NCBI GenBank assembly: GCA_031213475.1
Contig: JARUPZ010000004.1
Coordinates: 2,567,501-2,631,500 of the forward strand
Origin: Nereocystis luetkeana
Lineage: Eukaryota; Sar; Phaeophyceae; Laminariales; Laminariaceae
Reading direction: 5' to 3'
Length of the DNA stretch: 64,000 bases
Below, one piece after another: positions 1 to 64,000 of this stretch; positions within the stretch are counted from its first letter, which is position 1, and the number at the start of each line of letters is the position of its first letter. The notes under the pieces were generated by a model, which saw only the letters and a program-made list of their open reading frames with translations, did no database searches and was not told the DNA's origin. The position numbers and the translations under genes were made by a program.

Positions 1-596
1 TGGAGGACGTGAAATGCGAACAGCATGCCCAACGACTGATGTGCTGTCGATGACGCCATTTGTTAGGGTCTAAGTCCCTTGGGCTACTGTTGTAAAAGGT
101 TAACCTTTCGCCCTACCAACCTAAGCCTTCTAAAACAAGAAAACGTATATAGACCCTTGCGGAGTATCGTATGGAGTAACAAAAATAGGGATACACATTG
201 TTATTTACAGTAGATGGCAAAACGAAAGAATCCTACTAACATGCACCACAACAGCTAACTCCTCCTTCCTGTTGTTATTTCAGGGGGATCTACTACACCG
301 CTCTGACCGAAAATATAGGCTCCGTTTGATGTTTATATCAGATACTAAACGAGGATTACATTCCCGGCCAGGTCGGTGTACTGTTATAGGATTCAGAACC
401 TACGATGTACCCAAACACAACATACCTCCATACTTGGTGTGTGCACAAAATATATTTGGTTCTGATCGCGTGTAACAGGTTCCCTTGCAATTGGGCTGGC
501 TGTGATTTTGCTGGGCTTGGCAATTTAAGGTTATCAGTCGCATGGCGAGAATATAAGCCAACTCTTGACTGAGGCGTTCTACAGCACGATAGAGGT

Positions 597-702
597 GACT
601 TGGTGCATGGGTTTCCTTTTGTTTCCGAGGTTTTCTTCTTTCGGGAAAGTTATGAGTGATCCATGTTGAAGATCATGCTGCACATTGTCGGATGGCAAGA
701 GA

Positions 703-793
<91 letters not shown>
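597..793 (+). repeat. AAT-tailed dispersed repeat with expanded (AAT)n
   Basis: About 115 bp beginning CTTGGTGCATGGGTTTCC and ending TGGCAAGAG is nearly identical to 2259-2367. Each copy is followed by AAT repeats, about 30 units here (704-793). The shared body with a microsatellite tail resembles the 3' end of a non-LTR retroelement. Confidence 0.6.
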
Positions 794-1064
794 GAGGTGG
801 CACATTTCCGCTTTAATGTTTTCTAAATGACAGGGCTCCTGAACCCAAAATCGTCGAAATGACAATCTTGCTTCGAAAAATGACGTAATTGTACACTTGG
901 GCCATGGGTTCATTCATCGGGAGGCAAAAACGTTTTTTGCTGACGTCAGTTTTCGGGTGACTTACTATTAGTATGGGGCTCTTGAAGTGAGGATCCTCAG
1001 AAAAAATAGGTTGGACCCTTGTCGTGGGACGCCTCGACTATAACCGACTCACCACTCTGGGTGA

Positions 1065-1130
1065 ACTATAACATAAGGAACATTTTTACGCTAACATGAA
1101 TATCAAGCGGTCCTTATATTTAGGCCAAGA
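1065..1130. mobile_element. Short palindromic MITE, family M3
   Basis: Imperfect inverted ends ATAAGGAAC and CGGTCCTTATATTTAGGCC flank a roughly 30-bp centre. The same layout recurs at 52768-52836 and 59636-59701. Confidence 0.45.
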
Positions 1131-1567
1131 TAGATACGTAGTTTCATCGGTAAGAATAAGAGCCCTGACTGCTGCCGATGACGCGGGGGTGGAACATTGC
1201 CGAGGGATACAGGGTGAGCTTGGCAAGGGAGGAAGAGGAAGACGCAATAATGGGAATAGGGGGGTATGTAATTGGTCCTGCGTGATGGAAGAGAGAATAG
1301 TACTTCGTTATTGGAAGATATTCGATTCGAGTCGGGATGGAATATATATGTACGATATGTTTGTTGTCGAAAAGGCAGAATTAATAACAGTAATAAGAAC
1401 AAGAACCATGTCACGCTTCGAGTCTCGAACGCGCCAAGCCAGATAAAAAGACGACAAAACGACGCAAAACATCGGACCCAGCTAACTCTATTACCTAGCG
1501 AACTAATACCAATTATTTACTAGCCGGCGACTACAGTTGCCAAGTCACACACTCCTGCCTACTCTAA

Positions 1568-1666
1568 GCCTTTTAGGGCAAATTGCAGCCAGTCCCGTTT
1601 TGGGGACAAACCACTCAAACTATAAGTTGTCGTCCCCCAGAGCGGGACTGCGGTCCTAAAAGGGTT
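1568..1666. mobile_element. Palindromic MITE, family M2
   Basis: Ends CCTTTTAGG and CCTAAAAGGG, with internal AGTCCCGTTTTGGGGACAAA facing a diverged complement. One of nine roughly 95-bp copies. Confidence 0.6.
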
Positions 1667-1689
1667 TTTAACCCCGGTCTCGTCATTTT

Positions 1690-2130
1690 CTGCGTATGCT
1701 ACCAAGAAGCTTCGCCCTCACCGACGCACCGCGTCCGGTTCCCAAAATCGTCGTTGGTGACTGGGCGTGGGTGTGCAATACGGCTACCACCATCCACCAG
1801 CGAGCGAAAACTGACACGGACGCCAAGGCCCCTACAGCCCAAGCCCTCTCTCAGCTGGACGGGCACCTACAAAGTCCTCGCAGTTGTGGTTGAGCTTCTG
1901 TATCTGGTTCTGCCTTTTGACATGCCCGGCACGGATGTGCTCGCCGATGCGGTCCGGCTTCAACGTTGCAAAAGGCCTTGCGCTATATCCCCCAGGAGCG
2001 TGGCGACCTGCCGAAGTGTGTTTTGACACTTGGGATCGATGCAATATGTTGCTCAACTACTTCTCCAAGAACCCCCCCTCCCTCCTATGTTATGTACTTG
2101 GTATACATATAATTCGTGTATATAGGTTGG
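1690..2130 (+). pseudogene. Decayed Ty3/gypsy integrase C-terminal fragment
   Basis: Two overlapping frames read GDWAWVCNTATTIHQRAK, QALSQLDG, then TYKVLAV and FDMPGTDV...RLQRCK. This resembles the GDWVWVYN and L-DGPYKVLAVGP region after the integrase core of algal gypsy elements. A frameshift near 1855 and the loss of the rest mark it as dead. The identification rests on motif recall. Confidence 0.55.
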
Positions 2131-2258
2131 GTTCGCGTCGGTTGGCGACGATACTGCTTGGATGCAGTTTAGGATTTAAGGATAGAACGTAATGAGAAGG
2201 AAGGAGCAAACACAGCAAATAGAGTAGACAAGCTGAAAGTTGGCACGGAAGGGAGGTA

Positions 2259-2379
2259 GACTTGGTGCATGGGTTTCCTTTTGTTTCCGAGGTTTCCTTC
2301 TTTCGGGAAAGTTATGAGTGATCCATGTTGAAGATCATGCTGCACATTGTCTGATGGCAAGAGGAATAATAATAATACT
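2259..2379 (+). repeat. AAT-tailed dispersed repeat, second copy
   Basis: Near-identical partner of the 597-715 body. Here the AAT tail has only about four units before a copy of the poly-C-tailed repeat begins. Confidence 0.6.
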
Positions 2380-2382
2380 GTA

Positions 2383-2858
2383 GAACAGGCCTCGCTGCGT
2401 GAGCTAAACAGCCAGGCACCATTTTTGTTTTTGGGGGGGTTACCACGGCTGACGGTCGAGTTAGATCGTTTTTGAGCAGGGAGAAGCTTAACTCCGCACA
2501 AGGGGGATGATCGTATCACGTAGTAGTGTATATATGGTTAGGTACCCAAGAGGCGGTTACAGAGTAAACCCTTTGCTGTCTCTGGAACTGGCTACACCAG
2601 AAAATACATCATTTAATTGACGCTGTCATCCACATGCGAGAAACCCCGCCTCAAAAGCGATTCTCAGTAAGATGCAGCTCACCCTTCATGCGACTTACCC
2701 AATAACCTCAACGGGCCTCGTGCTTGGTGCAAGCAATGTCTTCCTGGGTCGATGAAAACCCGACGTGCTCCGTCCCGGCATTGTAGGGAAGCGAGGGTCT
2801 ATGGTCATACGACAAAGGCCACGCATGACAATGAGTACATCCCCCCTCCCCCCCCGGA
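2383..2858 (+). mobile_element. Poly-C-tailed retroposon-like repeat (long copy)
   Basis: Shares about 450 bp with 5340-5822: CGTGAGCTA...ACAGCCAGG, TGGCTACACCAGA, CGCCTCAAAAGCG, GTGCAAGCAATGTC, AAAACCCGACGTGCTCCG, GTCTATGGTCATACGAC. It ends ATGAGTACATCCCCCC. No tRNA-like promoter boxes are evident; the class is unknown. Confidence 0.6.
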
Positions 2859-5339
2859 ACCACGTCACTCAGGACGAGGCGTTTCGACTCCTCTTCGACG
2901 TGTGCTGTGATAGAAATATTGTCTACCAGGTAGCATTGTTTTTCCTCAAGAGGCAATATTTATGACTGACTGGATTCCTCGGCCGAGAAACTACAGCACC
3001 TTGTAAAGCATGTGCCCGATAAGGCACGCGTCTTATAGACAATCACATTTTTGTTCACAATAATATGCTTCGAAGAAATACTTAAAGATAGGCCGAGGTT
3101 GGGTTGGGTCCATTTTTACCAAAGTTAATTGTTAGGGAGAGGGGTTAGCGTAAACTTCCTTAAGATAGTAACCTCTGGAGAAGTGCTATACTTTATTATA
3201 ATTATGCTTGCCTTCCGACAATATAGCGTAGATAGATGCCGTTCCGATATAAACCGAATATCCTTCCGTAAATCAGCAGTACCCCTCACACGCTTCTCCA
3301 CCAGCCGTTTCCCAATTTCCATTCCCCACATCACTTCATTTTAGCTACCGGTATAGTATATCCTATTCCTCATCAACGTTCCATCCCCAGGTCCGTCCAC
3401 GACTCGAAGTTGGAGAAGATCACCTGGCACCAATTTCGGTCGGCTGTAAAGGCTGGGGAGCATCGCGGTGATGTACGAGGCGCATCGGACAGGACTCTCT
3501 ACGCCTTCCTGGGAGCGGAAAATGGACCTCCAGCTCTCTCGCCGCGAGAGTTCTTCGATGCTCATGGGCTGGCACTCCGAACCAGCACCGCCAAACCAAC
3601 CACCTGCTGACCGCCGGATGAGAACTTGGCGCAGCACAGCCGGAACCTTCTCGGGAGCAACAGCGAACGTTTCCTGGCGCCCGGCTACGGCTGCGTCCCG
3701 CACGCCAATTGGCTTGGACACCGCACAGCGCCATGCGGCACCATCCAACGGCGCCTTTTTTTGTTACAAGGGCAACGATGGTTTGTGGTGGCTACCGCAT
3801 ATCGGGGAAATCAGCTTGAGTAAGCCTACGGATAGGGTATATTTAGTTCGGCCTTTGGATGACCCGGGACCGATCAAGCTTCCTCTTTCTCCGACGCGCT
3901 ACACGAAGCTGGCGCGTTCGCACCTCGGGAGGTCCAACGTAGCGCGGATGGACCTCGAGGCACAGTGTGGATCGCCGCGGCGCTCAATTGCTTGTCTGTC
4001 TGTTTCCCTGGGCTTTGGGGTTTAGGGGCTTGCTTTTCTAGGTCCTCCTTTGACGTTTTTCTCACGCTTGCTGGTCGGGTTTGTGGTGGATATTACTTGT
4101 TTTGTTCTGCCCCCCCCCCCCCCCCCCCCCCCCCGCCCCCGCTCAGCACCGGGGCTGGTCTGTGGGACAGGATAATAGATTTCCGTGTTGTTTTATTTTT
4201 CTTCCTGCTGACCCCCCCCCCCCCCCGGCTCGCGCGCGCGCGCTCGGAGCCGGGGACGATCTTGATAATTTGTGTATACTCTTCTACTACTGTGGCACAG
4301 GACTCTTTTTATTGGCTGATTGTGTTATCTTTTTCGGCGGTCCAATTTCACCTTGCGCCCCCTATAGCTATGTAGGGTCGTGGCGCTAGTTCGGGGTTTC
4401 GCGTCTCCGTGTACACGTTCTCGCCCCCCCCCCCAGCCATCCCCCGGCGCTGGTGATATAGCAGTGGCTTTCGTTGGCACTTATTATATTCCTTAAGGGA
4501 GGGGCTCCTCCCTTTTCCCTTGCCTTGGCGTTTTTTCTCGGGGTATTTGCCTTGCTGTTCAGAGTGCAGAGGTGCGGGGGTGGGTTTGGAGGAGCCACAT
4601 CTCGGACTCATGCCGCACTTGGTGGAACGGGGTTTCCACGACTTTCCGAAGTTTACGGCTCATTTATCAGAGCGGACGACGGGTAGTGTTGTGGTGCTGC
4701 CCTCTGGAGTACTTGAAAATGCCGATAATTGCCCAAGTAAGTGCAGGCATTGGAAACATATTCGTATTACTAGTAATCGTGAGGCGCCTCTAAGATGGGA
4801 AAACAGGGGACGGGCGGGACGAGATAGTCCCACCTATTGTTTTAGTCTCCTTCGTGACCGGAATTGAATCGAGCTGCTGCCTTTTTTTCAACCACAAGGC
4901 TACGGTAGAGGGGGATCATTCTTCGGTGTTTGCCTTTCAGCCGCCCAGAGCCGCTCGGCCGAGCGATTACCCGGTTTCTATACAGCAGATCATTCAACAC
5001 AAAAAACATGTTCTAGATCGTACCAGGTACAGATTATGCGGGTCCTAACCGGCAACACGAGTTAGATCTTACAATATCGGGAATATATATATATATATAT
5101 ATATCTGTCTTGAAATATATGTGTAGATCATGAACTGGGAAGCGATGATGTGATATACGTCCAAGGTGTGAATTTCTTCCCAGGACAACTTTCGAGTGAG
5201 GTTGATACAGAGCCACTCGCCCGAGTGGCCTAAACGCGGTAGTCAAAATGATGGCACCATACCCCCCCTCCCTGCCTCTCGGCGTACATAGTATGCACCC
5301 GGTACATAGATAGGTTGGGGTGGCGTCGGTTGGCGATGA

Positions 5340-5822
5340 CGCTGTAAAGCACGCCTCACTGCGTGAGCTACGTAGACAGCCAGGGTACCGTTTTTCTCCT
5401 TTTCTTTTTGGCGGTTACCACGGCTGGCGGTCGAAATAGATCACTTTTTTTCGGGGATAACCTTTACTCAGCACAGGGGGGGACGATCGTTCCACGTGGG
5501 GTGTATATGGTAAGACACCCTGGAGGCAGTTACATAGTAAACCCGTTGCTATCTCTGGAAGTGGCCACACCAGAGAATAAATCAATTAATTGACGCTGTG
5601 TCATCCATATGCAAGAAATTCCGCCTCAAAAGCGGTTCTTAGTTGGATGCAGCTCACCCTTCATGCGACTCGTCCAACACATCACAGCGCTTCGCGCTTG
5701 GTGCGAGCAATGTCTGCCTGGTCGGTGAAAACCCGACACGCTCCATCCTGGCATTGTGGGGATGCGAGGGTCTATGATTATACGACTAAGGTAAGCAACA
5801 AATGAGTACGCCCCCCCCCTCT
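5340..5822 (+). mobile_element. Poly-C-tailed retroposon-like repeat (long copy)
   Basis: Second long copy of the family at 2383-2858. It ends AACAAATGAGTACGCCCCCCCC. A truncated copy (5823-5955) follows it directly. Confidence 0.6.
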
Positions 5823-5955
5823 CCTGCAAGCAATGTCTGCCCGGTCTGTAAAAAGCCGACGTGGTCCGTCCCGGCATTGTAGGGATGCGAGGGCCTATAT
5901 GGCCATACTGATACAGGCATGCATGAAAATGATGGCCTCATACCCCCCCCCCCCT
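5823..5955 (+). mobile_element. Poly-C-tailed repeat (5'-truncated copy)
   Basis: Starts inside the family at GCAAGCAATGTCTGCCCGG and ends with a poly-C run, in tandem with the previous copy. Such 5' truncation is typical of retroposition. Confidence 0.5.
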
Positions 5956-6964
5956 TCCCCTGCCCCTACCGTAGCGCCAGCCGTCTATTACTGTTGTTAC
6001 CCCACGTTATCTCTAAGCAACCAAACACATATCAACAACAACGAGACTGAACCTGCCCACAACAGGCAAACCTGGTAAGGGATACTACAGCTGCTGCTGC
6101 TGCAGCTATATAGTCCGAGTCCCGCGCTGCATCACTTCACCTCATGCCTCATGCACTATGCTGTACCCACTTGTTTCTACAAGGTCACTCGGCCAAGTAG
6201 GCCGCTGTCAGTGGGCAGTGCCGTATTGTGTTATTCGTGAATTCACCTCGATCTCGATATACCAGGTATATACGAACAACTGCTGCTGTATCGCATACCA
6301 GGTATATTTGATCTCCTCCCGTCACCACGCATTGTTACGGCTACTACTGCTGTAGGGACACACTATCGCAATGGCTTTTACTACTCCAGCGCTTCGATGT
6401 TCCATTCGCCTTTCGAACATCTAACGCACATAAGATTTATTCACTGTTGTGTGGCCGTACCAATGCGTCGTAGACACATCAGCAGTGGAGGAAAACAAAA
6501 AATAATGGGTATCAATGCAACACAGATTGTTGCCGCAGAGCACACCAGGTAACAGAGGAGAGTACTCTGTGCATCAAGTTGAACTGCTTTAGGAGAGACG
6601 AAACATGAATCTGGCACTCAAATTTCTAGACCATAATCACCGAAACCCTTGTACCCCCCTCCCTCTTCTGGGCAGTCTGCGTGATATCTGGCAGCAAGAA
6701 CCTGCGCATGCATCTGGAATCTGCATGATTCCCATCCAACTTTCCAAGCCAACTAGCCAACTGCCCAACTGCCGAACTGCCGAATTCTCAGCGTTTCGGT
6801 ATCTTTCTATCCCCGAACGAAACAAGCCTTCCAATAAATTGAACACTTGACCACCTTCAAACTCAGCCGTCTAGCCAGCCCTCTGCCCTCTGCTGATTGA
6901 AGAACACCCACAGCAATCAGCACTGGAGGTTGGTGATTGTGGCACCCCTTCACCACATTGAAGA

Positions 6965-7104
6965 ATGTCCTATGCCGATGCCCTTTCAGAAGAGGAGACC
7001 CTGCAGACGTACTTCGACAGGAGCAAGTTCACCGCTGGAGGGGACACGAGCCAGCTGAGACCGGCATGCTCCGCCGTTCAGCAGTTCATTGCGCAGGAGC
7101 TATG
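6965..7104 (+). CDS. SMPD4: SMPD4-like exon 1 (start codon)
   Basis: ATG at 6965 opens MSYADALSEEETLQTYFDR and runs to a GTGCGT donor after two bases of a codon. The segment LRPACSAVQQFIAQEL matches the N-terminal helical part of SMPD4, just before the FP-x-EL region. An upstream in-frame start is possible, but the homology begins here. Confidence 0.75.
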
Positions 7105-10100
7105 GTGCGTGCGTGCGGCTGGTGCTTCGAGCCTGCTTGATTGCCATTGGACGCCGTTCACCTGTGCGTGGGTTGTACGCAAGGACGATTGATTCGTTGG
7201 TAATCCTAGCTTGGCGTTGCGCAGCTTACAGCAGTGGTGTACGCTTTGTTCTGCTCTGTTGGAGTTGCTCCTTGCTTTTGAATTGGCGCTGCTGCAAAGA
7301 AATGCCCAAACGTCCAACGCTCAATCAAGCGTGCAGTCAGCACACACAGACCTTTACTCTCTGCTCTATCGAGTCTTGAGCGTCAAGATGTACACTCCGT
7401 CTCAGTGTGGAAGGATGGTTTGGCCAAACGTTGCCCCGACCGTGTAGCTATAAGATACGTCCTTGGCTGCGCAGCTGGTGTGGTGCGAGATGAGAAGCAA
7501 GTGAGTGAAACATGAACTACCGACTTTCGTCGCGCGGTGATTTCTCATGGCAATGCAAGGGTAGTCGCTATATTCGGTATACTCGATATACCCAGTATAC
7601 TCGATATATCCAGTATACTCGGTATACCCAGTGGGTACTGGGTATACCCAGTCCCAGTATACTCGGTATACCCAGTATACTCGGTATACCCAGTATACTC
7701 GGTATACCCAGTATACTCGATATACCCAGTATACCGAGTATACCCAGTGTACCGAGTATACCCGGTATGCTCGGTATACCCAGTATACTGCAGCCTAACG
7801 AGGTTCCACAACAGCAGCACGCTCTTCTGCTGTATTAATCGTACGTACGACATCGTACCTATATACGTCTCTGGCTGTCATAACGTCACCATACCGTTGG
7901 CAATACCGTTGGTAATACCGTTGGAGTACGAGTATATATCTACCCCGAGTACCTTGCACGTATACGTAGTACCAGGTATCATCCAGCAGTAAACGTGTAC
8001 CAGGTACACGGGTATAATACTCTTTGAAAACTCTTTACTCGTACGAGCACGCGGTATACTCTACTGGTGCTGGTACTGGTACGTTTTAGAAGTGGCACGC
8101 CCATGCAGATCAGTGGTATTAATGCTATTTACCCTTTTTAGGACTGCAGTCCCGTTTTCGGAACAAACTACCTTAAAAAAATTGAGTGTTTTGTCCCCTC
8201 AACGGGACTGCAGTCCTAACTACTAATAGCAGTCTTGTGCAGAAGCGACGAAAGTGCACAGCCGACATCTCCAACAACAAGCAAGACTCCATCAACAAGG
8301 CTGGAATCATAGGCAGTTACAAGGTGGGCGTAACCCCTTTGAAGCTGCAAACACTGTTTTGGATACAAATTACTTGAAATTAGAGTTGCTTCATTGCTGC
8401 AGTAGTAATTGAGTTTCCTCAAAAAGTATCATGGCCCCAGCCTGGTATACCAATACCTGGCAATTCGTATAATGCCACTCGCGCTTGCGGCGTATTCACA
8501 CCCCAACGGTTGGACAAGAGCGCCCTCGCATTTGTTTTGGGCGCTGTGTACCTTGGTCACCCCCCCCCGCCTTCCCAGCCTTCAGTGGGAACCCCGCCAA
8601 CACCCCGACGTCACGCCTTTTGGTTTAACTGGTCCCCCCCCCCCTCCCCTCTCTCCAACCCCCGCCATCCCAACCTATTAATAGTGGAAATCTCGCCAAC
8701 GCCCCGACGTTCGACGAGCTGTGTATATGTATACAGTTCCCGTCGATCCGTCGTTACTCCCTTGCGTTTCATTTGACGTTGTGTACCCGCCCCCGCCCCC
8801 CGCCTCCCCCATCGCAGTGGAAACCTCGCCAACGCTCCGACGTTTGACGAGCTGTGGATACATTTTCCGTCGGTCCTGACTCGGATTTTCGGAAAACAGG
8901 ATGGGAGCACGTCGGCGCCCGGTGGAGGAGGCGGTGCTATTACGGGGGTATACAGCGGTAGCGCCACCGAGGAGAATAGCTGGATGTTTGCTACGTGAGT
9001 GTTTTTGGTAGTGGTTGCTGGGGGGGGGGGGGGGGGGAGGGTACTCGATAGGAGAGATGTACTCGATCTCATACATGGCCGTAGTCGTATGACCATAGAC
9101 CTTCGCATCCCTACCATGCCGGGGCGGAGCATGTCGGGTTTTCAACGACCAGGCAGACATTGCTGGGGGGGGGGGGGGGGGGGGCGTACTCATTTGTTGC
9201 TTGCCTTAGTCATTCGACCACTGACCACGCATCCCTCTCGAGAGACGGAGCACCGTTACTACTCCTAATAGAGACACCTCCAACAATTGGGCGCTCATTG
9301 CGTTGTTTCCATACCAGGTATATAATATGACTTAGACCTATGCCAATGGCAACGAGAAGTCCAAAAGTTTCTTTCAAATATATTGCTTTGAAAACACAGA
9401 CGAAAAAAATCCTCGTACCGCCGCTGTGGAAAAAAATAGTTTGTTTTTTCCGACGGCTGCAGGCGGCTCAATTTGTATTTTCTGGCTGCAAATCGTCAAC
9501 ACGCTGATATAAACCAGCTCGCGCGAGGATCGACGCTCGATCTCAACCCACAGCCAACCCGCTCGTTGTCCGGCAAGGCCAACGAATGTAGATGACGGCC
9601 TCGAAGATATCCGGTGGATCCACGGTCTAGGGGGCGAGAGCTTGCCGGCGGCGTCCTACGGTATCCTCCCAAATCTGAAAAAAAAAGAGTATTTTCTGGC
9701 ATTCGAGACGGATGGAGAATTTTTGTCTGCTGTTTTGTGCGCAGCGCGGCCAAAATGTATTTTATTCATACGCCTGGTCAGCTCCCGCCACATGACACCG
9801 GCCATGGTGTGAAGACGGTGACCCTAGGGTGGATCGGAGCCCCTAGCGAGCGCACTCCGTTCAGAAGTCATGACGCAGTCGTCGGTTTTGTCGATCGATC
9901 TCTGCCAAGGACTCGGAATCTCGCCGCTTTGGACCAAACATCCGCCTGAGTTTTTCTCAGGCCGATCTTAGCCCCAGCATCGGCCCCAGATTTCCTTTTT
10001 TTCGGGCTTTTCCAAAAAGTTTGGAACTTTCTGGATTAAGAAACGTACCCATAGCAAGCTGTACCTGAAAAAATCTGGCGGGTATCTTTTGAATTCGAAC

Positions 10101-13100
10101 TTCATACTGATACTTTGCTTTCCCATTGGCATAGGTCTTTGGAACTTTTTGCTACTCGTGCCCCCTTCCTGTTTCGCCGCCTTTGGCCACCGTCTATCTC
10201 CTAGGATAGCGATCGTTTTTCGCTGCTCTTAAAGTGTGCCAAACTCCTCCATGTCACATTCGTCCGTTTCCCTCATCTCTTGTTCTAACACGCGCCGTTC
10301 CTCCTTGTACATTTCACATTCTCCTACTAGGTGAGTCCTGCTCTCTATTGCTTTGCCACACGGGCACATCTGTGCATCTACACCCCCCTCCTCCCGGCTA
10401 CTGTTATACCTCTTCTTTCGGGCAGGTTCAGTTTACCTACACGAAATCGCAGTTTCAGCGTAATCGCGAAGTCTATTGGGCCTTGCAAATACGTTTTCAT
10501 TCCTATCCCTTCGCTTCGTATATACCAGGTATCTCTAAAGCATTTCTCCGATTTCACGTTGTCTCTCAGCGCTAGCCTTCCCTAATTTCCAGGGCTTTTC
10601 GCGGGTCAGGTCAAACCTCACGGGTCGGGTCGGGTCGGGTCGGGTCAGCTGACCCGACCCGACCCGAGAAAACATTGAGGTGTGTTGACCTGACCCGACC
10701 CGACCCGCGAGATTTTGAAATCCTCTTGACCCGAAACGACCCGACCCGCGAGATTTAAAAGCCTCTTGACCCGACCCGACCCGACCCGTGAGATTTCAAA
10801 CCCTTTGACCCGACCCGACCCGACCCGCGAGGTTTTCAACACTTCCTGAGCCGACCCGACCCGACCCGCCACCTTCCGATTGACCCGTGAGACACGGATT
10901 TCATGCGGGTCGGGTCAACCGGACCCATGACATATCTCACGGGTCAACGACGAAAGCTCACGGGTCCAAAGACATGAACGTTGGTACGTTGGTCGGTTGG
11001 ATGGTCCTTGGTCCTTTGACTTTTCCGAAAATGTCGTACGTTTGTGTTCGGTTTTTTCATTTTTTGTATTTTTTTTATGCATTGTGTGGTGCGCGCTTAA
11101 TAAAAGACCATGATGATCAGAAACATGATGACATGGAGAAAGGCACACACACCGGCACTCTGCCGGGCGGATACCTCCCGGCCCCTGGGTCGACCCTATA
11201 GCTCTGACCCGATGGCTTCTGCTGGTGCCCCGGCGAGCGACCTAGCTGTGCAGGCTCCAGCAGCAAGCACTGAAGCGGAGGTTCTGACAGCGGGGGCCAC
11301 GATCCGCGAGGATCCGGGACCTGCTGCTGCTACTGCTGCTGCTGCCGCGACGAGCGCGGGCTTCCTACACTGCTGTCATGTCTTGTCTTCATTGTTGCAC
11401 CCTGCATGAGAGTGTGTGGCCGTTTATTTTTGTGGAATGGATGGAGGTGAACATGAACACAATAATATACTACTGCTGTACGCGACTTCATCCGACCCGG
11501 GATTCGCGTGTGATTATTCTACACGCTCTATGCTCTCGGGGGTCTACGTATCGGTACAAGAGAAGCCTTTGGGCGGGAAACGGCGTCTTTTTTGTTGTAC
11601 AATGCCGGACCCGCGGGTCGCAAAGGCGGCCTTCCGGCAGGTAGCTGCACACGTTAGCAAAAATACTGATCCTTGGGCCAGACCCGCGGGTCGGACGTGC
11701 GGGTCAGCCGGAAAAAAATCGCGGGTCATGATGACCTGACCCGCGAATGACCCGTATCTCACGGGTCATGACCCGACCCGACCCGTGACATTTTGAACAC
11801 CCCCTGAACTGACCCGACCCGACCCGCGAGATTTCAAAACCTCTTGACCCGACCCGACCCGTGAGATTTCAAAACCCTTTGACCCGACCCGACCCGACCC
11901 GTGAGATTTTTTTTAATTTTGACCCGACCCGACCCGACCCGCGAGATTTTGGAAAAAACGACCCGACCCGACCCGACCCGCGACATTTTGAAACCCCCTG
12001 ATCCGACCCGCGGGTCGGGTCGTGACCCGCGAAAAGCCCTGCTAATTTCAATCCTTTCTTCTACTTCTGCCTTGTACCTACCAAACTCTTCTTCACTTCT
12101 TCCCTTGTGAACTCTCTCTGTAACGCTTCTGAACCCCTGGCTGTGTTCCCTTTCTGATACATCTACGTTCGCCCTCTGCCCACGCGTGGATTTCCTTCTC
12201 GAAGTCTGCGTCGAACGTTTCGTTGGCTATGGGCGTTTTTAGCTTACGGTAGTGCTCTAATAATACATATTGTAGTAGTGCTTCACGTTCAGCCTCCGAT
12301 CTACTAACCATTTTACCTTTCTGTGCTTTTAGGGTAGTTATTCCCGTGTCTGCCTCTTCTGCTTGTGTGCGCAGTACGCCCTTTATCCCTACCCACATCT
12401 GCTTCATCCCTGACTCAAAGTCTTCGCTCGTTTTAAATTCTACGTGTTTCCATATCCCTTCTCCCCTTCTCTGCCATCTTTATTGTTTCTTTCTATTAAT
12501 AGCTACCTGGTATAGCATATTCCTCCCATCCTGCTGTAGTTTTAGTCGATTTACATGTGGCTTGCGTCCTTCTCCTTACTCTAATGGCATCTTTTACTTT
12601 TTCATCCCACGATTTTACCGTTCTGTTGCATACTATTACGGGGGGCCATAGTTAACAGGACCAAATATTGTTAGTAAAAATGGTTAAACATATACCAGGT
12701 AGGTTTTATGTATACTATAGGTCCTGGTAACTATGGTCCCCCGTATTACCAACTTCTTCCCTTTCAATTAACTTTCTGCCGTCTTGACCAAGCGCTCCCA
12801 TCCTTCGGGGTGTACTACTACGGGGGGCCATAGTTAATAGGACCTGTGGTATACATAAAAACCTATATATTTAGCTATTTTTACTAACAATATTTGGTCT
12901 TATTAACTATGGTCCCCCGTAAATAATATCATGCATGGCCGTAGTCGTAAGACCTATGCCAATGGTACAGCGAAGTTGCAATAAAAAGTTTGAATTTCAA
13001 AGATACCCGCCAAACAAAAACAAAACACGCTTCCTATGGGTCACCTAAAAAAATAAAAAAAAGTTCCTAACTTTTGGAAAAGCCCAAAAAAAGCAAATCT

Positions 13101-16100
13101 GGGGCCGATGTTGGGCCAACATCGGCTTGAGAAAAACTCAGGCCGATCTTTGGTTCGAAGCGGCGAGATTTCGAGTCCTCGACAGACATCGATCAACAAA
13201 ACCAACGATTGCGTCATGAATTCTGAACGGAGTGCGCTCGTTAGGGGCTCCGACCCACCCTAGGGTCACCGTCTTCACACCATGGCCGGTGTCATGTGGC
13301 GGGAGCTGACCAGGCGTGTGATAAAAAACATTTGGCCGCTGGTTTGCACAAAACAGAAGACAAAACTTCTCCATCCGTCTCGAATGGCAAAAAATAGACT
13401 TTTTTTCAGGTTTGGGAGGATACCGTAGGACGCCGCCGGCACGCTCTCGCCATCTAGACCATGGATCCACCTGATATCTTCGAGGCCGTCATCTATATTC
13501 GTTGGTCTTGCCAGATACCGAGTGGGTTGGCCGGGGGCTGAGTCTATGTCGAGATCGAGCGTCGATCGTCGCACGAGCTGGTTTCGATCACCGTGTTGAC
13601 AATTTGCGACCAGAAAAACACAAATTGCGCCGCTTGCAGCCGTTGGGGGAAAAAAAAAAAAAAAAAAAAAAATCAAACATTTTTCTCTTTTTTTCCCACA
13701 GCGGCGGTACGAGAAATTTTTCGGCTGTTTTTTTAAAGCGATATATTCAAAAAAAAACTTTTGAACTTCGCGTTTCCATTGGCATAGGTCTAAGGGGTGC
13801 TAAAAAACGAACATCCTATTTTCGGAAGACTGTCTACCAAATATTTCCGATAACAGCCTGTCCGGTATTGTCAATCTTTAACCCTTCCGTTCCAGAAAAA
13901 GCGAGCGCCGAAAAACGATCGCACTCCTTACTGTGCGATCACGGGGGACCATAGTTAATAGGACCTAATATGCTTATTACGGGGGACCATAGGACCAAAT
14001 ATTGTTAGTAAAAATGGTTAAATACATAGGTTTTTATGTATACCATAAGTCCTATTAACTATGGTCCCCCGTCATAGTAAGAATACTGTGATATATAGGT
14101 TTTAGTGTACATGATGGGTCCTAATTAGTATGGTCACCCGTACTAGCCTACACGAAGTCACACGCGACTTGATGCAGCATCGCGTGACCACGTATAAACT
14201 CTGTTTACCAGCAGGTCGTCATCACGGGTACGTACGTACGAGTAGCACTTTGGAGGCGATCTACGATAGACGTGCACCTTTTTTTTCTGAGGCTCCTAAC
14301 TTGACCTTAATGAGCTCTATATCGCACCCGAAAACTGAATTCAGCAAAAGTCAAACTGCATCCCTATGAATATTCCCATGTCCCAAGTATGCGAAAACGT
14401 CATTGTTCGAAACAAGATTGGCATTCCGACGATTCTTGGTCAAGGAGCCCGTCATTCAGAGCTCGTTTTGGCGGAAATGTGCTACCTCTATCGGGGAACG
14501 CGTCTTTCGTACTTGGCGAGTATATGGGACCCGATAATTGTACGGTGTTTAGTACGGCATACTGAAAACCTGAGACTCACACCAGGTACTGCGTATGTAT
14601 ATATGTTCATGTATGGCGTTGTAGTATAGCCATGCAGCATCCCGTACCAGGTACGATTTATACTGGGCGTACCAAAACCCATGCTCTAACCCCTTCAACC
14701 CCACCCTAACCCTAGCTCTAACCTCAAAGTATAACAGTATAAAAGGCATACTAAAAAGAGCGCAAGTACTCGCGACTCCCGGCTTTTTTTCTCTCCGGGT
14801 TTGTCGTGTTCTATTCAGGGGGCCATAGTTGATAGGACCTACGTTAAACCCAAAAAACTACCAGGTATATATTTGCCTATTTTTACTCACAATGTTTGGT
14901 CCTATTTACTATGGCCCCCCGTAATAGTCACGGGTACAACTGTACTGCCTTAAGGAGTAAGGGCGTTGAGTTCGCGAGGGAATGCGATCGTTTTCCAGCA
15001 GTATTGGTAGTTTTCTCGGCAGAACAGCGAGGGTGCTATTGAAGTCGTACCGGGTACGTTTTCTTTCCAGAAGGCTCTCTCTCTCTGTCGTTCGACCAGA
15101 TTTTTCCGAAAACACCTTGATCGGTATCGGCACACTCCCCTTTTGGAGACATCAAGGCCTGAAAAAAACGATCGGACCGCCCCCTGTGCCAAGTCAGCGC
15201 TCGTTAGGGTATGCAGGGTTGGTGTTTGTCCTATCCTACTGTTGTGTTCCACCATGAACAAATGACAAATGAAGTTACAAAATTCCGAGCAGCCATGCTA
15301 CTTAGTACCAGGTACCAGGTACTAGACTAGTCTATACCAACCTGACGGTGAAGATAAGCTCTGTTCGATATTGATGTCAGAGCACAAACGTGTACTGTAT
15401 TCCCGGTCAGAGAGATGTTATTTTGGTTCGGTAGTCTATGTCACTGTGGCCGTGAATATGGGCTCTGTTTGATATTCACGTCAGAGCGCAAACGGTTACT
15501 AGATTCCCGATCAGAGAGGATAAGCAGTATACTGCTGCAATCCAGTATTCTGATTTGACTTTGACAACAGTATAATCGATACTGACTTTGTCTCAGCCAG
15601 TGCTCAGTCCTACTATTGTATACCAGGTATCGGGTAATGCCGACCAGGTATGTAGCCTATCAGAGGGCTCATCGGATTGCGCGCATACACCGTCTTTTTC
15701 CGGGTGAGGTACAGAGCTTCATGCTATGTTAGGGACCCAGAGAACAGGGGATTCCTACGTTACCCCCCCCCCCCCCCCCCCCGTCTTTTCCGAGACTATG
15801 GCTGGCAGGTTGCTGCTGTGTCTCGCTTTCCCGTTGTCTCCCCGCGTCGCTGACGTTACCTCTGCTGTTGGCTGGTGACATGGTGATACCTTTGCTCTCT
15901 CATCGGTCTCCAGGACCTCGTTTTACGCTTTGGGAGACAAGCTCAGCAACCACCCGACAGTGCCGAGTGGGGGAGGAAGAGGCAGCACTCCTAGTCGGTG
16001 AGGCCAGAGGAAGGCGGGGGGAGGAAGCGGGCGGTAGGGGGGGAGAGGGGGGGGAAAGGCGTGGGGGGTGGGTTGGGGGGGGGAGGTCCTTCACGCGTTG

Positions 16101-19100
16101 GGAAGTTAAGGTGTTTTATGTAGGGCTTGTCTTGCCTTGCCTTGCCTTGCCCTGCCATGCTTACACTTCACTTCTTCACTTCACTTGAAAATACCTAGTA
16201 CGGGGGACCATAGTAAGTAGGACCTACGGTACGAACAAAAGCCTATAGAGTTAACTTTTTTTACTATGAATAACAGCATTTGGTCCTATATGCTATGACC
16301 CTCCGTCATAGTGATAACTTGAATCCTGGTGGAAAAAGCCGCTTCTTCTTTCGCTGGGTTGAAAGAAGTGTGCTTGAAATGAAAGCGCTCCTTTCGGCGC
16401 GATCCAGTCTTTGATGTGGGTGCCACGTTCACGTGTGTTGCTCCAAACGCTTCGCCTGCCTGCGGAGATGGACACCGACGCTGGCTTTTGTTCCTGCCTC
16501 GCCGAGGGTACTTGACACCTTCAAGACTGCCTAGTTGGGGGATGCATATCCTTGGAACCACATTCGTAGTTTTTGTTTTCGTGCAGCGCCTTAAGATCTG
16601 GTCCAACCGGTTCTGATATCTGGATACAGAGTGGTACTTACTTTTAAGTGGCTGGTGAAGGCGCAGAACAATACCACCGTTTTGTCGTCACGCAGTACCT
16701 GGTACCTGGTATGTATATTATGGTGTTACTATATACTAATCCCATGTGTTCCGTCCCCCGTTCTGTACGTCCTATCGCGCGGGTTTCCACTGTCTTCTCG
16801 TTGGCGTTACTACCACAGCACCGCCCACAGGGGGGCGGGGAGCGATCAAAGTTCCTGCTGCATGCTGCCGTCAGCCTCCCCGCTGCTCTCCCTTCTGCTG
16901 GCGAGGCCAACAGACCAAGACCTCTCCTCCGTTGTGGGCGCTAAGAACCTCTTCAGTATCCTCTTGTGAGCTATCTTACTGTAGGCACTATCCTTATCCT
17001 TCGTGAGGTAATATAAAACCAGGGATGGTATCATATTGCGGGGCACCAAAGTAAATAGGACCTACGGTACACACAAAAGCTATAAATTTACCTATTTTTT
17101 ACTCACAATATTTGGTCCTATTTACTATGGCCTCCCGTAATAGTAATACTCGTACGAGGTAGGGTCACGAGTATTAATAATATGGTGAGGCACCCAAGAG
17201 GCAGTTGCGTAGTCACTCCCATTGATGTCTCTGGAAATGGCTACACCGGAAATTAAATTAACTCATTGAAGCTGTCGTCCATATGCAAGTCCGCCTCACA
17301 AGCGGTTCTTGGTAGGTAGGATGCAGCTCACCCTGCATGGCACACGCCGGTCACGGCGCTTCGCGCTTGGTGCAAGTGATGTCTGCCTGGTCGGGGAAAA
17401 CCCGACATGCTCCGTCCCGGCATTGTAGGGATGCGAGGGTCTATGGGCATACGACTACCCCCATGCATGATATCGAGTACATCTCTCCTATCGAGTACAC
17501 CCCGCCCCCCGTAAGAGGTTGCGTCTTTTTTGTTTTCGTAGGATACTTGTTTTCTTGAAAAGCTCTCTGGTAAAAAATGCCTCTGTATAAAATGGAAGCC
17601 CGTGATTGTTTTTTATTTTCTTGGTGGCTCTACCTCTCTAGGTAGACTATTACGGGGAACCATAGTTAATAGGACCAAATATTGTTAGTAAAAATGGTTG
17701 AATATATAGGGTTTTTTGTATACCATAGGTCCTATTAACTATGGTCCCCCGTGATAGCGCGCGCAGGTGACACACAACAGAGGCTCCTCCGTGTTCGGTT
17801 GGGGTTTCGACGATTGTCGTTGACCGGGGATGATCAGGATGCATCCCCTTCGTTTGAAAAAAAAAAAAAAAAATTGGGGTATCGGAAGTGGCGAGCGGTA
17901 ATGATTTTCAGCTAAAATCGGTACGTCACCGATCTAAATTGCGGTAACTGCCATTCCTAACCCTGTCTTGAACCCGTATCATAGTACCAGGTACACGCGA
18001 TCGCAGTACGGTACGCAGCTTGCAAATACGGACGGTATTGAGTTTTGACCAAATTCTCGACCTGACAGCTCATGCTTTTATTCTTTTTAGGCTGTTTTCA
18101 GCGCTGTCGTTTTGTGCGGGGGGGGGGTGTTGTCTTGTTGATAATCTTCGTTTTTTTGTCTCCTACTGTATGTTCTCGCTCTCATTTTTTTTTTTTCTGT
18201 TTTTTTTTGTTGCTTTTTTTTTCTCTCTCGTTCTTTTGCTTTTTCGCGAAGAATCTGTCCGGTGTCATCGTGTGAGTTATTTCATGGTGTGCGGGGCGTT
18301 CGGTGTGGTCGTTTTTTCGTGTTTCGTTTTCTCTTGTCCTTCGCATAGATCTGTATGTGTACACCTGATATATATCAGGTACATACACTTTGTTTTTTTC
18401 TCAAGTTTTGTTGCGGTACAGTAGGTATCTCGTGTTCTTGATCTTATTGTTTTTTCTCCCCGAAGGGCCTGCTCGGGGTCCTCCTGTGAGTTTGTTCGTG
18501 CCAAGTACACTGTAGTCTAGTGGGAGACACAGAACAGTGTTGACGGTTTTGTGCTGTGTATGTGTCTTTTTCTTCTGCTTCTCGTTTATTTTCTTGGCGT
18601 TCTTGGTAATTATGTTGCCTGGTATGCGTTTTTTTTAGCCGTGTTTATCTGTTCGCGAATAAACTGTTCAAGATCCGCCTTGGAATTTTTCTGTACCAGG
18701 TATTGTGTGCTATAATAGTCATCCAATGTTGTCATTTTGAAATGTTTTTGTTCGCCATCTCAACACTTTCAGCGTGATTTAAGGCGTCAGTAATTTCAGC
18801 CACGTCCTTAATTCACCATCCGCCCCGCGCCCCCTATCCCCCCCCCCTCCCATCAATACTGAATGCGCCCCCCTACCCATAGAAACCCCACTTTTCCCAC
18901 CCCTCCCAACCTTCCCGCTTGCTTTCTCGACGGTGCCTGCGGTTGATCAGGGAACAAAAGAACGTGTGGTACAAGTTTTCCTGCGCTAGCCCTCCCATGC
19001 CTCCCCACACCTTGGCCTTTCTCACGACCCAGGCAAGGCCCGACGCTGTGCTCTGGGAGAACTCCCGGCTCTACACTCACTGCCTCTCGAGCCCACCCAG

Positions 19101-19572
19101 GTTTGTACAGCGGGAGTGACGGGGTATTTAGGGGGGGGGGAGGGGGGGGGGTGTGCGGCATGTGTCACCTGGGCTGGGCGTTAGTTGGCTCCCGAGGGGT
19201 GTGTTCGACGGTGTGCTCTGTGGGAACTCCCGGCTTTGCACGCGCTGCCTTTTCGAGCCCGTCCAGGTCTGTACAGCTGTGCAGGTAGGATGTTTGGGGA
19301 GGGGGGTGGACGGGAAGTGTACCGTGGGTGTTCGTTGGTTCCGGAGGGATGTTTTTTCGTGTTTTGAAGAATGGAGGAGGGCAGGCGAGGCGGGGGAGGG
19401 GAGAGGTTAGCGTGGGGACAGTACAAGGTGTTGGCAAACGCTTCTTGAGCATGCAGCAGGCGTTGTTTTGTACGAACTCCCCGCGAGTACCTTTGCATGG
19501 CGCACCATCATCATCATTGTCATCATCATCATCATCGTCATCATCATCGTCGTCATCATCAGCATCGTCATC

Positions 19573-19604
<32 letters not shown>

Positions 19605-22600
19605 CAGGCTCAAACAACACACAAGCGTTTTCTATCGTCAAGAGTCGTGTACAAGCAGTAGGACAGTAGTGGTTCATCTATCGTGCCGGCTGAGCAATAC
19701 CGGCTGGCTGCTGTAGTGCCTGTGGCATCGCTTGGCACACATGGGATTGACCAGTGTGCGGAGTAGTATTACGAGGGACCATAGTTAATAGGACCAATTA
19801 TTGTTGATAAAAGGGTTGAATATATAGGTTTTTATGTATACCATAGGTCCTATTAACTATGGCCCCCCGTAATAGCACTACGGGGGGGCATATTTAATAG
19901 GACCAAATATTGTTAGTGATGAATAACGAAACATATATAGGTTTTGTGTGCACCGTAGGTCCTATTTACTATGGCCCCCCGTAATAGTGGTGCCGGTTGC
20001 CGCTATAGTGCAGGTATTGTTAGCTGGCGCATACATACTGCCTACACTATAAAGAGGACCATTACTGTATTAATAGTAGGATTACAGGTACTAAAAAACG
20101 GCCAGGACGGCGGTCAAGTGAGGCCCGCCACCCTCAAGGTTGCGCGTCGAATATACCCCGCTGCTCCGCCTCCTCGCGGTTGAACTCCTCCGCCATTCCT
20201 ATCATCGAACACGTAGACATCGGTATGGCTTTGTCGCGCCTTACTTCTGTATAGGTCGTCCCTGCTGATACATAACGGAGATGCCGTGGACGATGGCATT
20301 TTTGCATCCTACTGCTGTAGAGCGCCCATACAGTCCCGTGCACTGCAGTAGTGTTGTCTGATGTAATAGCAGGCACTGCGCAACCCTGCTATTAATACAG
20401 CTGCAGCTTCTTCCTTCCCTCCCTCTCTTCCGCCCTCCTTCCCTCTCCCCTTCCCTCCCTCCCTCCCTCCTTTTCATTCACAGCGTGTTTCCGATGGGGG
20501 GCATGCCTCAACACACCGCGGGGTTTCCCAATGCTCACGGAGGCGGGATGGGTGTCGGGGAAGTGGCGGCAGAGGGGAGGAAGGCGACGCCGGACCTAAG
20601 CCTGTCCACGCTGGAGTTCTACTTGTTTTCTTTCGCCTGGGTGAGTGGGATAGACGTAGAGGTGGACAAGGAAAATAAAACGCACCTCTTGCAAAATTCG
20701 ATGTAGATAATCTGTTGATAGGCGCCGTTGTGATACGCTGTGCTGGAGCCATACCGTGCAGGTCTCACACTTAGATGAAACACGTGCGCTAGAAGATATG
20801 TGTCCTACAGATCCCATCCGGGAAACTTGTGCACGCAAAGAGCTGTGCCAACACAGATAGAACCCACCCGGAAAACACGATATACGGTAGATCGCACTAG
20901 GCAGACATGTGCGCAAGATGACTTATGCTATACAGATCCCACCCGGGAAACTTGTGCACGCAAAGAGCTGTGTCATCACAGATATATCTCACCCGGAAAA
21001 CACGATCTACGGTAGACCGCACAAGGCAGACATGTGCGCAAGATGATTTGTGCTATGCAGATCCCACCCGGGAAACTTGTGCACGCAAAGAGCTGGGTCA
21101 AACACAGATGCATGCTGTGTTAGGGGTGCACCGGGATTTTTCTGGGAACGTTCCTCGCTTGAAGATCTCGCTGCTACACTCAAAGCCGACTCTGCGAAAA
21201 AAAAGGAAAGGTTAACCCAACGAAGGCCATGTGACCAAACGTTCCGAAAAAAGATCGGAAAAAAAGAAGATATTCGGTAGTTCCTCAGTGCCCTTTAAGG
21301 TCCCAGTTTGCCAGAAAACAGGTTGGTCGAAAAGTACTACCCCTGTCAAAACAGGCGTCTCATACAGATCATATAAATCCCATTGGGTCAACACGATCTA
21401 GGCCGTGCAGATAATTCAAATCAAGGGTCTATCGACAGGTCGTTAAAAACCAGGGGTCTATGAGAGTAGTATGCGTCTGTTCTGTGTGCTGGGGGGTCTG
21501 TCCGTTTCGGTTTAATAGTCAAAACTGCGGTTTCGAGCCTAACCTATTCTTCTTTTATAGTCTGTAGTCCAAACTCCAGTTTCAAGTCCAACATTAAACT
21601 TGGTTTTGTGTCCGAGTTCGGTTTTGGAGCCATACGAATCTCGGCTTTTAGGAATACCCCAACTCCCTCTGCCCCTACCATCACAACGAACACCACCCCC
21701 AGCCCTACCCCCCCTCCCCTCCCTACCTCCGCCTCCGTCTCGAAAGGGGTGCGTGGTCAATGGTGTAACGACTGAGAAAAGCTACAAATGAGTACGCCCC
21801 CCCCCCCCCCCCCCCCTTCCCCCCCGCCTCCATCCGTGCAGTATGCCCTATCGTCGCGCGGTGACTTCTATGCGGGGCTCGGAGGGCCGGGGCAACTACC
21901 TCCCCACCAGTACCACAGCGGGGTGGGCGGAGGGTGGACCAGCGTGAACTTCAGGCCGGAGCGGGTGGCGTTGGGATGGCGCAGGTGACAAGAGCTGACA
22001 CATCACACAGATCGTGATCATGATCTAGATCGTTACCTGATCCACAGTAGAACACGATCATGGTCTAGATAATGTGGTTCACTGTAGATCATGATCTAGG
22101 CAGTACAATCTCGATCATGATCTAGATTATCTGATTCATAGTAGACCACGACCGAGGTATTACAATCTCGATCACTACGTATCATGTTCTAGATCATCTG
22201 ATCTACAGTAGATCACGACCTAGGCAATACGATCTCGATCACTATCATGATCTATATCATCTGATCTACGGTGAATTGTATCATCTACTGCGGTACATCA
22301 CGACCCAAGAAGAGCATCGGATATCCTACAGTACCGGCCCGCTCATGAGAGAGTATCTCACAAGAAATCCAGGCTGAACGTTAAAAACAAAAAACTTGAG
22401 AAAGCTCTCAGCCTACGCGCAGTTAATACCTGGTGAGCATCAAGGTATATGAGCCTTTCCTGTGGGTGAGCCGGACCCGAGGCGCCCTTAATGCCGCAGT
22501 CATAGGGAGCACGTCTTCTCGGGGACCAGACTAGGAAAGCGCTACACAAGAAAGCGTGTTTTCGCGCGCGCCCACGATGTGAAAGCCAGCCTGAGCCCGA

Positions 22601-25600
22601 TCGATGCACCAGGCATGGTGCCTTTTGAGAGGACCGGTACTGTAGTCTATATCACGGTGTCATTATCTGATCGAGCTATTGCGGGGGGACCATAGCAAAT
22701 TGAACCAAATAATGTTAGTATAAATAGCGAAATATGTACCAGGTAGGTGCTTGTGTGTAACGTAGGTCCTATTTAATATGGTCCCCCGTAATAATGTTAA
22801 TCTAGATGGCGATCACGAACGAGGATCTGGTCTACCGTAGACCGCGAAGTAGATAATCTACAGCAATAAAATCACGGCTTATATATACACACCAATATGT
22901 TTTTTAGATGACGGTCTGGATCCTGCTTTGCCGTTTTGAGGTGTCGTGCGAGCAAGAACCGTCATCATACAGATCTCGCCCGAAAAAAAGAACGTGTGCT
23001 CAAGACCCGTGCCTCACAGATTCCACCCGAAAACACACAGAAATACGGGGCAGGTCGCAATGATCGCGGGATGAATCCTGGATACGTGTTCCCGTGAAAA
23101 ATCCAGATGGTGATATGGGGATCTATCTGATCTGATCTGATCTGATATAATCTGATCTGATCTGATCTGAGGTGTCCGGCGTGTGAAATGGGGATCTAAG
23201 TGATTTTTCTGTTCTACGCGAAGAATGGGATCTGATCTATATCTGGTCTGTCCGTAAGAGTTGTAGGCGTTTGTTTGCCCGGGGCTAGGGGGTTGGCCTT
23301 TTTTACTTTGCCCCTATCATGCTCTAGCACAAGGAGAAATGAAAGGGAAAGAGGAGGCAAGGGAAGAGGAAGTAAAGGACGAAGGAGTCGTGGAGCGAGA
23401 CAACAACAAATTAACATGAAAAGCGTAGGCGAAAGCAAGGCGGCAAAGTGAAGCGAGAGGGGGGGGGGGCGTTCTCCAACAGGGAGTTCCTTTTTTTCTC
23501 TCCTTTTTCGATTCAACGGGTTCAGGGCTGGGCTCGTGTTCGAGCTTCTGTTATGGTACCGCAACAACCCCCCCTCCCCCCCCCCCCCCCCAGAGTCCGC
23601 TTCACACGCGATTCTCAGTAGGATGAAGCTCACCCTTCATGCGACTCGCCAGATACCTCACGGCGCTGCGCGCGTGGTGCAACCAATGTCTGCCTTGTCG
23701 GTGAAAACCCGACGTGCTTCGTCACGGCATTGTGAGGATGCGAGGGTCTATGGACTTACGACTACGGCCATGCATGAGATCGAGTACCTCTCTCCCCCTC
23801 AGAACGTCTCGGTACTCCAACCCCTAGCCCTAGTCGAGCAATCGGCTTATCCCCTTCGCATATGAACGCCTCCGCTGTATTAATAATTGCCTGTCACGCC
23901 TGTTTTAATGACTGGTGTCTCCTGTATCCATCCGTATATTCCAACCATCGTCTCTCCAGTAACCTTGTCTCCTTCCCCCCCCACACACACACACTCCAAC
24001 CCGCCCCATCCCACTCCACCCCATCCCACCCCATTTCACCCCAACCCAACCCTCGCCCCCACCCCCGCCCTGACCTGCTTTCCCCCTCCACCCTCATCTC
24101 AACCCACGCCCCGCCCATCCCCCACCCCGTCACCCTCCACCCCCCCTCACCCTCCATTCCCACCCCCTCGCCCGCCCTAATCCGCCACCCCTCATCCCAC
24201 TCCACGCCGCGCCCCACCTTCTTCGTCCTTATCCCCCAGACTCACCCCCCCCCCCCCCCCCACCCGGACCCCGCTCCCCCCTCCCCCCCCCTCCCCTCCC
24301 CCGCTGTTTTTTCTCCATCGTGCGTGTTTCCTGGCGTGAGAAGGTACGGGGTGAAGGGCTTGACGCACCGGAACCCTTACATGACCCTGCTCAAGGACTA
24401 CGTGGAGGCGTTTTTCCCCCACGGTATTATCCCCGCTAGGTGCGCTTCGGGCCTTTCGGTCGTTTCTTGAAGAAACGACCGAAAACGAAAAAAAAAAACA
24501 CGATTAGTCGTGACAACGAAAATATATATACCTAAATATATACTTGTACATATACCGATCTTTTGAGACAACGTAAAATTGGCGTTACGTGTGGCTTTTG
24601 TTTTTTCCAAAAATGAGTTACTTAGTATTTTATGACTGATTTTGTTTTTGATGTTTACGAGTGTGACATCGATTTTGTTTCGACACCAAAAAACGGAGTC
24701 TCACTCCCGCCGATATGTCGGAACCGAAAACAAAATAGCGGGTTGGGATTTTTTTATCAGAAGTTTGATGATACGTTTTTTTTCAGAAGTTTTGTTTTTG
24801 CTTGACTGTGTAGTATACCCCCCCCGTCTTGTCTGGGACTCGAGATACAAATCGTGTGTTGTCGGGATTTGTTTTGTGTATATAACCCGTGGCCAGGTGT
24901 ATGTTATTTGTTTTTGAACATTTTTTTTTTTTTTTTCATGATTCATGACTTGTGGCAGCAATCACCACGATCTTTGGCGGGAACAATCCCACCAACCCTC
25001 CCTGAAAACACAATCCCAGCTTCGTGTCTGCGCCCCTGCCAGAGCTCCTCTCTTTATCTCAAAATTGGCTAATCGTCCTCTCTTCACCGTGACTATCCTG
25101 TGCTGTGTGTGTTGCTTTTGTCCGGCTTACGACATTTGCGGGGGCGATGGTGGTGGTGGTGGTGGCGGCGGCCGCATGAGCAGTGGCATGAGCGCGCAGT
25201 GCGAGCTATTCCTTCGAGTGCTGGTGGAATTCTGGCTGGAAGGAAACACTGTGCTAAGACCCGGTGTGCTCAAGAAGGTGAGGAAAAAAAAAAAAAAAGC
25301 TACAGACTTGGAGCTCTACGCTGTGCAGGGAAAACGCCTCCACCTGATGTAGCCCTTGACCAGGTGTCACGGTAGAGCCCCGTTTCCCTCTTCATTTTTG
25401 TGGAGGCGTTGCTATATACTAGTCCCCTTATTCTCTCCGTGAGAGTGTTGTGTATGCCTGGTTCGAGTACATTTATTTTTTGTTTCGCTTCCCTCCCATT
25501 TCGTGTCTTAGTCCTTCTTGCTCCTGCTCCCTTCTATGTTATGGGGGGCTATAATAAATATGACCAAATATTGTTCGTAAAAATAGGTAAATGTAAAGGT

Positions 25601-26732
25601 TTTCGTGGGTACCGTAGGTCCTAGTTACTATGGCCCCCCGCAATTTTTAATAGTCGTAACTAGAAGGCCGTTCTCCCCTCTCTCCCCTACGGTATATACG
25701 TGTCTTGCGTTTTGATCGCGCCAAGGGTTCAGTCTTCCGTTCCCTCCTCGACTCGCACCTAGTTGATTGCGCCTACCCGCGATATACAGACGCTCCTCAG
25801 CAGCTGATTCCATGTGCGAGAGAACGAAAAAAGGAAGCGGCGTTTTGGACAGTCTTGAGTCATTCGAGTAAAAATCCTTTTAGGGGTCTTGCCTTATCAT
25901 TTTGTGTAAACACCCATACATCACACGATGAGCTCAATATCTCACCCCGAGATATATGAACGACTTGGAAAAACGTTCATCCGCGCAACACGACTAACTA
26001 CACGAGTACAGTGCAAGACCGCAATTTGAAGAAAGCGAGCCATAAGAAAAGGCAGGATAACAAGAAATTTCGGGAGTCCTTAGTCTAGAACGCACTCATT
26101 CTCTAGTGAGAAATCCGGTCTGGACAAGCTTTGCTGTTTCTTTTTACGATAGGTTTCCTGTGCTGTCTAAGTATTGGAATAACCGGTACTTGATCGCTTA
26201 ATCCCTTCAGAACCGCAGTCCCGTTTTGGGGACAAACTACTTGAAATTTGACTGGTTTGTCCCCAAAACGGGACTGCGGTTCTAAAAGGGATTAAGGAGC
26301 CCAACCGGTCTTTAAAAAAACGTTGAGCCAAAAAACGGTATACCGTGGGATGAGCCATTTGGCATTATATTCGTGGGACGAAGAATTAACTCGACCAAGA
26401 AAAATAAGGCAATACCATGATTGGGGAGCGGATGATCGACAATCCAAATGTTACACTGTAAGGGTGTACTTGATCGACGTCGACGTTGGGCCTTTATGAA
26501 CTTTTTTTTTTTTCAAATTCCGGATTTTTAGCTGAACAAAACGTCAAAAAAGTGTTTTTGGGCACTTTCGTGTGTCGGCGCCGACTACTTTGAGACTCGA
26601 CGACTAATCTCCCGGAATATTGACCCTATGAGGACAGAAAATCGCTGAAGAAAAATAAGTTATTTCCAAATTCACGAAAAACCTAGGTATGCCAATGGAA
26701 ACGCGAAGTCCAAAAGTTTTCTTTCAAATATA

Positions 26733-26763
<31 letters not shown>

Positions 26764-29700
26764 TATTTTTTTCTCATCCCATTCATTATCTTCGCACATC
26801 TTCTTCTCTCTCTCCTTCCAACTCGTCACTCAGATCCGGGGTCACATAGCAGGCTCTTCTCCCCCCTTCCCGCTACGGTACGTGCCTTCATTTTTTATCG
26901 CGAGAAGATTGCAGCATTTTCTTCCCTCGTCGACTCGCATCGAATTGTGCCTACCCACGCTGCAAGGCGCTCTCAACAATTGAATCCTTTTTATTTTTTT
27001 TATTTTTGCAAATAAAGTCAAAGTCCGACCCTCCTGGGGCTCGAACCCAGGACTCAAACAAGTAGAATTCGAGGTTAACCACTTGAACCACCGGGGCGAC
27101 CGGCTATTGCTTTCAAAGAACAGACAAAAAATTCCTCGTACCGCCGCTGTGGGAAAAAAAGAGAAAAAAAAACGTTCGAGTTTCCTTTTTTTTACCCCCA
27201 AACGGCTGCAGGCGGCTCAACTTGTTTTTCTGGTTGCAAATCGTCAACACGCTGATAGAACCCAGCTCGTGCGACGATCGACGCTCGATCTCAACATAGA
27301 CTCAGCCCACGGCCAACCCGCTCGGTGTCCGGCAAGGCTAACGAATGTAGATGATAGTCTCGAAGATATCAGGTGGATCCATGGTCTAGGAGGCGAGAGC
27401 TTGCCGGCGGCGTCCTACGGTATCCTCCCAAACCTGAACAAAAATAGTTTTTGCCATTCGAGATGGATGGAGAAGTTTTGTCTTCTGTTTTGTGCACACT
27501 AGCGGCCAATTGTTTTTCATCATACGCCTGGTCAGCTCCCGGTGACCCTAGGGTGGGTCCGAGCCCCTAACGAGCGCACCCTGTTCAGAATTCATGACGC
27601 AGTCCTTGGTTTTGTCGATCGTTGTCTGTCAAGGACTCGGAATCTCGCCGCTTCAAACCAAAGATCGGCCTGAGTTTTTCTCAAGCCGATGTTGGGCCAA
27701 CATCGGCCCCAGATTTGCTTTTTTCGGGCTTTTTCCGAGAGTTTGGAACTTTTTTTTTTTTCTAAACGTGCCCATAGGAAGCGTGTTCTAAATATTTTTG
27801 GAGGCGATCTTTTAAATTTCCGAGAATAATACCAACCTAAATCCTCGTAAGTATCTCCCTCCCCTCACCATCGAAAGAAAAAGGGTGGGTGGGCAGGGGA
27901 AATTCACAAACTACCTGGTCCAGCGAGCAACCGCTGTCCAGCTGCAAGCAACAGCCCTGTCTGTTCGCGTGTTCTACCAGTCTGCCGGCACCGTTCCGTG
28001 CGGAATCAACCTGGTTATCCCACAAGCGCGATCAACCAAACAGCAGCTGCTGCGGTCAAAGTGACGTACGTACTACCAATACGCACTCAAGCCATAGAAT
28101 ATGAACCGTAACGCCTAATCTTCTGTTTGACAACAAACCGCAGATTATTTTCATATCGGTTCCCGCTCTCTAATAATCTTTTCCTTTTTATTGATACTTG
28201 GCGTTTCCCTTTTTATTGATACGGGCTTATTATTCGTCAAAAAAGGTTAATTCTCCGTTTCACGAATATCATGTTATTTGTATGGCGTCTCATTTCAGAA
28301 TTCCTTTTTTGTTTCTTGTCTTTACTTGTTTGGGACGGAAGTACAAGGATCGCTTAAATATGAACTTGAAGACCAATCGGCCGACTGTAGTTCTTATTGT
28401 CTCCGTTGGCTTGGTTGTTGTGTTTTCGTACCCGGTACGATGTCACTCCATCATGTGCCCACCTCTGGTCCGAATGCGACTATTATTATTTGAGTTTTCT
28501 CTTGTCTCGCAAGTCTGTGACTCCAGAATCTGTAGGTATCTCTCCAGTATAAAATAGCCGGGACGGATAATTGGTGGGTTGATCTCTTTGGGTACAAGCT
28601 ACCCGTTTAGGTTGAACACAGCACACACAACGACCGCTATCAATAGAAATGTACCCAACATGGAAACAACAGTAACCAACCTGATAGGAGGAACAAAGAG
28701 CACCGCTATAGAAAGAAGAGACGACGCGGAGCGTTTTTTTTCCCCCAACGCAACCTTTGTTGTTGCATCTACTGCAGTCTAGTAGACCAAAACGTAGCTT
28801 GGAAGAACGAAAACCAAACAGTTTCTCACCTCCGTCCGAACATACCTCTCTCCCTCCCTCCCTCCCTCCCTCCGCCATGTCGGGTCTACCTATTGATAGG
28901 AGGAACACTCAGCGGCGTCGGCGTTTCATCTGCAACAGCAGCAACAGCAGCAGCAGCAGCAGCAGCAGCGGTCTCGCGGGTGGGGTAGCAGCAGCGGCGG
29001 TGGCGGCGGCGGTGGCGGCGGCGGTGGCGGCGGCGGTAGCGGTAGCGGCGGAATGAGCGCGGGGGCTGCTAGCCAAGAGGCGGCACCCCTCCGGACCACG
29101 GCGGACTACGACCCCACCGCCGCTCTCCTTTCGAGCGACTTCTCCGCCCCCACCGATGTCTCCCTGCACGGCCTCCTCGTGCTGTCGGTGCACCTCCTCG
29201 CGGACCCGCTTTTGCCGGAGGCGTGTCGGCAACGCCTCCATCAGCCCTCCGTGGGGGGAGCGGGGGCGGTGGGGCCTGGGCGGATGAGGGGTGGTAGCGG
29301 TGGCGGCAGCGGCGGCGGCGGCGGCTTTGGGAGGGGTGACTTCGGAAGAGGCGTGTCTCCGTCGTTGTCATCCTCTGCGTCGGGCAGGGGGGGGGTGGGG
29401 ATGGGGGGGGGGTCGGCGCTGACACCCGCGCTTGCGCTGCTTCGGCCGCACGTGTTCGGGTTTCTAAGGGTGGCGTTTTCGTCGGAGAGCACGATGCACA
29501 CCAGCTCGGCCGCGTTTTCCCTAGCGGTGGAGCTGTGGCTTCTCTGGATGCGCCCGTGGGCGGCTCCCGCGATCGCGAGAGGTGGGCTTTGTGTTCGGGT
29601 TTTGGATGTCGCAGGGAGGCGGGAAAGACCGGGGGGGGGGTGTACTCGATAGGAGAGATGGGGGGGGGTCCATGAAGGGAGGAAGAGGGTAGGTGGGAGG

Positions 29701-30738
29701 GGATAGGGGGGGCGTACTCATGACATGCATGGCCGTAGTCGTATGACCATAGACCCTCGCATCCCTACAATGCCGGGACTGAGCACTTCGGTTTTTCACC
29801 GACCAGGCAGGCATTACTCGCACCAGGGGGGGGGGGGGGGGGTGAGGAGGGGGGCGTGGCGCCAGGAGGGGGGAGAGGGAGGGGTGTACTCATGTTCATG
29901 CATGGCCGTAGTCGTATGACCATAGACCCTCTCGCATCCCGGCGTTGCCGGGACGGAGCACGTCGGGTTTTCGCCGACCAGAGGCACACTTTGATTCCTT
30001 GCACCAAGCACGAACCGAAACGTGAAGTGTTTGGCGAGTCGCATGAAGGGTGAGCTGCAGCATCCTGCTATGAACCGCTTGTGGGGCGGACTGTCTTGCG
30101 TTGGATGACAGCGTCGATCGAATGGGGGGAGTTACGTGAGGAGGACAAAGGGTGTGCGGGAAGGGAGGAGGGAGGGGGGGGGTAGAGTGTGTTTTGTCGA
30201 GGGTTTGCTGGTTGCAAACGAGGCGTGATTATAGGGGGGAACAGGGAGGGATAAGGTTGGGCTGTGGAGGGTTGTGCGGGAGGTTTATCCCCGCTGGTGT
30301 ATAAGGTGCAGTTTCGGCCGTTTTTTTTGTTTGCAGAGTGGTTAGGGTGAGAGGTGAGGTGATACGCGTGCTTAGGAGTGTATGCTGTCGTCCTCACGGC
30401 TGCTCCGCGCGAAGAGAAGGTGACGGGTGTGTTGAAAAGAGGCTTCCGCCAAACGCTTCCGGTATCGAACGGTTTTAGTTATAAGCGCTTTTCGCTATCC
30501 TTTTTGCTAATGCAAAAATTAAATCCTGCACTATTCCCAAGTACTCTGTCCTCGAAAGAGGGGATACACGAAAAAATAAAAAATGAAAACAACTTCGGTA
30601 GCGGGTTGAGATTTTTGCCAGAAAGTAAAGTTGTTTTTTTTTCGCAACGAAGGTTTGTTTAACTTGATTTTTGGTGTCCCCCCTTCCTGTCTGGGACCCC
30701 CCCCCCCCCCCCCCAAAAAGGGGGGATTATCGTGTGTG

Positions 30739-30769
<31 letters not shown>

Positions 30770-32450
30770 TCGTGTACCGTTTAACGTAACAGGGGTTTCA
30801 GTACTAAAGGGGTTATCCCATGAACATTGGAACTCCCGCATCAAGCTCTTGCCATCAACCCCATCGAACCCTTCTCAGTGACCATAATAATCTTACCTCC
30901 CTCCAATCGGTTTACCTCTCACATTCGCCCCCTCCCCCCCCCCTTCCCGTGTTTCGTTTTTCCAGGTGGCTCTCCCCGCCCGTCGACAAGCAGCAGCAGC
31001 AGCAGCAGCAGCCACCTCGGCAGCACCATGGGAGGCATGGGAGGAGGGAGAGGAGGGGAAAGAGGAGGAGGAGGAGGAGATACCGCGCGCAGAACATCGG
31101 GGGGAAATGGCGTCGGGTCGTGGGTGGCAGGGGCGGTGGCGACTGTCAGAGAAATGGCGGTGAGGGGGAGTCATGCTTGTTGTGGCACTTAGGGCTAGGG
31201 TTGGTTTTCTCGGATTCACGCATGTTGTGGTATAGAGGGTACCTCATGCTTTTATCTCAAGCTCCTGCGTGAAAAACTCTTAGTACAGATGTAGTATTGC
31301 GGTACGTCTCACCGTAAAGATGAACGGGGATAACGGCTCTCAGCGGTTCCAAAACGTTACCAGGATGCGCGGTTCGCACAAAAAAAATGCGGTTTCGATA
31401 TTTGTGTGCTGGCCCCTGGTGAATAATGTCTCCATGTATGCTGGAAACCCCTGTGTATTTTTTCCTTTTTTATCCATACGCGTAGAGTTTCCGCCTTGCC
31501 AATGTTTTTGGCCGTAGTTCTGCACGATCTGTATGACACATTCCTTGGATTGATATCACACGTACGATACAGACGCCGCGCAACTTTCTGATGACGGGTA
31601 GGATTCAGATCTACTAATGGATGGAAGATCTAAAACGATCTATATCTAGATGGAAGTCTAAAAGGATATATCTAGACCGTGGTGTGTCGGGACGCGAGAG
31701 GAAAAATGTTGGGATCAATTTTCTGTGCTGATGGCGTGGCGTGGCTTGGTGATGGCGTGATTTGTAGGGTAAGAAAGCAGACCTTGTCCTGTTTGATGCG
31801 CACTTTTCACCTCTTCGGGTGTTCTAAAGATGGGGGCGACTAAAACCAACCATCTTTTCGGTATTATCAACCATCTACGACTATCGGCTTTTTTTTCTTT
31901 TTTTTTTAATAATCGCCTTCACCTTCCAGCATATCGTATTTATAGAAGGGTTTAACCCTCAGCGATCTTCTTCAGGACAAGCCGCGGTCACAGGTGTCGG
32001 TCGCCCCTTCCCCCCCCCGTCGGTGCGTGCCTTCATCTTTATCGCGCTTAAAAATAGGGTTCAGCATTCCCACTGCTCGTCGATTATTTATAGTGTCTCC
32101 GGCCAGCACCAGCCCGGGTTGCATCGTGTTTCGGCTTTGCTATGACCGGGTCGAATCGACACACGAGACGAATTTTGAGAGTGGAAGTGTGGTTGGTGTT
32201 GAGCTTAACCCTTTTAGAACCGCGGTCCCGTTTTGGGGACAAATTGCTTAGAATTCGAGTGGGTTGTTTAGAACCGCTGCCCCAAAACGGGGTGAATTCA
32301 CCCTTTTAGAACCGCAGTCCCGTATTTGGGGACAATCCACTCAAATTATAAGTAGTTTGTCCCCAAAACGGGACTCCGGTTCTAAAAGGGTCAAGCTTCT
32401 TTTTTGTCCCCAAAGGGGTTAATTAAGCTTCTTTTTTGTTCGCCTACCGC

Positions 32451-32509
<59 letters not shown>

Positions 32510-34634
32510 TGAAGAGGAACCGCAACAGAGGAGCCACAACAGCAGTAGGCCTAGCCTCTAGGCCTAACAATCGGCAGCGAGCAGTAGTGCCGTGCTCTAC
32601 TCGTGCACCTGTCACGAGAGGCTAAGGGGGGGGGAACGGGGCGAGTATGGCCGTTCTTCCCTTCTCTCTGCCTCTGAAAATATCAAGCCATTTAGCTTCC
32701 ATCGGTAGAGCCCATGACTATATAAAAAAAAAAAACGTCGATTGTGAACAAAACAGGCATCTCGCGCTTTTTTTGTTCTTTACTTTTTTTACCAGTCCGC
32801 CGGAGGATTAAAACAAATGAGAAAACGTATACCAGGGTACCTGGTATGCACGACTCCTTGCATTGTGGCTCAGAAACAATTTTGCATCCTCTCTCCCTCC
32901 CTCCTTCCCTCCCTCCCTCCCTCCCTCCCGCAGCGCATCGAGCCGTCACATGCGAACGCCAACGGCTCCAACGCCGGAGACGGCGCGGGGCGGGAGACCT
33001 CTAGACCAGGCAGACGGCCCCCGGCACCCATGAGGGGGGGACGCGGCCCAGGCACCCCCGGTGGTGGTGGAGGAGGCGGTAGTGGGCCGCGGGGACGGGG
33101 CGGCAGCTTCTCGTACGAGCCTTGGGCTGGCTGGGTTCTGGAGAACTACAGCCTGTACACGACAGTTTTGGCGGCGTTTACGCGTAAGGCCGCCAACATG
33201 TCGTTGAAGGTGAGAGATAACTTTACCGGGTGCCGTTTTGTCGCTCGGGTGATAGGATAACACACACCCCTTGGGCCCGATTCGATGCTGGTCATCTCTC
33301 GGCAACCGGCTTGAGAGTGTAAATGAGGAACGACCCGTCTAGGTATGGGAAATACCTCGACAACATATTTCCAAAGCCACTTTTACGGGGGACCATAGTG
33401 AATAGGACCAAATATTGTTAGTAAAAATGGTTAAATATATAGGTTTTTATGGATATCATAGGTCCTATTAACTATCGTCCCCCGCAATTTTAATAGCTGT
33501 TTTCGTTGTGTGTGTGTTTCCCTTAAGGCATGGGTTGGAGGAAATCTGCTCCAAAATTCGTAGCTGGGTGTGGAGTTGTCTTGCGTGTTAGGTGGGATCC
33601 CATGGTATATTTTAAGGTGACGTCGTGAGCGTTGCTCTTTCTTTGGTTCCATGTTTTCGTATGGTATGCATTCTTCCATGAATTACAAAACACTACGCAA
33701 TAATAGTTTAGTTCCATTATTTCGTTTCGTTTCGGTGTTGCCTCACTTCGCCAACACTCAATTATTACGGGGGGCATAGTAAATAGGACCAAATATTGGT
33801 AGTAAAAATAGCGAAACATATAGGTTTTTGTGTGTACCGTAGGTCCTATTTACTATGCCTCCCCCGTAATAGTACAACTTGTAACTAGCGGTGAAGTCCA
33901 GAAAGTCATTGAGTGTAAAACTCCTTCTGTAAGTTGACCACCAGAGCTAAATAAACTACGGTAGCAGCCAAACAAAAACTCAAGAAACCAACCATTGATA
34001 ACAGGTCCTTGATGACTACGTAGCTGACTAACCAACTAACCAGCTAACCAACTACCTGGTACTAAATAAATCATCTGCCTGCGAACTGACTATACTAACT
34101 AACTGAACTAACTAGCAGTACCTAACTGAACTACAGTAACTATCTATTAATAACTAACCAACTTTGATACCGGTATCTAAGTACTCACAGTAACTTACCC
34201 ACAGTAAGCTACCCAACTTAGCCAACGAAACTAAAAAAAGAAATCACGCACCGACTAATTTGAATATCTAATCAACTAACTACAGCAACTAAAATATCTA
34301 CCTCAAATAAAACCAGCAAGCAAACAACCAAACAGAGCTCGCTACGCGTATTTCATGTACGGCGTCTCTTTGCAAAAGGTACACGACGGCTCCCGAGATG
34401 GCCGCGGCGGAGCCGGGGGGGCGGGAGGCGGGAGCGGCGGAGGGGCCGCGGGGGGCGTGTTTGGGGAGGCCGGCCGAGGCAACGTGGAGCTGTTGTGGCG
34501 GACCATGGAGGCGTTCAGTCCGGGTGTTACGGCTGTCCTCGCCGCTGCCCAGGCAAGAAACGAACATCTCGACATATTATATGTTGGCGTTCGTGCAACT
34601 AAACACCATGATGTGTGTTCGCGCTCGTGCACTG

Positions 34635-34706
<72 letters not shown>

Positions 34707-37700
34707 TTTGGTTTTGTTCGTTCGTTACTTCGTTTCGGTCCATGAGATCGCTTCGTTCCATGATTTGCAGCACGCTTCGTTCGATTGTTTTGCTATCTCT
34801 TGGTTCCATGATTTCCGGTGCGTTTCGTCCTATTGTTTCATCCCTCCTTTCCACAGTATATTTCGTGTTGTTGTTTTTTGCTCTTGTTGCTGTGTTGTGC
34901 TATTACGGGGGACCATAGTTAATAGGACCAAATATTCTTAGTAAAAAGGGTTAAATATATGGGTGTTTAGGAGTATCATAGGTCCTATTGACTATGGTCC
35001 CCCGTAACATTAATAATTGTTTTTCTTGTTTATTTTACGGTGTGTTGGTATTTTTATACGCATTCTTACTTGTTCGTAAACCTGAATTATCGTCATTGTC
35101 GTTATTTTGAGCAGAACACCATCCGAAGGGAGAGGCAGGAGCAGGATGGGGGCGGCGCCGGTCCCGACGGGGGTAACAAGGTGTTGCGCGATATCGAGAA
35201 GGACGTTTTGGAGGAAGGCCGGAAGGCGTTTTCTTCCACACAGGTAAACCATACTACCAGGTACCACTCCGTCCCATTATTTAAGCACCTATTTTGCACT
35301 ATTTATTGAACAAAACGGTATGTGCTCATCAAGGTGGCCGCTACTACTTACAGTAGGCCCAAAGAGGGGGGGGGGGGGAGAGGCTTCTCAACGTATGTCG
35401 GGAGAATGCATGGGTAGCACCGATGGAAAACCTATCATCAACCGCGTGTTCTGCACGTAAAACATCTTCGTTTCACGCAGCAGTTGTTGACTTACATACA
35501 TACATGCACTGGAGTGGGCGTTTTGGGTTTGCTTTGGGTCTCCCATCTCTCTTCTTAACAACAGTAATAGTACCGGACACCTTGAAGGCGTGTGTGTGCG
35601 TGCGAACATAAAAAAACAAGTAAGAGCTAAAGCCCACCGTCTATTGCGTTATTGTGGGCAATGGAAGAGCGTTCGAAAGCGAAAGCTGACTCGACTAGAT
35701 GCGAACAGAGTGGAATCCAGCTTTTTTTTCCTGTGGTACGGGGGGGCATAGTAAACAGGACCAAATATTGTTAGTAAAAATAGGGAAACATATAGGTCTT
35801 TACGTGTACCGTAGGTCCTATTTACTATGGCCCCCCGCAATAGTAGACCTACAGGCGTGGACCTGCCTTCACCCGCAGGCACGATCCATGTTTGGGAGGG
35901 GGGGCGCAGAACGACGCGCAGCAAGAGTATTTCTAAGCACAGCAAGCAACCCCACAGCTCAGCAACCAAGCGGGCCTCTGGTTGATGTTATATTGTGTTT
36001 ACGATATTGTGCTTACGAGTGTATATATAGACCTTAAATATGTATATTGATGTTAACCCCTTTAGCACCGCACTCCCATATCTGGGGACAATTCACTCTA
36101 ATTATAAGTAGTTTGTCCCCAAAACGGGACTGGGGTCCTAAAAGGGTTAACATTTCGTCTCAAGTAGGGAAGTGTGTGTATGTACTGCTCTCCTTGTCGG
36201 TGTTTTACGTTTATGATGGCGTTCTTTGAGCGCGGCAGGGGCCTCGCCTGGTGACGCTGGACGGCTACAGAGAAGAGGCCGAGGAGCTGCTCGTGGCCAT
36301 AGCGGACCTCACCTACCCCAGGGACAACGACGGCTGGCTCGATAAATTGTCGCGAAAGGTGAGCTGTTGTTATCGTTTTGATTTTTGTTGTCCTCTTATT
36401 CCCATTCGTTGTCTCCGCCCTGCTTTTATCTCTACCTCATTGTCGCCTCCTACTACGGGGGACCATAGTAAATAGGACCAAATATTGTTTATAAAAATTG
36501 GGAATATATAGGTTTTCGTGTGTACCGGAGGTCCTGTTTACTATGCCACCCCGTGATAGTCATAACTCAGATCAGGGGGAACTGAGCAATCCCCCCCCCC
36601 CCCCCCCCCCCCCGACAATTCATTGATGGTGCCATCCGTATGCAAGAAAATCCGCCTCAAAAGCGGTTCTTAGTAGGATGCAGCTGACCATCCATGCGAC
36701 TCGCGCAACACCTCACGCTTCGCTTGGCGCTTGGTGCAAGCAATCAGTGTCTGCCCGGTCGGTGAAAAGCCGACCTGCTCCGTGCCGGCATTGTAGGGAT
36801 GCGAGGGTCTGTGGTCATGCGACTACGGCCATGCATGAGATCGAGTACATATCTCCTATTGAGTACACCCCCCCACTCGCACACGCTACTTTTTCCCTCC
36901 CTCAGATCCGGGGTCACAAGCAGCCACCCCACCACGGTATACCGCGCCTTGCTATTTTTCATCACCACAAGCCTTCAGCCCCTACAGTCCTTGCCGACTA
37001 ATAATACTATTATGGGGGACTATAGTAAATAGGACCAAATAGTGATTGTAAAAATAGGTAAATGTGTACCTGGTAGGTTTTTGTGTGTACCATAGGTTGG
37101 TAGGTTGATGCAAACCTGGTACCTACCTGGTACAAACATCGTCCGGGTTTGATGAGCTTGTGGTCGCCCGTCTCCTGCCGACGTGCTCGCCACCTCGTTG
37201 TGCGCCTCTACTATGCTGTGCGTATGAACCCTCTTGTATCTCCATACCGGGTATACACCTTTGCGCGGACAGGTGAGCTGGGTGTCATATTGGGGGGGGG
37301 GGGGGGGGGGGGGTCATACAACAAAAAATACCGACTGACTACTATTACAGGGGACCATAGTTAATAGGACCGGACCTGTGGTATACATAAAAAACTATAC
37401 ATTTAACCATTTTTACTAACAATATTTGGTCCTTTACGGGGGGGCATAGTTCATAGGACCAAATATTGTTATTAAATAGTAAAAATAGGGAAATATATAG
37501 GGTTTTGTGTCTACCGTAGGTCCTATTTACTATGGTCCCCCGTAATATTACCACTACTAATACGGTTACTGCTACTACTACTCCTACGAATGCTACTGCT
37601 GCGTTGATTTTGCCGGCGTACTAACTACCCACGAGTACCGTATTCCTCTACTGCTCTGCTATACCGCCATATAGACTACTAGTATCACTACTGTTTGTGT

Positions 37701-40700
37701 TGATTACCGACGTGCTTGAACTAAGTACCGTATGCCTCTGCTGCTGTGCTACCGACGCACAGTATAGACCACTGTTCGTGTTGATGAACGGCGTAGTAAA
37801 CTACCTACCGCATGCCTCTGCGGTGCTATCGCCATAGACAGAGTAGACCGCTGTTTGTGATACCGAGTATCTCCATGCAACGCATGAAATCTCCCCGGGA
37901 GAAGCATGCCTATTTTTTTTACGTATTCCCAAACCGTTACACACAACAACCGTCCCATACACCTCTTACACTCATCACGCAACACTAACTACGTACCGTA
38001 TCCCCGTACTTTGATGAAAATACACGGCTTAGTCTGGGAGGGCGATCGGGCAACCTTTTTACAAGTAGCCCGACAGACTGCTACTACTGCAGTCGAACAC
38101 TGTACTGTACCTGGTACCTTGATAACTGGTCCCGACGGCGGCTGTCCTTCTTTTGTCCCCAAGCTATCGACACACGCGAGCGACAACAACGAGAACCTTG
38201 CTCAGCAGGAAAACCTTGCAACGGATGCGCTGTGTCGCACCCTGTGCATGCTGACACTGTGCCTTTTATCACCGTATTGTGCCGCTGCCCCGACTGCACA
38301 GCTGGGGATCGGCCCTGAACCCGACAAGGCGGAGGGGTGGGCTAAAGCCATCTCGGCGAAAGTCAAGGAGCTCTTCGGATTGCCGGCCAGCTGGCGGCCG
38401 AAGGGACACCGGGTAAGCGAGGAGACCGCGGTTTGACCCCTTGACTGACCGCCCCTACACTGAAACTAGCATGTTTGGTCAAAATCGTGACGCGGTTTGA
38501 CCCCTTGAGTGACCGCGGCTATAAACACTGTGAAGAGTATTTGTAGTCTAAATCTTGACGCGGTTTGACCCCTTGACTGACCGCCCCTACACTGAAACTA
38601 GTATGTTTGGTCAAATTGTGATGCGATTTGACCCCTTGACTGACCGTCCTTACGCTACGTAGAAGTGGTATGTTTAGTGAAAATCTTGACGCGGTTTGAC
38701 CCCTTTGACTGACCGCCCCTACACTGAAACTAGTATGTTTCGTCAAATTGTGACGCGGTTTGACCCCTTGACTGACCGCCCTTATACTACGTAGAACTAG
38801 TATGTTTACTCCAAATCTTGACGTGGTTTGACCCCTTGACTGACCGCCCCTACACTGAAACTAGTATGTTTGGTCATAGTCTAGACGCGGTTTGACCCCT
38901 TTGAATGACGGGCCCTACACTAAAACTAGTACGTTTGGTCAAAAGCTTGACGCGGTTTGACGCCTTGACTTACCGCCCCTACACTAAAACTACTGTAGTA
39001 TTTTCAGTCAAAAGCTTGACGCGAATTAACCCCTTGCGAGGCTGCTCGCGGGTCCGCTCAAGCCTCACGGGTCAGGTCGGGTCGGGTCGGGCAAGGGTGA
39101 CCCGACCCGACCCGACCAGATCCGACCCGGCCCGACCCGACCCGTCAGGTTAAAAACACAATCACTGACCCGACCCGCCGGTCGGGTATTGTCCCGCGTA
39201 GCCGTGTAGACCCGTGGTTGGTTGGTGGTTTGTTTGTTCGTTCGTACGTGTGCATGCTTTTCCCACACCTTTTATTATCTTCGCAGTATTTTCTCCAGCC
39301 CCCTCGCTTTTGTAGCTCCGCTCCGGGATCACGTACCAGGCACTTATCCCCCCCCCCCCCCCCCCCCGCCCCTAAGGCCATGCATGATATCGAGTACTTA
39401 TCTCCTATCGAGTACCCCCCCCTCCCCCTCCCCCCCCCCCCCCTTTACTCGTGAGCGGTTCATTTTGTGAGTAGTGACGATTCGGTAGGTGCCCTTGGCC
39501 AAATAATTAACTTTATTCGGCGACGAAGCCAGCTAATGGCCAGCAGCTGATGGGCAGCTGGCTTGCCGGTTCAAGTCAAGGGAGCGAAGCTAGCCGAGAT
39601 CAGCCCTCCATGGCTAAAAAAGAGAAAAAAGATATCCCGCATTCGACAACGCTTCCTACTATATACCTGGTATAGTACGGAAACCGCAACTAGTCGGATA
39701 GGCCGCAACCCCGGGAAACGACGACAGTAGCTATTGTTGCGACTAACAACTAGTTGGTGGTTATAAGTAGTGACGAATCACAGCTTTTACCAGCAACATT
39801 ATCAACCAAAACATTGCCGACACCACCATCATGTACAACGCTAGCGCCACCTCTCACTCAAACAGCACTGCACACCATGGGCTGATGATGATCAGTCTGA
39901 TCAATCTATCTATCTATCTACAGATATATCACCTATTACGGGGGACCATAGTTAATAGGACCAAATGTTGTTAGTAAAAATGATTAAATATATAGGTTTG
40001 TATGTATACCATAGGTCCTATTAACTACGGCTCCCCGTAACAGCACTAACACCGCTATTACGGGGGGGTCACAGTAAATAGGACCTATTATTGTCAGTAA
40101 AAATGGGTAACCATATACCTGGTAGGTTTTTGTGCGTACCATAGGTCCTATTTGCTATGGCCCCCCGTAATACCAACACCACCACCACTACCAGCAACAA
40201 CACTAAGACCACCACCAACTACTCCGCCGACACCAAAAACAAAGATCAACAACAGTACCAACACCAACCTCGTCGACTGATTGATTGTGGCAACCGACGG
40301 AACAGGATGGAGCGGGAAAGGAAGGCTTGCGGCTGTCAGACTTGTTCCACCCGGACCGCGACACGCACGCGCCTTCCTACCTCTCCAACCAAGGGAGGGC
40401 GCAGCTCGCATCAGGACGCCGGGCATGCAAGTGAGCCCTCGGTTGTTGTTTTTACTGCTGTTGTTGTTTTCAACCCCTGTTGTTGTTTTTTGCTATTTTT
40501 GTTTTTTTTGCTATTCATAGTTGTTGTTTTTTGCTGTTGATTTTCGGTATTGTTGTTTTTCTTGTGGTCTTGTTCTAGTTCTGCTTTGTCTCGTTAACTT
40601 GTTTTTTTGTGTTACTTGGTGTTCACGTGGGCTGCCTGTTTAACTCTATAGTACTACCGCTGACACGCAACGCTGACCCAGGGCGTACCCGACAAGATAA

Positions 40701-40721
40701 TTTTGGGATTTTGTTCATGTG

Positions 40722-40779
<58 letters not shown>

Positions 40780-43700
40780 AAACGGTCTACTGTGAAAAAC
40801 ATCGCACACATGTACCGAATCATTGTCAGAAGTCTCCGCTTTTTGGGCACGCCGGGGTCCGGGCGGGTTGAACGCCCGGCCCTTACAACCCTTCGCAGAC
40901 CAGGAGCACCCTCACCGTAATCAGTCGCTACCCCTAAAAGGCAGGCACGCAACTTTTCCTGCTCTTTGCCTCCCTCTTGTCTCCGTTGAGACAGGCCTTG
41001 GGATGCAGCCTACGTGGGCGACCCCATGACGCACCCTCGCTGCACTTGGGAGACGCAGTGGTCCGTCAAATTCTGGGTCGGTGTGTCGGAAAACGTGAAC
41101 GAGCGCTGGCTCGGCTGGACGCCACCAGTAAGTGTTGTCTTTTTTCCTTGTTGCTCCTCTGATTTTCAATTTTTCTGTTTTTTGTGTGTGTTTTTTGTTT
41201 GCCGTCTTTTGTCTGTCTGTGTGTGTGTGTTTTTTCTGTTTTGTTTCCTTTTTACTATTTGTTTTGCTTCGGGTTTTTTTTTTTTTTTTTTTTTGTCCGG
41301 TTTCGTTTGTCTCCTGTCCTTTTGTGGTAGGCTGTTGCTTTCTCGCTGACGCATTCGATTTTTCTGTGCTGTCTTGTTTTTGCGGTATGTTCTTACGGGT
41401 TGGGTACGTATATGTGTCATACCTGGTAGCACTAGGGGGCTTCGCTGCGGCGGGTTGACGCCATCTCCACGCATGCCTGTAGTTGCTGAGGATGCAGGTG
41501 CGACAGCAGTACTGCCAAGGGGCGCATTAAAATATCTGACAGGAACCTGGTATCGTGTTTGACCGAAGAGACAGAAAACACTGGAATCAGATTCGCTGGA
41601 CCAGCAACCAATAATTCTCCGCGCATGCCTGTAGCTGTAGTGACCGAAGATGTAGGCAAATCGAGGCCGCAAATGCGACAGCACTGCCAAGGGGTACGCT
41701 GAAAGTAAATCGTGCGTGAGCGAAGGGAAAGGAGACGCTGGCGCTACAAGCGTACTGGTAGGGCCTTAGGGCTCGGACAGGTGTCAGTCGAGAATGATCA
41801 AGAGGAGCTCTCGCAGCTCACAGGAAAACACCAGATGTATATTATTCAGTGCAAGGATAGATGCTTCCACGATGTCCTACCGGCACACAAGGCGGGGAAA
41901 CATAATCCCCACCACTAATTCCGACGGACCCTCCTCGCTACGTCATAAAAGCCATCACCCATAGTTAACTCCTCAGCGGTCTACGATAAGTCCAGGTCGA
42001 TCTCAGAATCATAACCAATAGATTCAATAAACCAGCAACACGCAAAGGTTGCCATACGGCACACTTTTTGCCATTTGGCACAATGTTTCAATCGATTTTA
42101 AAAACAGTGGGCTTCACAGGTTTAGCCACGAAGTAGGCAAAAAGCCAACTCGAACGTTTGGAATATTACCACCAAGTATCGCTCTCATCTGGCTACCTCT
42201 GGTCCTGTTACCGTCTCCCCTCTTTGACCTACTTCAAGGTGCCGTTGGCATCTACTGCAGCAACAATTACTCACACGACAGCAGCAACAGCAATACCAAT
42301 ACTATTAATAGGATACCTTATATGTTCGTATACCTACGCCATACCGTACCCACTTGTACCACCATACCGTACCTACTTGTATGATCGGATATGATTATAA
42401 AAAAACAAGATAATATAACGTTGTCAGCAGCACAAACAGCAGCAGCATAGCAGCATATACAGCTACTACACGACGGCATCCCCGGTGGCTTGGTAGGTGG
42501 CCCGCGTGCCTATCAATATCAATTTCCTGGGTTCAAGTATCACCGAGTGCATGTTCGTAGGGGCTTTTTCTTGCATTAATAAATTGATTAGCGGAAAGCG
42601 CGAGAGCGTGAGTTAGCTACATTCGATGAAAATCGACGAGCAGTGGTAATGCTGAACCCTATGCGCGACAAAAATAAAGGCACGTACCGGGGGAGAAGGG
42701 TAGACACATGTGACCACGGCTTGTCCAGAAGCTCGTTGAGGGTAAAACCTCCTACGAGTTAGGCAGGAAAGTGAAAAAAAGGGATATGATATAGAAAAGA
42801 AAACAAAACAAAACAAAAATAAAATGGTGCCGATGAATAAAAGGGAGGGCATCCACACGTACTGTAGCTCCCCTAAAAAAATAGGAAGAGTTTTTTCTGG
42901 GTTGCCTTCCGGGTGCGTTGAGCCAACTGACATCCATAGGATACCGTGGCATAGACTGGTGGCGCCTTCCTGTAGGTACGAAAAAGACACCTGACACCAG
43001 AGCATTCGTTCTGTTTAACAAAAACGAGACGATTAATAGCACTCGCCCACTAGACGCGATGCGAGCTCGGTCGAGCCGCGCGTAGTAGGGTCAGTAGGGG
43101 CGAGCAAGGCGAGGCACGTCCAGTGAACAGTGCACCGAGAGGTGAAGCTCGTCTCTAGCTAGCGAGGTTTCGGCTCAAAACCTGCGGTATTTCGAAATGG
43201 AGTTTCAAACGCCTCAGGTGCCGAGTTTTACGTAATGATATCTATGTTTGTGACATCGTACTTATCATGTGTCATTAGATGCTCATCGAAGGCATTGCAC
43301 GAGCCTAGATGATTGCGTCATACTTTTATCAGGTGCTGTTTGTATCATGGCATAAGTATTCTATCAGGCGGCATCTGTATGTTATCGATAATATTGTACA
43401 TCGTCTCAGTATAAACTATCATATCGTATGACATAGTCGTTGCCGTTTGTTTGGTATCCAGACTGAGAGAGAGACGATAAGATTATACTGTTATATACCT
43501 GGTACTTGGTATAACCTTTCGTGCCATGTTTATCAGGTTCTCGTATTTGTTCACAGTCCCATCAGGTCATCTATATACCAGTATCACCCATCAGTATCAT
43601 ATTCCGACAACAGTTCCCAAGTATCGTGTCCTTTGTTTCAGTGTGTTTTCGACAATATCGTAGACACTATCTATTAATAGTATCGCGTCATAGTTCGCAG

Positions 43701-45968
43701 TATGTGTAATCTATCATATCGTACTTATCAGATATCGCTTTTGTAGTCCTTTTTATATCAATACCATACTTCGTACCATCAAAATCTATCATGTGATACT
43801 TATCAGTGTAATTTGTTTGCTATCATATTTACTTCGCCACGCAGACTGACGAGGACGAGGATGGCAGGGATGAGATGTTCGAGGACGAAGGGCCGAGCAG
43901 GGCGATCGCACTGGGGAGGGAGTTCCAGCGGCGTGTTTGGAGCGAGGGGCGGTGGGCTCGACTTCCCCGGAGGCTCAACCTCCGACCTTTGGCCGACCTG
44001 CGTGCGGTACGTCTCCAGCTGCGCATTGGTGTCGATACATGTAGATCGATGTTTGCTGTTCGTTGATACTGGCAGCGTTTGGATTGGTGTTGGCAGCGTT
44101 TGTATCGGCATTGATCTTGCTGGAACTGGTCGAATTGAGATTGATTGTTTTGAATTTTTTGATGGTTTTCGTTTCGATCGTATCGAACAGTGTCGTAGTG
44201 ATAACATTCGTGTTGGAATTAAAAGCGAGATCAATGCACTTTTTTGATGATATTGATTTTTATTTCCTTTTATGATCTACGTATCCTTCGGCGGATTGGT
44301 AATAATAAGAATAATAATCATGATATTACGGGGGGGCATAGTTAATAGGACCTATGGTGCACATGAAAACCTACATATTTAACCATTTTTACTAACAATA
44401 TTAGGTCCTATTAACTATGGTCCCCCGTAATAGTAATAAGCTCATCACACTTCCCCATTTAGATACATGCCCGTATGTCTAGTTAAGCCGCCGCTCCCGC
44501 TGCAGCAGCAGAAGAGCCGGCTGCTGCTGCCGCTGCTACCTCGGGCTCGTGAATATTTACCCGACCTATTGCAACTTATTGAGGGCACGCGTTTTCGCCT
44601 CCGCCTGTATACCGACCGCACCAGGGGGTTGAACGTAACAAGTGCGATAAACGTGTGGTAGGATGACACGCACGCTCAGACGGAATTCTGGCACCGATTT
44701 TCTCGACGATCGGGAATTTTCTAAGACCGAGTTTCTCGACAATCGGGAGGGCACACACGCCGAGCGATGTTTCTATCGCAAGGTGGCGACGACATATTTC
44801 CGGAGCTGTATACCAACCATCTTTCGTTGTGGGGGTGCCCGTGCCCCCCCCACCCACCCCCCCCTTGAAATTCATCACAGGAGGGGGGGGGTGTTGTCTT
44901 GCGTGTTGATACGGCGCATAGGTGCCCATGGCGTGCGTTCTTTTTTCGTTATGCGGGGAGAGAAGTTGTTCCTTTTAGGCATCGCAAAAAAAATAAAAAT
45001 AAAAACGGTGGATGCACACCTGTACTGCCTCCCTCCCCCCTGGTACGATTCAATTGTCAAATGACCAAGGCGAGCAGCAAGTTTTTGTACGCTCCCCGCC
45101 CCCCTTCCCCCTTGGCAAATAATTGTGGGAGGTGGCAGTCGTTGAAATACCTTTTGCAGTCGGACCGGCATTGGCCGCCGCGGTGTGTGTGTCGTTTCGT
45201 TGATGGTCATTTTTGCCGGCCCCGACTGTTCGCGTGTTCTATGCACCAGTCTGCCGACACTGCACCGTGCGGTACCCACTCGGCATTCCCACTCGCGCGG
45301 TCAAGCGAACAATGCCACGTTGCTGCCGTCCAACTCCAACTCTACACCCACGGAGTGTGAACCGAAAGCTGCGTCCTTTCTACAGCACTCGACAAACAGA
45401 TTTTTCTCGAGACGGTTTCCGCTCTCTACTAATCTTCTCTTTTTATGACATTTTTTGTCCGTTCCATACGGTCTGTCAGTTTTGGTCTTTCTTCGTCATG
45501 TGTCTACTTTCATCAGTTTCTGCCCGTTTTATATGTTTTGGCTAGTATGTTAACTCGTTTTTTTGCCAGTTTTATTTACAGGTAGGATACGTATTGTATG
45601 ATTTTCTGTTCTGTCCGCTCACGTCAACTTTCGTACTTTCTGTTTTTCGTCCGTGTTGTCTGTTTGGCCAGTCCGTGGCGAATATGATATCTGTTTTTTG
45701 TTTCTTGTATTTTCCTGGTCTGTCCGCTCACGTCATTTTTGTGCTTCCTGTTTTTCGCCCTTGTCGTCTCTTTGGTCCGCCCGTGATTTATTTTTTTATT
45801 CGCTTTTTTTTTTCTTTCCTGTCTTTTTTGTTGTTGTTGTTGCAGATGCTGGGTCTGGTGGTGGCTCTGTACCTCCTGTTCGTGGCTTGCCGCGTCAACG
45901 CTACCCTCGGCACAACGTTTGCAGCAGCTCTCCTAGCTCTGTCTTTGAGGGTATCGGTCATGAGCTGA
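6965..45968 (+). CDS. SMPD4: SMPD4-like (neutral sphingomyelinase 3 family) protein, 19 exons
   Basis: Predicted spliced CDS: 6965-7104, 8818-8994, 15914-15997, 18951-19100, 20484-20640, 21842-21984, 24344-24439, 25184-25277, 28900-29581, 30966-31159, 32934-33209, 34379-34552, 35115-35243, 36239-36358, 38302-38412, 40306-40430, 40995-41127, 43845-44006, 45846-45968. The exons total 3,270 nt (1,089 aa plus stop) and every junction keeps phase. Order and content follow animal SMPD4 along its length, recalled from memory: DELWIHFPSVLTRIFG, LEFYLFSFAW, VEFWLEGN, VELWLLWMRPW, ENYSLYTTVL, GRAQLASGRRACK, RLNLRPLADLRA and a hydrophobic C-terminus. The family is known as ER/nuclear-envelope, tail-anchored proteins reported to cleave sphingomyelin to ceramide and phosphocholine; the catalytic residues are not well defined, so activity is inferred. 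It is longer than animal SMPD4 (about 830-870 aa) because of Gln, Gly and Ser tracts. The starts of exons 7, 8, 9 and 12 are the least certain. Confidence 0.85.
7560..7792 (+). repeat. Minisatellite, ~18-bp ATACCCAGTATACTCGGT units
   Basis: About 12 near-tandem units of a palindrome-rich motif, with a short interruption (GTGGGTACTGGG) near 7630. It lies in intron 1 of the SMPD4-like gene. Confidence 0.85.
8131..8219. mobile_element. Palindromic MITE, family M2
   Basis: GGACTGCAGTCCCGTTTTCG faces CAACGGGACTGCAGTCC across a short A-rich centre. In intron 1. Confidence 0.65.
8560..8760 (+). pseudogene. Two degenerate copies of the SMPD4-like exon 2 acceptor border
   Basis: CAGTGGGAACCCCGCCAAC (8583) and AGTGGAAATCTCGCCAACGC (8684), each after a C-rich tract, repeat the start of true exon 2 (CAGTGGAAACCTCGCCAACG at 8815). 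The second copy continues to GACGAGCTGTG and then decays. They look like remnants of tandem duplication of the intron end plus exon start. Confidence 0.7.
8818..8994 (+). CDS. SMPD4: SMPD4-like exon 2
   Basis: The acceptor follows a C-rich tract and the donor is GTGAGT. It encodes NAPTFDELWIHFPSVLTRIFG, which matches the conserved FPAKEL...IFPWLVESIFG region of SMPD4, then a Gly-rich linker. Phase 2 in and out agrees with exons 1 and 3. Degenerate copies of its 5' border lie just upstream (8560-8760). Confidence 0.8.
9018..9194 (-). mobile_element. Poly-C-tailed repeats, two reverse copies
   Basis: A G run (9018-9037) leads into GGTACTCGATAGGAGAGATG and the reverse of the family body. A second G run with GGCGTACTCATTTG at about 9164-9194 marks another 3' end. 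Further sequence to about 9240 reads on the minus strand like a decayed LINE C-terminus. Confidence 0.5.
9335..10137. mobile_element. 803-bp element with GACCTATGCCAATGG inverted ends
   Basis: Starts GACCTATGCCAATGG and ends CCATTGGCATAGGTC, exact 15-bp inverted ends. It is homologous throughout to 12951-13790 (inverted) and to about 26685-27830. It shares a translatable segment (see findings). No transposase is seen; probably a non-autonomous DNA element. Confidence 0.75.
10138..10589 (-). pseudogene. Non-LTR retrotransposon (LINE) 3' coding fragment
   Basis: The minus strand reads CPCGKAIESRTHLVGECE then MYKEERRVLEQEMR and, past a stop, TIAILGDRRWPKAAKQ. The Cys-His knuckle followed by this tail is characteristic of LINE reverse-transcriptase C-termini. 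Stops break the frame. The copy was interrupted by the hAT-like element starting at 10590. Confidence 0.7.
10590..12041. mobile_element. hAT-like element with GACCC sub-terminal arrays, 1,452 bp
   Basis: Perfect 19-bp terminal inverted repeats, CAGGGCTTTTCGCGGGTCA (10590-10608) and TGACCCGCGAAAAGCCCTG (12023-12041), are flanked by an 8-bp direct duplication CTAATTTC (10582-10589 and 12042-12049). The CAGGG ends and 8-bp duplication are typical of the hAT superfamily. Sub-terminal regions (about 10620-10880 and 11765-12010) are arrays of GACCCGACCC blocks with spacers like GCGAGATTTTGAAA. The middle (10950-11650) shows no transposase, so it is non-autonomous. It split a LINE copy. Confidence 0.88.
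12042..12818 (-). pseudogene. LINE fragment continuing beyond the hAT-like insertion
   Basis: The minus strand reads MKQMWVGIKGVLRTQAEEAD, MVSRSEAEREALLQY, LEHYRKLKTPIANETFDADF and, further 5', SWDEKVKDAI and TTAGWEEYA, typical of the stretch between endonuclease and reverse transcriptase. A MITE (12637-12745) splits it again. A TACCAGGTA plus TATTAATAG insertion disrupts it at about 12494-12516. Confidence 0.65.
12637..12745. mobile_element. MITE family M1 (TACCAGGTA insertion)
   Basis: A roughly 105-bp palindrome: ACGGGGGGCCATAGTTAA facing GGTCCCCCGTA, with internal GGACCAAATATTGTTAG. The middle carries TA-CCAGG-TA where most copies have only TA. Confidence 0.9.
12819..12922. mobile_element. 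MITE family M1 (reverse copy)
   Basis: Same palindromic ends, with the internal part in the opposite orientation (ACTAACAATATTTGGTC near the right end). Confidence 0.9.
12951..13790. mobile_element. 840-bp element, inverted partner of 9335-10137
   Basis: Ends GACCTATGCCAATGG and CCATTGGCATAGGTC. The body is the reverse complement of 9335-10137 with moderate divergence and a longer A run (about 13651-13671). Both lie in intron 2 in opposite orientation. Confidence 0.75.
13939..14142. mobile_element. Cluster of broken MITE M1 copies
   Basis: A 5' fragment (13939-13975), a copy lacking part of its left arm (13977-14073), and a right-hand remnant (about 14095-14142, ending GGTCACCCGTA) are adjacent. 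Confidence 0.8.
14290..14525 (+). repeat. Dispersed repeat shared with 57250-57560 and ~780-930
   Basis: CGAAACAAGATTGGCATTCC, CATCCC-ATGAAT, CCCAAGTAT and GCGGAAATGTGCTACCTCTA occur here and at 57290-57530. A diverged reverse copy (TAGAGGTGGCACATTTCCGC) lies near 792, and a further fragment near 47740-47800. Confidence 0.55.
14817..14925. mobile_element. MITE family M1 (reverse, TACCAGGTA insertion)
   Basis: Left arm AGGGGGCCATAGTTGATAGG, right arm ACTATGGCCCCCCGTAA. TACCAGGTA sits at the mid TA. Confidence 0.88.
15355..15520 (+). repeat. Direct duplication, ~115-bp unit
   Basis: GCTCTGTTCGATATTGATGTCAGAGC and, about 115 bp on, its diverged repeat, each followed by ATTCCCGRTCAGAGAG. In intron 2. 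Confidence 0.55.
15914..15997 (+). CDS. SMPD4: SMPD4-like exon 3
   Basis: A short 84-nt exon between TCTCCAG and GTGAGG. It encodes TSFYALGDKLSNHPTVPSGG. Similarity to the family is weak but positionally right (the region of MMKLVYKLQ), and the phase fits both neighbours. It follows a 6.9-kb intron. Confidence 0.65.
16199..16306. mobile_element. MITE family M1 (reverse)
   Basis: ACGGGGGACCATAGTAAGTA left arm; the right arm is diverged (CTATGACCCTCCGT). Confidence 0.85.
17037..17140. mobile_element. MITE family M1 (reverse)
   Basis: Diverged left arm GCGGGGCACCAAAGTAAATA; right arm ACTATGGCCTCCCGTAA. Confidence 0.82.
17184..17515 (+). mobile_element. Poly-C-tailed retroposon-like repeat
   Basis: Family body from GGCACCCAAGAGGCAGTTGC through AAAACCCGACATGCTCCG to CTATCGAGTACACCCCGCC. 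In intron 3. Confidence 0.6.
17650..17753. mobile_element. MITE family M1
   Basis: TTACGGGGAACCATAGTTAA and CTATGGTCCCCCGT, typical interior GTTAGTAAAAATGGTT. Confidence 0.9.
18951..19100 (+). CDS. SMPD4: SMPD4-like exon 4
   Basis: Encodes KNVWYKFSCASPPMPPHTLA and then DAVLWENSRLYTH, matching the YKFDFPVSYLPGPVKA and PDSPLYHNK part of SMPD4. The donor GTTTGT is weak but is the one that keeps phase with exon 5. A decayed tandem copy follows at about 19140-19290. Confidence 0.75.
19130..19500 (+). pseudogene. Decayed tandem copies of SMPD4-like exon 4
   Basis: GACGGTGTGCTCTGTGGGAA (19208) through TCGAGCCCGTCCAGGT repeats the 3' half of exon 4 (GACGCTGTGCTCTGGGAGAA) together with its donor and downstream intron. 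A third, much weaker match (GCGTTGTTTTGTACGAACTC) lies near 19461. No usable acceptor is evident. Confidence 0.6.
19505..19612 (+). repeat. Imperfect (CAT/CGT)n trinucleotide repeat
   Basis: About 36 units of ATC/ATT with CGT and AGC interruptions in intron 4. It produces misleading Asp- or Ser-rich reading frames. Confidence 0.9.
19769..19871. mobile_element. MITE family M1
   Basis: TTACGAGGGACCATAGTTAA and TATGGCCCCCCGTAA. A second copy starts eight bases later. Confidence 0.9.
19879..19984. mobile_element. MITE family M1 (adjacent copy)
   Basis: TACGGGGGGGCATATTTAAT to GGCCCCCCGTAATA, same orientation as its neighbour but of the other subtype (interior ACGAAACATATA). Confidence 0.9.
20484..20640 (+). 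CDS. SMPD4: SMPD4-like exon 5
   Basis: The acceptor TTCACAG follows a CCCT-rich tract and the donor is GTGAGT. The exon carries a Gly/Met-rich linker and then LSLSTLEFYLFSFAW, equivalent to the conserved NPFEYYIFFFALSL block. Confidence 0.82.
20796..21110 (+). repeat. Tandem repeat, ~125-bp unit
   Basis: CAGATCCCAYCCGGGAAACT followed by TGTGCACGCAAAGAGCTG recurs three times at about 125-bp spacing (20807, 20932, 21057). In intron 5. Confidence 0.85.
21741..21816 (+). mobile_element. LINE 3' tail with poly(C), abutting exon 6
   Basis: Reads KGCVVNG then a tail ending CTACAAATGAGTACGCCCC, like the family ends at 5780-5820 and 9164-9240 (reverse). Its C run continues into the acceptor tract of exon 6. 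Confidence 0.5.
21842..21984 (+). CDS. SMPD4: SMPD4-like exon 6
   Basis: Encodes YALSSRGDFYAGLGGPGQ through FRPERVALGWR. The sequence itself is not strongly conserved. It is supported by a strong acceptor after a long C tract, a GTGACA donor, and phase agreement with exons 5 and 7, which cannot be joined to each other directly. The C tract is the tail of a retroposon-like insertion. Confidence 0.7.
22005..22300 (+). repeat. Degenerate tandem repeat rich in ATCATGATCTAGATC
   Basis: Four to five diverged units of about 60-65 bp, each with ATCTAGATC, a GATCTACAGTAGATCACGAC-like palindrome and CAATCTCGATCA. In intron 6. Confidence 0.7.
22679..22791. mobile_element. MITE family M1 (TACCAGGTA insertion)
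   Basis: GCGGGGGGACCATAGCAAAT to GGTCCCCCGTA, with TACCAGGTA in the middle. Confidence 0.87.
23590..23800 (+). mobile_element. Poly-C-tailed repeat (truncated)
   Basis: Family body TTCTCAGTAGGATGAAGCTC to GACTACGGCCATGCATGAGA. It follows a C run at 23568-23591. Confidence 0.5.
24344..24439 (+). CDS. SMPD4: SMPD4-like exon 7
   Basis: Encodes NPYMTLLKDYVEAFFPHG, matching the CAYFILVDRYLSWFLP block of SMPD4. The GTGCGC donor at 24440 keeps phase with exon 8; the earlier GTATTA at 24429 does not. An acceptor three bases upstream (start 24341) would add one Arg. A perfect hairpin lies 14 bases downstream of the donor. Confidence 0.78.
   Translation, partial: VRGEGLDAPEPLHDPAQGLRGGVFPPRYYPR
24454..24484 (+). 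other. Perfect 15-bp-arm hairpin next to exon 7 donor
   Basis: TTTCGGTCGTTTCTT, one base, then its exact complement. It starts 14 bases after the GTGCGC donor at 24440. Confidence 0.85.
25184..25277 (+). CDS. SMPD4: SMPD4-like exon 8
   Basis: Encodes CELFLRVLVEFWLEGNTV, matching the LLQVFVEMWL motif. The donor is GTGAGG. AG sites before 25181, 25184 and 25193 are all in the right phase, so the start may move by three or nine bases. Confidence 0.8.
25540..25643. mobile_element. MITE family M1 (diverged)
   Basis: TATGGGGGGCTATAATAAAT to CTATGGCCCCCCGCAA. Confidence 0.85.
26199..26297. mobile_element. Palindromic MITE, family M2 (best-preserved)
   Basis: TTCAGAACCGCAGTCCCG facing CGGGACTGCGGTTCTAAAAG, a near-perfect hairpin of about 40-bp arms in intron 8. 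Confidence 0.8.
26685..27830. mobile_element. Third copy of the 800-bp element, with a nested insertion
   Basis: TATGCCAATGGAAACGCG at the left, then from about 27105 the same body as 9400-10080 (GCCGCTGTGGG, GGCTGCAGGCGGCTCAA, GAAGATATCAGGTGGATCCA). Sequence from about 26740 to 27104 is a different dispersed repeat plus a tRNA-like block. The right terminus is decayed. Confidence 0.6.
27022..27101 (-). repeat. tRNA-derived (SINE head or tRNA pseudogene)
   Basis: The minus strand shows CCCCGGTGGTTCAAGTGGTT (A-box-like) and CCTGGGTTCGAGCCCCAGG (perfect T-arm, B box), plus a possible anticodon stem CTCGAA/TTTGAG. The acceptor stem does not pair, so it is not a functional tRNA. Confidence 0.6.
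28900..29581 (+). CDS. SMPD4: SMPD4-like exon 9 (largest; Gln and Gly tracts)
   Basis: An open 682-nt exon. It opens with a poly-Gln run from CAG repeats (about 28933-28968) and a poly-Gly run from GGC/GGT repeats (about 28990-29050). Conserved sequence follows: TDVSLHGLLVLSVHLLAD, RPHVFGFLRVAFSS and AFSLAVELWLLWMRPWAAP, the last matching the MWLSYLQPWRYAP signature. An acceptor at 28938 would also fit the phase, so the start is uncertain. The donor is GTGGGC after one base of a codon. Confidence 0.82.
29628..29830 (-). mobile_element. Poly-C-tailed repeats, reverse copies
   Basis: G runs followed by TGTACTCGATAGGAGAGATG (29641) and GGCGTACTCATGACATG (29711), then the reverse of the family body to CAGGCAGGCATTACTCGCAC. 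In intron 9. Confidence 0.55.
29875..30090 (-). mobile_element. Poly-C-tailed repeat, reverse copy
   Basis: GGGGTGTACTCATGTTCATG, then CCATAGACCCTC, GAGCACGTCGGGTTTTCGCC, and GGTGAGCTGCAGCATCCTGC at the far end. Confidence 0.55.
30966..31159 (+). CDS. SMPD4: SMPD4-like exon 10 (low-complexity linker)
   Basis: Phase requires the frame [16 protein letters not shown] followed by Gly-rich sequence and AVATVREMA. The other open frame (poly-Ala) breaks phase. The acceptor is TTTTCCAG and the donor GTGAGG. It lies where animal SMPD4 has a variable linker after the PWRYAP motif. Confidence 0.7.
32206..32393. mobile_element. Two tandem family M2 MITEs
   Basis: First copy 32206-32300 has a damaged right arm. 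The second (about 32298-32393) is intact: AGAACCGCAGTCCCGTATTT facing ACGGGACTCCGGTTCTAAAA. In intron 10. Confidence 0.75.
32450..32506 (+). repeat. (CTG)n, about 19 units
   Basis: An uninterrupted CTG run in intron 10 of the SMPD4-like gene, reading CUG in the sense transcript. Confidence 0.95.
32934..33209 (+). CDS. SMPD4: SMPD4-like exon 11
   Basis: Acceptor after CCCT repeats; donor GTGAGA; phase 0 on both sides. An Arg/Gly-rich linker is followed by PWAGWVLENYSLYTTVLAAF and TRKAANMSLK, a clear match to the [20 protein letters not shown] region. Confidence 0.83.
33383..33486. mobile_element. MITE family M1
   Basis: TACGGGGGACCATAGTGAAT to CTATCGTCCCCCGCAA, in intron 11. Confidence 0.9.
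33765..33870. mobile_element. MITE family M1
   Basis: TTACGGGGGGCATAGTAAAT to CTATGCCTCCCCCGTAA, in intron 11. Confidence 0.9.
34379..34552 (+). CDS. SMPD4: SMPD4-like exon 12 (GC donor)
   Basis: A Gly-rich stretch is followed by VELLWRTMEAFSPGVTAVLA, matching the [20 protein letters not shown] helix. The open frame ends at CAG followed by GCAAGA, a GC-AG donor that joins exon 13 in phase 0. An upstream phase-compatible acceptor (start 34286) is possible. Confidence 0.68.
34637..34705 (+). repeat. (CTG)n, about 22 units
   Basis: An uninterrupted TGC/CTG run inside the GC-AG intron 12. Confidence 0.95.
34903..35007. mobile_element. MITE family M1
   Basis: TTACGGGGGACCATAGTTAA to CTATGGTCCCCCGTAA in intron 12. 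Confidence 0.92.
35115..35243 (+). CDS. SMPD4: SMPD4-like exon 13
   Basis: Acceptor GAGCAG, donor GTAAAC, phase 0 throughout. It encodes a charged, probably helical segment (RDIEKDVLEEGRKAF) between two conserved blocks. Confidence 0.72.
35736..35840. mobile_element. MITE family M1
   Basis: TACGGGGGGGCATAGTAAAC to CTATGGCCCCCCGCAA in intron 13. Confidence 0.9.
36053..36150. mobile_element. Palindromic MITE, family M2
   Basis: TTAACCCCTTTAGCACCGCA facing CTGGGGTCCTAAAAGGGTTA. In intron 13, about 90 bp upstream of exon 14. Confidence 0.7.
36239..36358 (+). CDS. SMPD4: SMPD4-like exon 14
   Basis: Encodes LDGYREEAEELLVAIADL then DGWLDKLSRK, equivalent to the GPEARTLVLRLAQLI helix and the following WLG segment. 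Acceptor GCGGCAG, donor GTGAGC, phase 0. Confidence 0.8.
36453..36555. mobile_element. MITE family M1
   Basis: TACGGGGGACCATAGTAAAT to ACTATGCCACCCCGTGA in intron 14. Confidence 0.9.
36612..36878 (+). mobile_element. Poly-C-tailed repeat
   Basis: Family body ending CTATTGAGTACACCCCCCCA in intron 14. Confidence 0.6.
37011..37099. mobile_element. MITE family M1 (right arm lost; TACCTGGTA insertion)
   Basis: TTATGGGGGACTATAGTAAA, then interior with TACCTGGTA at the mid TA, ending after GTGTACCATAGG. Confidence 0.82.
37346..37546. mobile_element. Two fused MITE M1 copies
   Basis: A reverse copy (37346-37433) loses its right arm at TTTGGTCC, where a second copy (37433-37546, ending ATGGTCCCCCGTAA) begins. 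It is probably an insertion into, or recombination between, related copies. Confidence 0.85.
38302..38412 (+). CDS. SMPD4: SMPD4-like exon 15
   Basis: Encodes WAKAISAKVKELFGLP then ASWRPKGHR, corresponding to the ALEYLRQIFRLSE segment. Acceptor TGCACAG, donor GTAAGC. A 64-bp minisatellite starts directly after the donor. Confidence 0.78.
38423..39040 (+). repeat. Minisatellite, ~64-bp unit, about nine copies
   Basis: Units of GACGCGGTTTGACCCCTTGA, CTGACCGCCCCTACACTGAA, ACTAGTATGTTTGGTCAAA. It begins about 10 bp after the exon 15 donor. Confidence 0.9.
39044..39208. mobile_element. Small diverged GACCC-type hAT-like copy
   Basis: Left GGCTGCTCGCGGGTC resembles the CAGGGCTTTTCGCGGGTCA terminus, and the right end GTCCCGCGTAGCC is its approximate complement. 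The interior is GACCC/GGGTC arrays. It follows the 64-bp minisatellite directly. Confidence 0.5.
39936..40041. mobile_element. MITE family M1
   Basis: TTACGGGGGACCATAGTTAA to ACTACGGCTCCCCGTAA in intron 15. Confidence 0.9.
40057..40171. mobile_element. MITE family M1 (TACCTGGTA insertion)
   Basis: TTACGGGGGGGTCACAGTAA to CTATGGCCCCCCGTAA, with TACCTGGTA at the mid TA. It ends about 135 bp upstream of exon 16. Confidence 0.9.
40306..40430 (+). CDS. SMPD4: SMPD4-like exon 16
   Basis: Encodes DGAGKEGLRLSDLFHPDRD, then LSNQGRAQLASGRRACK, a strong match to LTPLGRYQIINGLRRFE of SMPD4. This frame is closed upstream, so a scan for long ORFs misses it. Acceptor GAACAG, donor GTGAGC. Confidence 0.8.
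40723..40781 (+). repeat. (CAA)n, about 20 units
   Basis: An uninterrupted ACA/CAA run in intron 16. Confidence 0.95.
40995..41127 (+). CDS. SMPD4: SMPD4-like exon 17
   Basis: Encodes GDPMTHPRCTWETQWSV and a Val/Trp-rich helix ending ERWLGWTPP, equivalent to GDPELQPIRSYEIASLV. The acceptor GAGACAG was chosen because the nearer GATGCAG breaks the frame. Donor GTAAGT. Confidence 0.82.
42476..42550 (+). repeat. tRNA-derived sequence (SINE head candidate)
   Basis: CCCCGGTGGCTTGGTAGGTG and TCCTGGGTTCAAGTATCACC match A- and B-box regions, with spacing similar to the minus-strand block at 27022-27101. No complete cloverleaf forms. In intron 17. Confidence 0.5.
43845..44006 (+). CDS. SMPD4: SMPD4-like exon 18
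   Basis: An acidic start (TDEDEDGRDEMFEDEG) is followed by RLNLRPLADLRA, which matches the RLSLRFLGSYRT motif just before the C-terminal membrane segment. Acceptor ACGCAG, donor GTACGT, phase 0. Confidence 0.84.
44326..44431. mobile_element. MITE family M1 (reverse)
   Basis: TTACGGGGGGGCATAGTTAA to CTATGGTCCCCCGTAA in intron 18. Confidence 0.92.
45846..45968 (+). CDS. SMPD4: SMPD4-like exon 19 (C-terminal membrane anchor, stop)
   Basis: The acceptor follows a T/GTT tract. It encodes two hydrophobic stretches, LGLVVALYLLFVAC and GTTFAAALLALSL, then stops at 45966-45968. The layout matches the tail anchor of SMPD4. A GT at 45951 could in principle lead to one further exon, so the last few residues are less certain. 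Confidence 0.8.
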   Translation: MLGLVVALYLLFVACRVNATLGTTFAAALLALSLRVSVMS

Positions 45969-45984
45969 CCTTGCCGACCCTTGA

Positions 45985-46680
45985 AGCTGGTGCTACTCTA
46001 GGGACGTCCGGTTTGGGCCGCTCTCCTTGCTGTTGACTGGGAACTGATCTATCCTGACGGCTATAAATGTCATGCCCAAGGAGTGAAAAAAAAACTCACT
46101 CTGGCTTGGGGACATTGGTAATGGACTGACCTGGCTGGCCTTAAGGATGTTTCCCTGGGCCCGCTCTGCTTGTGTTTGTCTCCACTGAGATCGATCATGA
46201 ACTGGTCGTCGTGCTTTGCCCACGAGGCTGTCAAGTCATGCCATGGAGTTGAAAAATATGCTCGCTCTCTCTGCCTTCTGAGGGGACCATGGCCTGACAC
46301 CTTGCTGGCCTTGTGCCTGCTGCTATATACCTACCCTAGGAGCGTCTGTTTGGGCCGCTCTCCTTTGCCTTGGTAACTCTTGATATCGATCAGGGACTGA
46401 GGCTGACCTTGCTCTCTTCGTGAGACTGTCAAAAAATATGGAAGTGACAAACCTTGCTCTAACTGTCCACGAGGCTTGGTTTGTTGGTCGTGTTGCCACC
46501 TCGCTCTGGCTTGCCAGGTACCGGTGTATTTTTTCGAGCTGTCCAGTCACGGCGCGACCTTGTTCTTGTCGTTCGGTACTTGTCAGTCAATACTATTAAT
46601 AGGAATGGTCTCGGTCGATTCTTCAAATATCAAGTAAGGTATCGGCCCGCCAACGATAGCCAACGATAAGCAGCTATTAC
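45985..46680 (+). repeat. Degenerate ~336-bp tandem duplication after the SMPD4-like stop
   Basis: TTTGGGCCGCTCTCCTT recurs at 46013 and 46349 in similar surroundings (CTAGGGACGTC / CTAGGAGCGTC upstream). Phrases like GAGGCTGTCAAG and GACCTTGCT repeat through to about 47550. Confidence 0.5.
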
Positions 46681-46790
46681 GGGGGACCATAGTTTATAGG
46701 ATCTGTGGTATACAAAAAAAGCCTACCTGGTATATATTTAACCGTTTCTACTGACGACATTTGGTCCTATTCACTGTGGTCCCCCGTAAT
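46677..46790. mobile_element. MITE family M1 (reverse, TACCTGGTA insertion)
   Basis: TTACGGGGGACCATAGTTTA to GTGGTCCCCCGTAA, with TACCTGGTA at the mid TA. Confidence 0.9.
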
Positions 46791-47874
46791 AATAGTCTGA
46801 GCAAGCCTTCCATACCGTAGTCTGACGCCATCCTCGAAGAACGTTGAGCATAGCCTATTATATACCTGGTACCTGGTACTGGTAGCTTTTAGTGTAGCAC
46901 CCGCCGCTTAGCGCGACTTGTTAGTCCGATTTTCCACGATTTGTGCAGTTGTTCGGGCATCACTTTTTGCGCTTCACGAAACTATGTTTCCATCTCCGAC
47001 GAGTCTCCGGTGTAAAGCTTGAAGAACCGGTAGCCTTTCGTGTACCGCTCGACGCTGAGGACGACTTCTCAATCCAACTTTCCCAGCGGCCTTCCAAAGA
47101 GTGCGCCTTATGTTTTTTGTTACAGTCAGTAGGTTAGTTTCTGTTCTTCGGCCTATCCATGGTCTTTTTATGCTGTACGGCTGCTGTCGAAGCCTTGGGG
47201 TGGCCACTTTCTACCTTTCGAGATACACAATCGAATCACGACGCATCTTTTGCTGGCCTTGAAGAGGACCCGTCAAGTCATCGCGGAGGTGGCTTTGCTC
47301 TCTGCCCGTCCGTCCACGAGGGTTGTCAAGTCAAGTAGTGGCCCCGTTCTGGCTGTGAGGCCGCGTCTGTCACGGACGAAGCGGTTTCGGTAAATTGTCC
47401 AATTAAGTAAGATGTGTCATTTGTTAATGGAGTTTCTTTGTTTTCTTTATGCCTGAAGGTGTCGAGTGGCCGTGCTGACCTTAAGTACTTCGTATATGTC
47501 AAGACGTGGCTTTGCTGGCTTGAGTGTGCCTTGACGCATACTGGCACACTGCGGTGAGTGATGCCAGGAGTACACTAAAACGAAAATAGTAAACGACCTG
47601 AACTGCTTCCCGACGTCACAATCGAAAACAAGCCGGAATGGTGACATCTCTGGACGGACATTTGTTGTTCGAGATATGCTCAGTAATAGTAACACATACT
47701 TGGCTTTCGCCCGGTCTAGGTACAGTATTAGCACTTTTTCGTAAAAATATTTTCTGAATTACGGGGCTCCTCATCCTGAAATCGTCGGAATTGCCGTTCT
47801 TTATTGCAGTATGTTTTTTTTTTGTTTTCCATCGGGTTGCACTTTCAATTTTCATCGGGTTACACTTTCATTTT

Positions 47875-47976
47875 TCGGGGGACCATAGTAAATAGGACCC
47901 ATGGTACACACAAAAACCTCTGTATTTCCCTATTTTTACTGACAGTATTTGGTCCTATTTACTATGATCCCCCGGG
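47875..47976. mobile_element. MITE family M1 (reverse)
   Basis: TCGGGGGACCATAGTAAATA to CTATGATCCCCCGG. A TCTG tetranucleotide run follows. Confidence 0.88.
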
Positions 47977-48457
47977 TTCAGAAATAGTCTGTCTGTCTGT
48001 CTGTCTGTCTGTCCGCATGAGGATCACTCTATGATCACCTACGTACGGACATTTTTTTTTTTAACGTATGCGCCCGTGCCGCAGCATCAGGTCGAAACCC
48101 TCGCGGAGGCGATCGTCACGGTCCAAACCACACCCTCATCGGATGCCCTGCGTTTGGGGTTATCAGAGTTGACTTCTAGCATCCCAATCGGGGTGACGGG
48201 ACGTGAGCTCGCCCGAGGCCAGTAGTCGTAAAGGAGTACTAATAATAGTATACCAAGTAGCAGTATTGACCCCCCCGCGAGCGAGGAATCCCAGAAAAAA
48301 ATGGCCCACCTCTATGTGCCTTAAGCACGTGTCCCGATGGCCTACATCGTCGGTGGGTATACAAAAAAAATAATCTAAACAGCAAAGGCATTCCGACGAG
48401 TATTGGTCATAAGGGTTACGTCGATCAGAAAAAACGCTTTAGCGAAAAAGTGCTGTA

Positions 48458-49095
48458 AGGGTCGATCTTAACGATACGTTTGCATTTCTCGTTGAATTTC
48501 GGCATTTCCCCAAATTCAGCGAGGGTTGAATCTTATCGAGTAAGTGCCTCAGTTGGCTCGGGAAGTAATCGTCCACCCGGCACAGAACCGTCCCTACAGC
48601 AGGTGCGCTCGCGGAACCCATGCGTGCGGTGGCCCCACGGTCATCGGCCTGACTCGTAGGCAGGTGTCGGTGCCTTGGGGGAGTGAAATCCATCACCAAC
48701 TCGTCACGCAACAACGCCCAACGCTTGCCCAAAGCGACAATTTCTCAGCTATCGCCGTCACCGAGCTCAGTCGGTCGGCCACCTCGGTGCGGTCACTTTG
48801 TGAACTCGGCCACGAGAGCCCAGAAAGCTACCTGGTATTGCGCCTTCTTCGTTCGGCCACGACTTGCGAATGGCCTCAGGAACGACCCCTGTCAGCTCTG
48901 TGCGCTCGCAAGTGGTGGCACAGCTCGAGCGGTGGGGTTGCCCGATCCTGTACGGCCTTGTACCTAAATTTCCAGATCAACCCTAAAAACTTCGAGGCGA
49001 CTTTTTGGGGGGGTGAAGTTTTTCGGCTTTTTCCGAAAATATTTCGGGAAAATACCGAAAAAAACTGAAAAACACTCGTCGTTAAGATCGACCCT
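48458..49095. mobile_element. 638-bp TIR element
   Basis: AGGGTCGATCTTAACGA (48458-48474) and its exact complement TCGTTAAGATCGACCCT (49079-49095) form 17-bp terminal inverted repeats. Next to each are A/T-rich stretches related to ATTTCGGCATTTTCCC. The interior codes for nothing I recognise, although a 97-aa minus frame (48732-48439) is open. Target duplication is unclear (possibly TA or A). Confidence 0.7.
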
Positions 49096-49383
49096 AATAC
49101 CCCTGTGTATAGTTCCTTAAGGTCGAAGGACCCCGGCCAATCTTGTTGCCGCGTGCAAGGACACGTAGCGGAGCTCTTTTAGGCCGAAATAATTGTGACT
49201 GACTTGTCACTGTAGTATAAACTAGCTAATGAGGCATGTGCTTTACGACGCATGCTTTGTCCCACTTACTTGAGTTTCCTCCATGGTTTTTGTCAGTGCC
49301 TACACTCGGCCATGGGATGGCCCATCGGGTTCAGTCTACGTACGTAATTTTCAAACATAGGTTTTTGGTGACGTACCACTGCT

Positions 49384-49495
49384 ATTACGGGGGGCCATAG
49401 TTAACAGGACCAAATATTGTTGGTAAAAATGGTTAAACATACCTGGTATAGGTTTTTATGTATACCATAGGTCCTGTTAACTATGGTCCCCCGTA
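49384..49495. mobile_element. MITE family M1 (TACCTGGTA insertion)
   Basis: TTACGGGGGGCCATAGTTAA to CTATGGTCCCCCGTA, with TACCTGGTA inserted two bases left of the usual site. Confidence 0.9.
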
Positions 49496-51114
49496 CTAGT
49501 ACGGTGCTCAAGCCAGGAGCCTCAGAAAAAAATAGGCTCTGACTCTGTGCCTTGCCCTTCGAGGCTTGTCAGACCATGCTAGCGTAGTGACCTTGCTATC
49601 GCGACGTAGAGCTGGCTGGCTGTCATGGGACGACTGGCCATGCTAGAAATAATCAGCACCAAATGCACACACCAGCAAATCAAAATAAAAAACAGAGGTT
49701 CACGTTAAACCAACTATTCAAAGGAAAATCCGGCTAAAAAAAATATCCAGAGAAAACTTGTGGCGCGACTGGCTGGCTCCGCCACGCGCCGCTGTATACT
49801 CGAACGCGAAAACGGGCGGCTTCAAATCTGACCGTTTTCGGGAAAAAATCATCACTGATTTTTCATCCCCATAGCCAACATCCTTCTGGAAACCTTCCAC
49901 GCCCCCGGCAGATCATCTGCAGATCATTTTCACCGATCATGATCTAGAACTTTCAGGGCAGATAGATAATGCATTCCTGATCTGTCTGATCTAGCTCATG
50001 CTGCCGCGTGAGAACCGCACAATCTTTATGATCTACTCGCAGCACGTATTTCCAGGAAATCGTCTGTCCCATACAGATCCCCTGCAAATCACTTCAAAAC
50101 GGCGGGTTACGATATAGATGATCTACAGACATATCTTGATATGTACCTCCGTATTTTACGTGTGAAACCTTTACCCGGCGCGGAGAGCAAACTGCTGCTT
50201 ATGGTGTACTACAGTACTATTAATACTGTATATGCATGAAACCTTCTGTAAGGTGATCCCACCTTTGTTGCGATCGATGCGCTGTATCATATAGATAGCC
50301 AATTTGCAGAAGATGTCGCTGCTCGTACCGACCCTGGCACAAACGAATGTCTACAAGCCACCTATACCCCCGGCGAGGCTGGGTCGCGTAGCTGAAGGCG
50401 CAGGGTTCCGTTGGTTGCGAAAGTTGGCCAAGACTGCTTGTATATGTGCCCGCTATCGATTCGCGCGGTATACACGTCAGCGTCGGGAGCGGTTTCGGAC
50501 CGGATTTTGCGAGGATGTCCTTGTGACTGCGGACGGACAGACAGACAGACAGACATACAGATTTGTCATTACCAAAATAGAGACTCTGTTTTACTAACTC
50601 AGAATAACGCACGGCCTTCAGATTTTGTTTTCGCAGAGTAGTCCTGCATTAGTGGTTATCGGTAGCAACCCCTTTTCTCATTTCATTCCACGCAGTTGCG
50701 GACTTCCATGTATGCGCCCTGACTGCTATCATCAATCGCAAGCATGCTTCAAACAGAACACCGCTGCTGCGACGAGAAGATGCTTCCAAACAGTGTCGTG
50801 TACTGCAGCTTATGGCATGGACGTATGTGCTCTACCTGCCACCACAAACTACAGCCACCACGGAAACGCACTGCACTGCTTGCCGTCGTCCTCCACCAGT
50901 TCGCAATACCGCACAACCTGGTACTGCTGGGCCAGGTGCGCCACAATAATAATAATACTACATGATACGACGTTCAGACGTCACCTTACTGACGGTGCTG
51001 TACTACGACTGTAGTAGCTATAGTGTACACGACTGCTATAACCAGGGCGTGCGGTCATCGCAGCACTCGACTGGTTGCAGTACGACGCTCTTACCACGTC
51101 CCGACATCACGGTA

Positions 51115-51242
51115 CCGCACTATAACGGTACCGTGCTATACCGACAACGCACTATAACGGCACCGCACTATAACGGCACCGCACTATAACGGCACCGCAC
51201 TATAACGGCACCGCACTATAACGGCACCGCACTATAACGGGA
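51115..51242 (+). repeat. Tandem repeat, 18-bp ACTATAACGGCACCGC-type units
   Basis: About six to seven units; the first two are diverged (GGTACCGTGCTATACC). Confidence 0.88.
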
Positions 51243-51987
51243 GCCATAGCAATCAAAACCCACGAGGGACCAAAATGTCAAGCATCTCCCAATGTTTACA
51301 CAGCATTCTTGGTTCTCATTAGTATCTCACCACTATCACCACTATGCTCACCCGTCGAAATGTTGTACTTCAGTATGGCGTACTGCATAGAACCACTGCT
51401 ACGAATAATATGCACCACTGCTGATAGTAGGGGACGGACAGACACGTGCAGGACACAAAGTAGCGTTTCATGACGGGCATACATTGAAGGACACACACGC
51501 GAGACTCAACATCACCCCTCCCTGACAACACATAAAACCCCTACCGGGTGAAACGTAACAACAGCGCCGACTCTCTGCCCCATTACCCCGCCCCATGCCT
51601 CCTCATTGATCAACCCTGCGGCCCCACGAGAACTTCTTCAGAACTTTATCAGAACTTTCTAAGAGGCTAAGCGCTCGTGCCCCTTCGAAGGGAGTGAAGC
51701 GTAACGGTAGAGTCTCGACTGGTTGCCTCCCTCCCGCTCCTCTCTCTTCGTCGAAGAGCGAGCCTCTCATCCCTGAAGCCACGATAATATTTCCCCAGAA
51801 ACTTCCTCAGACAAAAATCCCAGAAATATCTCAGAAAGCTCTCAGAAATTGTCAGAACTTCTCAACAAAGTTCTCAGAAACATCATCTACTGTTCTTACA
51901 ACGTTTTACTCCAGAGGTTTTCCTGGAAATCTCGAACAAATTTCACAAGAAATTTAACGGAGAATTCGTGTTTAGAAAAAAAAAATC

Positions 51988-52200
51988 TCAGAGGTCGAGG
52001 TGCTCGTGCCACTCGTGGAACATGTCCATCCCCTTAGAGTCGTCCATCCCCTCCCACACCAGCAGCTTCTTCCCCTGCAAGCGGCGGTTAATCCTGTAAA
52101 ACACCGCGCCGAAGACTATCAGCATGCCCAGCAGACCGAGCTCCGTGATGGGGTGGTCGTAGATCAGGCAGGACACGAGGATACTCAGGGCTATCCTGGT
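51988..52200 (-). CDS. SLC35B2: PAPS transporter last exon
   Basis: Encodes [18 protein letters not shown] and the last helix ([17 protein letters not shown]), then a soluble tail and stop. It matches RQAFAILLSCLLYGHTVT of SLC35B2. The acceptor TCCTCCAG is preceded on the minus strand by a long pyrimidine tract containing a C run. Confidence 0.88.
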   Translation of the reverse strand, partial: TRIALSILVSCLIYDHPITELGLLGMLIVFGAVFYRINRRLQGKKLLVWEGMDDSKGMDMFHEWHEHLDL

Positions 52201-55200
52201 CTGGAGGACGGAGAGAGGAGAAGAGGAGGAGGAATCGAAGGGGGGGGGGGGGGGGGAGAAAGCAATCGCGCGATGTGGTGGGAGGTTGAAAATAAAGTGT
52301 GATCTGAGGGCAGGGGGTGTATGTACTCAAAGTTCTTGCATGGTCGTAGTCGTATCAAGAATGTGACCATACACCCACGCGTGCCTACAAGCGGCCGGGG
52401 TGAGGGCGGGGGGGGAGAGATTGGTAGGGGGGGTGTACTCATTACCATGCATTTATTGATGCATTTATTTTTGTCCAGGGTAATACGATTTGTTTCGGGT
52501 ACTGTTATAGTGCAGTGCTACAGCAGCATGTGTGTATGACTTTCTCGCTTTTATTTCCCCCTGCTTCGAGGCAATATGGTGTGTCGTCTAAGTCGGGAAA
52601 AAAATCCATCAAACTACCGGTATCGGGTCGGCAGGGGCTCATCATGTATGATAGAAAATATGTGCCAAAATTTCAGGGTCTACATATCTCCCAAAAACAG
52701 CGTGGGCATTGAACTCTTAACGAATTTGGGGCGGGATGCTTGAACCAGCCTGTACCGGCATAACTCTGGCCGGAAGCATAAGGAACGATTGCTATTATTA
52801 TTGATGTACGAACGGTCCTTATATTTGCGGCCAAATTGCTACTATATACCAGCATAGTGTGGAAGCCAGGGTCGGAGATACCCATCGTAGATCTTGTAAC
52901 ACGCAAAAGTGGAAGGACACGCCACCGGTCAAGCAACATCAGATCTCGGGTCACGAGCGGTCTCACGTCTTAGACAGAGTTGACCCGTCCTCGGGAGATA
53001 GCTACCGGGAGATTATTCCGCCGCAGGACTCTGGGGGGACAAAACCTCCTCCCCATCGAGTCAGACTACTGTAGGTCTAGCATCTTGCTTTGTTGTTTCT
53101 ACGGTGTGTCCCACTCCATGTTGTACTGCTAAAACACTCGGGTCATGCCGCGCGTCCTATTTGATACGTATCTTGCTCGTACAGTATTCGACTGGTTGTC
53201 TGCATGTACGTGTCTTGCACAGGTGTTCGCCAGAGGGGTGGCGCTCGTTTTTCGGCCACTTTTATCCCTCCTCTTATCACAGGGTCTACCGACGCTGCCT
53301 ACGGTCACGCTAGCTGCTTGCGCTACCGTTTGGCCAAGGCGCACGAGGATAAGGGTTGGGTAGTGAGGGGGCCCGCGCAGATTTCCTCAAAGCGGTTCGG
53401 GGAGTAGGTTAGCTAGGGCCACCGAGCTCGCGGTGCGAACGATAGCGCAAGCAGCTAGCGTAACCGTATATATATATAATATATACCAGGTATACATAAT
53501 ATATATATACATATATATAATATATACCAGGTATATATATATATATTATATATATAGTATATATCAGCTATATATGTACCAACATCGATTTCACCCATCG
53601 AAGGAAGGAAGCCTAGGCACGAACCACTAAGGACAGATGACGGACTACGCGACGCGAAAGAGGAAGGAAAAAACACCATGGACGACTGAAGATGAAACAG
53701 GATACGAAGGACGACATACGAAACACCAAAGACGAGACACAAAATAACCCGAAATAACACGAGGCACGAAAGAACATGGAAGAGGGGGACGCAAGAAACA
53801 CGAAGCACAAAACACATCACAACCTGAAGAGGACGACGCAAGGAACACCGAACACGAAACACGAAAACGCCAACGACACAACCTGAAGAGGACGACGCAA
53901 GGAAAACCGAACACGAAACACGAAAACGCCAACGACACAAAACAAAAACCACGAAGAGCGCATGGCAGACGACGAAAAGCAAGAAATAACACTAAGACAC
54001 GGCTCGACGAAACACACGAAAACAAAACACGTACATCACGAAACACGAACGATGGGCGACTGACAAACCGCGAAACTCGAAAGAGGTGGGTGGGCTACCG
54101 CGACACGAGGGTCACAGCTCATTTTGGCCGAAACACACGTAGGATGTTCACGGGTTGGGCCAAATCTCTCGCGGGTCAGACCCGGTCGGGTCGGGCCGGG
54201 CAACGGTGACCGGACCAGATCCGTGAGAATTTGAAAACCTCCTGACCCACACCCCGACCCCGCCCGCGATATTTCGAGCACTTCTTGACCCGACCGGTGG
54301 GATGGGGTCAAGACCCGTGAAGACGCCAGATAATATTTTGCGACTGATGCGGGCTCTTGGCCGAGAAAACTACCGGTACCCAATAAGAAAAAAAACTATA
54401 TACCTGCTATATCTCTCTCTATATATATATAATATAATATATATATACCAGGTATCTATATCCATCTATCTATCTATATATAGGTCACTGTGAATACAGT
54501 TATTGGTACTCGTACGTTTTTTTTTACAATAGTATGCGTAAAATAACTCTACCTCGAAGCATAAGGTCAATGGGTTGTTCATGAGGATGTGCATCAAGCC
54601 GACAGTCCATTTTTGTTTCTTCTTGAAATCATTTTTTGGGTGGGGATACAGGGCTCCCCATCCCGAGTGAGCCTTCCTGAGCCTCGGATAAAAAATAGGC
54701 GCAACCCTACCTTACTGTAGTAGCAGGTAACCCTTTTAGGACTGCGGTCTCGTTTTGGGGACAACTTACTTCGAATTTGACTGGCTGTCCCAAAACGGGA
54801 CTGGAGTTCTAAAAGGGTTAACTCCTACGAAACAGGGATGGCAGTTACTTATGACCGGTAACCTTGCGTTATTACATGCCACCGGGTAACTTTGCGGTAA
54901 TAGTCAACTGGTGACTTGCGGTAGGCAGCATGGTTTTCTGTTTTTCGCATGTTACCGGTAGCTCCTCGAGTGAGCCTGCGCCTCAGGAAGAAAAACGTGC
55001 AACCGTATCTTAGTAGCACGCGTCAACCCCTACAAAGCGGGGATGGCAGTTCCCTATTACCGGTAACTTTGCGGTAACACATGTCAGCGGTAGGTAACAC
55101 ATGTCAGCGGTAGGCAACACAAGTCAGCGTTAGGTAACACATGTCAGCGGTAGGCAACACATGTCAGCCGGTAACTTGCGGTCGGAGGTAACACGGTTTT

Positions 55201-58200
55201 CTGTTTTTGGCATGTCACCGGTAGGTATCACAACCTGTTCAACCACAGGTAACTGCCGCTGACATGGGTTACCGCAAAGTTACCTGTAATAGGTACCTGG
55301 TACCAGGGAACTGCCGTCCCTGCTTCAAAACCCCCAGATAGACACCAAAACAACAATGGTAAACTCGGCGTTAGGTATCAGCCATTGCAGGTAGAGGGTC
55401 ATTCGTGCGCCCATGTCCTACGACTCCTCACCATTGGAAATCGGGACGCGCCACTTCGTATTATCCTCCCGATCACGTACTGCTGTAGTGGTCGTTCATG
55501 TCATCGACAATTTGTATCCCCGACTTTTCCCGTCTTTGGTCGTGAGAGGGTCATCATATAATCAGCACCGCACTTTACACAACCATACACCCAGGATCTA
55601 AGTATCATTTCCAAGTACTTTGTCTCCCAAACGGAGGCGCAGTCCTCGAGGAATAAAAAAATGATATTATTTAATAACGCACGCACACAGACGACGCAAA
55701 AACTGAAAAAACAAACGCAGAAGAAAAAAAAAACAACGACAGGTGTGGCCGCAACCTCCCCCCCCCGTTCGCACAAAATGGGCGACAAAAAATCCTTGTG
55801 GAGACATGGAACAAACGTAGCGCACCACCATTTTTGGGGCCATCGTGAATAGGACCAAATGTTGTTATTAAATAGTAAAAGGAGCGAAATACGTAAGTTT
55901 TTTTTCTGTGCCGTAGGTTCTATTTAATACGGTCCCCCGTAAATAGGCGTGCGTACCGATGGAGAGGCTGTCGACACCTTGTGGGAGTGTTGCCATTGTT
56001 CGATGTCTCCACAACGATATTTTTACGCCCAAATGGTGCATGGGGGGGGGGGGGGGAGGGGGGGGCGTACTCGATAGCAGATATGAACTCGATCTCATGC
56101 ATAGCCGTAGTCGTATGACCATAGACCCCTCGCATACCTACAATGCCGGGACGGAGAGCGTCGGGGTTTCACCGACCAGGCAGGCATTGCTTGCACCAAG
56201 CGCGCGTGCGCGCGCCGGGGGGGGGGGGGCTCCCTGCTGGACAACACCTGCTAACCCTTTTATGAGCCGTAGTCCCGTTATGGGGACAAACAGTGAACAA
56301 AAAATACAACAACTGATCAGTCCTCAAAACGGCGCGGCAGCCCTAGAGGGGTTGAAGGTAAAAAGAACTGACCGTCATGATGATCGCGAACACTACGGCG
56401 CCGAAGGACCGGATGGTGTGGAAAATCAAGAGCTGGCCGATCGTCGAGCACACCCCGAAGGCCACAAAGTGGAGGTGAATCTCGGGGTGGTCGGACACGA
56501 AGCCGAAGAACGGCATGAGCTCGTCTTGGTGCACCAGAGTCACGAACGAGAAGATGGTGCTGAACGCCGTCATCACGAACATCATCTGAATCGGGCTCAG
56601 GTCCTGTGACGAGGAGAGGGGGGGTGGGGGGGGGGGGGAGGAGTGGGGGGTGGAGGACGGAGGGGGGTGCACTCATTATCACGCATGGCCGTAGTCGTAT
56701 CACTCTAGACCCTCGCATCCCTAAAATGCCGGGACGGAGAGCGTCGGGGTTTCACCGACCAGGCAGGCATTGCTTGCACCAAGCGCGAAGCGCCGTGAGG
56801 TGTCCGGCGTCTCGCATGAAACATGACCTGCATCCTACTAAGAGCACCTTTGTGAGGCGGGCTTGCATATGGATGGCAGTAGCGACTACTCGGCCTCGCG
56901 TTTCCCTTTCCCCCCCTTTCCTCCTCCTCCTCCTCCCCCCGAACGGGATGCTTGTTGAACACCCGGCTCTTACCTCTGCGAAGTGCAGAAGTTGAACATC
57001 AGGTGGAGCGCTAGCACCACCAAACGGTTCAAAGCTAGCTCATCTAAAAAAAAACATGGGTTCGATCCTATCGGGGTGAAAGTAGGCGTTCGATCGTTCC
57101 TCCTTGCGGCTCCCTTCCTCCCTTTTCTCCCCCTCCTCCTCCTCCTCCTCCACCTTCTCCTCCCCTGCTCGGTGAACATCCGAGTCTTCCACTAAGGCGT
57201 TCTACGATACAGGTTCACCCTAACTATTCTGAGGTTCCTCACTAGAGGGGCTACACACCACTCCCGTAAACTGACTTCAGCCAAAATCAAATAGCATCCC
57301 GATGAATCATCCCCATGGCCCAAGTATACAAGAAAAAAAAAAACATTTTTCGAAACAAGATTGGCATTCCGACATACGGGTTAACCCCTTTAGAACCGCA
57401 GTCCCGTTTTGGGGACAAACTACTTGAAACTTGAGTGGTTTGTCCCCAAAACGGGACTGCGGTTTTAAAAAAAGGGTTAAGGAGCCCGGTCGTTTAGCAA
57501 ACAAAATCAGCGGAAATGTGCGACCTCTATCGTAGAACGCGTCCATTGAGAAATGAAGCAGCCGAACGCCAGGTACAGCCCGGTCGTTTAGCAAACAAAA
57601 TCAGCGGAAATGTGCTACCTCTATGGCAGAACGCGTCCATTGCGAAAAGAAGCAGCCGAACGCCAGGTACAGCCCGGTCGTTTAGCAAACAAAATCAGCG
57701 GAAATGTGCCACCTCTATGGTAGAACGCGTCCATTGAGAAATGAAGAAGCCGAACGCCAGGTACAGGTACAGCAGCTAGCAGCATCAAAAGGTCAAAAGC
57801 TACGTAAGAGTATCCCTCAATACATGGGTTACGTCAAGCATTCGATGTTTTCCCCCCTTGCGTTGCCCTTCCTGTGCCTCTCCCCCTCCTCCGCCCCTTT
57901 CCTTACCCTGTGCTTGGTGAACATCCGACTCTGCCACTGCGAAGTGAAGGAGTCGAACACCAGGTAGAGCGCCAGCAGCATCATGCCGCACGCCACACCA
58001 CCCTGGCCCTCGAGCTGGCCGAACATGTCCGTCCCGAAATTTACTCCCTCCGACGAGTTCTGATTTAAGCACACAAACACACACAGAAAGAAAACACGCA
58101 GACAGTATGACGACATACCTCGTGTCTACGGTAAGAGATAGGAAACACGCACGGCTTTGGCGCTGAAAACACGGATTGAAACATCCAACAACAAAAAATG

Positions 58201-61200
58201 ACACCGGGGGGTATCACACACAGGAAAAACACACGCGAGACACGACGAACCCACACGATGACAACGGCAAAAACACACACACACAAGTGAAAATTGAAAA
58301 ACACAGATTAAAATCACCAAATAAAAACGACGCCGGTAGTAAGACAGTATACAGCTTATTTCACCTGGTGCCACCCACGAATATCATAAACCCAGCAAGG
58401 CCGAACCGACGAGCATTCATGAAAACGCGCAGGAATCACACATGAGATAAAACAAAGGCACGCATTTTACATACACAAAGCAGAGTAATGCAAATAAAGC
58501 ACACGTTGAATAACCCACCAGGTCGAAATAAGCCTATCTGCCATGAAGGGCAAAAAGGGACGAAGAACAAGGCCAGCACGAACACCAACTACACGCATAC
58601 AACCTCTACACACACCAGGTACCTGGTACTGTTTGCATATCGTAGGTGACAGCATGTGAAGCAGTCCATGAAAGAACGCGGGAATTTTGGAATTTTGGGG
58701 TGGCCGAGCCAAACAAAACCACCTCAACACACAAAACCCAACCGAACCGAACCGAACCGAACCGAACCGAACCGAACCGAACCGAACCGAACCGAACCGA
58801 ACCGAACCGAACCAAACCGAACCAAACCGAACCCGACCACTCCAATCAAACCAAACCATGCCCCACAACACCGCACCAAACCAAACCAAAACCGAACCGA
58901 GCCAACCAACTCAGCCCAAACCAACCCAACCCAAAAACAACCGAAAACCACACCAACCCAAAACCAAACCAAAACCAACCCAACCCAACCGAACCAAACC
59001 GAACCAAATCACACCAAAACAAACCGAACCAAAACCGAATCAAACCAAAACCAAAACCACAAACAACCAAAAACAAACCACACCAACAACAAACGAAATC
59101 AATTCAAAGCATGCAGAGCAAGGTAGAGCGAAGCAAAGGAAAGTGAACCACATCAATAGCAAGCGAAATCAAAGCAAAGCGGTGCAAGGCAGAGCGGAGC
59201 AGAAAGCACCCACCAAGAAGAGCGTGATGCCCAGCGCGATAACGCCGGCAACGACGTAGTCGTAGAAGGGGTACTCCTTGTTACCCAGTATTTTCCCCAT
59301 GACCATGATGGGCACGATCTTGAAGCTCTTCGACAGAACCTAAAACAAATCAAAGAGACGGAGCAAAAAATAAAAAAATAAAAATAAAAATAAAACAAAA
59401 AAGGGGACGAAAGAAGGACAAACAACAATTATAAAAAAAAACACGGAATGGGACAAAAACACTAAGAGACGGCTAAAAGAGCGAGAGCTAAAAAACAAAA
59501 AACAAGCGCAAAACGTGCAGAGCTATCTGAGAGCTACCGACACCAAAAACACTTTCAAGAAGCTCGTGCTATGTACCTTTGAGATTGGCGCATACCCTTC
59601 CCGGGTACCCGAGTAGCCTACCCGTGTACCACTATGGACGGGAATGTAAGGAACGCTCGAGTACAAACATGAATACATAAACGGTCCTTACATTTCCGTC
59701 CAGACTGGCATTACTCACTAACGGGTATGCTTTACCTGCTGTATGTTACCGCTCCCCAATACCCTACGTACCCCTTTTGCACTGCTACGTAATACCTGCC
59801 ACCCGGTACCACGTACTGGTATGATATTTTGAAGTATCTACTCAGGTAGTCGGGAAGCCTTTTTGGCTTTTTCGGGGACGGGATCCCGCCATCCCCCGTT
59901 TCAATTACATAGGAATCCAGTGTGGGAAAAGGTACATGTAGGATTTAGAATGCCATTTTGGGGAGGGGACGGTTGCCTAGTACCCCCCCCCCTATATCCG
60001 AAATGACCAAAGATGGAAAGTATAGCGCCAACCACCCTCATTCAACCGAACGTCTGCCCTTGCTTACCCGTGCTTCTACCCGGGTAGAACGGGTAGAGCT
60101 TACCGACGGGTATATAATATATATTAAATATATGATCTACCGTATGTTACAGCCCCCCAATACTATATCCGGCTCCATGCTAAGTAGTATGAGATTTTGG
60201 ACAACACGCCAACGTAGTCGGGTATAGCCCTTGTATTCACCTCAGCGCCATACCCGAGAAACTACCTGCGGGTTTCTACCCGGCTTTACCCGTGCTTCTA
60301 CCCGTGTTTACCCGTGCTTCTACCCGGGTAGAGCTTACCGACGGGTATATATATATATATATATTATCTACCGTATGTTACAGCCCCCCAATTCCATCCC
60401 CGGCTCCATGCTAAGTAATATGAGATTTTGGATAGTACACCAAGGTAGTCGCGTACGGCCTTTGTACTCACCCCAACGCCATACCCGAGAAACTACCTGC
60501 GGGTTTCTACCCGGCGTTACCCGTGCTTCTACCCGTGTATACCCGTGAATCTACCCGGGTAGAGTAGTGTAGACCTTACCAACGGGTATGTATTACCCAC
60601 ATTATGTTACAGTCCCGCATGCCATACCCGTCCCCGAATCACGAAAAACACTCCTCTGCATGCTATACCCGGGTCGGGTAGCTCTAGCATCGACCCGAAC
60701 ACCATACCCGCGAAACTGTCGATGCACCCACCCTATCCACTGAAGACGCACATGGAGTAAATGCATACTTGTACATGTACCAAGTACATAGCCTCCCACA
60801 GCAGTTGCGGCAGACTTGCAGTAAGTTGAATTGCGATACGTGCGCGTAACTGCACCCATACACATGTACACGTTGCACACTGCTGTAAGGCACAAAAGTC
60901 CTAAAAAAAAAATGTGCAGCATATGAGAATGGCGAGACGGCGACCCACCTGCGTCGGGAAGGTGACGTACTTAAGAGCCTCGTACTGGCACCAAGAGCTG
61001 AGCATGTTGGACACCGCGGGGAAGGAGTACTCGTACGCCAACGCCTTAGACCTTTTCGGGGGGGGGGGGAGGAATACGAGAATGTAAAAAATAGATATTA
61101 ATAGTATGACTTCAGCATTTTTTTTAACGAAAAAGAAAATTCACTGCAATGAACTTAATTTATATTTGTACCGAAATCATGGAACTTCAGCGAACGATAC

Positions 61201-62139
61201 AATTGGATGAACCGGATTTGGCGTATCAGCAGAGGTGGTGAACAGGATACAAGAATGTAAGGAGGGATGCTTATATTACGATGTGACGGTCTATCATCGT
61301 ACCCGGTATCAGGCATGTACGTACGATTTTTTCAATCTTATTTGCGTGCCTTGAGGTGTATGTACATAGTGTTAGATATCGTATCGAAACTTTCGGTACG
61401 TATATTAAAATATCGAAAATTTCGATAGATCAAAATGTCGCAACTGTCCATCTATCTAAATGTCGAACGCATTTTGCCCTCCACCCCCTGGCATCCCCCT
61501 GTCTTTTTCATGCAGATACGTACTGAACGAAAGCTTCAATCTACGTATGATAATAGGCATAATATATCGTATAGAGATCGTATCGAATACCGTGGATTTT
61601 TGGGTTCATCGGTTTCATGCCGAACTCGATGCCGATATTCGACATCCAGCACTACTGGGAGCCGGTCCCGACATCCGATATCCCGACACGAATGGGAGCC
61701 TGTTCCGATATACGATATCCAACACTAATAGGAGCCTGTTCCGATATCCGATATACATCACCAACGGGAGCCTATTCCGATATTCGATATCCAACACAAA
61801 TGGGAGCCTGTCCCGATATCCGACATCCAACACTAACGGAGCCTGTTTCCGATATCCGACATCCGATATCAACCCTCTTGAGACTGCAGAGGGCAAAAAT
61901 GACGATAGAAAAAGTGACTACAGCGTGACCGGGGGATGCTAGAATTTGGTGTCCCGAGCCATGATACAGCGCAAGTACGGCACAGGCGCAGCATGATCCC
62001 GCCCCTTCCGCTACGCGTTCAACCTGCTCGTAGATGCTTCACTTCACTTCATTCACTATCCCCGAAATTATCAACCACTGGTTTGTCGCTATTCGTGGGT
62101 GTCCCGGAAGGGGTTAATGCGAGCACAACGAAAAGACAA

Positions 62140-62199
<60 letters not shown>

Positions 62200-62973
62200 C
62201 AGTGTGACGATGTAAGGGGTGTTTAGATCGAAGCAGAGAGTAAGCGCACGTCGAAACACGTCCGATACGATACGATACGATGCGATACATCGAAAATTCT
62301 CGTCGACACCATATTACGGGGGACCATAGTTAATAGAACCAAACATTGTTCGTAAAAATGGGTGAATATATAGGTTTTTATGTAAACCATAGGTACTATT
62401 AACTATGGTCCCCTGTAACAGATGAAGAAGAAAAAAATCGATGCGATATCCAACTAACACTAAAAAGGATCTAACCTGCTACTACTGTACATCATGGCGT
62501 GATGATGTAACGGAGGCGTGAAGGTGCATCTAAGGAAGGATGTTTAGAGCGAAGCAAGGTTAAGCGCGCGCGAACTACTGTACATCATGACGTGATGATG
62601 TAACCAAGGCGTGAAGGTGCATCTAAGGAAGGATGTTTAGATCGAAGCAAGGGTAAGCGCGCGCAAACACAAGTCCGATACGATATATCGAAAGTTCGTC
62701 GACATACAAAAACTTTCGATAAATATATACGATATCCAACAAACACCGAACGTTACAATCTGCTACGCCATGACGTAGTGATGAGACGGCGGCGTGAAGG
62801 TGCAAGGAAGGGGGTGTTTATACTGAAGCAAAGCGCGTCACGCACCATTTAGGCCTGGTGTAGTGCAGCATCACCGCGGAGAACAGGAAACCCAGGAAGC
62901 GGTTCATGAACACCAGCCCGTACGAGTACGTGAAATGCTCGCCCTCCCCGTACTCCCCCTTCAGGATACGCTC
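51988..62973 (-). CDS. SLC35B2: PAPS transporter, SLC35B2/PAPST1 type (5' partial)
   Basis: Six minus-strand exons, 5' to 3': 62973-62846, 61051-60949, 59339-59214, 58059-57907, 56603-56373, 52200-51988. Together they give 954 nt (317 aa plus stop) with every junction in phase. The order and motifs match animal SLC35B2: [104 protein letters not shown] and [12 protein letters not shown]. The SWCQYEALK and FPTQVL blocks favour SLC35B2 over SLC35B3 or UDP-sugar transporters. The family is a ten-helix Golgi antiporter importing 3'-phosphoadenosine 5'-phosphosulfate for sulfotransferases, which fits cell-wall polysaccharide sulfation. About the first quarter of the protein is not in the window. 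The C-terminus is His/Asp-rich ([11 protein letters not shown]) rather than Lys-rich. Confidence 0.9.
52311..52440 (-). mobile_element. Short poly-C-tailed repeat remnants
   Basis: GGGGGTGTATGTACTCAAAG with TGCATGGTCGTAGTCGTAT, and GGTGTACTCATTACCATGCA at 52433. These are reverse-oriented 3' ends, lying directly upstream (on the minus strand) of the last PAPS transporter exon. Confidence 0.5.
52768..52836. mobile_element. Short palindromic MITE, family M3
   Basis: TGGCCGGAAGCATAAGGAAC facing CGGTCCTTATATTTGCGGCC. Confidence 0.6.
53467..53575. repeat. AT-rich (TA)n with two TACCAGGTA
   Basis: A long TATATA stretch holding TACCAGGTA at 53484 and 53526, in the last PAPS transporter intron. Confidence 0.8.
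54140..54330. mobile_element. Fragment of GACCC-type element
   Basis: GGTCGGGTCGGGCCGGGC and GACCCGACC blocks with GTGAGAATTTGAAAACC spacers like those of 10590-12041. No clear termini. Confidence 0.5.
54727..54822. mobile_element. Palindromic MITE, family M2
   Basis: AACCCTTTTAGGACTGCGGT facing ACTGGAGTTCTAAAAGGGTT. Confidence 0.78.
54840..55320 (+). repeat. Tandem and inverted repeats of GGTAACACATGTCAGCGGTA
   Basis: Five near-tandem 23-bp units (55070-55175) within a larger duplicated and inverted block (GGATGGCAGTT...TTACCGGTAAC; the complement begins near 55240). Confidence 0.75.
55833..55944. mobile_element. MITE family M1 (left arm eroded)
   Basis: GGGGCCATCGTGAATAGGAC to ACGGTCCCCCGTAA in the last PAPS transporter intron. 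Confidence 0.83.
56041..56225 (-). mobile_element. Poly-C-tailed repeat, reverse
   Basis: A G run then CGTACTCGATAGCAGATATG, CCGTAGTCGTATGACCATAG, and on to TTGCTTGCACCAAGCGCGCG. Confidence 0.6.
56251..56356. mobile_element. Palindromic MITE, family M2 (diverged)
   Basis: AACCCTTTTATGAGCCGTAG to CGGCAGCCCTAGAGGGGTTG, ending 17 bases from the donor side of the PAPS transporter exon at 56373. Confidence 0.65.
56373..56603 (-). CDS. SLC35B2: PAPS transporter exon
   Basis: Encodes [18 protein letters not shown], then [20 protein letters not shown] and IIMT, matching the SVQMMFGVNFFSC and CGQLFIFYTIGQFGAAVF helices. The acceptor uses the poly-C end of a retroposon-like repeat. A MITE starts 17 bases past the GTCAGT donor. 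Confidence 0.92.
56604..56880 (-). mobile_element. Poly-C-tailed repeat abutting a splice acceptor
   Basis: On the minus strand the family body (AAAACCCGAC-like CCCCGACGCTCTCCGTCCC, then CTACGGCCATGCG) ends ATGAGTGCACCCCCC. A C-rich stretch continues to the CACAG acceptor before 56603. Confidence 0.6.
56940..57800 (-). pseudogene. Five decayed copies of the 3' half of a PAPS transporter exon
   Basis: Relative to the true exon at 57907-58059, copies lie at about 56945-57020 (minus strand [14 protein letters not shown]), 57155-57200 (border only), and 57530-57575, 57622-57670, 57715-57790 (minus strand like [12 protein letters not shown] against [12 protein letters not shown]). The first two also retain the flanking pyrimidine-rich intron and donor. 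The last three ride on a roughly 92-bp tandem repeat containing GCGGAAATGTGC. Confidence 0.7.
57380..57480. mobile_element. Palindromic MITE, family M2
   Basis: TTAACCCCTTTAGAACCGCA facing GGACTGCGGTTTTAAAAAAA. It is inserted in the dispersed repeat also seen at 14290-14525, which lacks it. Confidence 0.8.
57907..58059 (-). CDS. SLC35B2: PAPS transporter exon
   Basis: A Gly-rich loop ([14 protein letters not shown]) leads into [19 protein letters not shown] and RMFTKHR, matching the GYIAFDSFTSNWQ segment. Acceptor AAATCAG, donor GTAAGG. Several decayed copies of its 3' half lie in the next intron (56940-57800). Confidence 0.88.
58738..59060 (+). repeat. (AACCG)n pentanucleotide array decaying to AACCA/AACCC
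   Basis: About 15 near-perfect units (58738-58815), then 250 bp of diverged AACC-based pentamers and hexamers. In the intron upstream of the 57907-58059 exon. Confidence 0.92.
59214..59339 (-). CDS. SLC35B2: PAPS transporter exon
   Basis: Encodes [20 protein letters not shown] and [16 protein letters not shown], matching the VLAKASKVIPVMLMGKLVS helix pair. Acceptor TTTTAG, donor GTGGGT, phase 0. Confidence 0.9.
59636..59701. mobile_element. Short palindromic MITE, family M3 (best copy)
   Basis: GGACGGGAATGTAAGGAACG facing CGGTCCTTACATTTCCGTCC, 66 bp. Confidence 0.7.
60054..60620 (+). repeat. Tandem repeat, ~240-bp unit, 2.5 copies
   Basis: CCCGTGCTTCTACCCG..., ACCGACGGGTATATA, TCTACCGTATGTTACAGCCC, ATGAGATTTTGGA, ACCCGAGAAACTACCTGCGG recur in order. 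In the 61051-60949 / 59339-59214 intron. Confidence 0.85.
60949..61051 (-). CDS. SLC35B2: PAPS transporter exon
   Basis: Encodes the hallmark [20 protein letters not shown] and ends with FPTQ before a GTGGGT donor. The acceptor follows a minus-strand poly-C tract. The first base completes the Trp codon of the preceding exon. Confidence 0.9.
61620..61885 (+). repeat. Minisatellite, ~41-bp GGGAGCCTGTTCCGATATC units
   Basis: About six units of GGGAGCCTGTYCCGATATCC plus GATATCCAACACYAAC. Confidence 0.88.
62143..62196 (+). repeat. (CAG)n, about 18 units
   Basis: An uninterrupted CAG run. It lies in a PAPS transporter intron and so reads CUG in that transcript. Confidence 0.95.
62313..62419. mobile_element. 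MITE family M1
   Basis: TTACGGGGGACCATAGTTAA to CTATGGTCCCCTGTAA in the first visible PAPS transporter intron. Confidence 0.9.
62460..62830 (+). repeat. Tandem repeat, ~110-130-bp unit, about three copies
   Basis: CATCATGRCGTGATGATGTA, GGCGTGAAGGTGCATCTAAG, GAAGGATGTTTAGA-CGAAGC recur near 62490, 62582 and (diverged) 62766. Part of the unit also occurs at about 62218. Confidence 0.78.
62846..62973 (-). CDS. SLC35B2: PAPS transporter exon (first visible)
   Basis: The minus-strand acceptor TTCTCAG precedes [14 protein letters not shown] and [18 protein letters not shown], matching the QERVM...LVLMNRVLAL helix. The donor GTGCGT follows two bases of a Trp codon. No upstream exon is visible up to 64000. 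Confidence 0.85.
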
Positions 62974-63178
62974 CTGAGAACCGCGTCGAAACCCCCAGCA
63001 AGGGCGTAAGGAAAGAAACACACGCATCACCATAAAGTATGGGCAAAAAAAAACGAAAAAAACATACAAAAACGCGCGACGGCGAGGAGAGCAAAGTTCG
63101 GGCATCGAGTCAGGAGGGAGGGATGAGGAGAGAAGGCCGACCGCTACTTGTAGTGTTTGGATATCAAATCGAAACTTT

Positions 63179-64000
63179 CCAGGGTTTTTCGCAGGTAAGG
63201 TCAAACCTCACCGGTCGGGTCGGGTCGGGTCAGCTGACTCAACCCGACCCGACCCGCGATATTTTAGAGGCATGTTGACTCGACTCGACCCGACCCGACC
63301 CGAGAGATTTTGAAAACCTCTTGACCCGACCCGACCCGACCCGTGAGATTTGAAAACCTCCTGACCCGACCCGACCCGACCCGCGAGATTTTAAAACCTT
63401 CCTGACCCGACCCGACCCGACCCGACCCGCAACCTTCCGATTGACCCCTGAAACACGGGTTTCATGCGGGTCGGGTCACCTTGACCCGCGAGACCATTTA
63501 TCTTGGCCCGAAGGTTCAACCCGCGGATCTGGCCCGTGCATCGGCAACTTCAAAAACCATTTAATGTTCATGTTGCGAGTAGTGCCGCGCAGCGATACTA
63601 TACAACTTGGCCGAAAGCGGGTATGAGTGCTTGTGGGCGTGCGTATGTTATTGAATTTGGCGGTATTCTAATGTTTGAATATGATACCAAAGGAGTATTA
63701 CTAGCTTTGAGTATTGTTACGAGAGAAACCACTCGGTGAGAGAGCGGGAAGCGATTCGAGTGTCGGATCCGCGAGCCGAATGCGCGGGTCCGACCCACGG
63801 GTCAGCAGAAAACAACTCGCGGGTCATGCTAGCCCGACCCGCGAGTGACCTGCTTCTCCCGGGTCATGCCTTCTCGCGGGTCATGACCTGACCCGACCCA
63901 TGAGCTTTTGATCACTTCTTGACCCGACCCGAGCCCACCCGATCCGTGAGATTTGACAAATTCTTGACCCGACCTGACCCGACCCACGAGATTAGAAAAC
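63179..64000. mobile_element. hAT-like GACCC element, cut by the window edge
   Basis: The left terminus CAGGGTTTTTCGCAGGT is a diverged form of that at 10590. GACCCGACCC arrays follow (63210-63440), then a unique middle (63500-63750) and the start of the right array (from 63800). The order matches 10590-12041, so the right end should lie a few hundred bases beyond 64000. Confidence 0.75.

Follow-up and report, generated by a model that had tools for sequence, protein, structure and literature searches.

How does a nine-base word, TACCWGGTA, come to be scattered through the genome of a kelp, a brown alga, and does it mark the places from which a transposon has departed? In the window, by which we mean the whole 64-kb stretch analyzed here, exact counting gives 40 copies of this word (21 with CCAGG and 19 with CCTGG) and 49 copies of the shorter ACCWGGTA, close to the 45 or so originally estimated by eye. 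Markov simulations of the window (orders 1–4, 20 simulations for each order) yield means of 0.75–1.65 for the 9-mer (maximum 4) and of 2.05–5.45 for the 8-mer (maximum 10). The excess is real and genome-wide: TACCAGGTA occurs at 182,395 sites in the 465-Mb assembly, equally on both strands, compared to 1,744 for the reversed control word, a figure that refers to sites rather than events, as some contigs are redundant and some copies are multiplied inside local repeats (e.g., C1:1303367-1308115). Twenty other 10-kb pieces of the genome hold 79 copies of TACCWGGTA, compared to none of the control words ATGGWCCAT and ATCCWGGAT and nine of TAGGWCCTA, which is part of the M1 MITE. We note that CCAGG and CCTGG are reverse complements of each other, such that an A or T at the center reflects only the strand; it is not by itself evidence for mismatch repair, to which the original prediction had attributed an ambiguous central base. 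Single-substitution relatives of the 9-mer are also in excess, transitions most of all, as in neutral decay. The original observation that the motif lies outside predicted exons is borne out for all 40 window copies with respect to the exon-like tblastn matches of the single mapped gene, which is weak evidence given how little of the window (a few percent) these matches cover. The positions of the footprints are collected in Table 1.

Table 1. Footprints and variant or tandem forms in the window, with positions counted from its first base.
Feature	Position	Strand	Remark
TACCAGGTA footprint	2924..2932	+	exact match
TACCAGGTA footprint	5021..5029	+	exact match
TACCAGGTA footprint	6260..6268	+	exact match
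TACCAGGTA footprint	6296..6304	+	exact match
TACCAGGTA footprint	7970..7978	+	exact match
TACCAGGTA footprint	7998..8006	+	exact match
TACCAGGTA footprint	9312..9320	+	exact match
TACCAGGTA footprint	10523..10531	+	exact match
TACCTGGTA footprint	12504..12512	-	exact match
footprint, second central TA of M1 copy 12635-12746	12693..12701	+	+7 bp vs sister copies
TACCAGGTA footprint	14645..14653	+	exact match
footprint, central TA of M1 copy 14816-14925	14859..14867	+	+7 bp
tandem TACCAGGTACCAGGTA, two footprints with common TA	15306..15321	+	
TACCAGGTA footprint	15621..15629	+	exact match
tandem TACCTGGTACCTGGTA	16696..16711	-	
TACCAGGTA footprint	17985..17993	+	exact match
TACCAGGTA footprint	18694..18702	+	exact match
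footprint, central TA of M1 copy 22683-22792	22737..22745	+	+7 bp
TACCAGGGTA, six-base variant footprint, overlaps 32838 footprint	32830..32839	+	CCAGGG-class flank signature
TACCTGGTA footprint	32838..32846	-	exact match
TACCTGGTA footprint	34053..34061	-	exact match
TACCAGGTA footprint, 12 bp beyond end of exon-like tblastn match	35255..35263	+	exact match
footprint, central TA of M1 copy 37009-37097	37067..37075	-	+7 bp
TACCTGGTA footprint	37124..37132	-	exact match
TACCTGGTA footprint	38108..38116	-	exact match
TACCTGGTA footprint	39664..39672	-	exact match
footprint, central TA of M1 copy 40057-40171	40116..40124	-	+7 bp
TACCTGGTA footprint	41420..41428	-	exact match
TACCTGGTA footprint	43496..43504	-	exact match
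footprint, central TA of M1 copy 46676-46790	46724..46732	-	+7 bp
TACCTGGTACCTGGTACTGGTA, two footprints and four-base (CTGG) variant unit at 46877-46884	46863..46884	-	
TACCTGGTA footprint	48829..48837	-	exact match
footprint, first central TA of M1 copy 49384-49497	49440..49448	-	+7 bp, M1 tree
TACCAGGTA footprint, AT repeat	53484..53492	+	exact match
TACCAGGTA footprint, AT repeat	53525..53533	+	exact match
TACCAGGTA footprint, AT repeat	54446..54454	+	exact match
TACCTGGTA footprint	55294..55302	-	exact match
TACCTGGTA footprint	58620..58628	-	exact match

What the motif adds to the DNA can be read from the M1 copies. Seven of the 29 M1 intervals of the window carry it where the other copies mostly have a plain TA; these are the same seven copies singled out in the original prediction, with the central A in three and T in four that it had reported. 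The M1 consensus lacks the footprint, which in the alignment is a gain of exactly 7 bp at a single TA. Several TAs are used: both central TAs and those within AATAGGAC and GGTCCTATTAAC. The sister copies starting at 12635 and 49384 have their footprints at the second and the first TA, respectively, in opposite orientations. On an M1 tree of 53 rows, the 11 footprint-bearing copies require 11 changes (shuffled mean 10.2), and are thus unclustered, with the well-supported branches alone forcing at least three changes. Junction-spanning paralogues were found for 21 of the 130 motif sites queried, and for 17 of these at least one paralogue is shorter by exactly 7 bp, the sites in question belonging to M1, to the L026 repeat family, to L020:2403 and to one AT run. 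At these 17 of 21 sites, the empty paralogues have a single TA and the footprints a TA on both sides, as expected for a TA target that is duplicated.

The footprints also share a target preference of the palindromic, AT-rich kind found in Tc1/mariner elements, here a symmetric 16-bp W-A-n4-R-TA-Y-n4-T-W. Across 108 footprints, the preferences are for W at −7 (p = 4e-18), A at −6 (p = 3e-18) and R at −1 (p = 7e-10), and they are seen on each flank separately, mirrored; M1 masking in the flank analyses was incomplete, with one M1 site (L038:3009) retained among those outside M1. Genome-wide, A-n4-R...Y-n4-T surrounds 31,987 of the 182,395 copies (17.5%, tandems, M1 and satellites included), compared to 37 of the 1,744 control words (2.1%). 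An artefact of tandem neighbors was rejected, as the signature persists once the flanks resembling a neighboring footprint (27 of 238 half-flanks, matching to within one base) are removed. The word TA-CAG-TA, which is the Sleeping Beauty type of scar, is without the signature (96 copies), as are the CCGG and CCCGG cores. Separately, the M1-internal GGACC scores high as well (28 copies, z 8.0), which we take to be the mark of one repeated family and not of a scar.

The junctions are not entirely invariant. In the 264-kb sample, the core has five bases in 119 copies, six (CCAGGG) in 8 and four (CCAG) in 18, the last compared to a chance expectation of about 8, and both CCAGGG and CCAG bear the target signature of the footprints (z 4.6 and 4.5, respectively). 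The tandem forms have a spacing of 7 bp, with four steps in the same and three in opposite orientation, and fit the re-use of a scar's TAs that had been proposed for them. We also observed that the tandem motif matches five viral contigs.

These sequence comparisons make the reading of TACCWGGTA as an excision scar well supported, and we think it very probable that the scar was left by a TA-inserting, cut-and-paste DNA transposon through annealing of its overhangs. At the AT-rich palindrome W A n n n n R TA Y n n n n T W, TA becomes TA-CCWGG-TA by a gain of 7 bp. The element would have entered the TA, duplicated it, and later left, with the staggered double-strand cut of its transposase leaving five terminal element bases (CCAGG and/or CCTGG) as overhangs. 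These would anneal by two G/C pairs to either side of the central base and then be ligated into a uniform scar, with perfect annealing between CCAGG and CCTGG ends and a single central mismatch between identical ends. Such joining may occasionally have given the CCAGGG and CCAG joints, and re-used scar TAs the 7-bp tandems. Judging from the mutated relatives, scars would have built up over the long term to about 180,000 sites, with intact elements now rare or extinct. We note that the scar is more uniform than is usual for transposon excisions, which speaks against this model.

By analogy, the best reading is a Tc1/mariner-like element with a very uniform five-base scar, of a known kind but on an extreme scale, although this family is put forward as a candidate only. 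The core of the Sleeping Beauty scar, C(A/T)G, is near-palindromic. The likeness to Sleeping Beauty and mariner lies in the TA target, the TA retained on both sides and the short core, and the process may resemble excision of the Sleeping Beauty type; the differences are five bases (CCWGG) in place of three, some 182,000 sites in one assembly, and a system known from its scars alone. For Sleeping Beauty, the cited account describes three-nucleotide overhangs and a footprint identical to the overhang (PMC7827188). Passer, a pogo-like member of the Tc1/mariner superfamily, is described as inserting at TA in a palindromic consensus and leaving footprints of 0–4 bp (PMC9976928), such that the five-base core exceeds the scar length of both. 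In the Passer consensus as given there (AAGTACTT), the purine before the TA agrees with the kelp target, whereas the consensus stops short of −6 and −7, the strongest positions here. According to PMC4561436, rice Stowaway/Mariner elements have a 2-bp target site duplication and are cut within the terminal repeat, leaving element bases behind, as is proposed here for the kelp. Of the 94 rice excisions detailed in PMC4423477, 8 were perfect and most were messy, marked by deletions or filler DNA, whereas here a single product dominates, and rice Mariner insertions outnumber excisions by 2.6–2.8:1 in the same account; were this so in the kelp, many intact elements should persist. In the brown alga Ectocarpus, 17 Tc1/mariner families with 11,912 copies are described, and the words "footprint" and "excision" are absent from the main text of that paper (PMC12477816).

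The original prediction had postulated a very active TA-targeting element with CCAGG/CCTGG ends, no intact copy of which it saw in the window. The 7-bp gain at TA and the target signature support the TA-targeting element, whereas the element itself, the parent of the scars, was not found: the 301 kb sampled (131 scars) hold no convincing TA-CCWGG...CCWGG-TA element, the sample searched (264–301 kb) being 0.065% of the genome. We scanned the window, L017-L036 and L006-L008 for 16-bp terminal inverted repeats adjoining TA (≤2 mismatches), with all CC-initial matches and part of the others listed. Among the matches listed are M1, large inverted repeats in L022 and L026, along with satellites and, in L025, a single CCTGG pair. 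This pair, L025:3710-5803, is the best candidate, with 18-bp inverted ends (2 mismatches); it holds an M1 copy, has no Pfam match in six frames, and has no second copy in the sample. It was rejected as the parent, as its end occurs seven times genome-wide and is paired at L025 only, and such continuations are not enriched among inverted pairs (8 of 332, compared to 5 of 450 same-orientation pairs; p = 0.17). Half sites paired within 600 bp are inverted in two cases (L036:7395-7782 and the 37-bp L039:563-599) and direct in four. The ungapped tails of the 118 half sites in the 301 kb are repeated between loci only for one satellite, and a tail common to L022 and L026 (with an indel) was discounted as an element end, being part of a longer shared repeat. 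M1 was likewise rejected as the source, as its ends read TA-TTACGGGGG and its own insertion flanks (T-A-C before the TA) are unlike the footprint signature, and so was an element inside an M1 center (L020:2895-3090), the ends of which are other than CCWGG. Of the transposase searches, DDE_3 gave no match among 30 candidates scored, Transposase_1 none, with its control also silent, and DDE_1 28; four DDE_1 loci inspected in detail (L037-L040) have no TA-flanked inverted repeats. L041 and L042 are a single sequence present redundantly, and internal inverted duplications occur in L043. No match came from Pfam scans of stretches of the window or from searching phages with one M1 region.

With 131 scars and no convincing element, the ratio in the sample exceeds about 40:1, which, together with the uniformity of the scar and the lack of a Tc1-type transposase in the DDE_3 and Transposase_1 searches (the latter with a silent control), argues for direct insertion of the 7 bp with no resident element, be it by a TA-specific transposase or integrase that acts abortively, each insertion being removed at once, or from a source that is viral or lies outside the chromosomes, such that full insertions never persist. 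We regard this as improbable, as the junction variants and mutated old scars are consistent with ordinary excision over time, and the parent may have died out, be rare, or belong to a family outside those searched. We allow somewhat more room, still tentatively, for a hit-and-run system, in which a TA-specific transposase with five-base complementary overhangs would leave a near-invariant scar and the element would be removed after nearly every insertion; this covers programmed or immediate excision as well as an extrachromosomal source, with scars exceeding elements by far more than 40:1.

Explanations without a transposition reaction fare considerably worse. A single exact 9-mer at such high copy number could suggest a functional motif under selection (a regulator, splicing, origin or methylation site), but the word arises as an exact 7-bp gain in MITEs and other repeats, is equally frequent on both strands, has the flanks of a TA target in place of a constant context, and decays as if neutral, mainly by transitions, making this explanation very improbable. 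The short and uniform insert would be compatible with random breaks being filled by a telomerase-like activity or with filler DNA, which is hard to credit in view of the TA specificity, the symmetric 16-bp target, and tandems of mixed orientation. The chance that replication slippage or a spreading 7-bp tandem repeat is responsible, as the 7-bp spacing of the tandems could suggest, is close to negligible: most copies are single, some tandems have opposite orientations, and empty paralogues with one TA and no CCWGG already contradict it.

Excision scars are usually recovered singly. Here, a single assembly holds about 180,000, so uniform that a string search suffices to count them, and with a readable target preference. 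Their mutated relatives provide a rough clock, such that transposition history may be measured without the transposon, in its rate, its choice of targets, the outcome of repair and the re-use of sites. To our knowledge, no longer uniform scar than this five-base core is known for a TA-inserting element, and our literature search gave no comparable report among the matches listed. For models with more insertions than excisions, such an excess of scars relative to elements poses a puzzle. Finally, any footprint falling in an exon would shift the reading frame by seven bases, and this bears on brown algal gene evolution.

M1 is a MITE of ~107 bp (TA-TTACGGGGGACCATAG...CTATGGTCCCCCGTAA-TA), and the motif TACCWGGTA (W = A or T) lies in 7 of its 29 intervals in the window, and in 12 of 62 (one of them with two) across the window, other sampled pieces of the assembly (L017–L036) and three contigs from bacterial MAGs. 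Aligned, the motif is a 7-bp insertion where sister copies have a single TA; this exact 7 bp bears out the original prediction that seven window copies carry the motif in place of their sisters' one TA. The TA that is filled varies, being the first or second of the central TATA, that of AATAGGAC (L020:3428, L038:3009) or that of GGTCCTATTAAC (L028:4829, L008:2762), and the sisters win_12635 and win_49384, named by window start and 97% identical, have the motif at adjacent TAs in opposite orientation. In a tree of 53 copies built after deleting the 7 bp, 11 footprint copies are set apart from one another (11 changes vs 10.2 on average after shuffling); branch support is weak, with 35 of 50 inner branches open, and the well-supported branches alone require at least three changes.

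When 130 motif sites, each with 50-base flanks, were compared with the fetched sequence, 21 had a junction-spanning paralogue, and at 17 of these at least one paralogue is short by exactly 7 bp. The 17 include M1 sites 12693, 40116 and 46724, where gaps are placed differently in most paralogue alignments; site 53525, which sits in an AT run; and, outside M1, L020:2403 (one paralogue, 75% identity) and a repeat family of L026, L022, L021 and L036, in which one TA is filled both ways, by CCTGG in L026:3152 and by CCAGG in L026:6110. Of the remaining four sites, L008:2824 lies in an M1 subtype and three are AT-rich. We note that M1 also occurs in L006 (at the very start), L007 (within the first 2 kb, GC about 0.5, with GC-rich sequence beyond) and L008 (which has several repeats in common with the alga), all contigs binned as bacterial MAGs, and that this likely reflects contamination or chimeric assembly.

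The predicted excess over chance is confirmed, as the window holds 40 TACCWGGTA (21 CCAGG, 19 CCTGG) and 49 ACCWGGTA, compared with ~1 and 2–5 expected from Markov simulations of orders 1–4; among TA-N5-TA words it ranks first by far, the runner-up (19) being an M1 word. Twenty other 10-kb pieces of the assembly (200 kb) contain 79, against 0 for ATGGWCCAT, 0 for ATCCWGGAT and 9 for TAGGWCCTA, which is part of M1. Across the 465-Mb assembly, TACCAGGTA has 91,240 forward and 91,155 reverse copies, or 182,395 sites including some in redundant contigs or local repeats, against 1,744 (861 + 883) for the reversed control word. Redundant contigs are probably present, because sequences of C2 and C809 are identical (see table below) and the small contigs C872, C1099 and C1378 equal them in score with the transposase profile DDE_1.

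We compared the flanks of 108 footprints with all TA sites, excluding masked M1, tandems and TATATATA runs. Footprints prefer W at −7 (p = 4e-18), A at −6 (3e-18) and a purine, with T rare, at −1 (7e-10), mirrored to the right and significant on each side separately; a lesser signal comes from −4 (2e-4) and, on the left side alone, −11 (5e-4). Since a neighbouring footprint itself gives T-A-n4-G, flanks that resembled a footprint were dropped, with cut-offs of 1, 2 or 3 changes, after which −7, −6 and −1 still give p near 1e-7 or lower. Genome-wide, A-n4-R-TACCAGGTA-Y-n4-T accounts for 31,987 of 182,395 sites (17.5%), and for 37 of 1,744 reversed controls (2.1%). M1 insertion sites differ in preferring T-A-C ahead of the TA, so the method distinguishes enzymes. 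In Tc1/mariner elements, a target symmetric about TA is the mark of a transposase dimer.

Window 28900–29649 matches three proteins at 51–56% identity (two named, from Scytosiphon promiscuus and Pylaiella littoralis), two of which contain PF14724, which we take to be the SMPD4 family; tblastn of these brown algal proteins gives a single gene of ~37 kb. From these matches the host is most likely a brown alga. None of the 40 motifs falls in its tblastn matches, which agrees with the predicted absence from exons only weakly, as those matches cover little of the window. Adjacent motifs share orientation in 30 pairs and differ in 9 in the window (tandems included), and 38 vs 28 in the remaining sampled sequence; orientation switches inside this one gene, so that transcription direction is no explanation.

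Coordinates of features in the window and elsewhere in the assembly
Location	Feature	Remarks
6965–44042 (window, + strand)	Single gene	some 15 exon-sized matches
2924–22737 (window)	Orientation cluster	mostly CCAGG
37067–49440 (window)	Orientation cluster	mostly CCTGG
G000:C1:124861–195538	70 kb without forward-strand copy	~14 expected from mean density
L020:2895–3090	~190-bp TA-flanked insertion in M1 centre	ends CATTTTTCTCG / TGCCCTTCTCG; may be another TA-targeting MITE that used this hot spot
L025:3710–5803	Best candidate pair, ends CCTGGCAAATAATATCAG and CCTGGTATATAATATCAG	2.1 kb from TA-CCTGGCAAATAATATCAG to imperfect inverted copy; M1 copy and proline-rich open frame inside; no Pfam match
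L039:563–599	37 bp, TACCAGGTGCC...GGATGCCTGGTA, inverted CCAGG ends	left flank target-like; may be a parent copy shortened by deletion, or have arisen by chance
L043:1704–3591 and 5205–7092	Repeat pair	99.5% identical
G000:C2:7917000–7925000 and C809:20800–28197	Shared sequence	100% identity over 7.4 kb

Among short G/C-rich cores, the flank score singles out CCAGGG (8 copies, z 4.6) and CCAG (18 copies, z 4.5), but not CCGG, CCCGG or CAG; the remaining high scorers are M1-internal words (among them GGACC, z 8.0) and longer words containing the footprint. The other six-base order, CCTGGG/CCCAGG, has one site. Tandem steps of 7 bp (4 in the same orientation, 3 opposite) include those of a triple (L036:1511) and of a cluster at 46863 whose last unit is CTGG; 27 of 238 half-flanks (11%) differ from a footprint by no more than one base, compared with 1.5% for any TA. 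Leaving aside the reverse complement, the 26 single-substitution relatives total 139 copies, or 126 when TACCCGGTA and TACCGGGTA, which are complementary to each other, are taken as one; 29 permuted control words gave 42 on average and 92 at most. Transitions (78, 9 words) exceed transversions (61, 17 words), and mean flank score is positive in 7 of the 9 transition words. This excess, the transitions and the flank scores together indicate that many scars are old, with divergence of roughly 5–10% if decay is neutral.

The TA-targeting parent with CCAGG/CCTGG ends in the original prediction did not turn up: the sampled sequence yielded no convincing TA-flanked element ending in CCWGG, putting scars to elements above ~40:1 (131 footprints, 0 elements; 95% bound of 3 on zero). 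The L025 pair is probably due to chance: it is single-copy, and inverted pairs of like-continuing half-sites are not in excess (8/332 vs 5/450 in the same orientation, p = 0.17; three of the eight are one satellite). Its end occurs seven times genome-wide, six at ordinary footprints, and is paired in L025 only. The DDE_3 profile had no matches among 30 candidates, and Transposase_1 had none, its controls being silent too. DDE_1 gave 28, and TA-flanked inverted repeats are absent at the four loci inspected in detail (L037–L040). These pogo/CENP-B-like genes, without detectable terminal repeats, are possibly domesticated transposases; where L037 reads LLLMDGCSSH, L038 reads LLLLGSHSSH, and to judge from this comparison a catalytic aspartate may have been lost. 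The loci L022, L026 and L043 contain big inverted and nested repeats and multi-kb foldback structures. The parent may be rare, extinct, or from a family outside those searched.

The A/T centre had been read as a sign of mismatch repair; by itself it is no evidence of this, CCAGG and CCTGG being reverse complements and hence one motif in two orientations. Near-equality of strands is expected of any unoriented process, and is compatible both with repair of a central mismatch and with its absence; matched and mismatched overhangs would both yield it. The footprint core matches CCWGG, the Dcm/EcoRII recognition site, where cutting leaves five-base overhangs, and this is probably a coincidence. The best account is a staggered excision leaving five terminal element bases, CCAGG and/or CCTGG, that are annealed and ligated. 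Fully complementary overhangs, from ends CCAGG and CCTGG, would explain scar uniformity better than a mismatch, and the CCAGGG variant suggests that one end has a G in sixth position; these two points are predictions. Among the matches listed in a literature search for the literal 9-mer, none was a transposon study by title. Sleeping Beauty excises in such a way with three bases (PMC7827188), in contrast to the five-base core here, Passer leaves 0–4 bases (PMC9976928), and rice excisions are mostly untidy (PMC4423477). The phenomenon is known in kind; as far as the literature searched extends, the length, uniformity and number of the scars are new.
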